A stretch of DNA of 64,000 bases, taken from the NCBI GenBank assembly GCA_030062745.1, contig CP099846.1:21134621-21198620 (forward strand), in the 5' to 3' direction. Below are positions 1-64,000 of this stretch, piece by piece. Both the position numbers and the translations under genes were made by a program. The stretch's first letter is position 1. Every line of letters starts with the position of its first letter. The notes under the pieces are model-generated. The model searched no databases, had not been told where the DNA came from, and worked only from the letters and a program-made list of their open reading frames with translations. The DNA is from Capitulum mitella. Lineage: Eukaryota > Arthropoda > Thecostraca > Pollicipedomorpha > Pollicipedidae.

Positions 1-1235
1 CTCCGGGAGAGTTAATGAGACCATGACACGGCAAGATGGCCCCTAAGATGGAAAGAAGGGCCCTAGAAACTCTTCAAGGGCCCCTGGAACCGCAAGGAGC
101 CCAACACGGCAAAGGGTCCATGAGCCGGCTAAAATTGCCAGAGAGGCACCTGGGACGGAGAGGACTTAACAGGGTGCCTAGCACGGCATAAGGAGACCCT
201 GGCCAGCCACAGGAGTCCTCTGAACGGGGATTCGTCGGTGATCTTCTCAACCTCGAGAGGAGCCACATATGGGCTGCACTAGATTTCTTGAAACCTTGAG
301 GTTTCAGAGTTTCTTGATGCTGTCAGGGGAGGTCAGGTGGTTTCTGAGACGGCAGGATGGGCCCGTACACCGCAGATGACACCTGAGGCCGCCAAAAAAG
401 TTGCAGGGCCCCCTGCGAGGCAAAGACGATAAGAGGGCCTATGAAACGGTATTCGGTTTTTGTGTGTGTGGGGGGGGGGGGGGCGATGGACGGCCAGAGG
501 GTCCCCGAGTGTAATAAGCAAGCACCTGGCACGGGCAAGATCCCCCTGAGACTGCCAGTGAGGCCCCTGAAGCACCAACAAAAGCCCCTTGGTACGGTTA
601 GAGGGCCCTAAAAGACTGCCAGATTTACCTAATGTAACAGAGGAATACCCCTAGTACAGCCATGGGGACCACTAAAGGCGTTCAGAGGGCCTATGACACT
701 GCACAGGGAAACTGAATTTGCCAAAGTGTCTTTTGTAGCTGCCAGAGAGCCCCTGGGATGGCGAAAATGTTTCCCAGAGACGATAAGAGGGGTACCCAGG
801 AGCACAGAGATCCACTGAAACTGCTAGAGGGACCTTGGAGACTGCTAACTAGAAGTCTGTAGCAATAGGGGCCCCTGAGACGACCCGAGGGGTCCCTGAA
901 ACTACTAGACCTGGAGACGTCCAGACTGCTCCTGAAACGGCGAAAGGACCTAGAGGATTGCCAAAGGGATCTCCGTGACGGCAGAGAGAGACTTAAAGAG
1001 AGCCTTTTTTAGTGCCTGAGGGTCTCCTTAGACGGCAGACGTCCCAGAGACGACAGGAGGAAACCTGAGATGGCCTAAGCGTTCCTGAAGCTGCCAGATG
1101 GGTCCCCGAGACTGTCCGAGTTGCCCTGAAATCGTCAAAGGAGCACCTGGGACGTCCCACGGGACACGTGAAACTGTAAAAGGAGCCTGAGGCCACTAGA
1201 GCGTCCTATCACGGCAGTAAAAAAATCCCCAGAAG
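1..1235. repeat. Degenerate GC-rich minisatellite, about 28-30 bp period
   Basis: The stretch is built of diverged units resembling CCCCTGAGACGGCCAGAGGG. Anchors such as GACGGC or CACGGC followed by GGGCCC/GGGTCC recur roughly every 28-30 bases from the window start to about 1,230. Individual units differ at many positions, so the array is old. A G-run of about 14 bases sits near 470-483. The array may extend left of the window. I see no coding sequence. Confidence 0.7.
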
Positions 1236-1239
1236 CTAC

Positions 1240-3229
1240 GGGATGCGGGAGGGGAAGGACGGGCTCTTGGACCAGATACAGATGCGACATTTGAAATGGA
1301 GGGAGGGATGGAGCCGCCTAAAATCCCGCTATTTTTGCCATATTTCGGGCACTTTGTTCGGGAACAAAACGCAGGATGTTCTTAAATAAGGTGGCGCGTT
1401 TGGATTTTCTCGGTTATTTTATATGGTAAAAAAAGGAAATTACATAATTTTTCATATCTGAAGGGCAAAAAATGGGGCCCCGCGCAGACCATTTGACTCC
1501 ACCCTCCCCCGCCTTGGAGAAGTCCTGGGTCCACCCTTGGCGAGGGCCCCCATTGGTTACGAGGGCCCCCTTGATCCTATTTGGCCCCTACCCGGGAGGA
1601 ATCCTGGCTACGTCCCTTGGGTGGGGCATGCTCCCCCTTCCCTAGCGGTCCGCAAAAACGCGAAATCCTATGAGACACATGAAAATTGGAAAAAAAGATC
1701 AAACGAAGCTATTTAACATCACCGGAAAACCAGTTCCTGCATACCGTGTCCATATGTCACCAGTCAAAATGATGTTGGACTTCACCGTTTAGAAACGCCT
1801 CCGAGACATCGTTAAGATCTCGAACAAAACTTTTCCGTTGAGGTACATAATGAAACCCTCATTCGAAAGATTAAGTTGAACTGCTCATTTTGACTCCTCT
1901 ACACCCCTACCGACGACTTAGTGTTGATAGAGATATACTAGTTTTATTAAGGCTAAGTTTGAAGTCAGATTAAAAAGTAACCAACACTGGGAAGTGGTTT
2001 GGCATATCTAAACCATATCACTATTAAATTATTCCAGAGTATTTTCCGTATGGGAAGCACCGACCATCCATGGGGATACCGCCTACCTCTGGCGGCGCTC
2101 CCCGTAATCCAGTTGTTCGCTGGGAGCCGTGTTGCGTTGTGAAGTCAATCGCCGGTCAAAAATGGCGCGAGTTTTTTGAATGTCAACACAATGAAGCTCA
2201 ATTTTACGTCCAGATAAGTAATTGCCACAATCCGGGTTAGCTACCACAGGTGATCAAAGTTGACAAAAGCCTGAAAAATCGCCCAGAAATGTCAATACCC
2301 GCTAATAACTTACCAAAAAACTAGTAAGATTCCCTCTTACCCTGTCCTCGTTTGCTCGCGGGAGGAAGCAGACACGATAAAGCAGTAAGCTGATTATCTA
2401 CGGTTTATAATGCGTCTGATATCGGCATGGGCGGTGCTCCCCGATGGGCGGTGCTGCCCAGTCTTACCCTATGCAGTTTTTCATTTGATAAATAGGAACA
2501 AAAAACTCAAATTTCCACTGATCAAAATAAAGGGCTGAATTCGTTGAGAATCCCACATTTGCAGGAAGTTAGGATGCCGGGCCCTCGGCTCGGCACCCCT
2601 TAATCATTTACAAATATCGGCACCCCTGCAACTGGCAATCGTGTCACGGCTACAAGACTAACGAAAGCATTCGTTCGCTGTGCGGGTCACTGCCGGATGG
2701 TGTCGGTGCTTTTTAGAGTCTCTGATTTCAGTGTTTTATTTTGATAATTATTTTTTGGCTTTTTTGTTTAGCAATTTTGTTTTTCCTTCACCTGCACTTT
2801 TATGCTTGACCATGCTGGTAGGGCATAATGATTATGTGCATGTGCTTATTTTAATGCTTCAATACTGAGGCATATTTTGGAGAAGTGTTTCGAGATTAAA
2901 TATACTTGAATCTGGTCAGGAGAAAGCCATGAAGACAGAGTAGGCACGTATAATTTTGTCCGGGGGGGGGAGGGGCAGTCTACATATCAAATTTTGTCAT
3001 ATGCTACTTGTATATGATGAGATTTATAGTAAAAAATAATTTTATATAATTTACCCCATGTTTAACGCCCAGGAAAACACATAATACTTGCTCTTGCAAC
3101 ATATGTATGTGGTCACTGTTACTTATTCCTGCGAGATCACTATATATCTAGTGTAGACCGCTTGGATCGGGGGGAATGGATTCTACATCCCCCTTAAGTA
3201 CGTTCCTGCGGCGGAGTAACTAAGAGTTC
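1240..3229. other. Non-coding, unassigned
   Basis: No convincing exon or RNA gene is visible. There are short GC palindromic patches: GGCGGCGCTCCCCG near 2090 and the related GGGCGGTGCTCCCC near 2428, the latter followed by a partial second copy. Another G5/C5 stem lies at about 3170-3195, directly before TTAA. These resemble the hairpin ends of the TTAA elements described below, but no complete element could be delimited. Confidence 0.4.
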
Positions 3230-3452
3230 CAGTCTCATGCGAACGATTCCCCTAAAAGCAGGTAAGACGTCATTTATAGATCGGACTGGAATAGGCCTGG
3301 CTACGAGAAGAGCCTTGGCCGAATGCACGTCGCACACCTGTCAGCTGTTTTTGTTTGTCCTTGGCTGGGTAGAGCCGAGCGAGGACGACCGAGGAGAGGA
3401 GGGAGGGCGTGGGGAAATTCAGCCGCTGAAGACGGTGGGCGTCTTGGAAAAG
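3230..3452 (+). promoter_or_regulatory. CpG-rich promoter-like stretch with possible first-exon donor
   Basis: The segment is CpG-rich, contains AGACGTCA (one mismatch from a CRE) at about 3266, and ends in a good donor-like site, AAAAG|GTGAGG, with the exon side ending at 3452. It is followed within about 400 bases by a strongly CpG-depleted block. The same order (CpG-rich DNA with CRE, then depleted block) occurs upstream of two recognised genes here. No protein-coding exon of a recognised family follows, so this may be a non-coding first exon, a long non-coding RNA start or chance. Confidence 0.3.
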
Positions 3453-3849
3453 GTGAGGATCTTCCTATGCACGGGTGCACAGATAACGTCTTTCGAACCT
3501 TTTGAATCTGGTGGACGGCAAAGTTGAGCTTTGCGGACAACGCCCTAACTTCGCTGGCGTTATTACCGCTTTGGAAGACCGCCAAGCTTTCTCACATCCT
3601 TTGTTGTGATAATTGCTTCTCGGTGTATGCTTGAGCTTACTAGATCCGAACCGACGCATTTCCTGTCCAAATGGTGTGTAAATCTAAATAGTAACTCAGT
3701 TTTTGGTTTCAAAGGCTCTGTACTCATCAAAGGCTCTCTGCTCGTGATCTCTAAAATGCATCCCTCCTCAGCCATGTTTTATGGAACTGTACATTCAGTC
3801 AGGCAGGGATTTAGAGGTGATGCCAAATGCACCTTGTCCCCAAGATGAC

Positions 3850-5460
3850 CTGGACTGACTTTTCTCAGATTGGAGGGGAGGATATTTGTGTTGTGAAGGA
3901 GTAGCTAAAGCTGAGGATACCAATAAATGCAATGCTGAACAAATTACATGTCATTTCTGGAACTCTTGGTGCACATGTGCTGTTATTTGTCCCTTGTGCT
4001 GATTAACTCAGTCTGCCTATGTGCCAAGTGACTCATGGTTTAAACCCTCACAAGCCCTGACATACCGAACTGCAACCAGTCATGTGCTCCATTTGGCTGG
4101 GTAGTCATAGCTTAAGTATTACATTCTTTGAACATTTACATTACATTTCTTGAATAAGGTAAAGCTGCATTTAAATAGCAGTATTACATATTAGATATAG
4201 AGCAATGAGATCATATCATGGCAAAATTGGACTTTGGGTGATTACAAGATTTTCAGACCATAAACATTTTGCCGTGAAAATTTATGGACTGGACAAATCA
4301 ATTGTTTTGTTCTCAGATAAAGTCTTGTCCCATACACCCATTCAGCTCCACCACTATATAAATGCTTGTTAAGTATTTTTGTGTCTGGTCGTCAAGGTTA
4401 TCAATCTTTCACTCAGTTTGGGGTACCAGTGTGGTGTTTTTGAAACCTCAGTTCAAGTGGTAACCCAGTCTGCAAAGAATTGCAGTTTTGACCAGATCTC
4501 AGTGCACACCAGCTGGAAACTGGTACAGTTTGGTGCATGTGTCAGTGCATGGTGCACATCACTGTGCATGTTGGTGCACATCCTGCAAAAATTGTGCACC
4601 ACTGCAGTAAGCATTAGAGAAGTGCCAATGATAATGGTTCAAAAATGAGAAAGAAGGCCTAATATTAGCTGTGGTGGTTGATTCTGAGTGGACTATGGGG
4701 ACTGCAATGCTGAGGGTTGGTGCTGAGGCACACTTTTAGGTCCATTGCATGACTATTTAAAGTTAAGTGAGAGCAAAACTTAAGCTTTTATACTTTTAGG
4801 TGTTGAAAAACACACTATAAGGCTGGGACTGAAACCATGACTTTTTCAAAAAATTTGAGTCTGATAAGGACTGGTCTGACATATATATATATATATATAT
4901 ATGGCAAGTGTTCATCATAGAGTAAGACACCTTGTGTTTTCAGATTCTCACCATTTCCTTGTTGAGGTTGTCCAGAGGCATAGTCAAGATTTTGCTGAGG
5001 GAGGGACCAGATGGGATCAGGGGGCCCTGTTAACAAATGGAAGCCCTTGCATCTAGTGAGGGCCCTTGTGGTTAAAATTGTATGACATAAAACAATGACA
5101 GTGACAATGACAGTGACAAAGAACACCATGACTGAGGGGCACCCAATGTCTTTGCAGGCAAGCAGGCCCCTTTACACTTCAGTGGGGCCCATTTACACTC
5201 CAGCAGGGCCTTTTTACATGCTGGCAAAATGTCTCTACTTGTTGGCAGGGCCCAGGGGCCCCTTACAGGCCAAGAGGAAGTCCCACCAGAGGCTGACAGG
5301 GGTCCCTCTCCAGACAAGCAGTGAATCCCCTGCAAGCCAGCATGGGGCCCTGAACCATTCTTCATAGGCTCAGGGCCCAACATACTATGAGTCATACCCA
5401 ACAGATACTCAACAAACATACCCAACATATCCCCAACATACAACAAAAACATGCTATGAG
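3850..5460. other. CpG-depleted block, no gene seen
   Basis: I count only a handful of CpG dinucleotides in about 1.6 kb, while flanking sequence has several per 100 bases. TG and CA are correspondingly common. This is the footprint expected of long-term germline CpG methylation. No exon with recognisable protein similarity was found on either strand. Confidence 0.6.
4881..4902. repeat. (AT)n microsatellite
   Basis: An uninterrupted AT run of about 22 bases inside the CpG-depleted block. Confidence 0.9.
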
Positions 5461-5586
5461 AATGGTAGTATGTTTCGGGGGCTTGTAAAGTTTCTTTAAA
5501 GCTTAAAATATCCTTATTTTGCTTTAATTATCTATTTCGGACAGTGTCAGGTCACAGGTCAGGTTAGGTGTCAGGTGTCGGGTCCT

Positions 5587-6927
5587 TTAACCAGCGCAGG
5601 GTTTCGTTCTAACGCGCACTTGAAGGGGGGCACAAAAGTATCCTCCGATCTCGGAAACGGAAAGAGCTAGAGACATGAAATTTTATGGACTGGGTGGGAC
5701 GAGAACGATTTACACTGTGTGCATTTTGCATGACCGTAGGTCAATATATTCAAGGTCAAATGGGGTCGAAAAATCAACTTTGGACACTTTCTGGGCCCGT
5801 ACTGGCCATTCCGAACGACTTTTCGAACGAAACGGGAAAATGGTGTTTGTTTGAGTATTAAAACGTGGAATACAACAATTCCCATTCATTTGACATCTTC
5901 ACTGAGGTTTTTGGTCCAAGGTCATGCCAGGTCATTGACATATGGTGCCATTTTTTCATCTTTTGCAGATCAGATTTCGGGCAACTTGGGAAAGCTTGAA
6001 TGTATATAAGGGCCCTACACTCATCTTTTGGCGCATTTTCAGTGAAAGTAGGCAACATCGGTACATTCGGTGACTTCCAGCATTTATAGTTATGTATATA
6101 TGTATATACATGTACATATCAATGTATGGATATATGTATATGCATGTACATATCAATGTACATGATGTCAATGTGCCAAACGTGTTTCTGTTACTGTCTT
6201 TGAATATATATTTCATGCAAATCGACATATTGCAAGGCAAATCTGGACTAGGCCACAGAATAGTTGCCCTTGGCCTCTGATGACCTTGACCTGAAATGTG
6301 CCCACGTGTGTTTTTATTAGGGCCTTTAAATGCATATGTTATGTGCATGGACATGTCTGAAAGCAAATTTGGGCCAGGTCACAAGATATTTGACCTTTAC
6401 CTTTGATTTCCTTGACCTTTATTGACCTTGGTATTCGTAAGTATACCGAGGTAAGCGTAAGCGTATCAGTGTGTGCATACGTGTTTTTATTAGGGTCTTT
6501 GAATGCATATTTCATACAAACCGACATGTTGCAAAGCAAATCTGGATCAGGTTACAAGCTGGTTAACCTTGACCTTTGATGATCTTGGCCCGTATTGACC
6601 CTGGCTTTGGTCTTGGTACATGCTTCACTTATGCCGGAATGATGTCGCCTGATTGTATGCAAATGGTAATCTTAGGTAGAACGCTGGTCCTTTCAGAAAG
6701 TTCCCATTTATCACTTCAACCGTCGTTTTCGTTATGTTTTTCTGACTTCAAATGTTTGAAAGTTCAAAAATTTCCGACCGATTTTTGATTTTTCGGCGTC
6801 AATCGACGAGTTATTCAGTTGCAATAAATGTCACAAAGTGGCAGCAACCGGCTCCTATCCGTTCTCGAGATATTCGAGAAAAATACGTGGGGGGCACAAA
6901 AAGACCCCCTCCTAGTGCGTGTGTTAA
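5587..6927. mobile_element. TTAA-ended element with subterminal G/C hairpins (copy H)
   Basis: The left end reads TTAACCAGCGCAGGG and the right end GTGCGTGTGTTAA, so the 1.34-kb unit is bounded by TTAA. Near each end lies GGGGGGCACAAAA followed by a C- or TCC-rich partner, in matching inverted context with CTCGAGAAC/ATCTCGG nearby. No transposase reading frame is visible. TTAA boundaries with C-rich tips are the hallmark of piggyBac-type nonautonomous elements, and that assignment is an inference. The interior holds a short tandem repeat and several TGACCTTGA motifs. Confidence 0.5.
6175..6600. repeat. Three tandem diverged units, about 125-175 bp
   Basis: Three related blocks begin near 6180, 6304 and 6479. 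Each reads CGTGTTT...TATTAGGG/TACTGT, then TTTGAATGCATAT, then GACATGTTGCAAAGCAAATCTGG. Each ends in a GACCTTGACC-type motif. They lie inside the 5.6-6.9 kb element. Confidence 0.65.
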
Positions 6928-7084
6928 GTTAGCGACATGTGGGTATTTGGATTCAACGTTGAGTTCCGATGATATGTCACACAGCGCACACTGATAACGA
7001 ATATGCGGTCTGTTTTGCTCTGTCTCAAATGGTTTGACCTTCAGAGGCCGAAAAAGAAGTCAAGCGGTTGCCACAGCCACCTAA

Positions 7085-8760
7085 AGACTATCAGCAAAAA
7101 TAAGGTACCATGTGAAGGCCAGGCATACATTCCAGCGTGGGCCATTGATAAGCACCTTCCAAAGTCAGTTTTAAAAGCCACATTCATGGTGAGATGACGG
7201 GGTAGCGTTGCCTGCCGCTGTATGGGAATGATGTGCATAAACAGATTGTCATTTGAAAGTCCATTCCAGCCTGGACTCGAAAGAACACGTGAATCAAGAC
7301 CAGAATTCAAGGCCAAAAGACGGGGTACTGCCTTGGACCTTGAATTGATGTGTAATGTCCCGCTGTGTAGAACTAATGTGCATAAATAGGGTATCATCTG
7401 AAACCCAGATATTCATTCCGGCGTGCACTGCAAAAATACAACCCTCAAGGTCAGCTGTTTGGGTCAAGCCAAAGCAAAAAAATATTTATGCCAGAAAGCC
7501 AGTTTCAGAGTCAAAGGGCAGGGTACAGTTGTGCTTCCATTGTATCGAACGGATGTGCTTAAATAGGATGTCATCTTAAAGTCAGGTATTCATGCCAACC
7601 TGGGCTCTCAAAAAACTTGTGAGTCCAGGTCAGACTTGAAGGTCACGCTCAAGGTCGAAGGATGGGGCACCACCGTACTGCCGCTGTATGGGATTGATGT
7701 GCATAAATAAGGTGCCATCCGAAAGCCAGGACGAGGCCAAAGGTTTTTCAGATGACACCGGCTTTCAGACAACACTACATTTTTGCACATCAGTCGTATA
7801 CAGCGGAATCCCGTCGTTTGGCATTGAATATGAATTTAAAGTTTGGCTTGGATCCACGTGTTTTGTGAGGCCAGGCGGGAATGGATACCTGGCTTTTGGG
7901 TGACACCTATTTATGCACCTCGGTCCCATACAGTGGCAATACGGCGATACTCCGCCCTTTGACCTTGAAATTTTGGCGTTTTTGTTTTCGTGGCCAAAAC
8001 AGCTGGCCTTGAAGGGCAGTATTTTTGTAGCTCATGCTAAAACGGATACGTGGCTTTCAGATAACACCTTTTTCGTGATAGTCCCTTACAGTGACAGTAC
8101 GGCGGTACCCCGTCCCTTGACCTTCAATGTGACCGTGAAGTTTGACCTTGATTCGGAGGTTTGGGATCCCAGGTTGGAGTGGATACCTGGCTTTCAGATG
8201 ACACCATATTTATGCACACCAGTCCCATGCAGGGCCATCAGGGCTGTGCACCGTCCTTTGGCCTCGAATGTGGCTGAACTTTGACCTTCATTCACGTATG
8301 TTTTGGAGTCCGGGCTGGAATGGATACCGGGCTTTTAGATGACAACCTATTTATGCACATGAATCCCACACATCGACAGTACTGCGGCACCCCGTCGTTT
8401 GGTCGTGAATGTGACTGTGAAGTTTTACCTTGATTCACGTGTTGATGCACACCAAGGCTGCAATGGATGCCTGGCTTTCAGATGACTCGCTTTTTATGCG
8501 CATTAGTCTGATACAGCAGCAGTACGGCGATACCCCGCTGTTTGACCTTGAGTTTGACCTTGAAGCTGGTGATTGATTTGCATGTTTTTGAGACCTCAGA
8601 CTGTAATGGATACCCGAATTTCAGATGTCGCCCTATTTCTGCTCATCAGTCCCATACAGCGCAGCATTGTGTCACCTGTCCTTTGACCTTGAATATGGCC
8701 TTAAAAGTTGATCTTCGAAGGTGTTTTTGACGGCCCAGGATGGAATGTATGCCAGGCTTT
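7085..8760. repeat. Degenerate satellite, about 140-160 bp, with orientation switch near 7735
   Basis: From about 7735 to 8760 the unit reads GGATACCTGGCTTTCAGATG, then TATTTATGCACATCAG, TCCCATACAGC, CCCCGTC, TTTGACCTTGA, at starts near 7880, 8041, 8185, 8325, 8470, 8605 and 8742. From about 7085 to 7735 the same unit occurs in reverse complement, with GATGTGCATAAATA anchors near 7214, 7370, 7550 and 7695. The two half-arrays therefore meet head to head. Units are roughly 70-85% alike by eye. No protein is encoded. Confidence 0.75.
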
Positions 8761-9049
8761 TACATGGTTTGTAGTTCTGCTTTATTCTTACTGATACATG
8801 ACTTTATTTTTGCTGATAGTCCTGACGTGGCTGTGGTACTACTTGATTCCGTTTTTGACTTCCGGAGTCCCAACCATTTGAGATAGTGTAAAATGCACCG
8901 CATGTTCGCAACCAGCGGGTGTTGTTTGACCGTTTGCTCGCCAAAGGGGCCCACTTGGCTTCCAGGGGGCATGAGCCCTGTGGACCCCTCACCCCTGTTG
9001 GGTGATGGGGCCAGACGACACGCATTCTCTCGAGGGCATGCCATCGTGA

Positions 9050-10020
9050 AATAATGGCGGTTTTCATCGGGCAGCAAACATTTGAGGCGTTTTACGATAC
9101 CGTCAGTCCTATTAAATTTTATGCATGTCACCCATGATGTCAGTGATATCCGCCCTTAGGCCAGGATCTTCGTAAATCACAATCGTAAATTGAGCGCAGG
9201 CATGTGTTTGATCCACCTGAAGTGAATCGATTCACTTTCGGATTTTCAGAGCGGAGAATCGATTCTTAGTCAGATTTAGTGCATTGTTTTTAGGACGTGA
9301 ATACTTCATTTCGGTTCCATAGTCACAGGTGAATCGATTCAGTTTTGATTCAGTAATAAATGTACATTATGAATGAGTACTGAAATGCAAAGAGCCAAAA
9401 AATGCAAAAAAAATGTGACTTGTACAATTTATGAGTGTGGTCTGAACGTTTTGGTGAGTCGATTCCCTGCTGATTCTTCGGAAAAGTATATGATTTAGTT
9501 CCGATTCAGATCTGCAGGTTGTAACTGAATCGACTCAGATAGATTCTAACTCACGATAAAAGTGTTTAATTTTTAAATCGATTCATTGTTGATTCGATGC
9601 GATTCAGAATAAGGTACAAGCCTGTAATTCAGGTCATTGACCTTTTTTGGCCGTCTGTCGGGGTCAGAGGGGCATGGTGCAATCGGAGCTGATTTGCATC
9701 GAAATAGGTGTTAGGAGTCTCTTTTTATCGTTACAGCCATTTTGGACCCCTTTAAAGTGCCCTGTAGGTTGCGTTTCAAAGGGCGAATGAAAACCAGCAT
9801 GCACTGACTTGACCTGTTTTCAGGTTGTCGTCGTCTGTAAGGCTACGGCGTAATCTACAAGGTCAGACGAGGTGACATTGTGTAGCTAAAAGATTGAGCC
9901 ACGCGCTCGTTTTTGTTTTGTTACTCCAGCTCATGAGATTTGGGAATAGCTGGGGGTCGCACCCCCTTCCTCCTTGTATTGTAGGACGTTGCCAAGCAAC
10001 GAACACTAGCGAGGGTTAAA
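9050..10020 (+). repeat. Dispersed repeat, copy E (second copy at 14.0-14.6 kb)
   Basis: Blocks shared with 14035-14560 in the same order include GGCGTTTTACGATAC, TTTTTATCGTTA, GCCATTTTGGAC, CCCTGTAGGTT and TGACATTGTGTAGCTAAAAG. Both copies then have a G-stem hairpin; here it is GGGGGT/ACCCCC with loop CGC at 9951-9966. The right end reads GGGTTAA (TTAA at 10016-10019). This copy is interrupted by a 428-bp CGATTC-rich insertion that the other copy lacks. A perfect RFX-type X-box, GTTGCCAAGCAAC, lies at 9988-10000. Confidence 0.65.
9197..9624. mobile_element. CGATTC-rich MITE-like insertion (M1)
   Basis: The ends form imperfect inverted repeats: CAGGCATGTGTTTGATCC on the left, and CAGGCTTGTACC when the right end is read in reverse. 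The body holds many copies of GAATCGATTC-like motifs. It lies within a repeat whose other copy (14.0-14.6 kb) lacks the block, which marks it as an insertion. Flanking octamers AAATTGAG and TAATTCAG agree at six of eight positions, weakly suggesting a decayed 8-bp target duplication. No coding capacity is seen. Confidence 0.55.
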
Positions 10021-10061
10021 AATCGGACATACCACTTAAGCGTCGTGATTTTGCTTGCTCC

Positions 10062-11270
10062 TCAACCCTATTCTCGGAGGGCTAGACGGTATGGCCGATT
10101 TCCGGCATGGGGGGCGAACTCGCCCCCCAGATCTCGAGAACTACACATCCGATCTCATCGCAACAAACGACAATCGATTTGGCATGACGTAAGCTACATT
10201 TTGATAAAACGGTTTTCAAAAGTTTGAAATGAGTGGATACAGGGGCAAAAAAGTCAAAATGGGGATATTTTTGGACTTCTTATAACTCCCTTGTTTATGG
10301 GCCGATTTTGATGAAATTGGCATGAATCGAGAGATTTGTATCGCACTGTTACCATTGGTCCATCCATTTGAAATTTTGAGAAAATTCATTGGCGTTCACA
10401 GGGTTTCAAAGAAGGAGGATTAGGTTTTCAAAAACTGAATTAACAAAAAAAGTCAGAAACACTTTTTCGGCTTCTGTTAGTCATGTTATGCTGAAGAACC
10501 ACAAATCGTAATGCAGCGTTTGTATAACGAAAGCATAGGCGGTGCCAGGGACATGAAAAGGAGAACTGTCATGGTCACATGTTCTTCAGATCCACTTGCG
10601 ACCTTTCACCTTAAATGACCTCCAGTGACCTTCAAGTCACTTGGAACGATCTCGTATGCATTTAATATTATCTGAAAACGTTTCCAATCACCTGAATTCA
10701 CTCTATTCCTGAAATTCCATTTCATGGTCCTGAAATTCCATTTCATGGGTACGCGCACTGACATTTTAGGTCATAGCTCCGTGACCCGACCTGATATCGA
10801 CCTGAAATTTGATACACAAATGGAGGACAACCTTCTACGTGATACGTATTCCGGGTTTGTCATTTGAAAAAAATATTGCCAGAATTTTTCCTATGAAACC
10901 AAATTTTGACTTTTGACCTTGACGTGACGTTGGAAAGTAACCTCACATGAGCAAAATTGTATTGATATGTTGCCTAACTATTTACCTATACATCCATGTA
11001 AAGTTTCAAGTTCTATCGTAAAAACGCCATTTTTGGCAGTCATTTTCCTTTTACCCTTAACAGGGCCAAAAATGCCCTGAGGTGCCTCCCAAAAACGTTG
11101 CCTGGCTGCGCTCCTGAGCAAAGGAGAATTACAAAATTCTGTCACAGTACGTAGAAAGAATAGCTAGGAAGTCAACAGGTTTCGTGGAGCTGGACCAAAA
11201 ACCCTGGAATTGGCAAGCAAAAAAAAAACCGAGGGGGCGGATTCAGCCCCCCTACCAGGGATAGGGTTAA
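10062..11270. mobile_element. TTAA-ended element with terminal hairpins (copy D)
   Basis: The right end reads CCAGGGATAGGGTTAA (TTAA at 11267-11270). The left end is TCAACCCTATTCTC, a one-base variant of its inverse. Near the left end is a nine-base-pair stem GGGGGGCGA/TCGCCCCCC with loop AC (10109-10128). Near the right end is GGGGGC/GCCCCC with a 7-base loop (11233-11251). The length is 1,209 bp. No transposase is visible. It is assigned to the same architectural class as copies A, B, C and H. Confidence 0.5.
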
Positions 11271-12139
11271 ACACTAGTGAGAGGCCAGTTGTTAGCTGTC
11301 AGTCATATGCCCAGTATATAGATCAGCGGCGCACCCAGGATTTTCGTGAGGGGAGGAGGAAGGCTCTCCCGTACTCTTGGTATGAATGTGGAAATTACTG
11401 TAGTGTAAATAAATGCGTATTTTGGATTCTTGCCGACGGCAGATCCATGAAGGTTAAATATTTTTGCTGAATACACGCTGCGGTCACCCCACGGGCGTAG
11501 GCTGTGGTCATAATCTGCACGAAATACATCCTACTGCGAATTGCCGTGATTTGGCCGCGCTCAGCGTGTCATACGGCATCCCCATACATGTAAAGTACGC
11601 GAATTGCAGTGAGATGCAGAGGCAAACACAAATTCCCCAGCACTGACATACACAAACGGATTGCCTCATTTCCGATAGTCGGCGTTCGCCGCTAATTATG
11701 CTTCTAAACACCGCCTCTGGCAAGGTGCTTAGATGCAAGGAAACAAAAATTGTTTTCTGGTTGTCAGTGAATGCTTTACCGGAAACATGAAAGGTCAGAT
11801 TACTCAAACTGAAAAATACGCAAGTCAAATCAGTGGTATTTTAATGGAAAACAACCACAGTCCTTTGAAAGCACACGTGTAAATTGAGTCATGGGCATTC
11901 ACATGAGGCAACTCTGTATGATTGGTGACACTTGAACGAAAACCGGGCGCCGACGAGAAATGAACTCGAGTCGTGTACCTGTCTTGCTTTGACGCCAACC
12001 ATGAAACCATCGCGAAACCTGAATGCCGACCCGGCCGCCGTTGTGACATCATCGGCTGCCATCTGTCAACGGTGGGAGTCACATTGTATCGCGACGGTGC
12101 GCTGTCGCGCAAGATCTTAAGTATCTCAAGAACAATACT
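11271..12139. other. Intergenic, nothing recognised
   Basis: I see no exon, RNA gene or clear repeat. Short open stretches exist but show no family resemblance. The last 150 bases approach the mextli promoter. Confidence 0.4.
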
Positions 12140-12227
12140 TTTTGGTGTTGCTATGGCAACGCAATTCTGCGTGACGTCTGGGAAATCTGGGAAATAAATA
12201 TCGGCCGAATGTACAAAGGAGTTAGGA
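12140..12227 (+). promoter_or_regulatory. mextli promoter/5' UTR exon with RFX X-box and CRE-like site
   Basis: GTTGCTATGGCAAC at 12147-12160 fits the RFX X-box (two half-sites, 2-base spacer). TGACGTCT at 12172-12179 is one base from a palindromic CRE. A donor-like GGA|GTGAGT follows at 12228, and the first coding exon has an acceptor TTTGCAG ending at 12325, so a short untranslated exon ending at 12227 with a 98-base intron is likely. The transcription start cannot be fixed. Confidence 0.5.
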
Positions 12228-12329
12228 GTGAGTATCGTGCGTGGTGGATTCGTTAATCAGTTTGGTGTTTGTTTGTAGTTTAAACATCCTGTTGTGGTGT
12301 TGTGATGATTGTGGCATATTTGCAGGATC

Positions 12330-12528
12330 ATGTCTACTGGGATCAAGTCGATGCGGGTAGGAAAAGTCGAGAAACCCCGACCATTAAAGTCGGCGAGTTC
12401 GTCATCCATCGTTGGGAAAGGAGGTAAGTGGGCATTGTAGCAATATTTGCATGTGCTCAACATAGAACGAGTTAGCCATGGGAGGCTGGTTTATAGGGAG
12501 CCTTCCTGTTGTTATTTCCCGTGAGTCG

Positions 12529-12578
<50 letters not shown>

Positions 12579-15500
12579 CAAGTTTGATTAAGTATGACAG
12601 TGAATTTAATTGTTCTTATCTTCTTCCGTAAGCTTTCTATTCTTCTTACAAGTTTCCGCTCTGTTTCCTCGAGGCAAAAAAGCAACCCTCCAAAATCATG
12701 CAACGTTTCGTTCATTTCTCATGAACATCGTCAGGCAAATATTCAGCACATTACACGTACATATGACATATCTGGCAAACAACGTGATTAAAATATGAAT
12801 ACGAGGAGTTACTGGGTAAGGGTCGTTTCTTATCGCGATCGTTGGTTTTTAACGAAATGACACGAAATTAACTGAGCAGTGTTTCGGCAAAGTATTTGGA
12901 AACGTATGCTTCGTAAAATTTCGGGCACTTCCGGTGGACCACGTAGAAAAGCATAACTTTGCAAACCTGAACAGCCTCAGACCCTAGCTCCAAGCGGGGG
13001 TCTATCAAACAGAGAGAGGGTACCCTGGACGTTGACCTTCCTGTTGATAAGAGGATCACAATCTCTGATGTACACAGCTTCCAGTATTTGCAGTTTATGT
13101 TTTTCTGAACAGCGGGTGAGTATGGTCGCCTGGTTCAGGAGTGTTTCCCTGGTGATGGTGACATGGTGGGGGTCTCTGAGATATGTCGTAGGTTTGTCTC
13201 CATGGTGGGCGTCTCTTGTCTCTCTCCTCACCCTGCAGGTGTAGAATTCTAGCTGCTTGTACGTTTGGCACTACAACATACATGCTTGCGTTCATGTAGA
13301 TAGTGCATTGTCAGCGAACATTTCCCCTTGAAAATTCAGGTTTTTCTACATGTATTAAACGACATTTTGTGACAAGTTATGGAAGGCCAGCTAGGAAAGC
13401 AAATTTGGCGTCACTGTGGCGTTTTTGCACTTCGAAGGAATGTTGCAGAAAAACATAATATGGTGCAGTGAAAAATAGAAATATAAAGGCGACACGCTGA
13501 TGTTAAATCGCCTTTCTTTATCCTCTTTGGTTCAAGTGTTAAAAGGAGACTTTGACCTTGCACCCTTAGGTGAAAGACGTAAAAATTTAGATGGCTGAGG
13601 GTTAAATGGGAATGGATGTCGTGCACCTATATGTATTGCGGTGGGTCTGGTTGCCGATCTTTTTTAAGATCGCTGAACACGAGGCATATGCGTATGCATT
13701 TGGGCAGGTGTAACCCCGATCTTTACGTTATCGGGGATGTAAATGTCATCTTGAACCTGACGTTTGCGAATAAACGCTATACTCATTTGGAATAGTGGCA
13801 TTTATTTTTTGAAATTTGTGGTCTGGTGGTGTCCTAAATATAACTCTCGTCAGTCTAGGGGGGGGGAGGGTGCACCGTCTGAAGTTTTGACAAGTTGCCG
13901 CAGAACAGCTGCGTTTATCGGTCTGAAATTCTGCATGACTGAGTGTTGGGACCATTTTACACTTTTTACACATTGTCAGAAGGCCTGAGGTTAGTGCCTT
14001 GGCAAGCAAGTGACCTGTAACCTTTTCGAGGGGATGACTTCGTGATTTTGCATTTCGGCGAATCTTCAGCGGACAGCAGAAGTTTTAGGCGTTTTACGAT
14101 ACGTCTTTCTAGGCCTTATACTTGAGTGCTACCCATGCCGTTAGTGGCCACCGCACTGTAGTCGTTAATTGGGTCAAGATGATCTTGGTCAAAATCATGA
14201 GTTGAGATGTATGACCTTTTCGACCGTTTCTCGTCCTCAGAGGGGTCACAATGTGGTCGAAGGCGCAAGTTTGCATACAAACAGTAGTTTGAATTCTTCT
14301 TTATCGTTAAAAGCCGTTTTGGACTCCTTAAAAGCGCCCTATAGGTTCCTTTCCATCAGGTGGAACGAAAACCAGAATACACTGGCACAACCGCATATCA
14401 GGTCGCCAGTAAAGTTTAATTATTTAAAATGGTCAGCAGGGTGTCATTATGTAACTAAAAGACAGTGCTACAAGGTCGTTTGTGTTTCGTTGCTGTAGCA
14501 CAACAGATTTGGAAATGGCGGGGGTCTTACCCTGTTCTCCGGAACGTCGTTAAATAGCAAATGCTGGAGGGGAATATGTAGGTTGTAGTCACGGATTTAA
14601 ACGTAAAAAATGACTGAGAATGAGTGGTTCGTCTCTCAGGTAATTCCCACCGTCCCTTCGTCTGGTTCAGTCCACCGAAAGCAAGAAAGCTGCTTGGTTT
14701 CTGTGGGATATTTGGTGGCGCATCGGTGCAGCACAATGGGTTTTGGTCAGTTTAAACCTCCCTTTGTCTGCGGCTGTGACCCTTTCTCCCGTGTCTCCTT
14801 GAATTGCGTAGTTGGCGATAATGGATCTGTTTTCTCCTGTCCCCTCTGATCACGAGATGGGATGGTATGTTCCGCGGGCCCGGTGGAATTGCCATCGCTG
14901 AATATTTTCGCGACCTTCGCGTTCTTTTACGTCGAATTCTTCCTATGCGACGATTGCGTGGTGCTGTTTACGCTCTGGAATGAAGTACCATATATCGAAG
15001 CTGAGGGAAGTTGCATGATCATCAATATTGCATGAATTTCGAAGTTTCCAGGGTTAGATATTCATTATGTACTTCATTATACACATACATTCATAACAAT
15101 AGTTTCGCCGTTGAGTGATGATTGCGGACACAAATCATTTTGCGGAAGAGTTTATATTCTTGCAACTCCAAGGCTTTCCGCGTGAGACAGCAGTAGCACA
15201 ATGAAATCAGTAGAGCAACCAGCCCGCCAGCTGAAAGAAGAACAAACTATTTTTTTGATTATTTTTCTATTTTTTGATTATTTGATTTGATTGAATTAAA
15301 CAACTATATTTTGCATGGTACCGAGTGTGCGGTGTCCGCGATCTTATTGACAGAAATTATGCACCTTTATCAGGGTTAGCAGCAGTCTACGGTGCTCTAC
15401 GGTACTGCGTGAACACATATGGCCAACAAATGGCAAAAAAGGCAGCTGAAACTAATCTCTGTCACGGGTTTTGAGTGCTTAAAACCGGCCGACTGAAAAG

Positions 15501-16559
15501 AGGGGCGGCAGAAATGGCAAAAGGTACTTTATATGGAATGTCATTATGAACAACACCTCTTTATACATGAAACGGCATTGGACAGCACATGAACTCTTCC
15601 TATATGTCCAGATCTGAAACGTGGGGAAAATGTGACCAGGTAATTAATTCGCAGTCCCACTGAAAGAAATTGGCGGAAATACATGGTGGTAAACTCTGCT
15701 AGGTAACCATAACCAGTGGACATGTTAACTTTATATTTGCGTTGACACTAGAATATCTCACCGTGGATGACAAGGAAATCTGAAACTCTGTCATTAGTAT
15801 GAAGCAATATTTTAGATTCTTATGCGCAGCAAAATTTATTTCCTTGTGTGTTGCAGCCCGTAGTCAGGAAGTGCAGTAGTCCTACCAGCTTGGCAGCGGC
15901 CCTGACAACATTAAATGATTTAACGTTAATTGTACCGTGTTGCGTGGACATACATGACCAACAAATAGGTCTGGCCCCACCATTTTTGACAATGCCGATG
16001 GTTCCAACACATTTCTAAGGTTACAACATAACAACATACAACATGTAACTGTATAATAACTGTATGTCACGACATAGTTTTACCCTGCCCTTTCGTTTTC
16101 CTATGCTGTCACACTTTGTCCTCGGCCAGTAGACATGTGACATTTCCCAAGCATGTTGGGGTGCAGGACGTTGCAAGACGTTGCACTAATGCAGAACGTT
16201 GCGCCAGGACGCCTGGATAAAGAGTTGCCTGGTCGCAACACATGAGCTTGTTTAACATAAGCTGCCTACCTATGTTAAATAGGCCACCTACCTAAGTTAA
16301 ACGGGCAGGAATTGCAGTGGCCCTACCGGCTTAGCGGCGACCCTGACAACATTAAGTGATTTAACATTAGTTCTGTAGTGTTGCGTGGACAGATATGATC
16401 AGCAAGAACCATTTTTGACAGTGTTGGTAATTCCAGCACATTCCGGAGGTTACAGGCCAACAACGTTCTAGCTGTATAATAGCCGTTTGTCACGTCATAG
16501 TCATACCCTTGCATTCCCTGTTCCTTTGCGATCATGTTTTTCATTATTATTATCATGAT

Positions 16560-16617
<58 letters not shown>

Positions 16618-19600
16618 TATATATCATTTATATCGCGTTTCATTCACATTATCCTGTCATGACTATCAAATTTTCCTTGCCATGTTAGAGCAATTTGCAG
16701 ATATATTAGATTGAGCAGTTTTGTTTCTTTTAATGACTCGACGTAAAGTGTAAAAGTTGCTTGTTTACTTTTATATTTTTGGCATGATACTGTATGTTGG
16801 CTCTAGGAAATCACGGCTGTCACATGACTCGGTAATCAAAGTATGTCCAGAGAGCATGATACCTCTAAGAGGGAAGTTGATGTTCATTATGACGAGCGGT
16901 TTCCCTTGAAATGTTTTCACGCATTTCACAGACAAAGTTTGTAGCATCATATTTAAGTGAGTGCAGAAGAAATGCGATCTTCGGTTATATGTAAGCATTT
17001 CTCGCGTAGGCAAGAAATGAATCTCTGCCATTTTATGCCACTTGAACCAATGTTAGCCGGTGTTGACTGGCAAGAGGCAGGAAATGTTTTCTGCGGTCCG
17101 AAATGCTAATACTTAAGTCCATGACCTTCGCACAAAGCCTGTGATTTTGTGCTGTCAAAAATGTGGTTACCTTTGTGTTTGAGGTCCGCGTAGCAGTTTG
17201 GGCGCTAAGCAGGTAAAGATTGCATGTCAGTCATTCCCAAACTTTTGAAATGCTTACGTCCACCTTTAGTGCTGGCTAATGCCGAATGTCGAACACTCGA
17301 ATGCGATGAATATCCGGCCCTCATGTCGAGTGCATTTCTTTTGAGGTATAATTGGAAAAGGGTTTCGGCATTTTACCCTATGAGTTTATATCGATATCGT
17401 GTTGATGACATCGATAACGAAGTGTATATCGTTATCGTGTTGATGATTGCTTTAAGGAACATCCGTCATCGTTATATTCTCCATCGTTGTATTCTCCATA
17501 GTGTAGGGTTGTTGCCTTTTTTGTTCGTTTGTTTTAATAGCGACGTTATCTCAGTTTTGTCTGTGAGCTTGTGTGCTTCATGTGAGTGAAATTTATTTAG
17601 GGACTGACGTCGCGTTGACTCTTGTTTGTTTCACAGTCGACGATGTCCTATCGGACCTGGAGAAGGTCTGCCGGATGATTTCCAGCGAGACCTACAACAG
17701 CGCCGTCTCTTCAGCCATCACTAGCCTGTCATTTCATTTAAAAATGATGGGCCATCAACTAGAAAGCATCTGCAAAGGTAGGAATTGTCTGAGGATATGG
17801 CATGGTCGTGCTATCCCTTGTTTTAGCAGACCTTTTGTATGTGATGTACTGAACACCTGAGTTGCACTCATTTTCTCCGTTCGCGGTTAGGTAAAACGTC
17901 GTGTTAACTGCTCTCAGCATTGTTTTTCATAGCCTTCCAAAAGGTGTAAATTATGTTCATGGCTTGGTTGATTGTCGTCAGCTGGCCTGATGAAAAATAC
18001 TGTGGTTCTCAGCGGTCGATCTCGTGCAGTATCCTTATTTCGACCTCGCTAAGTGATATCCCATATGCAGCCCATTTATGGCGATAAAAGAAAGTCAAGA
18101 TATGATCAGTTTTCTTGTGATCCCTTTTCCTTTATGAGATGGGTTTCATCGCATGAAATGCATCATGGTGTGTTGGCATGCTCTTTAATTGTTTTCGTGC
18201 ATTTGAATAAAACTAGAAAACTGCTGAGGTGCCTCGTTTCATGGGAGGGCATTTGGAGGGAGGCTGTTGTCTTGCAGTAGCAGATGGTTTATATTCCGTT
18301 CACCAGATGAACTAGACAAGCGTTTCGTCCACCTGCGCAATGGATGCCGGGACGACCGTTTGGACCGGGCGTCGCGTGTTCGTCTACTGGAACTGGTGGA
18401 GTTGCGCGCCCAGCAGACGCCCTGGTCCTGCAACGAAAACGTCACGAACTACTACCGCCAGATGCTGCAGCTGATCGAGGTGTGATTTCCTTACTGGTCC
18501 GGACCACGCTCATCAGAGGTCCCGAGCAAAAATTCGCGTGGCAGAAATAGTTGGACATGTAAAACAAAAGTCGTGAATCTTTTTGTTCTAGTTTTCGTGC
18601 TCAAACGTGATGCACTTCGTATTCGCGCTTACGACGTTTTTTCCTTTTTAATGCTAACCGATGTGTCTTCGCCTTATAATGGACAACTCTGCCTCAGCAA
18701 CTCCTTTTGTAGCTTGGGAATCATTGCCGAAATACGTTGACTTCATCACTTCTGAATTGTTCACGGCTGATATTTTGCTTTTGTTTAATTCATTCCGTTT
18801 CTCTTGAGCACTATTTTTATAGGGGAGGGACTTGCCTCCTTCCAATCATTTTCAAGCACTAAAGCCAAAATGTACCATCAGACTGAAGTTTGCTTACTTT
18901 GATACATATTCTTTTCAAACATCCCACCACGGTTTCAGTGTTTTACATGGACCATGCCATAAATATTCATGTATGGTCTGAAGGCGTCACTGACCTGTTT
19001 TGCAACTTCTGCATTTGTGAGCGTTATTTCGGATCACAAGGTTTGGTTTAAATCTTATTTAGTGGACGTCTGTCCAGAATATTGGCATAGGTCAGGGGAA
19101 TGGGCGAAATGGCGCTCTCATGGATTTCAAGCGAAATCCACGGCATGGAAATAGAAATAACTTCTAGGATCAGTTCCGGAGTCATGCCAGAAGAGCCGCA
19201 TGTCCATCATCCCAGGTCACTCCACGCTGGTTTCCGTGTTTCGCACGCTCAGTCTTGCGCGTCTTATATCCTGCCGGTCGCCTGAGTCCATTGCAGCCTC
19301 GGTAATGGCCAACACGTGGCCGTGGGCTGTGTGGGCCATGTGTGGGGTCCGACTGACGGAGGCCGGCGTGCGGCGCGGCTGCGGCAGAGCCAGCAGCCGG
19401 CGGCGCCGGGCATCTCGCCGCTCCGTGAGGTGCCGCCCTCGCCGGGCCCGCTCGCCTCGCCGGCGGCCGGCGCCGAGCCGCCCCAGCTGCCGCCGCTCCT
19501 CACGCCCGGCGAGGTGATCCGCGGCTCCGGCAAGTACCCCAAGCCGACCAAGATCCAGGGCAAGTTCAAGGACGAGGTGGTCATCCGCAACTGCGACTCC

Positions 19601-22600
19601 GGAAAAGGTGAGGCGGTGGCAGCGCATCACTGGGCATTCTACTTGACACTCGCGACGTTTTCTTCTGGGCAACGCTGATCTGAAAAATGCAGGTGTAATG
19701 TTGGCATATCTTCTTGTGGTTTTATTACAACTTTGTGTGTTAAATAGCGGGCGTTATCTTGCTTGCATGATGGCACGTTGCGTTAATTTTGCCCCTGTAG
19801 TCTAAACCGAACAAGAAGTTGTGTAATAGTCGTTGGAAGTTAAACCTATCTTTTTAGGAGAACCTCACCATTTTGATCCAGGTTATTGGCTAGCCCATCT
19901 TATGCTGTTATATGTTACCGGTCCATTGTTTTTAGGCATGCAACCGAACTTGCGTTTACATTTTGTTTTGGCAGTGCTGATGTGTTATATAAATGTTCTT
20001 TCGGACGTTTTGTTGGTTGGCGAGCTTATGAAGGAGGCGAGAGACCAGTTTGGTGTTGCGGGGCATGCGGACTCGACTGGACTGCGGTGCCCCAACCAGC
20101 AGCCGCAGAGCCCTGGTGGAGGCTTCCCCGCTGACACGTCTGTCCGCTTCTTCCAGTGATGGGCATGAAGGGCATACGGGTTCATAAGATAGAGGAGATG
20201 AGCCAAACGGTCATTTCGTTCCAGCGAGGTAACGGCTGTGCCGAGGCTGACTAGCTGTAGAACTAACCAGGCGCTCACAGTCGGCTAGAGGGGCGAGCGC
20301 TGGCCGCCGGGACCGGCCGCTGTTGTCCACACTGACACTGACCGACTGGGCCGCCGCCCTCCGCCGCTGCCACGCTCTGTTGCTGCGACGCATCTCGGCC
20401 CAGCCACTTGGGCCTGCTCCTCCGCTTTTGGTGTCCACTGGACCAGTCTGAGTAAGAATTTGACACTTAGAGACATATCAGATTAAGGGGACGATTGCAA
20501 ACGGTGGTCATCCTCGTACATGGCCATGACTCTGTCACTGTAGTCATATGCTGCCCTGTGCTTTGGGTGTGGGTTTGAGAGGCATTTAGTACTGCTGGCA
20601 GTATTTTGAGACAGCCTCCAAGCCATGTAGCGCAATATGTGACAACCATAATGTTGAACCATTCATGTTATTTAACTTGCATAAAGGAACACAGTCACTG
20701 TATGTCCACCGCCGGTAATTAAATCCGGCACTCATCCATGAGCCATCGTAGGACCAATAGTAGTGACATACACTGCTCCCGAGTTACTGCAAAATGGAGC
20801 CGCATAGCACCAGCTTGGTATCGCTTGTCCCCCTACTCTAAGGCCGACTGTCCTCATTAACGTCCTTTGTCCCGGCTTTCAGCCGCGCAGCTGTTTGGGC
20901 GTCGGCCGCGTAACCCGCTCCATTGTTGGAGCTACTGCAGAGCCAGCTGCTTCTGTTACCTGCTGCATGCGATTCCCGTATTGTTCATATCTCATTGCAG
21001 CAGCACCCTCGTATCGAGCTATTTATCATTCCTTGTCGGCTCGGTAGCTTTGAGCGTAATCCATCATCTGGAACCTGAGCATAATGGTAATGAATGAACT
21101 ACTTTGCCGAAGCACCATCGCTTCTTAGCATCGTGTGCTCTGTGCCTTTGGTCCACGTGGACAGTGCATGTGCATGCTGAATATTGTTTGTAGGTAGTAT
21201 AAGTGCATTTCCGTACATAACACTTCTGCGTTGTTGTGTTATGAGGAGGTATACTTCCAACTACACCAGACGTAATTTTTCGTTCATGTCGTTGAACGAC
21301 GTGCGACAGAGTGAATGAGTTTTTAATCGGAAATATTTCAGAACATTGTCGCGGATTGCTCTTGCGCGTTTTCTCAAATGACATCTCCAAGACCACTCAT
21401 GATACCCTCCCAGATTTCCTCCGCATTTTGAGGAAGCGTGCATCCATCCTTGTTTTTACATGTCCATTAGTGCGAAACTTTTCTTTATTCCGAAGCGCAA
21501 TTTAATTACGATCTAACGGAATCGGTACGCGTCAGCCTTGGTCAAAAACGCGGGACGTTAAGACCGCACCCCAGAAGTATGTCCGTGGATGCCCTGTCCA
21601 CAACAGTCTAGTACAACAGAGGGCCTGTCTGCACCAGACAGCTGGAAGCCGCTCTGTCTGGTGCTGGTATGTTCTCGCCAGGCCGCGTTTGTCACTCGAG
21701 CGACAACTGGCGATGTCTGACGTTGTGACGTGACAGTGACGTGTTACGCCTTTCAGTGGCGGCCGGTGCCAAGGAGAGGCTGGTCCAGATCACTGGCCCC
21801 GGCGAGGAGAATGTTCTGTAAGTGAAACGGACCAGCAGAGTGGCTTATCATTGCAGATTGTTTGATTACTTTTGATGGAATAATGTAGTCCTGTTGTTGG
21901 ATGTGTAGCCTGTTAGATATGTGAGCATGTGAAAAGTGTTTGTGTGAGCAGTTTAGTGGTAGGGCGTATGTACCTTAAAATAGATATCTACGTCGGAGAA
22001 AGAAAAGAAAAAAAACAAGTCATACCGTAAGGCATTTCCATATTGTTTTCGTGCACAGCCGTGAAAGCCTCCCAGAAACGCCTTCCGGAAATCGAGGATC
22101 ACGACTTTGCCCTGGTCAATGGGGAAAATGCCATACCCTGGGACGGGCCAGGTGATGACGTTTGCGCTGTATACGGGCCAGACGGGCCCGCGAGCTGATC
22201 GAGGAGGTGATCCGGCGGAACGCGTCTCCGGCCCGGGACGAGAGGGGCTCCACCTACTCCCTGACCGGCGGCGAGGGCTCCACCGGCAGTCTCAACAGCG
22301 CCAACTCGGACGAGAACGCAGGTAGGCGTCGCGGCCTCCGCGGCCGCCGCCTCTGGCCGCCAGCTGGCACGGCGGACAGTAGCCGCCTTGTGCTGCCGGC
22401 GGGCCGACCCACTGCTCCGGCTGGGCCGTGCTCCTGTTGACCTTTGCCGATGGTTGGAGCAGTGTAAGAGAGATATGTCATTGTGGAGTGCTGGGCTTTG
22501 ATCACTGCGTTGTCCGTTGACCTAAGATGATTCGCGCATTTGCTTCGGCACTTGGTTTGTTTTTATATTTTTGGCTTTTTGCCTTTTTGCATCTAGTCTT

Positions 22601-25062
22601 TTTAGAACTTTATTGTGTAACTTTTGGTCATATGCGTACTTGTGACGCTTCCAATGGCCTGCATACGCTGTTAGGGTACAGCATATTCCATTTAATCGTG
22701 ATTATGCGGTACTCGGAAGATCTTCTACAAAATGCTTTTGCAACGACATTTCGAATTTACAGTCGTGTTTTTTTTGTTCCACTTAGGTCCAAGGAAGAAT
22801 GCTTCGGGAGATTTTGGTGCTTTAGGAGAATTCAGATATACCGTCTTTGTTGGAGACCACTCGATCAAGCTCACCGGCAAAAACGTCGATATTGTGAAGG
22901 TCTGTAGCTTGAGCGTATTTAGGTAGCGCAGAAGAGGGCTTCTTATGCCAGTATACATATAACATACGGCAGTGTTAAGAATGCTGCTTCTTTTTCGTCA
23001 GGTTGTTTCGTTTCGCCAGATTGTTGCCAGTTGCACAAGTGAAACGTAACTTTGACTGTTTTGTTCCAGAGATAAACTTAAGTTGCTGTTTGGTCAGTGG
23101 TGCTGCTTTTAGATAGCAATTAACTGTGGAGACCAGTGCTATAGACGAGACTGGTCGGCTGAAGTATTGTGTGTCGTGCGCCCCCAGACAGCGAAGCTCG
23201 TTCTCGATGAGTATTTCAACGCTTCTCTGCTGGGCGACACGGACTCTTGCGTGCTCGACACTGTACCGGAGACAGATGCCAGTCTGCTGGGGTAGGTTTG
23301 TCTCCGTCACCTCTGGCATCCACCTGCCGCTGTGTACGCTATACTTTTGGACATTCATTGACATGTGGTCATGAATACTAAGTTACCTTTACATATATAC
23401 CAAAAGATGTAGTTCTGTTCGGCATGTGCAAGAAAGTTCGACTTGGTTCATTTCGTGGCGTAGTAAAAGCGTCAGTAAGCGCACCGTAGCACACGATTCT
23501 TGTGGACGGAATCTGCTCAGTCTGCGTCGTCTGATTGGGGGAACAGCAAGATGAAGGGACTCGCACCTTTGCATCTAACATAGAAAACAATATGCCTTCT
23601 CCATTTCAGGCTGTAATGTAAAATATCTTTGAATTATTTTGCGGACAGATGTGTCTGTTATGTGAAGAATTGTGTGTCGTGGACTGCCATGTGAGGACTA
23701 CGTGCCACTGGCGTGTCGCTGTGCTGTAGCGCTGGTGACGGCCGGGCGTGCGATTGTCCGTCGCCGACGGAGCTGATCGCAGCTGAGGCGTCCGTGGTGA
23801 CGGTGCCACGGGCGGAGTCGGCCGGCCTCAGCCCGGCGTCCCCGGGCACAGAGCAGGCGCCACCGGCCGTACAGACACCACCCGCACAAGGTACTCCGGC
23901 CACCGGTCAACGACATTTACAGCAGCCATCGGTGCACTGGTGGTTAGGGATTAGTACACTCTCCTGTGTCCCAGCTGGTGTTCGGCGCAGTTATGGTGCA
24001 CTTACTGTCCCTTTTGTCGTTTTGTAGCTGTTGCCCCATTTGTTCTAGATTCTAACAGAATTAATCGTTGGAAAGAGACCATGCAAACCAATATAGCCAT
24101 TGCCGTTTGGAAAAGGCCGTTTGTTTTTCTCCGTTTTAAATCAAAGTTGGCCTCTCGTTAACAGCCTTAATATTTGCGTACATATGTTTTCGTGCCATGG
24201 TGTGGCTTTGGCGTTTGTTTTAATGCTGTTGTGCTGTTTAACGTCCGGTACATTCATATGCGTGCTTTAGTATTCTGCTTAGCTAGTGGTACATGATCAC
24301 GGTTCACCTGCTGCGAATCGTAAGCGCTCGTCTGTGTGTATGCGCTATGTGGGACCGGGCTGGTAACTGACGAGTCGGGTGCCACCGTCGGCTGGGACGG
24401 TTGCCGGGTATCCATTGTCTGTGACCTGGGTGACGCCGGCGCGGACGATGCTGGTGGGTTTCGCTGACGGGTGGTTCCGGGCGGACAGAGCGTGAGGCAG
24501 CCAAGCCGACTCGCCAGTACAGCCGGTCCGAGCTGCTGATGTACGCCCGCTCGGCGGTGGCGCGCTACCCGCCGCGCGGCTGGGCCGAGGTCCGAGAGCG
24601 ACACCCCACCATCACCCGCGCCACGCCCAAGGTCAGCTGTCGCCCGGCCGCGCCTCCTGACCGCCGCTTGGCCACAATCGGGGTTGCTGGCTACCCGTTA
24701 CTCAAGTGGCTGTCTGCGGAGATGCTTCCGAGTTTGATGAGCTTGCTTGTTGTCATTAGGCTTTTTGCAGCCCAAGCCAGCTTCTTTCATCAGCTTGTTG
24801 TTTTTCACTGTTCGGGACTGTGCTGCTACGAATATTACAATACGTCTGTCTGTCATGTTCTGGGCTGTTTTCGTGCGTATCTCCGTCGTTGACGAACTGA
24901 GAGGCGATTGGTGGCCGCGGCTGGTGTGATGGCTGCGGTCCGACACGTGTCGGCCGTCTCTGGCAGGTGTTTGATCCGGACAGCGTGGCGGCCCGTCCGG
25001 GAGTCTCGCTCGCCCGCCAGGGCTCGGCCGAGTCGGGCAGCCGCTCGCCGACGCCGCCCTAG
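12330..25062 (+). CDS. mxt: Mextli homologue: eIF4E-binding MIF4G/KH protein
   Basis: Predicted 505-aa cytoplasmic translation factor. Exons: 12330-12423, 17637-17777, 18307-18479, 19388-19607, 20157-20228, 21757-21817, 22182-22321, 22787-22899, 23188-23291, 23730-23890, 24489-24631, 24967-25062; all splice phases agree and all use GT-AG. Residues about 30-136 form a helical MIF4G-like region. About 196-270 is a KH domain with GMKG loop (212-215) and VISFQR...ERLVQITGP. Residues 437-443, YSRSELL, match the eIF4E-binding motif YxxxxL-hydrophobic. Mextli proteins are known to bind eIF4E and eIF3 and to promote translation. The ATG has A at -3 and starts a KVEKPRPLK segment. The least certain points are the exon 4 acceptor (poor pyrimidine tract) and a possible unseen exon between exons 3 and 4, since the MIF4G region looks short. 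The 5.2-kb intron 1 is full of repeats. Confidence 0.85.
12529..12575. repeat. (TA)n microsatellite
   Basis: About 45 bases of nearly perfect TA in mextli intron 1. It lies just beyond the presumed 3' end of the minus-strand Penelope-like fragment. Confidence 0.9.
12650..13240 (-). mobile_element. Penelope-like retroelement fragment (GIY-YIG endonuclease tail)
   Basis: On the minus strand, 13231-12977 encodes a peptide containing LLNQATILTRCSEKHKLQIL, then EAVYIRDCDPLIN. This matches the usual C-terminal part of the GIY-YIG endonuclease domain of Penelope-like elements (a KL.ILEA.YI...P.IN pattern). No reverse transcriptase is present upstream, so it is a short truncated remnant. A TA microsatellite follows at its 3' side. 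It lies antisense in mextli intron 1. A different GIY-YIG-bearing retroelement is possible. Confidence 0.5.
14035..14560 (+). repeat. Dispersed repeat, copy F (uninterrupted)
   Basis: A diverged direct copy of 9050-10020: GGCGTTTTACGATAC, TTTATCGTTAAAAGCCGTTTTGGAC, GTGTCATTATGTAACTAAAAG, and GGGGGTCTTACCC as a decayed hairpin followed by CGTTAAAT. It lacks the CGATTC block found in copy E, so it represents the uninserted state. Confidence 0.6.
15868..16522. repeat. Diverged local duplication, two copies of about 220 bp
   Basis: 15868-16090 and 16313-16522 share CCTACCRGCTT, CCCTGACAACATTAA, GTTGCGTGGACA, CCATTTTTGACA and TGTATAATARC in order, 446 bases apart. They lie in mextli intron 1. No coding content was recognised. 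Confidence 0.7.
16564..16614. repeat. (TA)n microsatellite
   Basis: About 50 bases of uninterrupted TA in mextli intron 1, just after the second copy of the local duplication. Confidence 0.9.
22059..22151 (+). other. Possible unassigned exon within mextli
   Basis: The segment is flanked by an acceptor-like pyrimidine tract ending CACAG and a donor CCAG|GTGATG. Read from 22061 it gives a protein-like stretch, PEIEDHDFALVNGENAIPWD. It sits between exons 6 and 7, but the intron to exon 7 would be only 30 bases and the phase does not fit a simple insertion. It would be in frame only if it joined exon 5 directly to exon 8. It may be an alternative exon or chance. Confidence 0.25.
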
Positions 25063-26053
25063 ACTGCGGCGCCAGGATCGAGCCGCCGTCTGCTTAACGC
25101 CAGCCGGGTCCGGCCGCCAGGCGCGCCGTCTGCAGCGCTGTGCCCAGCCGGCTGGCGGCGTCACCCAATGACCCAGGATAGAACTACTCTGCCAAAGATA
25201 GCCGCTTTTGATCGAATGCGTGAACCATATGCGAATACCATAGCGTGAACATATGGTGTGTGGAGCGAGAGACCCGTTATGTTCTTTGTCTTGTTTGTGT
25301 TCCTTTTTAATTAGTAAACGTCCTGTCGGCATGTTCTCGTATTGCCGTCGGAAACAGACTTGAGCACAACTTTTGGCATGTGATATTTCATTGCAGCTGT
25401 TTTGGCTCCTTATTTATTGGCGAGTATATATTTCGTCGTGTCGGTTTTGTAGCGGTCAAGCCGTAAATTAGATACGTATTCGCGAAAGGTATGCGTGGGA
25501 CACGAAACTGTGGTGATGAGTGTCGTAATGTGACGCGGCGTCTGCCTCTCTGACGGACAGCTGTCCGGCCGGAGACCATGACCTTCCTGCAGGCAACCAG
25601 CCTTTGGCGCGGCCGACCCACGCCGCTGGCCCTGGGCAGGAAGGACTGGCCTCTTCACTTGTCCCGTTCACCGCGCGATTTTCGCTTTACGGATGACGGT
25701 AGTGTTGCCTTTATGCGGGGACACAGGGCCTCGTTGATCGATCCTGGTGGTGACGAGGTGCCTCCGTGTCGGTGCAAAGCCAACACCAACTCGCCTCGCA
25801 AGCGAGCTGTCTGGGCGGCAGCCGGTCGTACCGTGTTTGCCACTCCGCTTTACCCCAGACGGCGCCTTAGGGACCGTCGCTGGAGCACGGATGGCCTTGC
25901 CTGGAGTTGGGGTCGTGGTGGCGCTGAGCTGCCTCCGTATGCGTCGGTCACCGAACGCCTGAATCTCTGACATGTGGCACTTCGATCAGCCTCAGCATGT
26001 CCAGCTTTGCCTTGCAGTTACCATGTTTACTGAGAACGCCCAGTTGCAATAAA
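25063..26053 (+). terminator. mextli 3' UTR with AATAAA signal
   Basis: The stop codon TAG is at 25060-25062. The first clear AATAAA on the plus strand is at 26048-26053, about 990 bases downstream, and is taken as the likely polyadenylation signal. No other gene is seen between. Confidence 0.45.
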
Positions 26054-26462
26054 CTACTTTGGAATTTCGTGACGCAGGCGTTTCAAGTGGCTGCAATGGA
26101 CTGACTCGTAACAGTGAATGGAAATTTGCCGTGCAACATACGAGCCGGAATATTTGCAGCGCTACGCACTGGGGTTCCAAGATGGCGCCGTTGATAGCGA
26201 TTGCTAAAATCGCGGGGTTGGATACTTACGACAGGGCTTTTCAGTTTTTTGACATCAGAATGTGCGAGGTCCAGTCTGCGGAGCGGGTTGTTGGGACTTC
26301 GCTTTATAACGTCGAAGGAATTTTTTGCTCATGTGCACCGAATGCTTAACTGGGCCTACGTTTTGAAATAAGTATTTTTCCACCTTCTGAAGCAAACTTT
26401 TACGCATTGCGAGCGTCTTATTTATTTAAGGAGAATGCAACATAACTGGAGAACATTGAGAA

Positions 26463-26722
26463 GCAGGTGTGTGTTTGGTTCAGATTCGATTAGAATCGAT
26501 TCAGTAATTTTCGCATTCTTTGCGCATCTTAATAAGAAAAGATTTACTTAAAAATCGCAGTGAATCGCAAGCGAATGGCAGAGCTGCTGTTATTCAATCG
26601 TTACTGAGTCAGAACTGGATCGATTCAGTTCTAAAAACCACGTGATCTGAATCGAAATCAGTCTGCAACTTAGTGAATCAGGCGCAGATCGATTCACTTC
26701 GGGTGAATCAAGCACAAGCGCA
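26463..26722. mobile_element. CGATTC-rich MITE-like element (M2)
   Basis: The left end CAGGTGTGTGTTTGGTTCA and the reverse of the right end, GCGCTTGTGCTTGATTCA, are imperfect inverted repeats that match the left tip of M1 at 9197. The interior is rich in GAATCGATTC and related motifs. At 260 bp it is shorter than M1. It is non-coding. Confidence 0.5.
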
Positions 26723-26989
26723 TTGTAAGGCAGCCAAGTGGGTTGGTAGGCCGGCTGCCTTACTTGACGGCGGCACCACCAGGACGGGTCCAGGCCATGT
26801 GCTGTGAAACCTAATTTAAAATGTTAAAATTTTATCCCGAAATGTTGATTTCTCCTGGTCCTTCGGCCAATTCATATCGCCTTTTTGGAAAACTAATTTA
26901 ACCTTTTAAAAAATAAAATAAGCATTTCTTAACAGATCAAATGTACTTTTCCGTCCGAAAAGGGGACTTAAAAACATACTGTTCCCCTT

Positions 26990-27260
26990 TCCAACGAAAG
27001 GAGATCACGGCTGTGACGTCATTATCAGCAAGTCGCCCTTGATCCATAAAGTGCGCGCAGTTTCGTAAGCGACACACCAGCAGCGCGCTGTTGGCCGTGA
27101 GTTTGCCGCTTTGTCTGTGACATGTGCACGTTTTGATGTATTTTTTTCGCTTCGAAGTTTATGCGTTTCTGGTGACAGTTCTTAACGACCCAGAACTGCG
27201 CATTGGTACTTTGCGCTCTTGAGGGTGTCTTCGGTATTGCTGAATGTAACTGTAGGAGCA
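26990..27260 (+). promoter_or_regulatory. CpG-rich promoter candidate for the RETREG-type gene
   Basis: The segment contains a perfect palindromic CRE, TGACGTCA (27014-27021), followed by CpG-dense DNA with GCGCGC and GTTTCGTAAGCG (donor-like GTAAGC). It ends abruptly at the CpG-depleted block that leads into the first coding exon at 30051. An untranslated first exon here is an inference. The coding exon's own acceptor, CTTGCAG ending at 30035, shows that an upstream exon is needed. Confidence 0.4.
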
Positions 27261-27299
27261 ACGTTTCTTTGAAGTATATTTTGTTTACATTTTCAGAGG

Positions 27300-30200
27300 A
27301 TGCTTGGTTTATAGTACTTATTGGCTAAAATGCTTATCTGGCTGGGCCAAGAAAAGACGTGGATATTGCATTTTACCATGATGCTAAAGATAATAATTGA
27401 ATCATTTATATGTTGTGTTAAATCATGTGTACAATGGTCCTTCACTTAGATGGTAGTAAAAATGCCTTCATAAATGCTGCATTGTCAGTTTTAGTGATGA
27501 CATTCATGGGACTTGGGATGTGTAGACTTGTGGATTCAGAAGAAGCATGTGGTTAGAACAGTGTGGTTGCTGTAAAGCTTGTTGTTTTTACTCCCCTTGG
27601 GGTATTAAAAAGGTGTGATGTGCAGTGACACATTGGACTTGTTCAAATATATCAGCAGAGAAAGTTTTATTACCAGCAGTGGCATCTAGTCCACAAAACA
27701 TGAACTATTCATACTTTGCACACCATGTGATCAGGCATAAGCAGTGGTCATGGCCACTGCTTAGCAACAATGGTATGGCAGTGCAAAACTGATGCAGTAT
27801 TGCCATGTTGTTAGCACCACTGCATGTAAAGTGAATGGTGGAAGGAGCCATTTTGAATAACTTGGAAGGATGATTGTTGTCTTGAGAAGTGATAAAACAG
27901 AGTTTCTCTGTAAAGAACTAAGTTTTTCTTGATTGCTGTGCTAAGTTGTACGTCAGTAGTCCCATTCCTACTAATTTGTTATTTTATCTAACCAGGTCTT
28001 GCTGGTGATGGTGGCATCCTTGTTCAGTAATCAGAAGTGCCCACTGATTTACTGTCTAATTTGAGTTTCAGTCAAAAACAGGGGTTACCTTTCTTTTGAA
28101 ATGCATAATAGACAGAAAACCCTTGATGTAATAAGTAATGGATTTATTCCCAATGTTGAATAACCTTCACAAGTTCAAAGGTTCTAGAGAAGATGACTGC
28201 TTATTCTGTAACTAGCAGCATTGTGTTCCATTGGAAACTAAATGTCATAAATCAAGGTTCCCCATTTGTTCCAGGAAATAAAGTATTAGTTCCAATCATG
28301 GTATATACAAATTTGAAATAATTTCATCTACACAAAATGTGGTATATATTGTGAAGACTAAAGTAAAATGCAATTGACTAATTTTACATTATCATAAAAA
28401 ACATGGAAAGACTAAAGGGGCAAATGCTTCTTGGATGTCTGCAAAACCTTCCCACAGCTGTATGTTCTTCATATGAAGTTTTAATGTTCCAGACTACAGT
28501 TTGGAACAACATAGCTCAGAAAGTTAGAATGTTTGGCATAACAGCTCATGTCACATGCATTGTGCATCCATATGTGTTTAACCTGCTGTCTTCATTAGCC
28601 ATGTCTAATGGCATGGGCTGTACAAGGGTCCCCAAATGATGGGACAGGTGACTGATGACACAGGGTAACCTCTGTGTAATACTGCACTTCACTGGCCCAA
28701 ACAAAGTATTACTTATTGTACTTCATATTCTGTAATTCTAAGTAATGAACTTACTTCAGGTAACCTAATCTAACCCAACACTACCTATCTTAGCTTATCT
28801 GTCAGATTTTGAACATTACTACTTCATTTGCAACACCATCTGTCATTGTTGTAATATAAATCATTAATTTTTACATTTGTGCGAGGCAGTGCTAGCATAT
28901 TTTTACTCATCCACCTCGTTTGGTTTGTGTCCATTACAGCAGAAGTCCTGGCTTTCAACACTAAAAACTTAAGCTCAGTAAAAGTTAAAAACACTGTGCC
29001 AGAACAGCAGGAGGAAATCAGGTTATGATATTGGGGCTGGTAAGGACATGCATAGATTGAATCTGATGCACATTGAGCAGTGCAGTAAAACAGATCAGTG
29101 CATTTTAACTTTGCTGTATACTCAAATGATCATTTTGTAGTTAGCTTTTTGCAGTCTATGTGAGGACCAGAGCAGTCTCTATCAGGACCACTGCACATTC
29201 ACAACATTCAGAATTCTATGTTACACATTGGTTTGCTGCATTTGCCAGAAATGGCCTGTATGGCAAACATCCTCATAGTCTGTGTAGAGTTGTAATAGAT
29301 GCTCTATGTTCCTTGATGACTGTCTTAGATGTATTTAACCATTTTACATATATTTCATATCAGATGCCAATACAGATGGCTGGATGTTTAAGTCCATGTT
29401 TGAATTGCATTTGTAAGGGCATGCATGGCATGATGCAGATGTTAGCCAAACAGGTGGTCCTGTGATTTGTGATTGGTCCCTCAACTGAAATCATTGACTG
29501 ATACAGGTTTTGAGATATAACCCCCTTAACTTTTACCACAAATTTATTTTATCCATGGTCATTGGGTCTGCCAACCAAGGTATGTGATGAGAAACAGCTG
29601 CACAAAATTAGTTGGGTACTGCAGCATAGTCTTATAACATACAAGTAAAAAGCTACTGAAGGCCTGCAGAACAATCCATGTATTTCAGTTCAGATTTGTA
29701 CAGTTTCCAGTTTTCTCTAAGTAAATTACCTCAGGCATTTTTGTATATGATTTGTGTTAAGGTCTTTCATCAAAACAACTTACATTCCAATTTAAGTGCA
29801 ATATTTACTAATTTTCAAGTAAGAAAGGCTTAAACATAGCATAAGTACTGAGTTGGTTGTAGGAATTTACTTGCATACAAAGGTTGATGAAAAAGTGCCA
29901 TCTGTAAATCACATTCAAGGGAGGAAGCAGACATTCAGAGATCTGGTTTCCACAAATTGTATGGTTGTGTCCACTTGCTTTACTGCTGTGCGCCATCTGA
30001 AAAAAACATCAGTTAACCACAGTAACACCTTGCAGGTATTTCAGAAAGTCATGGCAAGTCTCATTTGGAGGTTAAACCCATTTGCCAGAAAGGTAGAGCC
30101 AGCAAAGGTGGCAGAGACTAAGGAAAACTCCATAGATGCTGTTGCTGCCACCATTTCCTCGGCAGAATCATCTTTGGTCATCATGCAGAGAATTGCTGTC

Positions 30201-30680
30201 TGGGAGAGCCCAGTCAAGAGCTTGATTGCTCTGATTGGAATCAACATGGCATGTTGGTGAGTGTTATACTTTGCTGTACCCATAATCCAATCAAAACGTT
30301 TTGAAGATCTTTGAAACACCAACTGGGTTCTATTCAGCAAAGTTGTGTGCCCACATATTGCTTTTTTAGTTGCCCTTTATTATTTTTGTTTTAACTGATC
30401 AACTGCTGTCAAGTAAATGCCACACAGTGCTCCATGCTGTTTGCAGATGTTTTTAATTCCATTATTGTAGAGGATTTCATCATTAACCTGTCAATTCGAC
30501 TCCAGGAAGGTGGGGCGATGGGATATATGGACAGTACCCTGAGAGGTTTTTTCAAATATTGCAAGAGAATGAACAAAGAAAGCACCACAAAATTTTGTAT
30601 ACCATGTGCTTGGTCCCTTTTACATCTTGTATCTGCATTTTGAATTTGGATCAATTCAGATCTGCGACCTAGGTCAGGAT
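27300..30680. other. CpG-depleted block covering 5' intron and first coding exon of the RETREG-type gene
   Basis: By reading, only about ten CpG occur in about 3.3 kb, against hundreds expected from neighbouring density; TG and CA are enriched. The right edge falls inside the TTAA element copy C, near 30680. Apart from the exon at 30051-30256 I see no coding exon. Confidence 0.65.
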
Positions 30681-33600
30681 TGCACAATGGAACTGCATCC
30701 AGAAAAGTTCGTTTTTGTAGCATTTTCAAAGAAAAAAACAAAATATCAAAAAACCTTCCAAAAGATTAATGATCCTGGTAGGTGCAAAAAATTAAAACTC
30801 GTGTTTTCGAAAACTTAAGAGTCATTGGCCAAAAGTGAAGCCCATTTTCAACTTATGTCGTCGTTTTTATTGACGATTTTTTCGACGTTTTGGGTATGCG
30901 GTGGAGGAGACATCCCGTGATCGTCATTTGGTGAAGTATTATTAACCTGCAACCTTTGACTTAAGGTCAGAACACCAAAACTGGTATGAGCGAAAATGCA
31001 CGGCCCTCAGAATCGCCGATGAATGACGTGGAACGGATAAAAATGGCAGAAGTGGCTCTCAAAGCTGCTAATGATATCATTAAGTTCAACTAGTGTCACA
31101 GAAATGCATAGCTTGCAGGTAGTCTAGCTCGGGCAAGTAAAACTCTGCTAGTTGAGTATATTTATAACTTCTGATTCTTTTTTTCAAAAATTAAACGTGC
31201 AAAGGAATAGCACGAGTCCCCAGTGTGAAGGAATGTAAATTGGTAAGGTTTATTCCACCAAAATAGAAGAACGCCAAAATTTGTTCCCGTCAATTTCACC
31301 CCGCCTTCAACGCCGGCGGCGACGGCGCTGTGGCGCAGGATCGCACTATCTTTTACTCGACGTTCCTGCGTAAATGTTCAACAGATCGCAGATAATAGAC
31401 ATGTCACGGCATCTGCGGACATTCATCTATCCGCTCTTACCTTTACCTAGTCTTTATTAAACCCAGCCCGTGAGATTTAGGGTGTTCCTCTGATCCATGT
31501 AGTCGGGTATGAGAACAAATATGTTGGACGTAAATGGTCTAAATATCCTTCAGAAATATGAAGTACCCAACTTTCGAGCTCGTCTTTCACGGGCTTTCCA
31601 TTGGCATCGCTATTTTTATCGTGCGACATATCGTTGGCTAGTTAGAGGGGGTTGGAGTTAACAGTCCTTCCCACCGGCGTGTATGCATGGTGCGGACTGC
31701 CAGTTGGACGCGGATTTAAAGACTAAGGTAGACAACTTTTAGCAGCATTTACTGCTCAGTGGACTTACGAATCAGCCATAAAGGTATTAGATAAAAACAT
31801 GATGGACATGCTTTGTGATATCTGGCATTATTTAGTAAATCATGATATAGCAAATAGCTTGATCATATTTTTCTGCAGATGTTTTGTGTTGTGCGCCTGC
31901 CCTGGGTTCTTTTTCTTTGCATCAGGTTGATCCGGGTGTATCAGCTGAGCCCAGTGTTTGTTCTGGCTGCTTGGGCTCTGCTGCACCTGCTGCGCACCCA
32001 GTGGCAAGAGAGCATCTGGCCAGAGATTCGTGTGCCACCAGCAGTGGCTGAGGACACTGAGCCATGGACAGAAGTTGACACCAGGTATGATTGGATGCTC
32101 CAGTTACCTTCAGTACCCATATCTCTGGCCCTGTCAAAGCTATCAGAGGTTTGGGGTAGATACTGCTGGTTAGAGTTGGCCAGGTATATATGGTACAGAT
32201 AGGTAGCGTGCTGTGTTGAAAAACCGGCGTTTTGTGGCGTCGAGATACACCAAAAAATGTGCTCCGACATATGTTTTGTACTCCAAAAGCCGCTTATTTA
32301 TAATCAAAAAGCTGCATTATAAGCATTTTGAGAAGTGGCATCTGTCATGCCATGATACCCATTCAGACGTCTCTCAGTTCCGTATGTTTTCCACAATGGG
32401 TTGGGAAAATCACGTCTTCAGCCGATTTCTCCGGGCAATGCTCAGCCGCCACAGCTGGCCTTCTCGCTCTGACCGTATTATTTCTCTCAAATTGCCGTGC
32501 CTCAGGGACTGTCAGCAAACTGATGAGATTTAAAGAGGTTACAGGAAATATCTTCTCCCATAATGTGTTAGCCGACAGTGGATCTAAAAAAGAAAAATTA
32601 TAATGAAAGCCACAAGGTTTTGTAACGAAGTTTATGTCTTTTTTTTTTGTTTTTTTTTTTGGGTATGCATGGTGCACCCGTCGTGTGTTATTTGTGTTTT
32701 GAAGCAGTCTGGCAGCTCTACCGAGCAAAAAGTTGTTTGATGAATTATCGTGCAACGTTTCTTTTCGCCGTGACAAACGGCATGCACCCATACAACGATC
32801 ATGCAGTTAACTACGACTCGCTGTCGTTGAATGATTCCATCTGTTGTCGGGCGGGGCGCCAGCCATGACTTGACTGGGCAACAGAACGCAAATGAGCGGT
32901 TTACGTGAGCTCAGTGGATCGGAAAACCTGGTCATTATCAGCTACGTCTGCACATGTCAGGTCTGGCCACTGTTGTATTTCTAACCTGGCATGTCACAAC
33001 TTTTGGAGTTAGAGTTCGTGAATCGGCGATGAGTCGATGGGTCCATTTGTGGGCGCAAAATGACGTCAGTAGTGGGCGCGCCCGAAAACACCAATAAACA
33101 ACAACAGTTATCCATTTGTGATGAAAGAGGGGCATGTCCAAACAAAATGTCAGTGGACCCGGGAGGTGACACACGTGTCCTCCTTGGTGTCGAAAAGTAG
33201 GCTGTTTGTGCTCCTGAGCTGTTGTTTTTGTTTCCCAGTAGGCGATTTGCTAAACACGCATTAAGCCAGCAGTCCCAGGGGCTTTGTGCACTGCATCCCC
33301 CTGAGGTCTGTCCCCACGCACCTTCAAACGTAGGCTGCCTCTGTTCCTCGCTGCTCCGCGAGGTCACAGGTCACCGGAAGCCTGTCGGCAGACCGCCTCA
33401 GGCCGGGTCGTCGCGCCCCGCAGAGGTGCGTCCGGGGCAGCATCCCAGAAAGTCCCATCCGGGGGCTTATCACGCATACTGCATCCCACTGTGATGACCT
33501 TGGCCCATGTCCCAGTGTGTTTTGTCTTATTGCATCTGTCACTGGCAGGGTGCTGAGTGCACCAGAAATGATTCACTACGTACAGAAGTTGCGTGAGGTC

Positions 33601-36600
33601 ACTGCGTCTCTGAAGAGCAGTCTTGCTGAGATGCGTTCTACCACGCCATTCATGGTAAGTAATGCTTATTGATCATCTGTTTGATGTGTCCCGGAGAGAG
33701 TAGAGACAGCCACTTTGGATTGAGTTGGTCATGTTGGGTTCGGCAGCAAAGTACCTTGCCTATCGGTTTTTAAGTGGGTAAATCAGCATTCGTAGGAGAC
33801 TATTTATTGTACAAAGATGTAGCCCATGTCGCCAAAGGTGATTCATTGTGTGAACGTACCTTGTGTACCAAAGTGCATTGCATAGCAAAAACTTAAATTT
33901 ACTACCAGACTTATAGTATGGGACTTATTCTTTAATTACAATGGAATTATTAAGAGGCAGAAAATAGACTGATCATATTTGGAACATGTTACCACAGGGT
34001 CACGTGGTTGCATGTTCTAAAGAATTAGACCATCTCTCCTTTGGTGTACAGGTAGTCAGGTGCTGCTGATGAATGTCTTTTATATGTGGAAAGGGCAGCC
34101 TTTCTCTATGATACTTTGTGCTTGTGTCCGATATTTAGAACGGGTGATGTTTTGGTTGTAGAGACAACAGTTTATTGCCTGTCATTGGCGTGGTGATGTG
34201 TCATGTGATACAAGCATTCATGGAATGCCCCAGGCTGGGAGAGTAGTCTTCGTTGATGCTTCCACTGACCATGTTACCTGCATTGGCTGCACGTCCCGGA
34301 TCTGGTCGCCTATCTGCAGCACTGTCCCTACCGTGTCGGTGTTCTTTGGTCCGGTTCCCACAGTATGGGGACATCGGTGTGCAGCGTTCTGCCGCGTTCG
34401 ACCTACCGCCCGCAGTGGTCAGTTCTTCTGACCTATCTGTCTATCGCCGTTTGGTGCCACTGACTCGTCTATAGCAGCCAGGTGCCGCTGTCATCTGCCT
34501 GTGGTGTGTGTTGTTGACTCTGCTGTCTGTAGCAGTCTGGTACGTCTGTGTTGTCTGTAGCAGTCTGGTATCTATGTGCTGTTGTCTCTAGCAGTGTGGT
34601 GCTTCTGTGCTGTCTGTAGCAGTCTGGTACCTCCGTGCTGTCTGTAGCAGTGCGGTACCTCCGTGCTGTCTGTAGCAGCCTGGTACCTCCGTGCCGTCTG
34701 TAGCAGTCTGGTACGTCTGTGCTGTCTGTAGCAGTCTGGTACCTGTGTGCTGTCAGTAGCAGGCTGGTATGTTTGTGCTGTCTGTAGCAGTCTGGTGCTT
34801 CTATGCTGTCTGTAGCAGTGTGGTACCTCTTTGCTGTCTGTAGCAGTGTGGTACCTCTGTGTTGTCTGTAGCAGTGTGGTACCTCTGTGCTATCTGTAGC
34901 ACTCTGGTACCTATGTGCTGTCTCTAGCAGACTGGTACTTCTGTGCTGTCCATGTGCAGTGTGGTATCTCTTGTCTGTAGCAGTCTGGTGCGTGTGTGCT
35001 GTCTGTAGCAGTCCGGTACGTGTGTGCTGTCAGTAGCAGTCTGGTACGTCTGTGCTGTCTGTAGCAGTGTGGTACCTCTGTGCTGTCTGTAGCAGTCTGG
35101 TACCTCTGTGCTGTCTGTAGCAGTCTGGTACCTCTGTGTTGTCTGTAGCAGTCTGGTACTTATGTGCTGTCTGTAGCAGTCTGGTACCTCTGTGCTGCCT
35201 TTAGCAGTCTGGTACCTCTGTGCTGCCTGTAGCAATGTGGTACCTCTGTGCTGTCTGTGGCAGTGTGGTACGTCTTTGCTGTCCGTGTGCGGTCTGGTAC
35301 CTATGTGCTGCCTGTGGCAATGTGGTACCTCTGTGCTGTCTGTGGCAGTGTGGTACGTCTTTGCTGTCCGTGTGCATTCTGGTACCTCTGCGCTGTCTGT
35401 AGCAGTGTGGTACCTCTGTGCTGTCTGTAGCAATGTGGTACCTCTGTGCTGTCTGTGGCAGTGTGGTACGTCTTTGCTGTCTGTAACAGTGTGGTGCCTC
35501 TGTGCTGTCTGTAGCAATGTGGTACCTCTGTGCTGTCTGTGGCAGTGTGGTACGTCTTTGCTGTCTGTAACAGTGTGGTACCTCTGTGTTGTCTGTAGCA
35601 GTGTGGTACCTCTGTGCTATCTGTAGCACTCTGGTACCTATGTGCTGTCTCTAGCAGACTGGTACTTCTGTGCTGTCCATGTGCAGTGTGGTATCTCTTG
35701 TCTGTAGCAGTCTGGTGCGTGTGTGCTGTCTGTAGCAGTCCGGTACGTGTGTGCTGTCAGTAGCAGTCTGGTACGTCTGTGCTGTCTGTAGCAGTCTGGT
35801 ACCTCTGTGCTGTCTGTAGCAGTGTGGTACCTCTGTGCTGTCTGTAGCAGTCTGGTACCTCTGTGTTGTCTGTAGCAGTCTGGTACTTATGTGCTGTCTG
35901 TAGCAGTCTGGTACCTCTGTGCTGCCTTTAGCAGTCTGGTACCTCTGTGCTGCCTGTAGCAATGTGGTACCTCTGTGCTGTCTGTGGCAGTGTGGTACGT
36001 CTTTGCTGTCCGTGTGCGGTCTGGTACCTATGTGCTGCCTGTGGCAATGTGGTACCTCTGTGCTGTCTGTGGCAGTGTGGTACGTCTTTGCTGTCCGTGT
36101 GCATTCTGGTACCTCTGCGCTGTCTGTAGCAGTCTGGTGCCTCTGTGCTGTCTGTAGCAATGTGGTACCTCTGTGCTGTCTGTAGCAATGTGGTACCTCT
36201 GTGCTGTCTGTGGCAGTGTGGTACGTCTTTGCTGTCTGTAACAATGTGGTACCTCTGTGCTGTCTGTAACAGTGTGGTACCTCTGTGCTGTCTGTAGCAG
36301 TGTGGTACCTCTGTGCTGTCTGTAACAGTGTGGTACCTCTGTGCTGTCTGTAGCAGTGTGGTACCTCTGTGCTGTCTGTGGCAGTCTGGTACCTCCGTGC
36401 TGCCTGTAGCAGTCTGGTACCTCTGTGCTGTCTGTAGTGTGCAGTGTGGTACCTCTGCGCTGTCTGTAGCAGTCTGGTACCTCTGTGCTGTCTGTAGCAA
36501 TGCGGTACCTCTGTGCTGTCTGTGGCGGTGTGGTACGTCTTTGCTGTCCGTAACAGTGTGGTACCTCTGTGCTGTCTGTAACAGTGTGGTACCTCTGTGC

Positions 36601-38620
36601 TGTCTGTAGCAGTGTGGTACCTCTGTGCTGTCTGTAGCAGTGTGGTACCTCTGTGCTGTCTGTGGCAGTCTGGTACCTCCGTGCTGCCTGTAGCAGTCTG
36701 GTACCTCTGTGCTGTCTATAGTGTGCAGTGTGGTACCTCTGCACTGTCTGTAGCAGTCTGGTACCTCTGTGCTGTCTGTAGCAATGTGGTACCTCTGTGC
36801 TGTCTGTGGCAGTGTGGTACGTCTTTGCTATCCGTGTGCGGTCTGGTACCTGTGTGCTGTCTGTAACAGTGTGGTACCTCTGTGCTGTCTGTAGCAGTGT
36901 GGTACCTCTGTGCTGTCTGTAACAGTGTGGTACCTCTTCTGTTTGTGGCAGTGTGGTACGTCTTTGCTGTCCGTGTGCAGTGTGGTACCTCTGTGCTGCC
37001 TGTAGCAGTCTGGTATCTTTGTGCTGTCTATAGTGTGCAGTGTGGTACCTCTGTGCTGTCTATAGTGCGCAGTGTGCCCCCGACTGACTCGTTGGGCCGT
37101 GCTCGGCAGTTCTTCCTGGTGTTGAACTCAGCCTGGTCGCTGCTGTACGTGCTCAGCCGGTGGGTGTCGGGCGCAGCGCTCTGGCACGCGCTGCTGACTC
37201 TGGCCGTGACGGTGCCCGGCGCTCTGCTGCACCTGGTGCCGGACCACTGGTGGTGCCGGCTGCACCAGCTGCTCACCGACGGCCGGCGCGCCGTCGCCAA
37301 CTCGGGTAGGGGCCCGCCGGCGACCGCGGCCGCCCGTTGTTTTGAGGCCCACCGCTGGGCCGTTCGGAGGATGATTTGCGCTGGGATCTGGCCCCAGAAA
37401 AGGCCAACGTTTGTTGCCCTGCCTCGCGGTCCCTGTGGGCAGGTGCATTTGTTGTCATGGAGTCTTTGATGCGTGCTGTGGCTTTGAACGTCTTTCTGGC
37501 TGGACTTTGGTCTTTTTGCGTGCACGGTATATACAGACCACTAGATATTAGGTACAAGTTACTGAAGTGGTTACCGGTGCTGCGATGTGGGGCCGTTTTC
37601 GTCGTTGGTAAATCGTTGGTAAGTGGTTATACTGGCGTCAGAGGTGGCAGATGTGGAGGAAATTTAGTGTCGAAATGGAAAAATTAGACAATTATTGTAA
37701 TTTCTGCCATTGCTCAGTTTTTGTTGGGCGACTTTTCCGTAAATTGCAAGAAAATCTGAGCACAGCGTCATTGGGACTGCTTATAGAGCACTGGAATTTT
37801 ACTGAATTACCTGCTGTCGGCGTTATGTCGCTGATAGCTGACAGCTAATAGCCGGCAGCAAACGGCACAGTTCCGTTTGCGCCGTCTGACCGTGACATGC
37901 CCTCGGCGCAGGTCTGCTTCAGGACGAGGACTGCGAGCGCGACTTCGTGCCGGAGAACTCGCCCGAGACGCAGGCCTATCTGGACGTCATGGCTGACATC
38001 ATCAACGGCCGCGAGCCGTCCCCAGGCGAGTGTCAGACCAAGAGTAGGACGCCACTAGGCGGGCCGGGCGGACTGGCTTTTTTCACAGCTCTCAGGAACG
38101 GTGTCCGGTCGCAGCTCAGGTAGTGCTGACTTGTGGACTGGCATGTGCTTTGCCGGCGTGTGTGGCCGGGTAACGCGGGACGGCAGGGTCGGGGTGCTCG
38201 GATGCTGCGAGGGCGCTGCGCTGGTAAGAGGGAGGGGATTGAAGTACGGATGCTGTTTCCTCCCGTTTTCGCCATGCGGCCAACGGCGTCGGACTTGTTC
38301 CAGATTGTCACGCGGTTGCCGCCTTCTCGTCCGGACTGGACGCTGCGCCGGGCTACGACGAGGAGAGCGAGGACGACGAGCCGCTGGCGCCATCTGTGGA
38401 GCGGCCCGCGGAGCTAGAGTTGGGTCCGTCGGCGGCCGAGGGCGCCGCGGCGCTCGGTCTGCGCGCCCTGGACTCGGCCGGCGCTGCGTGCGGGCAGGTG
38501 GCACGGGCCGCCAGTCAGCTGGTGTCGGCCGTCTACCAGCCGCCGCCGCCGGCTGACGAGAGCGACTCGGACTTCGAGCTGATCGGTGACGAGGAGACGC
38601 TGGCGGCGGCCGGCCACTAG
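30051..38620 (+). CDS. RETREG: Reticulophagy regulator (RETREG/FAM134)-type ER-phagy receptor
   Basis: Predicted 365-aa ER membrane protein. Exons: 30051-30256, 31926-32084, 33549-33654, 37110-37305, 37912-38025, 38304-38620; all phases agree. The reticulon-homology domain spans about residues 48-222: WESPVKSL (51-58), a first hydrophobic hairpin ending QESIWPEI, a cytosolic linker with the conserved LSAPEMIHYV, and a second hairpin FFLVLNSAWSLLYVLSRW. The acidic C-terminus carries SDSDFELIGDEE, an LC3-interacting motif with core FELI (351-354). The family bends ER membrane and links it to Atg8/LC3 for selective autophagy. The ATG has purine -3 and G +4. Exon 5 uses a GC donor (CCCAG|GCGAGT); all others are GT. 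Exons 4-6 are GC-rich while exon 1 is CpG-poor. Intron 3 holds a 2.6-kb minisatellite. Which vertebrate paralogue it equals cannot be decided. Confidence 0.88.
30483..31720. mobile_element. Decayed TTAA-type element (copy C) in RETREG intron 1
   Basis: The left end TTAACCTGTCAATTCGACT aligns with the left end of copy A. Shared blocks follow: CTGAGAGGTTTTTTC, TTGCAAGAGAA, GACCTAGGTCAGG, CATCTGCGGACATT, TTTTTATCGTGCGAC and GTTAGAGGGGG. The right end is decayed (CGCGGATTTAAA). The length, about 1.24 kb, matches copy B. The hairpins are eroded. The CpG-depleted block ends inside this copy. Confidence 0.55.
34470..37080. repeat. 28-bp minisatellite, about 90 copies, in RETREG intron 3
   Basis: The unit is about GCAGTGTGGTACCTCTGTGC plus TGTCTGTA. 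It contains the palindrome GGTACC and a CTCTGTGCTGTCTGTAG stretch that mimics a 3' splice site. Because 28 is not a multiple of three, the three frames cycle and long stop-free stretches arise on both strands; these are not genes. The array ends about 30 bases before the exon 4 acceptor at 37109. Confidence 0.95.
34861..36314. repeat. Higher-order duplication of 727 bp within the minisatellite
   Basis: The 727 bases starting at 34861 recur from 35588 nearly unchanged, including rare unit variants such as TATCTGTAGCACTCTGG and CTGTCCATGTGCAGTG. Further right, about 284 bases from 36313 recur from 36597. This indicates recent block duplications. Confidence 0.85.
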
Positions 38621-39822
38621 ACGGCCGGCGGCGGGGCTGGGAGACGGCCTCGCGGCGGAGGCGGACCGATCGTCCCCTCCCTGGGGGGGTGGGGGCGAGA
38701 CACTGGCCAGAGGTGTCGCGTCAGTCATCAGGTCTGTGACGCGTGGTTCTCAAGTGGTGGCAGCTGTGAAATGGATCTTAGTGTGTGCCTGCAGAAAGCT
38801 TGTACTGTGCCTGTGCTATTTTATGGCGTTTTGTCGTAATAGTAACACTAAGTTTGTTCGATGGATGTGTTTAAGTCATTCAGAGTAATCTGGGGGTGCG
38901 TTGGCGGTAACGTCCTCTTGAGGCTACGGGCTTGTTATTTTTTTCTCATGTATTTTACTTCATCGTGGCCGTGAAACAATATGTAGAAGTCAGCGTTCTG
39001 TGATTGGTGAATTAATGGCTTTATCAGGCATTGTGGTATTTTCGACTGACAGTTTACAGCATATGATGCAAAAGATTTGCAGTGGAGTGTAGCACGTGTT
39101 GCAGATTCGTCAAACAATACACAGACGAGAATTTTGAGTTTTCGCGTTTTGAAAGGAATTGAATCCCCTGGTCACGCGTGCATTGCCTGGGCACTGTGAA
39201 GCCTTATTCGAATTTGGTCCCTAGGGTTCCATTCTTTGGGGTATCCATTGACGGCTGGGCGTGCCAACACACTCCTAGAACATAAAACTGAAGTTAGGCT
39301 TAGCGATGGACGAGATACGACATAGTTGGATTTTGCAGGGAAAAATCAACCTGGCCTTTGCTTGCTCGTTGCAGACCCGCACCACTTCGGTATTTGCACA
39401 GGATTGTTACGTTCTTTTTTTCTCTTTATCCGAGAGATCTGAGATTGACATGTCCTGGCGAGCTGTTTACATGGGCAAAACATAAATGCCTGCCCATTGT
39501 TTGAAAAAAAAGTGAGACGACTGTCGATATTATTGGTCAATGGAGAACGTTTGACAACAGAGGCTAAACGATCACATTAATAGGCATTGCGCGGAGGATA
39601 GTCCAAATAGTCACCTCGACTGCATAGCGTCTGACTCTAAAGACAGGCTGATGTCTTCGCTGTCGTTGTGGATGAAGCCACCGTAACAAAATTAAGTGAG
39701 GTCGCATTGTTCCAGTGCTGATCGATAATGAAGCTAATGACAGCTGTTCGAACTTTTGCTGTGCATGGTGGACGAGGTAATCCCATGTAGTGTATCCCAA
39801 CGTCATCACTTTATTATTTTTC
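38621..39822. other. 3' flank of RETREG-type gene, no further gene
   Basis: This begins with GC-rich 3' UTR after the TAG at 38618-38620 and becomes AT-richer. I found no canonical AATAAA on the plus strand in the first kilobase, so the transcript end is unknown. No other exon was recognised. Confidence 0.4.
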
Positions 39823-39886
<64 letters not shown>

Positions 39887-39900
39887 GCTATTGCTATTAT
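39823..39900. repeat. (TTA)n microsatellite
   Basis: About 21 uninterrupted ATT/TTA triplets, then a short TTGCTA variant tail. It lies between the convergent RETREG-type and BTB-ZF genes. Confidence 0.95.
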
Positions 39901-40139
39901 TTCCCTAAACATCTTTCGGCGGAGTCATGGGTCAGCATCAATAGGTCAATGCACCATATCTTGAGTTCATTGGGCAGAAATCCATTGTCATTGCTCGCAC
40001 AATTAACCGTTTTCCGTAAGTCAGCTTGAATGGCTGATCCTCGTTACATCTTGCAAGACAATGAATTGGTACCTCACAATCCCATGACGTGGTACTGCAG
40101 ACCGTCGCCCGTAACCTGCGTTCAGGCCCTGGGGACCCG

Positions 40140-41235
40140 CCGGTCACCATCACCCGTCTCCTCACCCACACGACGGTCCGCTATCACCCGTCTCCTCACC
40201 CCCACGACGGTCCGCTATCACCCGTCTCCTCACCCACACGACGGTCCGCTATTACCCGTCTCCTCACCCCCACGACGGTCCGCTATCACCCGTCTCCTCA
40301 CCCACACGACGGTCTGCTATCACCCGTCTCCTCACCCACACGACGGTCCGCTATCACGCGTCTCCTCATCCACACGACGGTCCGCTATCACCCGTCTCCT
40401 CACCCACACGACGGTCCGCTATCACCCGTCTCCTCACCCACACGACGGTCTGCTATCACCCGTCTCCTCACCCACACGACGGTCTGCTATCACCCGTCTC
40501 CTCACCCACACGACGGTCCGCTATCACCCGTCTCCTCACCCACACGACGGTCTGCTATCACCCGTCTCCTCATCCACACGACGGTCTGCTATCACCCGTC
40601 TCCTCACCCACACGACGGTCCGCTATCACCCGTCTCCTCACCCACACGACGGTCTGCTATCACCCGTCTCCTCACCCACACGACGGTCTGCTATCACCCG
40701 TCTCCTCACCCACACGACGGTCCGCTATCACCCGTCTCCTCACCCACACGACGGTCTGCTATCACCCGTCTCCTCATCCACACGACGGTCTGCTATCACC
40801 CGTCTCCTCACCCACACGACGGTCCGCTATCACCCGTCTCCTCACCCACACGACGGTCTGCTATCACCCGTCTCCTCACCCACACGACGGTCCGCTATCA
40901 CCCGTCTCCTCACCCACACGACGGTCCGCTATCACCCGTCTCCTCACCCACACGACGGTCCGCTATTACCCGTCTCCTCATCCACTCGACGGTCTGCTAT
41001 CACCAGTCTCTTCACCCACACGACGGTCTGCTATCACCCGTCTCCTCACCCACACGACGGTCCGCTATTACCCGTCTCCTCATCCACACGACGGTCTGCT
41101 ATCACCAGTCTCTTCACCCACACGACGGTCCGCTATCACCCGTCTCCTCACCTACACGAATGGGCCGCCGTCACTCGTCTCCTCAACCACACGACGGTTC
41201 GATATCATCTGTCTCCTCACCCACACGGCTTATCC
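40140..41235. repeat. 34-bp minisatellite, about 32 copies
   Basis: The unit is about ACGACGGTCYGCTATCACCC plus GTCTCCTCACCCAC; successive CGACGG anchors are 34 bases apart (for example 40171 and 40205). C/T at one site and a CATCC variant recur every 204 bases (six units), giving a higher-order pattern near 40350-40860. Copies at 40960 onward and at the edges are more diverged. Two overlapping frames of over 400 codons are open only because the unit lacks stops in every frame. Confidence 0.95.
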
Positions 41236-42931
41236 TTGTCACGCACTCGTCTGCGCCCTGGAGGAAAGTGATCGAAATTATTCCGTTTGTATCGTCTGGT
41301 CCAGTTATAGGGAAGTGCTGTCTCTACTGCTCTTTTCAAGAAATCAGTAAATGAATAGTTGAACTTCTGTCTTCAGCAATTCTTTTGTAGCATCATTTTT
41401 CATCACTCGTTTCAATTCCGGGCGTCGAAATACGGCTACGTTTGGCCCCTTTTTGTCGACGAAGCAGCCATCCCTTCAACAGGTGACGCGTGTAATTTAG
41501 TGGACAGTTCCCGAGCTCTGTCTAACGCAATTCTTCCGCCAAGTCCGTCCAGTCATCATTACGCCGATGAACAACGGGTGTACGACACCCACGGCGAACG
41601 GCAATCTCGTGGTCATGCGCACAAACGAGGGACTGTCCGCCTCCAGTTTATTGTGCAAATTGGTAAGAGTCAGCACAAGCTGGACGTCGAGATAAGTCCG
41701 AACACGCTCGACGTCATCATGCGTCATCGGTCCCAAGCACGGGCGACGCATCGCTGAAGGCGGACAAAACACGGCGCATGTCTACTTAGCGCGACGCACG
41801 AGTTCCCTTCGAGCCCTGAAACGACTCCGGCGGGTTGCAGCCTGTTAGCAGGCGGCGGGTAACGCGACGCAAGGACAGTCTGAGGAACATCGAGCTCATA
41901 TAGCCGACCCGTTTCGTGGATGCAACCCGACCCACACCTAAAAACTACTTAAAAACTACACACCCGTCGTTGTGGACACGCTAGGAGCGATATGTCTGCC
42001 CGTGATATGACTGCCACCGTCTGAGGACAGCGCCCGGCCCGCGGCTCGCCGCACCGGGCACCACCAGGCCGCCGCCCCTGCGGACACGGCGCTCTGCTGG
42101 CCACCCACGGACCAACATCACCCGCCCGCCCGCGGCCGAACAGCTCGGTGATGATGCACGCACGCACGCCGCACGTATCTACATGGTTGACCTGCGCATC
42201 ACGAGTCGGAGCAGAATGCCACGCGTCAGGGAGGCTTTTCCACAATCCGAGCCCGTGATTGACGGCGTCAGGCCACACGGGTACACTTGTTACTCGCAGG
42301 ACGCGGTACGCGACACTGTACGTCCTGCAGCTAAGAGGCGACAAGCCTGAGATGTAAGCAGCACATCATCATGCTTACTTCGAATGAGAGGCAGTCATTA
42401 AGAGCACTTAAGTGGGGCGCCAGCGTCACACAATCTCTACAAAGAAGGTGTGATCTAGTTTGAAATATACAAAAAAACAGTCTGGTGGGGAACGCCGTTG
42501 CCGCGGTTGGCACCGCACGGCTACGGTTCGGCTACGCCGGTACACCCTGTCTCACACAGAGACAAAGGCATTCAAATGACACTTGCTGTTGCAATGCAGA
42601 GATCAGGTTTACACACTTGTGAGATCCTGTCTAAATTCCTTGAAATGGGACGAGGTCCGCAAAAGCGCGGACGGTCCAGTCGTTTCATCGTGAGGATTCA
42701 ACCTCGTCCCCACCAAGACTCCATACGGTCATCTGACAGCGACGAGGCTCTGCACCGAGGTGCCACATTCACGGTTCCGCACAACCGACGAAACTATCAG
42801 ACCCTCGTGTGAAGCTACAACAGTCCGAGGTAAGGCCATCCTGGTGAACGTTGAGCATGTTTCTGACGACCACATCCGATCACTGGTCCGAGCGGGAAAT
42901 TCGGCTTCCGGGAGTTGTGAGCGATCAGAAC
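41236..42931 (-). terminator. 3' region of BTB-ZF gene with AATAAA on minus strand
   Basis: The minus-strand stop is at 42934-42932. The first AATAAA read on the minus strand is at 41652-41647, about 1.28 kb downstream, and is a candidate polyadenylation signal. Open stretches on either strand show no family resemblance. The segment is CpG-rich like the coding exons. Confidence 0.4.
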
Positions 42932-45230
42932 TCACGTGTCGGAGTTCAGAGGGTCATCGCCCGGCTGTTCCGACATGGCGCCACCTATCGGCACATCGAG
43001 GCAGCTGTCGCTGGCCGGCGCGACGGCCAGCTGCTCGGCGGGATCGGGTATCGGTGGCTCCGCCAGGAGACGGCCGGCAGCCATGGCCTCAGCCACGGCG
43101 CTCACCCCCATGTGCTCCATGTACTTGAGTATTTTGCGAAGCTCGGACTGTTTCATGAGTACGCCGTGCTTGTTGCGCAGGTGAGCGTTGAGGTTGGTGA
43201 CGCGGGAGCACAGTTTACGACACACCCAGCACTGGATGCTCAGCTTATGCGACTCGAAGTGTTGGCGGAACGTCATCAGATTGGCGTAGGTTCGAGAGCA
43301 AACGCGGCACACGAACTTCTTCTCCACTGAAACAGCAATGAACAACCAGCGTTAATGCCATCGCATGAACGGCCCAGCTGCCAGAAGGCGGAGCAAAAAG
43401 GGCCTACGGATACGCTCAAATACCCTCCCCCCCGGCCACGGTAGTCCGTCTAGATTCAACAGGTCATAATTCGGGACAGAAGGGAGGCCATGCGGCGCCA
43501 GGCCATGAGGATGTCTCGCGCTTCGAAGTCACGGTTGTTCACGGACGACAGATGTCGCGGCCATCGGGCAGTGGTTTGGGTCGGCTCACGGCCAGGACCG
43601 TCTGCTGCCTACGCGGCAGAGCCACTGACCTAGTCCCGAGCTGCCCTGGATGTCCATCATCTCCGTCAAAGATTCATCGTTCCCCGCGTCGAAGGAGTCC
43701 ACTGAAACAGCCGGGACCGGCCCGTTATGCTTGGCACGGTGACTCACACCACAGCGCTTGCCTCCGCTCTGATCAAAACATACCTGCAGTGCCGACACAC
43801 TGCGACAGTCCCAATAGGCTATAACAAACAACAGTCAACTAGAACAGCACACGACAACCAGTCCCAACAAACCGCGGCCATCGCCAGACGGTGCTGAACG
43901 CCGAAGAACGACGCGCAGTCGCAGTCGCGCTTTAGACTTGGCCGGAAACCGCGAACAGACAGTCCCAGTTTCCGCAGAGACATCCCACTAACGGCGTGCC
44001 GGGAGCAGCCCGGTCCGGCCGACCCACCTCCGTTCTTTTTGGCGTGAGCGGCGTGCTGGGCGAACGGCTGTGCCAGCTCGTCGTCCTCCTCGCTGGCCGC
44101 CTCCTCGGCTGTGTCGTTGTCAGAGAGCGGAGCCGGCGGCGCGCTGGCCGCCTCCTGCAGGCGGCGCCGCCGCTTGGCCGGCGGCGGCGACTGAGTCCGC
44201 TCGGGCGGCGGCTCGGCGCCAGCCAGGCCCGGAGACGCCGGGCACGAGTCGGCGCCGCTGAGATCGTGCGGCTCCACCTGCGGCCGAACCCGTCCCGCCG
44301 TCACGTTCGTCCCCGAGCACGCGTCAACCAACACGGAATGTCACCGCAGCACCAGACTGTTCTACAGTAACGTCTGCGTACGTCGTTTTAAGCTGCTGGG
44401 ACCGTGATAATATGAGGATACGACGTTTTGACGAGGCCGGATAATTGTCAAACCTTTGGTAACCGTGGCGATGCCACGAGAGTAAACAAGTCCTTAAGTT
44501 AGTCAACACACGCTATAAAACTATGTTCATATCACCAACGTCCCAATTCTTCAAAAAAAAAAACATCAAAATAGCGCTTATTGCTGGTACATGACCAACA
44601 ATACCCACCTGATGATTGCCCTGATCCCCACAAGCATCCTTTGCAAGGCCTTTTATTTTGAGCATTTCAGCCACAGCCAGGAATGAGGTAAATCGTTTTT
44701 GGTCCACATTAACTTGTCCACTGTAGATGAACTCGATTATTGCTACGAGATCGTCGAATTCTGCATCCTTAAAGAAGAACACCGGGTCACCGGGATGCGT
44801 CTGAAAAAGACAGACCTCCTAAGACGACACGACAAATCCACAAAACAAACAATCCGCCGTAAACACGCCCCCGACACTGAACTGCAGTGACGAAACACCG
44901 CACCACCGTTCACCGGACTATATCTGGGCAGAGAAGGCCGGCTGGCCAGGAGGCTGAGCCGGGAGGCGCAGCGGCGCCGCCTCCAGGGCACTAACGTCTG
45001 CGTAGACCGACACCGGCCGGGCCCGACGGCGCCACACCCACCCTGAGTACTTCGCGGAAGTAGGGGCTGCAGGCAGAGAGGACCAGCCGGTGGGCGCGCA
45101 GCTGGCGGCCCTGGCAGCACAGCGTCACGTCCACCAGCTCCTGCATCTCGCGCAGCGTGTCCAGCAGCGACGTCAAGCTGCTGTGGTAGTTGTTCCACTT
45201 GAGGCAGAACCGCTGGCCTTCCTGCAGCAT
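42932..45230 (-). CDS. BTB domain plus two C2H2 zinc fingers, transcription factor
   Basis: Predicted 365-aa nuclear factor. Coding exons on the minus strand: 45230-45042, 44800-44609, 44277-44028, 43701-43630, 43326-42932; phases agree. Residues about 8-115 form a BTB domain of the arthropod Broad/Tramtrack/Lola type (FCLKWNNYHSSLTSLL, VDVTLCCQGRQLRAHRLVLS, ACSPYFREVL, FDDLVAIIEFIYSGQVNV). A proline-rich linker contains a basic KRRRR (162-166), a likely nuclear signal, followed by acidic EEDDE. Fingers: C241-C244-H257-H261 and C267-C270-H283-H288. BTB mediates dimerisation and the fingers bind DNA. Exon 4 (72 bp, phase 1-1) could be skipped in frame. An acceptor at 45237 six bases before the ATG implies an upstream untranslated exon. 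Only one finger exon is visible, although related loci often have several alternative ones. Orthology to a named gene is not clear. Confidence 0.85.
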
Positions 45231-45239
45231 CTCCGACTG

Positions 45240-47450
45240 ACAAAGAAGGAGCAATTCACTGCAGAAGATATGTTCCTGGTCGTCCCACGGATGACAGACG
45301 TGAAACACGCCGCAAAAGACAAAAACCTAGTCTATGTTCAACATGGCAGCATGATGGTAGCAGTGGCAGTGCTATACACTATACAGAAGTTATGGCTCCC
45401 TCTAAAATCCTGTCTGCAATTACACTACTCATAACACTACTGTAGTATGAACCAACCTGGCCTGAAATCTAATATTAACACTGAAATAATGCCATGGAAT
45501 CAAAAATATGGGTACAACCACAAAAATATGGAATTCCTTAAGCCTTGTTTCATACTCAACACAGTCACTAAGACCAATGTATATCAAAATCTGGGAGATG
45601 AGGGTGTAAAACTGCCCTGATGGCTCACTGAATTGCCCTGGAATGCCCCAGCAATCAAGCTGGTGATGCTTCACCATGCATGCATGGCATGTTCAGCTAA
45701 ATCTTCCAAAAAATAGTGATAATATAGCCCAGCATGACCTGACTTAGCACCTGGCCTAACAGTGCATGGTATGCCATTTCAACAAATCCATGAGGTGGTG
45801 GTATGTCCGTGAGGTCCATGTCATTCATGAGGTTAAATACATGAGGCTGGTATGTCATTCCAACAAATCCACATGGTGGGGCACAAACTGGAACAAATCA
45901 TCTGGTATGAAGGAATGAAACAGTATTAAAAGCAGGATTCAAGAGGCAGAGTAACACCAAATACACTGCATCCACTCCACATGTACATTTAACCTTTGAT
46001 GAAAAATGTTGAAAATATATTTTGATTTGGTTAACAGCAGAAAGCAAATACCAACATCAGATGTTTGGCACTATTCAAACCATCATGAATAACATATACT
46101 CATTTTCAGAAAATGACACCAAAAACATTTTTGTGGTGCCATTTTTACTCAGCATTTAATGTTCTGGTTATGCATTGTGATGTTTGAGCATGATCATGGC
46201 CATCACTGGGTGCATGGTTCACATATTTACATGCTTTTGTGTCTTTATTCACAGTTCAGTGACTTCTTGGGTCTATTATGTAGCATAATGTGGTGGTACC
46301 TTGGGGCACATTGGAGCACATCACTCCAGTGGCACATTTCCTTGGGCCAGGTGAATTACATTGAGCCTGTGCATTTCAAGTGTGAGAGAGCAAAAGAGCA
46401 GTCTGAAGTGTTTCTTTCCCACATAACCCACAGCCTAGCTCTATTTCTGCTATGCAATGACCTCCACAAAGTACTTCTACTGCATTACTGCAGTGCATTT
46501 ATTGTCCTGTCTTTCTTTTCTTACCATGCCATTGTTTCTTGGAGAGTATGTCACAGGATCATTACATATCTGCCACATCAGTACTTTACAATGTACCTCA
46601 TAGTTCCCTATAATGGTGATTTAAGTATTGCAATTTCAGACCCACAGATCACAACTATAACCAATTCTCAAATATGCTTAAAGAGAATGGTAGAAAACTA
46701 AATCATAGCCACAAACAATGGCAGTACTACAGAAATAGTCAAGTACAGTTAAGATATCACATAAGGCAAGATAGTGATTACCACAATACACATCTGCCAG
46801 GTGGTGATACCAACTCACATAAAAGCTGTTCATTTTGATGTAAATTATTTTGCTGAGCTATTTCAAATGCATGCATTCTGTTTCATTGTATTATTACATT
46901 CAATTCCCCATATTTGTTATGTTTTCTTTTTTATACATATGTTTCTCTTTCATATACTAATGTCCTGCCATGAAAAATTATGAGACAGCCACTCATCACC
47001 ATTTTTGCCAGCTCAGTTGCAACAATGGTGTCTGGGACAATGTCAGCAAAGCTTAACAAGATATTACTGAAACATTTTTTACATGGGAACTGCCAACTGT
47101 AGGCCCCTGGAACAGCAATTTCTTGAACTAAAATGGGTATTCTGCATTGCATTTCTAGAACTTAGCAAGTTTCAAAGCAAGAATATAACTCTGAGGAGTG
47201 AAAGGAATTTTGCCCATACCTGCCTCACAAAATTTTGGACCAATACCAGGTCACATGATGCCATCTGTTCTAATCCATGTTGAAATGAGCAATAAGAATA
47301 TATCCCAGCTAAGCTAAGCCCACCAATTTCAACAAAAACCAACACTACGTCCACACAGTGTTATATTCAAGGGGGGTTCTAGGGCCCTGACATCCTCCCC
47401 CAAATGAAAACTTTACATACATGAAATTGCATGTGAATAAATGCTGACAA
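45240..47450. other. CpG-depleted block upstream of BTB-ZF coding exon 1
   Basis: From about 45420 to 47450 I find only about two CpG in 2 kb, against dozens per kilobase on both sides; CATG and TGCA-type words abound. Given the acceptor before the ATG, it is probably the 5' UTR intron of the minus-strand gene. Open stretches on the plus strand, including one of 180 codons at 46159, show no family resemblance. Confidence 0.6.
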
Positions 47451-47459
47451 ATAAAATCC

Positions 47460-48010
47460 AATGTAAGCAGGCGCAAAAACACAGACTGAGAACCTACATT
47501 GTTGACACCACGTCAAAAACTTGCGCCTAAAGTGCACTAAACCAAGCTTCCAGTGACAAATTTTGAGGTATACCCCTATCAATGAAAAATTTTGCACGCC
47601 CCACCGATGAACCCACATAATTATCCGAAACAAGTCAATTAGTCAACAACTGTCTGGGCTCACCAAAATCAAATCAAAACCAATTCAAAATTTCCTAAAC
47701 GCTAGATGTTATAGGATCGGTGAACAATGACAGCGAAAACTTTCAAACATCTGATGAAATCCAGAAGCATACGAGGACTATATCGTACCCGTTGTATGGT
47801 GCTTCGGTTCGTAACAAGGCAGTGCGCGAAATAGCAGTCTATCTCGAATTACGCTGAAACACCGGTGACATTCGGCTTCCCGCACCAGCGTGTCCGACCT
47901 GTCCGACCACGGGATTCCTCGTCATTCCTCGTCACAAGCGTCATAGGGGCAGTTTCAACCAAGCAATGCCCACTATGCCAATCCTTTGATATGACGTCAC
48001 TGACATTACA
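47460..48010 (-). promoter_or_regulatory. CpG-rich promoter candidate for BTB-ZF gene
   Basis: CpG frequency returns abruptly here. A perfect CRE, TGACGTCA, lies at 47992-47999, and short direct repeats GTCCGACC and ATTCCTCGTC lie at 47895-47940. The placement, CpG-rich with a CRE just upstream of a depleted block, parallels the RETREG-type gene. The start site and first exon are not determined. Confidence 0.3.
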
Positions 48011-48204
48011 ATGTTAAGAGAGAAAAATTATAGAAAGTCAACTGCTTTGTTAAATTTGCGAGAAGTTACTTTAGGAATCATACTGTTCTTAAGACCTCAG
48101 CCTGAAAAGCTTGTCAAGTGAGACTTTTCAAAGCTGGTCTACTTCCACACAGACTTGAGCTCATTCGACCTTGTTTTAGTCGACACAACTATGACTCACA
48201 ACAA

Positions 48205-48330
48205 TAGCTTCCGAATCAAAATCGATTTAGACTCAAAGCACGTTGCACTCAAAATGAGTCGATTTTATTTCAATTCGAAGAAAATTTGGGCCGATTCACC
48301 CCTGACTTATCTCTGAATCGACTAAATGAT
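48205..48330. repeat. CGATTC-rich patch related to M1/M2
   Basis: Motifs GAATCAAAATCGATTTAGA, ATGAGTCGATTT, GCCGATTCACCCCTGA and TGAATCGACTAAATGATTCA are clustered as in M1 and M2. No clear inverted ends were found, so it may be a decayed third copy. Confidence 0.35.
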
Positions 48331-48737
48331 TCATCAAGGCAAAATATATACAACCAAGACAAACGAAACATTTTATAGTTAACAGTATTAATATCAGAAT
48401 GTTATTAAAAAATGGTTGTAGATGATCTTTATTTCCTTAACATACGTCTTACAATGAACAAAACCAGCATAGTTTTTATGCCCTACGTATATGTAACTGC
48501 AGTTGGCAGAATAAGGTAGGAAATGTTGCGAATGATTCGGAAGCCATGGAATAATACAAATTTTGTCTGCTTTTGAAAACATTGCCGAAAGAAAATGACG
48601 TTCACAGTTCTTTATAAAAAACGTTTTTAGTTTCGTCGCCGGAGGGCACCAACGAAAAAACCCTGGGCCATGACGTCACTGGATGTTGACTATGGTCACG
48701 CTTCTTAGAACCGCGATGTTTGAGCCATGACTTCTCT

Positions 48738-48990
48738 GTCCTCGTTAGCGTAGTGGACAGAGGTTCGGACTCATAATGGCAAAGCTGTGTGTTCAAAACT
48801 CGACGCCGCTAGCTGTCGATCGCTGACACGTGTGGTGTGGATTCGACACCGGATGCTTGAGCCCAAACGGCTGTACGCCCCTCAAATCAACCAACCAAAC
48901 AACCGAACCCTCAATGGTTCAAGGCCGTGGAAACCACGGTCCTAAAGCACCCGTAGTTAATTAGTTACGTACATTAATAAGTCAAGTTTT
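48738..48990 (+). mobile_element. tRNA-Met-derived SINE or tRNA pseudogene
   Basis: 48738-48810 resembles a tRNA: A box TAGCGTAGTGG (48746-48756), an anticodon-like CTCATAA loop (CAT, Met) and B box GTTCAAAACTC. The start CCTCGTTAGCGTAGT closely follows animal tRNA-Met. The anticodon stem does not pair and the acceptor ends do not match, so it is not a functional tRNA. Unrelated sequence, including CCAACCAAACAACCGAACCC, continues to about 48990, as in a SINE body. Confidence 0.5.
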
Positions 48991-48999
48991 TAGTTCAGG

Positions 49000-49810
49000 G
49001 CTGGGGAAACACTATGTGGAGGTCGTAGTCTTTTTAAAGTTGTAGCTGTGGTTTCTGGTGGAATAAAGACCAGATGAAATTAAGCTATGTCTGACATGGC
49101 TACAAGACAGTGTTTTGTTCCTGGAAGATGTTTGTTTGCGTGCCTACCGACGGGAAGATTCGTAGGATGTGGGCCAGGGGGCACAATGGCATTTTGGGTC
49201 TGCTGTGGGGACCTGTGAGGACCATTTTGAGGTGGGTACAAAATCAACATATGACAACTATAGCTCTGGTTTATCCTGCAAGGATGTCAGGGATGAGGTC
49301 GGAGGGGGACATTGACGTATGCATCCCAGGTTAGGTAGGTAATACATATTTGTCATGCTGTTAAGATAGTTTCTCATTGTCCTGAAGCAAATCATTTATT
49401 GTAAGCTACCTGAGTAAATAAAATTATTGGTTTATTGTATGTTTCATTTAAAGCTTTAAACCTTCCAAAGAATTCTTCCTTCTCCCAAAGTCCCAGATGG
49501 TTTACAAGAATGTTCAATCTAGCTTGATTAGCATAATCTGTACTGTATTGCCATCCAGGTAACACCTGATGCAGTTGCTCATCCTTTCAGCTGCAGTGGG
49601 GTTTGCAGCCTGATGAAGTACAAGCATAGTGTAAAGTTGTTCCTGAACAATGGAGGTATTCCACATGGGATGGAATGCTAGGCTGGATGGTATGAAGGCT
49701 TCAACAATGCTGACTGCTCTAGAGCAGGCAACGATTTCAATAAAATTCAGGTTTGTTTTTTATCACAATCCAATTCCAAACAGTCACCTTCAATTGCAAT
49801 GTGCCATGTA
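49000..49810. other. Non-coding, partly CpG-depleted
   Basis: No exon was recognised. From about 49330 to 49800 there is almost no CpG, a fourth and smaller depleted patch that ends at the left boundary of the TTAA element copy A. Confidence 0.4.
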
Positions 49811-50519
49811 TTAACCTGCCCCGACTGGGGGGGTTGACCGCCCACCTGAGGTTTTTCTATGATTGCAAGAGAACAAACAAACGCAGCGCCACGAAACTTC
49901 GCGTATCTTTTGCTTGATCATCTTACACCTTGTGTCAAGGTTTTGGCCCCAGGTCAAGTCAGGTGCTTGACCTAGGTCAGGTCAAACAGACCTATGTCCA
50001 AAAAAGTTTAACGCCCTGTAACTTTTTTGGAACACAAGATTTCAGAATTTAGGCATTTTAAATTTAAGCACGAGAAACCATCACAAGAACCACTGAGATC
50101 GATAAAATTTGCATGGATAGGCTTATGTCGCGGAAATAAAAGAACGCTAAAATTAGTTCTTGTTAATTTTATACTGCGTACGGCTGCAGCGCCCGCCGAC
50201 AGCCGGCGTGAAAATTGCCGTGTCTTTAACTCAACGTTTCGGCGTATATATTCAGCAAATCTGGGAAATTAGACTTGTATCGGCATCTGCGGACTTTTAC
50301 CTGTGCGTTGGTGCCTTTACCTATGCGTTGTTAGTCGCAACCCTTGAGATTCAGTCCGTTTCTTGGTCTCATGCAGTCGGCTCTGCTCTTCACGAGCTTC
50401 CAACGTTGTACTTATTTTTATCGTGCGAGCAACCGTTCGTGAGTTAGAGGGGGCGGTCAGCCGCCCCCCCCCCCTTGTCGGGCGTGATCGCCGCCGACCC
50501 ACGGTCGAACGCGGGTTAA
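49811..50519 (+). mobile_element. TTAA-ended element with hairpins (copy A, internally deleted)
   Basis: It starts TTAACCTGCCCCGACTGGGG and ends GCGGGTTAA (TTAA at 50516-50519). The right hairpin is an 8-bp stem GGGGGCGG/CCGCCCCC with loop TCAG (50449-50468). Sequence blocks match copy B in reverse orientation: GACCTAGGTCAGGTCAAACA, AGACCTATGT, CTGCGGACTTTTACCTG and TCGTGAGTTAGAGGGGG. At 709 bp it is shorter than B, so its centre is probably deleted. Confidence 0.65.
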
Positions 50520-53039
50520 AGGTGCCTTTCATGCATGATGTCGTAACAACACATTTCAAATAATGAACCTTTGTCTGAAAATGGATATGAAATGCAACAA
50601 TAAAGTGTCATAATGTCACTCTAGTATAAAGGACTGATTGAATATAAAGAAGTAGAAATGACTGGTTTTCATAGTCACATTACACAAGTGCCACTCATGC
50701 TTCAGGTCCACTGTCAGTACATCAAACTTCAGTGACATCTGGGGCATTCTGCAACAAAGCGACGTAGTGAAGGGGTGATTATCCATCCTGGTGTCAGATT
50801 TTGACCCAAATTGGTGTTCAGGTGTTTCCGTATATTGTGTTCGTTAAAGCAAATATGATGGCCCTATAAATTCAGTTTGTGCACCGAACAGTCCAGAAAG
50901 AACCAGAAACGGTTTTCCACTGTCAAAACGCATTTTTTGCTCCGTAGGTCATATAAGGCCAGGTCAACAGCCAATGGAATACAGCACTGATTTGTGTCGA
51001 AACTGGCACTCAGGTAAAGTTATTTCAAGCAGACGTTTTGGAATCACCATTGTCATTGTTTAGTCATGCATAAAAAACTATTAAAATAAAAATTAATATA
51101 GGTCGTTCAAGGTCATGTTAGGTCAACTATGGTGAAATATTACGACATTCGTATCCCGAAATTGGGTTAAGGTGCGCCATATGTCATACAAACGCCATTT
51201 GATCTCTGTTATTATGCTGGTGTGTTCTCGAATGGCATGGAAGTCACCATGGGCAGTTCAGGTCAGGTCGGATCAAGGGCAGTAGCATGTAAAATATGTC
51301 TTCCTCGTTCGAATTCGAACCCCGTGGCACCGTGATTTTCCGAACGAGAGAGACACATTTTGCATGTTATCGTCCTTGACCTGACGTGATTTGACCTGTC
51401 CCTGTTCCATGCCGATCAGGAACACATCAGCATGATTAAATCGATTAAATGGCGTTTGCTTGACATTCACACCTAATGTTGTCATCTTCGACTTTGGTTG
51501 ACGGGTTATGACGTTAGATGACCTACATTGTTTTTTCCGAGTTTTTCCATCTGAGACCTAATATTTGCAATGGCGACTCCAAAACCTGTTCTTGAAGTAA
51601 ATTTACTTGAATGCCAATTTCGACACCAATCAGCACTGTGTCCGAGCAGTTCCTGAGGAGCAGAAAATATCTTCCTGACAATGAAAAAAGCGTTTCTGGT
51701 CTTTTTGGGACTGTTCAGTGCTGAAGATGACTTTATAGAACCGTTATATTTGCTGTAAATGCCCACATACTTCGGACGTCATCACATGACCTTATTTGAC
51801 TTTCTGACGCTACAGTATGAATTCAGAATCAATAAGTACGCATTCATTCTTCATTAAATTGGACGAGCGTTCGACTGGTGTCACTCTCATCTCCGTTGTT
51901 TTCGTAGTTCCCGAGATCTTGGGCGGGGTCTCCAAAACCTTCAAATATGGTAAAATTTGGGCTTTGAAAATTAACTTTTCAAACAAAAACGCTATGTCTT
52001 TTATTTACTGTATATGAATCTAAAATATGGACCTTGCATTCTGTCTAAACAAAATGTAACATTTTCCTGTGCATTAAGGCCACCGAAGGTCACGCGACCT
52101 GAACTTGTATCGTAACTGTCATTATTTACCATATGTAAACATGCTGACCAGTAACGGTATCCTTGAATTTTTGATAGTTCACAAATGTCCGGATATTTAA
52201 ATTTTCAATAATATTTCGCATGGTTATCGGCCACAGAACAAACCCTTGCAGCGTGACCTCGCCGCAATGCCGGAGGGCAATAACTCTTGAACCATTGACC
52301 TGACTAAAATACAATTTACACAGGTGTATTCAAGGCATAAGACAATCCTATGCACCGAATTTGGCCCGGATCTAAGGTATGAGGATGCCACCCCTTTGTC
52401 GATTTGTTGTAAAATACCCTAAGATGGTAACATAGCAGCACGACAAGCCTCACATTGCCAATGCGCTTGATTTCCAAGAAGTTAGATTATTCATCAATTT
52501 TCTTGCAGAGCACAGCTGAAACTATGCTGGACGCCAACACTTGCACAGCTAGTCTCTCAGAACCTGAATCGTGCATTGTCAAAGCTCCTGTTGATGCTGA
52601 TCCACTTGAAGTCCCTAGTAGCAACTGCTCCCGTACAAGTTCAGATCTGCAAGGTTCTTAAAGAAAACCATTCCATCAAGAGTGTTGTGACCAAATTATT
52701 GGCGTTACCAGTTAGCAGTGAGGTCCGCCAGTTCCATGCATTACGAGCAGCATGTTTAAAAAGGTCAAATCAGGTTAGCTATGTCCATAAAGTTAACGGC
52801 GTTTTCGTATTCAGTGTCCAGTTTCGATATTCACGAAATCTCGTTCATAGGTTAGGTTTACAGAGTCATTCATAAATCTGAAGTCCTTATGGCGATAGCT
52901 TGAGTCGCTTGACGTCTGGATGTCATCAAAGATTTCCCAGTTTGTCATAGCACGCAGTGACAGGTGACGCCGAAACGGATACACTCGTTATTCAGGCACA
53001 CATGAGGCCTCATTTGATAGCCCAAGGCAAGATCTAGAG
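50520..53039. other. Non-coding, AGGTCA-rich degenerate repeats
   Basis: Half-sites AGGTCA/TGACCT appear repeatedly (for example TCAAGGTCATG near 51110 and GGTCAGGTCGG near 51264), as in 5.6-11 kb. No exon, RNA gene or clear unit length was recognised. Confidence 0.4.
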
Positions 53040-53830
53040 TCAGTCTAGGTACCTGACCCTTGGAACTTAACATTCGATGTCAAATTCAAGGTGAAAGGAA
53101 GCGGAATGCTAGAATACTCAAACTTACCGACATTCGTTGGAAAGAACCACCAGAGATGTAAGACAGTAAGGAATATCAGGTAATAAGATGAAGCGTGTCA
53201 ACATCGTGTCAATCGCGTCAGCTAGGTCACCTGACTCGTCAAGCGTGACCGTGAAGGTTAAAGTCAAATGCAAGGTCACTTGACGGAGAATACGAGAACA
53301 CCCAAGCTTACCGGTATTCGCCGGAAATTACTCCAGACCATAAACCGTGTCAAGAAGTCAGGTCACCTGACCCTTGCAGCGTGACCTTCAAGGTGAAAGA
53401 ATGGGAAATGTTAGACCGTTGAAATTGACCGGCATTCGACGGAATTTACCACTAGAGCGTGTCAAGATCAGGAATCAGTCATGGTTTCCTGACCCGTCGC
53501 TCAGGGTCAACCAACTGGCACCGCTAGGACGCCCAAATTTAGCAGTATTCGTCGGAGATAGCCACTCCGTATAAAGAGGGTATCAGTATCTACTCATTCT
53601 GGGTCACTTGAGCCGTGATACTTGGTAATTCAAGGTCAAAGAACGAGAAACGCCACAACGCCCAAACTTACCGGTATACAGTCCCACAAGGGTCAAAGGG
53701 AGATAGCCGGTGTCAGTCTATGGTGAGCCAGGTTAACCAGGCCTGTGCGGATGACCTTCAAAGTCAACATCAAGTTCAAGCTAAACCGGGAAGAACAAGT
53801 GATGTCACGATCCTCCATTGTCGTCCAAGA
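53040..53830. repeat. Degenerate satellite, about 110-185 bp units
   Basis: Anchors of the form TTACCGGTATTCGCCGGAAAT recur near 53127, 53310, 53427, 53538 and 53667. Each is preceded by a GGTCACCTGACCCTTG/GTGACCTTCAAGGTGAAAG-type block. Units are strongly diverged and unequal in length. Confidence 0.6.
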
Positions 53831-54155
53831 TGAAGTTTGTACTTGTGTTACATTGCAGACTGCATTCACAAGGGACTCTTAATAGGAAAGGGAATAGTGT
53901 GATTATTAGATCTGTACAATACTAATGTAACACGCAACTTTCGTCGTTCTAAATCCACGAAACTTTCACAGTAGTATTTCCACGTTCTGCATATGACATG
54001 TGCCAAGTTTCAACAGCGTAGATGAAATGGTACAGAAATGCCGGCTTAGAAAATATGTTTTTTTTTGTACTTGTCTTAATTATTCATCAATATGACACAC
54101 AATGTAAATGCCCAAAACCAAGGTTTCGCTTTTGGTCACCGTTTTGTCTGTTTGT

Positions 54156-55370
54156 TTATCCCGCGCACGGCCGTCGGTCCGTCTCGAACATGGGCGACTG
54201 GGGGGAGGGGGGCAGTTGGCTGCCCCCCTCTAACTCACGAACGGTTGGTCGCACGATAAAAACAAGCATACCGTTGGAAAGCCTGTGACGAGTAGAGCTC
54301 GAAACTGGTCTAGATAATATGTAAGCCAATTTACGCCCTATATATGTTTTCTCATAGCCGACTGCATGAGACCGAGAAATGGCCTGAATCTCAAGGGCTG
54401 TGAGTAATAACGCATAGGTAAAGGCATCAGCGCACAAGTAAATGTCCGCGGATGCCGGTACACGTCTAATTTCCCCAGATTTCTTCAGTATATACGCCGA
54501 AACGTTGACTTAAAGACACGGTAATTCTCCCGCCAGCTGTCAGTGTGCGCCGCTTCCGTATGCGACACCAAATTAACGGGAACTAATTTTGGCGTTCCTT
54601 TATTTCCGCGAAAAAAGACGATCTATGTCAATTTTATTTATCTTTGTGGTCCTTGTAATGGTTTCTGATTCTTAAATTTTAGAAAAATTCATTAGTTACC
54701 AATCTACAAAGTTGGCGGAGCTTTATTCGCGAGAACCTGTTTACTTCCAAAAATAAGCTACTTTTTCAAACGTTTTGAGGTTGCTGGTATTAATTACGTC
54801 TGTGCAAGCTATTTCTGCCATTTTGTACCCATTCTGAGTAATTCATCGTCGATTTTGACGGTGGTACATTTTGGTCCACTGCAGTTATTCGTGACCTGAC
54901 CTCAGGTCAATGGCTGGAAGTTGTTGATACTTTGCCCAATGACAGTAACTAGATGTCTGCTTCACTCCACACTAAAAATGTTATGGAATATTCCGTCAAT
55001 TTCCGAAAAAAACCGCGATATGTCTTAAAAATGGGCTTGACCTTAGGTCAATGACCCGGAAAATTCCGAAAAATCTGAGATAGCAGATTTGTTGCATCTA
55101 TCACGATCACTAATCCTTGAAAGTATTATTGAGATATCTTGTTTTGCGAAAAAGTTAGAGGGCGCTAAACCTTTTTTGACATAGGTCTGTTTGACCTGAC
55201 CTAGGTCAGGCATCTGACGTGACTTGAGGTCAAAATTTTGACACGAGATGTAAAATTAATGGAGCAAAAGGTGCACAAAGTTTCGTGACTCTGTGTTTGT
55301 TGGTTCCCTCGCAATCCTAGAAAAACCTCAGAGGGGGCAGTCAACTGCCCCCCAGTTGGGGACGGGTTAT
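54156..55370 (-). mobile_element. TTAA-type element with hairpins (copy B, full length)
   Basis: The outer ends are TTATCCCGCGC and GACGGGTTAT, each one base from TTAACCC/GGGTTAA. The left hairpin is a nine-bp stem GGGGGGCAG/CTGCCCCCC with loop TTGG (54207-54228). The right hairpin is GGGGGCAG/CTGCCCCC with loop TCAA (55333-55352). It is inverted relative to copy A and 1,215 bp long. It contains GACCTGACCTAGGTCAGG. No transposase reading frame is visible. Confidence 0.65.
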
Positions 55371-58270
55371 TTGTTGGTTTTGTCTGTTTGTTTTTTTGTG
55401 GTTATTGGTGTGGAAGGAACCGACCCTTTGCAAAGCTGAATGGCACTCTTCTCATGGCGCTGTGTTGAGACGAAGCGTGCCATGCCAGATTAAGTAATCA
55501 CGAGATGTCATTTCAGTTTTGTGCTTGACGCAATTATGAGTCCCAGCGAGTAATTATTGCCGTTTGTCAGGAAGAGTAACGCAACCTTATCTGACCTGAC
55601 CTAGACTAACCTTGACTGGATGAGAAGTAGGTAATGCAAAACCGATCATCAGAAGGCTTCACTCCAGTGCCTTTTATCGCGTGGATCAAAACGGCTGCGA
55701 GTAACTATCGATCTTTGGCATGTAAAGTAATACCAATATTTCGCCTCACCTAGGTTAACCTTGACGTGAGATTTTTTAATATTTTGGAATTTTTCAGATG
55801 CAGAAGATCCTGAACTTTCGTTTGATACCCAGTTAAAGGCGCTAAGACCAGTAGCAAAAAGGCAAAAAGGAGGTTAAACCCCGTTCTGATGGTCCCTCAA
55901 GTAAAAACATGCCCTGAAGTCGTCTTTGTAGTTCAATATTGCACCAAGACGCTTCCTAGCTGTGAAATGATCTTATGTAAAATGGGGTCATGGAAGGTCG
56001 CCGTGGTAGAAGCTGAGTTTGTTTCCGGATGTCCAGCTTTATCCCTCCGATTTGTTGCATAAGACGATGCTAAATCTAAGCATAAAAAGATGAAGTCCAA
56101 GCGCGTTTCAGATCAGGTCATGATCCTTCGTCAGGTCAGATCATATGACCGACCTTATATAGCACCCTACTGATTACGGTTGTGGCACCCAAGGAGTTTC
56201 AGTCCAAAGGTACTCCTTGCCGTTTTCTTTGCTTTGTTATTGGTCCTCGACAGGACACGAAATAAATCAAAGAAAATGGCTGTATGTTAGGCCAGGTTAC
56301 GTCGGGTCATGAGCGTTCTGGTCTGTCAGAATAAATCGAAGAATTTTAGTACAAACCGTTTCTATTGTTCTGAAAGCATACATGGACCACTAGTTGCCAG
56401 CTATGATGGGATTGTTTAGATGCTGTAAGTTACATGCCACCGTAATGTACATGCTATTCACTAACTTCCTCGTAATGTGTAAGCTTTCCACTGACTTCCT
56501 CAGAATTACTCTAACTGTGTTACGGACGGAGATAGAAATCTTCCTGGAAAGTCATACTTTTCACATAAATAGGAAGAGAGTGAATTATTTTTGGAATGTT
56601 CTGGAAATTTTTGAGCGATTTGGAGCTTACTCATGGCGAGCTTTCCGATGACATAAAGTCCATTTTTTCCGACGTTCCGTTCGCGAGAGTGAGGTGGGGG
56701 ACGAGGTCGAAACGCCTCCCATCGACTGTAGCCGCCACGTCAGGATGCCGGAGGACAAGGGTTAATGGGACAAAGGGAAAATCCGCTGGAAGCGCACGAA
56801 GAAACTGCTTCTGGACACGTCCATAAACGCTAAGCACTGCTGCTGATTCTCAAGCTCTCGCCAGACCCAGGACATACAAACCTCGCCATCGGTCAAAAGT
56901 ATCAGCAGCAAGTCATGTGCGGGTCCAGACACCAGTTCAGCATTTCCTCTGATGGGATTGCACTTGGGACCAATGAGGTTACACTTTGAAAACCTGGGGT
57001 TGCACTGAGAACCCGATTTGTAAATGAAGGTACTCCAGTGCAATCCACCAAGAACAGGTAGGCCGGGGGTAAAAATTCCTTTGTTCAGTTGTGGCATGAC
57101 AAAGTACGGTTCAGATCACGTTTGTTAGATATGAAAATTGAAGAAATTGTGCAGGCAATGGGGAATGCGTATTTGATACCTTAAAAATGAAGGGGTCAAA
57201 TCGTCGCTTTTAGAAAACTGCGGGTGAGTGCAAGGTGTGTAGAGCCTGCAGCGCGGAGAGAGGTAGGGCAGATCAGAGTTCTGGATACTTTGTGCATTTA
57301 CAAATCTCAGGCCTTGGTAGATTGCCAAAGGCCCACGGCGAAAACTGGGTAAGTGTGTGAAGGCTGATATCGTATTCGTTGCTTTTGGGTGCGTCCCGTG
57401 ATGAGGTAGCTTTTCTGTTTGTCACACGTGTTTTGACTTGTGCCAATGAATTCTGACTCCATGCTCTAGATTTCTCCTGGTGATGGCCTCCGGCCGAAAC
57501 GTGAAGTCCGAGGGCGGGGAAAGCGGGTAGGCAGGGAAGGGCGGGACGGGGAGGGGGGAGAGAGGGTAGCTGCCTCCACAACTTTTTTTTAGATTTAATA
57601 TTGAGCCTTTGGGCGTCAACTGAAAAGAACTGACCCCAAGTACTTCTTTGTGAACCTCCCGTCCACCCACCCCAAACTGTTAAGAATTTCTCGCGCACCT
57701 TGCTGAGTCTGATATTCTCCTTCAGTTACAACTGATTTGTATCACAGTATATGCTTCCTGATATACTGAAGATAGTTTATTAATTGGAAACATTCCGTAT
57801 CTAAAAACTGGAAGTTTTGATGAACCATTTTTGAAAATATTAATCATTCACGCGGCACTGAGTACGAACTAAATTTCAAGTGACATTCGTTGCAAAATTC
57901 TTCACATCCGACACTTTACCAGTGGATGCAAAATAAGACAGTGTCAGAATCGTTATATGTTCTCTCATAAACTGCAGAATCAAGCTTTTCGGCAATTGCC
58001 TCTCTTCGCATACTTCGAATACGTTTCCATTGGAAAATTTTGGAGATACTGTCGTCAGATGTCTTCACTTGAAATAAAGAAACGTAAATATTCCGTTATC
58101 AGCTATAATGAATGGGTTTTTCGATTCCCGAAATCTCTCCAAACTGCTGTGGCATTACAAATGTCAGTTCTTTATCTATTATGTTTTCGTTAAATCTGAA
58201 GGACCGATACACTTTCTGTCCGGTTGCACCAGAAGGTTGTTTATTTTCATAACCATGGAAGAAGGAATGT
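55371..58270. other. Non-coding, nothing recognised
   Basis: AGGTCA-like motifs thin out after about 56.3 kb. A short GATGGCCTCCGGCCGAAACG stretch near 57483 is of a kind seen in retroelement tails, but no protein domain accompanies it. No exon was recognised. Confidence 0.35.
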
Positions 58271-58459
<189 letters not shown>

Positions 58460-58555
58460 TATGTATTTTGCTACTGTGTGTTCAGTGTGCTATGTGTAAA
58501 TGAGCAATTGTTGGTCAAGGGTCAAAATACATAACAGGAATCCAATATCGCTATC

Positions 58556-58583
58556 ACCGCCACCGCCGCCGCCGCCGCCGCCA
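58556..58583. repeat. (CCG)n short run
   Basis: CACCGCCACCGCC leads into about seven GCC triplets. Confidence 0.9.
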
Positions 58584-58914
58584 TCAGGTAGCATGCCGTT
58601 GCGCCCCTGCAACATTGTACCTATTGGACTGCCGACAGTCAGCTTTCAGGTTGGCACGCGCGCGTTTGCGTGTGCGTATGTGTGCCTGTGTGTGATATAG
58701 CATTGTCCGGTTAATGTGAAGTGGATTCGCCAGCAGCGGTAGCTGTGTAACACGTGCACGTGTTATCGCTGGGTATTTTTTCATGATTTTTTTGTTGTTC
58801 ATGCCGGTCATTTGTTCATGTTTGCCGCCAGCCTCCTGCTAAGCTGTCATTGTGATCGGCGAGATGTGGTCGGCTTTGTACGTGATGAGTGTTCGACGTC
58901 TGAAAATTAATATT

Positions 58915-59300
58915 AATTGGCGGCCAGTGCTCGCGCCACGCGCTCGCCCCCCCTCCCACCCCCCGCCATCCGAAAGTTTTTGCCCTCAGTTCCCGCGCAG
59001 GCCGCAAGGCGCAAGCGTGACTCCCCGATCGCTTTTTGGACTGTTTGCCGCGCCGCGCGTTTAAAGCTCTTTGCGCATTCGAATTTCGCGATCGAATCAG
59101 GTTTCGCCTAACAGCTGGTCGAATTCACCCCTGGGCCGTCCCGGGGTCGCATCGCATCCGTCATTTGGAATAGGCGGTTTCCGAACATTGCTGAAAAAAA
59201 TGTTCGGCGGACTTGTTCCCTTAAAATTGTCACAACAGCATACGACACCGGTGTTCGACTATCGCGCTGCGCCCTTCAGTCCGGCTCCACTTTAACACGT
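58915..59300 (+). repeat. Dispersed GC-rich repeat, copy 1
   Basis: It shares with 63567-64000, in order: CACGCGCTCGCCCCC, GCCGCAAGGCGCAAGCGTGA, GTTTAAAGCTCTTTG, ATCAGGTTTCGCCTAACAGC and GAATTCACCCCTGGGCCG. A partial copy lies at 59680. Similarity is high (well over 85% by eye) in the first 250 bases. It is non-coding. Confidence 0.8.
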
Positions 59301-59679
59301 GGTTGAGCTCCCCGAACGATACTTCACAATCGCGCTGCGCAGTCAGATAGAAACAGACGACCTTCCGGTTTCTGGTCTCTATGTCTTCGCATTTCTTGCT
59401 CCGACAAATGTGCGTCTTGAGAACTGTCTATGCCATTGTCTAGAAGCGCTGTGCGCTAAAAATTAGAATTTTTTCGCCGTTCTTACCAATTAATTGCCCT
59501 TCATGCGCCTACCCAGAGTACATAGCCAAAGCACCGTCCTCCTGTGTTTTTATATTGCGAGATGAATAGTCCCCTTTTCCCCGACTGGACAGGTGAAAAA
59601 ATTTTCGTATTCCATTTCGGTCAGCTGTCGCAGTCTCCGTTAGTCTTCACCTCTCTTTGTCGGTCTCGGTTAACAGTTT

Positions 59680-59985
59680 CCAAACAGTCGCCGCCAGGCG
59701 GAAGCGTGACTCTCCGATAGCTTTTTGGGCCGTTTGCCGCGCCGTGCGTGTAAAGCTCTTTGCGCTTTCGAGTCTTCCATTCGAGTCATGTTCCGACCCA
59801 ACATCTGATGGAATTCACCCCGTGACAATCCCAGGATCGCATTGCACGCGTCATTGCCAAGCAAATGCTTCTATTTGCTCAAAGGAACTTCTGCAGGCAT
59901 GTCTCCCAAAAACTTCACGCCAATACACACCACCATAGATTGAAAATCGCGCTACGCGCTTCACTCTGCATAATGTTCAGCACTC
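59680..59985 (+). repeat. Dispersed GC-rich repeat, copy 2 (more diverged)
   Basis: It contains GCGGAAGCGTGACTCTCCGA, GGGCCGTTTGCCGCGCCGTG, TAAAGCTCTTTGCG and TGCTCAAAGGAACTTCTGCA, and ends with AAAATCGCGCTACGCGCTTC, a motif that also closes copy 3. Confidence 0.75.
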
Positions 59986-60254
59986 GGGTGAGCTGCTAGC
60001 GATGCTTAGTACCGGTACTGGGTAAACCATTCAGAATCATTTCCAAATATTCTGAATCACTTTCATGTCATGCTCCATTAGTCACCCTCGTTTCTGTCGG
60101 TCTCCGACTCGTTTTCAGTTCTTATCTCATTGCCTGTATCTGTCTCGGTCTTCAGATATGTGTCCGTTTCTGTGTACCCTTGTGTCTGTACTATCAGTAT
60201 CCTCCTGACTATCTCCCCGTATATCTCAAATTGCGTATATCCCTTAAAGTCTTA

Positions 60255-60263
60255 TTTATATAT

Positions 60264-60295
<32 letters not shown>
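60255..60295. repeat. (TA)n microsatellite
   Basis: About 40 bases of TA with one slip, flanked on both sides by AAAGTCTTATTT. Confidence 0.9.
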
Positions 60296-60739
60296 AAGTA
60301 AAGTCTTATTTCTTTATACCGTATTGGAATCCTCGAAAACGGAGGTCGCATCAAATCGAGCACGATGAAATCAGGCAATTTTTAGCTATGAGCAAAAGAA
60401 GCCGGTTTTGGAGCATAATTGACGAAAAAATCACGCCAAAGTGCGAAATGGGACTTTTTTGTACGCTTTCATTGGAAATAACCATAGCGAGACACACCAG
60501 ATGCCGTATACCGACGTGTTCACAACTGATTGACGAACTTAGTGCAAATATTTTTAATCGCCAGCTTCAAATGACGGTTCTACAAATTTCATCCGAACAC
60601 AAATCACTCAAAATTCGTCGAATTTCCGCCAAATTACGAGATGCATCAGTTAAGTTGATGCGCCGTAGCAGGAACAGTTTTGTAGATTGATGATGATTTT
60701 ATTCCGGCGTCAGAACGAGAAACTACGGCCTTTCCATTG

Positions 60740-60890
60740 GTACTAATTTTGCCAACAATTTCACACCGCATGCTACGAAATTGCAGTATAAACACCAATG
60801 GGACAAAAATGAAAGATGTCCCCACTTTGAGCACGTGCCGTGGCAAGCCCGTTTGTCGGACGAGGTCGGACCCTAGGGAATGATATACAG
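60740..60890 (+). repeat. Dispersed repeat, second copy at 62880-63040
   Basis: Shared order of motifs with 62880-63040: GGTAC(T/C)AATTT, CAGTATAAACA/CGGTATAAACA, TTTGAGC(A/G)CGTGCC(G/A)TGG or close variants, and CGGACGAG(G/A)TCG. Divergence is moderate. It is non-coding. Confidence 0.55.
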
Positions 60891-61199
60891 TGGCCATTTT
60901 CACAATGGTTAATTTCGAATAGTACCGCCCGTAAATTCCTCAGGGACCTAATTGAAAACTCATGGAAAGTCCGCTAAACTGGAGATAAATCCGTGTTAAG
61001 TTCTCGGAATCATCAAAATATTCGACAGATTTAACACTAGAGGACCGTTGCTTGCTGCGATGTCCATATTCTACATTCGAAGTTCGCGGGTACCAAATGT
61101 TTGGTCCCACTCGCCACGTTGGACCAAGTCTGGTCTGGCAGCTTGCTTCCAATAGAATGCGGCTGGGACCAACCGCAAGGACTATCTGAAATCCTGTAC

Positions 61200-61442
61200 C
61201 AGCCAATCAGCGCCCCGGTTATGCAGTCGCTGATCGTTCGTTGGATTCACCTTAGAGCCTGTTAGAATTCTTGTCGCCGCCGAATTTTGACCAATCAGAG
61301 CTTAGATTTATAAGGATTCCGGAACCCTGATTGGTGAAGAGCTATGGGCTTTGAGCTTCCGTGCTTTGCGTTAGAGTCATCCCCAGTTTTTGCATTCTGG
61401 CTTCGTGAAGAAGTTCATGGAGGATAGTGCGAGATATGGCTA
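61200..61442 (+). promoter_or_regulatory. CCAAT/TATA promoter-like stretch with possible first coding exon
   Basis: CCAATCAG occurs at 61203 and 61291, ATTGG (inverse CCAAT) at 61330, and TTTATAAGG at 61307-61315. About 100 bases after the TATA-like box, an ATG at 61417 opens eight codons (MEDSARYG) and meets a strong donor, CTA|GTAAGTAA, at 61443. No continuing exon with a recognised domain was found to the window end, so the gene would lie largely beyond it, or the signal is chance. Confidence 0.3.
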
Positions 61443-61689
61443 GTAAGTAATGGTATGGAATGTTTTATTTTGTGCCAGTAACTTGATTTTATCCGCCGCT
61501 GACACTGGTTAATATCAGATTGATACAGCAGCTCATAATTGCTTGTGCTCTAGTCGTATATATTCGATTAATTTACGGCCACGAATATACCAGGAGACGT
61601 ACTGGTATATAAATCAGCTGCAAATCAGAAGTACATGGAATTCATGTTTATCTCACATATACCAATATCCAGGGCATTGGGACCCTGGC

Positions 61690-61729
61690 GGGGGGAAGAC
61701 AGCTGCCCCCCAACTTTGGACAAGATTAA
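61690..61729. other. Isolated hairpin-TTAA module
   Basis: Stem GGGGGGAAG/CTGCCCCCC (one mismatch) with loop ACAG, followed by CAACTTTGGACAAGATTAAG. This matches the right end of copy B in layout. The rest of an element could not be traced leftwards. Confidence 0.4.
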
Positions 61730-62559
61730 GCAAAAGCCCTATGGTGGTGCATGGGAAGAAATGAGATAAAAGGCATGTTTGCCCCCCCCACGCCGTCTCC
61801 ACAGAGGTTTCACTGCTACTGCCAATACAGTTATGTTTATTGTTCAGTGCAAAACATATTGTTTCATATATACCAAAATATCTCATATACCATGTCTAAA
61901 AACCAGAAATATGTCAAAGCTATTCTTGAAGATGCTGGATGCGTTCTCATCTTCCGGTCTTCTGCATTAGCATCCTGATATAAAGCGAGGGGTCAAGAGT
62001 ACGTACAGGTCGAATGTCTTCAACATTTCCATGCTGTGATGTGAATGGGACTGAATTTTATAATTATTTACACCTCATTTCGAAGCGTTCTGCACACACT
62101 GCATGATGATGCGCAAATAAAATTTCGCGAAACGGTTGCCTGGATTCACCCTCTATCTTTTCTTCTGTTTTCATGTCGCCCACTTTGCGCACGTCGCCAG
62201 AATCTCTTGCGCCATCACTGTATTACACTTGCAGTTGCCATTTTACAAACGTCTAGTAGGATACCAAATATGGTTTCGTGCAACAGACAAATATAGCTCC
62301 GAAATCCACATGCAAGTGCCTTATTGGGCCTAAAACTTATTTTCTGTAACATTAAGTTGTAACATGTAACATGTGTCGAGTAATCCTTAAAAGGTTACCA
62401 GTAAACTAAAAAAAATAGCCTACGTTTGCTCCCTGTGGAGTTTTGGTAGCTTTTGGAGAGTACCAACACAAAATTAGCCGTCGTGAAAACGGCTAGTGGG
62501 TACCTAGTGGGATCAGACTATGAAGTCGCCGAGGTGTCAAATTTAATGGCTGAATTTAC

Positions 62560-63330
62560 ACGCACCCCATTTCGTAAAGCTTGCAAAACGGCCCTTTTTA
62601 GTGTTCCCGTGGCCACCACGCTCCACGTGCTGATCCCCATGCTCGGTGTTTTACACGATATTGTTCTGCTATCGATTTCCTGTCGAATGGACCAGGTCTC
62701 GTCTCGGTACGACACACGGTTGATGAGATTAGGCTCCGGGAAGGCTGCCGTGTCGACGCCCGGCAAGGGCCAAAAACGCACTTGAAACGGGGCCAAATTG
62801 CGACCCGCATCGCATCACGTGGCGTCGCATGGCCGTGATGGCTGCGCCACACCTGCTCGGTGCTTGTCCCCATCGGAACGGGAAAAGAACGGGCTTTTTG
62901 TCGGTACCAATTTCGTGTGGGAAATCTACACCGCTGTGTTCGACATTCCGGTATAAACAGAAACGACGCAAACGTCGCAAAGGAGCCCGCTTTGAGCGCG
63001 TGCCACGGCTACCCCGTCCGGCGGACGAGATCGACTCCACCAGACGATGTCGAGTTGGTACCTTGTTCTGCTCGGTAGTCGCGGCCCCTTCCCAGCGTCG
63101 TTAACGGTTTCCGAGATGACGACCCCATTTTAAAACCTTACAAAACGAACATTTTTCTCTTTTTCGCCCTTGACACGCGCCACGTGCTGGTCCCAACACG
63201 CAGTGTTTGGTATCATGCTGTTGCCCTGTCGATTCTCTGTCGATCGCGTTTGGTTTTTTGTCGATGCGACCCGCGGTTGCGGAGATCGGGCGCTCGGAAG
63301 CGGCGCGCGTCACCGTTTTGTTGGAATTTA
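62560..63330 (+). repeat. Diverged tandem duplication, about 550-bp step
   Basis: 62560-62770 and 63110-63320 share CCCCATTT, TTGCAAAACG/TTACAAAACG, CACGTGCTG, CATGCTCGGTGTTT/CACGCAGTGTTT and CGATTTCCTGTCGA/CGATTCTCTGTCGA in order. The intervening part carries the 62880-63040 repeat. It is CpG-rich and non-coding. Confidence 0.55.
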
Positions 63331-63566
63331 GTGGATTTTTCCACGATTTCGCCAAAAATACATGTAAACCCTATGGGCAACTGTAGCGCGTGCCACGCGC
63401 ACCCCGTGCGTCCCCGGCGCCCGAAAATCCGACCAGAACGCATTGTGCCACCAAACCCACCAGACTGCCGAGTTTCACCTCTGTGCCACGCGTAGACTCG
63501 CCACACCAGCCCGTTAAAACCGAACTCCGACGGGGTATTTTTTTAAATTTATATAATAGGCTAGCG

Positions 63567-64000
63567 TCGAGTGCCCACGCAACGCGCTCGCCCCCGTGCC
63601 CCTCCGGAAATTTTTGCCCCCAGTTCCCCGCGCACGCCGCAAGGCGCAAGCGTGACTCCCCGATCGCTTCCTGGGCCGTTTGCCGCACCGTGCGTTTAAA
63701 GCTCTTTGGGCATTCGAATTTCGCGTTCGAATCAGGTTTCGCCTAACAGCTGGTTGAATTCACCCCTGGGCCGCCCCAGGGTCGCATCGCACCCTTCATT
63801 GCGAACAAAATGCCTCTGTTTGCTCAGACAAACTTCTGCAGGCCTGTCTTTCAAAAAGTCGCGCACCAACGCTCACCAGCAGGCACCAACATCGCTCCAG
63901 GATCGCATTGCGCCCTTCAGTACGGTTAATGTTGGACAGTTCGTTGAGCTCCTACCAACGGTGCTCGAAAATCGCGCTCCGCGCTTCACTATCGTTAATG
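63567..64000 (+). repeat. Dispersed GC-rich repeat, copy 3 (runs to window end)
   Basis: Closest to copy 1 at 58915. It continues past the similarity with copy 1 into TTGCTCAGACAAACTTCTGC (shared with copy 2) and two closing variants of ATCGCGCTCCGCGCTTCA at 63900 and 63968. It is probably truncated by the window edge. Confidence 0.75.

Follow-up and report, generated by a model that had tools for sequence, protein, structure and literature searches.

In the piggyBac transposon of Trichoplusia ni, each end contains a 19-bp palindromic internal repeat, which lies at a different distance on the two sides and is bound by a CRD dimer (PMC7351741). In the cryo-EM structure described there, the core domains lie on the first 16 bp and the CRD dimer on bp 17-33, with the palindrome at bp 25. 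A left-end palindrome of unrelated sequence is found near the same place in piggyBat of Myotis lucifugus (PMC11707139), and some piggyBac-like elements are described as having inner inverted repeats that are identical (STIR) or differ (IIR) (PMC12324416). As worded in PMC2872659, piggyBac tips are "generally" CC[C/T]T. For piggyBat, a 15-bp TIR was first reported, and a figure legend of PMC11707139 marks four identical nucleotides at the tips.

We analysed a 64,000-nucleotide stretch of the Capitulum mitella genome (contig CP099846.1, positions 21,134,621 to 21,198,620; the window), for which a first-pass annotation had proposed one family of TTAA-bounded elements with hairpins maintained near their ends. 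Our main reading, with a probability of roughly 0.8, is that elements A, B and C, and element D, are non-autonomous (MITE-like) DNA transposons of piggyBac type with putative CRD-dimer sites.

Elements, kinship and tips

The elements in the window are as follows.

49811-50519, plus strand: element A, 705 bp inside TTAA/TTAA duplications
54156-55370, minus strand: element B, an inverted A/C copy, 1211 bp inside TTAT/TTAT
30483-31719, plus strand: element C, TTAA/TTAA, a more diverged member of the A/B family with no recognisable palindromes
10062-11270, unstranded: element D, TCAA/TTAA flanks, unrelated interior, CCCTAT tip at either end
5609-6927, unstranded: element H, re-bounded as CTAA..TTAA, unrelated interior; a weak assignment, with end similarity judged by eye

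By blastn, elements A, B and C belong together as copies of a single element (A/B 78-83%; C against A or B 65-83%); A is shorter than B and C owing to internal gaps of 190, 252 and 72 alignment columns. At an E-value of 1e-3, D and H gave no blastn match to other window sequence except for the internal repeats of H. On these sequence comparisons the elements exist, but they make up more than one family, the interiors of D and H being unrelated to A/B/C. The proposal of a single family was thus wrong, and its TTAA bounds held in part: TTAA/TTAA flanks were found for A and C, whereas B has TTAT/TTAT, D has TCAA/TTAA, and blastn joins A, B and C only. The start of H at 5587 given in the first-pass annotation is doubtful, since the tip match there is no better than at CTAA 5609 (5/12 bases of the right-end tip each). 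Just past 5609, GCGCACTTGAAGGGGG aligns by eye with ACGCACTAGGAGGGGG at the H right end when two bases are skipped.

Translation of A, B, C, D and H in six frames each (30 in total, stops read as X) gave no Pfam transposase match; the sole hit was DUF2357 in D, with an E-value of 0.018 that lay below the cut-off. The first 9 of the 54 open pieces of at least 45 aa, when compared with Pfam, gave two weak hits to unrelated families (E-values 0.051 and 0.095), both in one piece of C. A 34-base pattern from the A/B/C core had 0 matches in viral contigs and 0 in genome contigs. A TTAACCC..G5..C5 pattern matched 13 viral-contig loci, which were judged, from the matched stretches alone, to be terminator-like hairpins of other origin and were set aside. 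Neither RNA families at the gathering threshold nor tRNAs were detected in the window.

Of the TTAACC-like and GGTTAA-like ends that had been described, CC starts A, B and D at both ends and C at its left end; the right end of C is ATCC. The tips of D are CCCT at both ends and conform to CC[C/T]T, and those of A and B are CC[C/T]G at both ends, with G at the fourth base where the usual motif has T. C has CCTG at the left and ATCC at the right. A terminal inverted repeat of ~12-19 bp is a trait of the piggyBac superfamily; over the first 12 tip bases the two ends agree at 9 positions in D, 7 in B, 4 in A and 1 in C; the T. ni piggyBac tips match at 15/16 bases. The poor tip matching in A, B and C and the fourth-base G in A and B count against the piggyBac-type reading. 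We did not treat TIR length as decisive because piggyBat tips have just four marked identical nucleotides.

TTAA duplications are also common to Kolobok elements (PMC9587614, PMC6004289). Kolobok termini are however 5'-RR..YY-3' (PMC9587614), whereas A, B and D start with CC on either side, and the word "subterminal" is absent from the available text of PMC9587614 and PMC6004289, which describes no subterminal palindrome. We therefore rejected a Kolobok origin as most improbable.

Palindromes near the ends and their spacing

The palindromes and run pairs considered are listed below; p values come from comparing each 90-bp end with 300 dinucleotide shuffles.

50449-50468, unstranded: A long-end palindrome GGGGGCGGTCAGCCGCCCCC, axis 57.5 bp from tip, p 0.037
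49827-49847, unstranded: A short-end damaged palindrome, best axis 23.0, p 0.385 (not significant)
54208-54227, unstranded: B long-end palindrome GGGGGCAGTTGGCTGCCCCC, axis 58.5 bp from tip, p 0.060
55333-55352, unstranded: B short-end palindrome GGGGGCAGTCAACTGCCCCC, axis 24.5 bp from tip, p 0.007
10109-10128, unstranded: D long-end palindrome GGGGGGCGAACTCGCCCCCC, axis 53.5 bp from tip, p 0.003
11233-11252, unstranded: D short-end palindrome GGGGGCGGATTCAGCCCCCC, axis 25.0 bp from tip, p 0.040
6889-6909, unstranded: H right-end G6/C5 run pair, axis 24.5-25 bp from TTAA, weak pairing
61690-61729, minus strand: candidate sixth end E, GGGGGGAAGACAGCTGCCCCCC then 14 bp then TTAA, axis 25.5 bp, p 0.136

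Twelve ends or alternatives were compared in this way, and five of them (the right end of A and the two ends each of B and D) had a palindrome that exceeded or nearly exceeded the shuffles; the p values are uncorrected for 12 tests. No palindrome rose above the shuffles at the ends of C (p 0.967 and 0.518) or at either candidate left edge of H (p 0.585 and 0.399). At the right end of H, the best palindrome lies at 53.0 (p 0.219) and the 25.0 site ranks second; the A short-end site is not among the two best palindromes of that end, and its damage is visible in the alignment with B. Accordingly, the G5-6/C5-6 hairpin reported close to the ends was borne out, as a palindrome, for the right end of A and both ends of B and D (p 0.003-0.060), and not for the left end of A, either end of C, the left end of H or the right end of H, where it is weak.

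At these five ends, 8-9 of the 10 bases in each arm are paired and GGGGG..CCCCC is kept throughout. Loops of 2-7 bases had been described as differing between copies; the span from G run to C run is instead nearly constant at 20-22 bp (26 at the right end of A, where the C run is long), and apparent loop length varies mostly because of inner mismatches.

The tip-to-axis distances were 24.5 and 58.5 bp in B, 25.0 and 53.5 in D, and 57.5 at the long end of A, giving both B and D a short end and a long end. The same palindrome function applied to the T. ni ends (sequences from PMC3078864; the left end also in PMC7351741) returned 25.0 for LE35 and 53.0 for RE63. The long spacing of A/B, 57.5-58.5, is ~5 bp beyond the T. 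ni value. Internal palindromic repeats spaced unequally but at set distances are thus present at either end of B and of D and at a single end of A, and are absent in C.

We also searched the window for G5..C5 run pairs by a regular expression that made no use of TTAA. Eight pairs were found, of which six fall at ends already described for A, B, D or H, the seventh defines E, and the eighth (3169) is elsewhere. An exact TTAA occurred 24-26 bp from the axis at 3/8 pairs (H, D and E), against 0.021 per site by chance (P = 0.0005), a range that was set with knowledge of these elements and of the T. ni value; a fourth pair (B) has TTAT at that distance. A TTAA-first palindrome scan of 542/548 window sites (three were dropped near the window edge and three for long AT repeats) showed no peak at 25 bp, indicating that the 25-bp signal emerges only if the search begins from G/C run pairs. 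For E, no convincing left end was found, and the TTAA at 61031 has an imperfect palindrome at 64.5 bp. We therefore keep E as a candidate element on the evidence of its right end, and both H and E are weak members. The flat TTAA-first scan, the weakness of H and E, the lack of a recognisable palindrome at the left end of A and at the ends of C, the longer A/B spacing and the palindromes that a looser scan found off the elements also weigh against the piggyBac-type reading.

That the palindromes merely arise by chance from G- and C-rich runs, with the paired arm change discussed below due to chance or CpG decay, we consider highly unlikely. Seven of the 12 ends or alternatives were not significant, and comparable palindromes occur off the elements: a looser scan found others at 2575, 27741, 38537, 43010 and 44147-44186, and one at 61158, inside the tentative span of E. 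Against this, p values of 0.003-0.060 were obtained at five ends despite shuffles that keep dinucleotides, and the placement is common to two families with unrelated interiors.

Arm changes and a putative docking site

A compensating stem change had been taken to mean that the hairpin itself is maintained. At homologous positions, CGG/CCG at the right end of A and CAG/CTG in B, where it is present at both ends, differ by one changed pair. CGA/TCG of D occurs at its left end only, its right end being different, and it does not count as a compensating change, since D shares no homology with A or B. With A and B diverged by 19.6%, about 0.10-0.18 paired changes are expected by chance, so we rejected covariation as evidence. 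The change sits in CpG context on both arms, and outside the palindromes CpG-type transitions make up 12 of the 17 CpG changes from A to B, as decay would have it. CpG sites were kept from A to B at 28/45, however, about as expected for two ordinary sites at this divergence. We thus rejected CpG decay as the full cause; with CpG loss no faster than predicted, chance suffices for the paired change.

The palindrome could alternatively be maintained because it extrudes into a hairpin or cruciform that is read by structure, its arm sequence being free as long as it pairs. The extensive pairing at five ends fits this, as does its survival through the A-to-B change, and a preprint raises cruciform binding by PGBD5, for which B-form piggyBac-like end probes gave no band shift (PMC12324416). 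The arms are however far from free, given the retained GGGGG..CCCCC, the single two-sided change is to be set against its chance expectation, and span and tip distance are nearly fixed although a hairpin needs neither. Furthermore, the solved pB and pBat complexes hold the palindrome as duplex through two CRDs (PMC7351741, PMC11707139). A structure-read hairpin is accordingly very improbable, and for the palindromic patch a role in docking protein is more probable than a newly evolved hairpin. Of the two functions suggested earlier, transposase recognition is the better one, although binding is conjectural, and cruciform formation the poorer. The non-autonomous piggyBac-type assignment was upheld by TTAA-type duplications, CC tips, the lack of recognisable coding sequence and piggyBac-like palindrome spacing.

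In the piggyBac-type reading, a transposase would be supplied from elsewhere, its catalytic core holding the first ~16 bp. The ~20-bp palindrome near bp 25 (bp 53-58 at the other end) would be a duplex site for a dimer of the C-terminal zinc-binding CRD, which would bend the DNA and aid synapsis of the unequal ends. The likeness of the arms would come from their being read by two identical domains, and a shift in the presumed CRD preference would then change the two arms, and the two ends, in step.

A further proposal, which we hold to be rather unlikely, is that the CRD palindrome, not the tip, defines the elements moved by one transposase lineage in this genome. It is raised because a GGGGGC-like half-site at a single fixed distance recurs in elements whose interiors are unrelated and whose tips differ (CCCG in A/B and CCCTAT in D; perhaps also H and E). 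If true, the arm turnover (CGG to CAG on both arms, with CAG at both ends of B) would record a change in CRD specificity, and transposase-site coevolution could be followed across copies. On the main piggyBac-type reading, the apparent conserved hairpin becomes a recognisable transposase footprint, with spacing that matches the solved T. ni case. We also suggest that the axis-to-tip distance, ~25 bp at one end and 53-58 bp at the other, could mark piggyBac-type ends where a transposase is lacking, a sequence-only marker that rests on two or three elements and that the TTAA-only scan does not show.

Comparison with known systems

The structure had not been recognised as that of a described family, yet similar arrangements occur in T. 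ni piggyBac, piggyBat and the STIR/IIR elements (PMC7351741, PMC11707139, PMC12324416), and sequence-variable subterminal repeats of piggyBac-like elements are in print (PMC12324416). The fixed-distance palindromic repeat is a T. ni-type trait that is not universal in the piggyBac superfamily. The CMITEs of Acropora, which are piggyBac MITEs, are likewise non-coding TTAA elements whose tips vary between families (PMC2872659); they differ in keeping CC[C/T]T, and "palindrom" is absent from the main text of that paper. MER75, MER85, Looper and Chilo suppressalis CsuPLE1.1 likewise carry inverted repeats, subterminal or inner, at either end (PMC12324416), but they differ in host and are likened here by description, not by sequence.

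piggyBat resembles the present elements in its CRD dimer-bound imperfect palindrome, 3 bp past the bp 11-16 motif, and in its four identical tip nucleotides; it has three palindromes, at the left end only (PMC11707139), whereas B and D have one per end. T. ni piggyBac (IFP2) shares the TTAA target, the CCC tip and one palindromic repeat per end at unequal distances. Its palindrome is TGCGT..ACGCA, as against GGGGG..CCCCC here, and unlike these elements it has well-matched tips (15/16) and encodes its own transposase. B has CAG/CTG at both ends, as T. ni piggyBac has one palindrome at both, and the axes of 25.0/53.0 in T. ni piggyBac compare with 25.0/53.5 in D and 24.5/58.5 in B.

Elements, boundaries and neighboring repeats

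Six sequences were compared by their ends, namely five TTAA-type elements and one candidate:

5609-6927: element H
10062-11270: element D
30483-31719: element C
49811-50519: element A
54156-55370: element B
61031-61729: tentative span of candidate element E (right end 61690-61729, minus strand)

In blastn comparisons, A and B were 78-83% identical in three aligned pieces, and C was 65% identical to B over 1147 columns, with B inverted relative to A and C. D and H had no match elsewhere in the window at an E value of 1e-3, save for repeats inside H, so that the single family proposed in the first-pass annotation holds for A, B and C and does not extend to D and H. A is the shortest copy because it lacks three internal stretches present in B (188, 249 and 60 letters) and C (177, 249 and 71 letters). 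The interior of H (6170-6604) has three ~125-bp repeats, 71-78% alike. When all six frames of each named element were scanned against Pfam with stop codons read as X, no transposase was found, indicating that the five elements are non-autonomous as they stand; the sole match among the 30 frames was DUF2357 in D (E 0.018, below cut-off). AGGTCA/TGACCT motifs were dense in the elements, with 30 in 6388 bp (11 in H, 9 in B; tentative E span included, with 0) against 68 in the remaining 57,612 bp.

A and C are flanked by TTAA on both sides, and D by TCAA and TTAA. B has TTAT on both sides, consistent with one insertion event at a non-canonical target; such targets are rare for piggyBac. H had been started at the TTAA at 5587. 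By eye, the bases after the CTAA at 5609 resemble the right end of H, making 5609 the more plausible start, with ungapped tip identity to the right end equal for the two (5/12 each).

Other features of the window are listed below; the zinc-finger frame, the minisatellites and the dispersed repeats give it a eukaryotic appearance:

30000-30260, plus strand: possible host exon, weak RETREG-like match (Pfam, below cut-off)
34451-37033 and 40013-41298: 28-bp minisatellite and uniform 34-bp tandem array
42932-43345, minus strand: possible host exon, C2H2 zinc-finger open frame (Pfam zf-met, above cut-off)
58972-59170, 59689-59795 and 63607-63805: dispersed repeat, 82-88% alike

Inner copies of the 34-bp array are 94-97% identical to the reference, and the array is open in two overlapping reading frames, over 413 and 421 codons. 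At 7212-8771, repeat units lie 137-177 bp apart (mostly 137-145) in a fold-back-like array, with copies at 7212-7725 in one orientation and those at 7862-8771 apparently in the opposite one; 7361-7435 and 8301-8375 are 77% complementary.

Palindromes at the element ends

An inverted-repeat scan of the window (19-22 bp, at least 8/9 pairs, G+C-rich arms) matched both ends of D and B, the right end of A, and E (61690). It also matched at 2575, 27741, 38537, 43010, 44147-44186 and 61158, so such palindromes occur beyond element ends too. Of the eight G5..C5 run pairs in the window, six fall at ends of the named elements (both ends of B and D, the right ends of A and H), one defines the candidate end E, and one is elsewhere, at 3169. 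Against 300 dinucleotide shuffles per end (12 ends or alternatives, p uncorrected), p was 0.037 for A right, 0.060 for B left, 0.007 for B right, 0.003 for D left and 0.040 for D right. The palindromes did not stand out from these shuffles at A left (0.385), C left (0.967), C right (0.518), H left (0.585 and 0.399 for two candidate edges), H right (0.219) or E right (0.136).

Covariation in the stems had been read as a sign that the hairpin is maintained. The sole homologous stem comparison is A with B, the arms of D being homologous to neither; since the short end of A has lost part of one arm, it offers no second A/B test. At the long end, the alignment reads one pair changed on both sides, G-C in A versus A-T in B. 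With A/B substitution outside CpG at 19.6% (112/570), a stem of eight pairs is expected to show 0.31 two-sided changes; if between one third and 0.6 of these remain complementary, as we assume, the expectation falls to 0.10-0.18. One change against this expectation is no real evidence that the hairpin is maintained, and none that it is not.

Distance from tip to palindrome axis

Counted from the first base past the duplication, the axes lie 24.5 and 58.5 bp from the tip in B, 25.0 and 53.5 bp in D, 57.5 bp at the long end of A and 25.5 bp in E. The H right axis at 24.5-25 bp is weak, and the best-scoring palindrome there is at 53.0. The same palindrome function placed the axes of the Trichoplusia ni piggyBac ends at 25.0 and 53.0. 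An exact TTAA was present at 24-26 bp for 3/8 G5..C5 run pairs (H, D, E; P 0.0005, with a chance of 0.021 per site taken from all window positions), a range chosen in the knowledge of both the elements themselves and the T. ni distance; the B run pair has TTAT, not TTAA, at 24.5 bp. A palindrome scan starting from 542 of the 548 TTAA sites of the window gave no peak at 25 bp. At the candidate end (61690-61729), a G6/C6 run pair lies 14 bp from a TTAA, in the short-end geometry of B and D; the left end of E was not found.

A candidate binding-domain footprint

Cryo-EM of piggyBac, as described in PMC7351741, has the core domains holding the first 16 bp and a dimer of the C-terminal zinc-binding domain (CRD) of the transposase on bp 17-33 of one end, with the DNA bent by ~40 degrees; this site is a palindromic internal repeat found at both ends at unequal distances. 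In piggyBat, the Myotis lucifugus relative, a CRD with a different fold is described on a palindrome near the same place at the left end (PMC11707139; also preprint PMC13405395), unrelated in sequence to that of piggyBac (PMC11707139). Because these sites are alike in place and unlike in sequence, a diverging CRD would be expected to leave palindromes varying in sequence and constant in position. By this analogy, from which we infer protein binding, the element-end palindromes are most likely the footprint of a diverging CRD. Membership in the piggyBac superfamily is suggested by the ends, the sole basis for the assignment, and two usual but non-strict piggyBac tip features (fourth base, tip length) are imperfect in A/B.

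Inner inverted repeats, identical or differing, are described as possible in piggyBac-like elements in preprint PMC12324416, which used arms of 5-15 nt and spacers of 2-10 nt patterned on invertebrate elements, and the tips of piggyBac MITEs are described as varying between families (PMC2872659).
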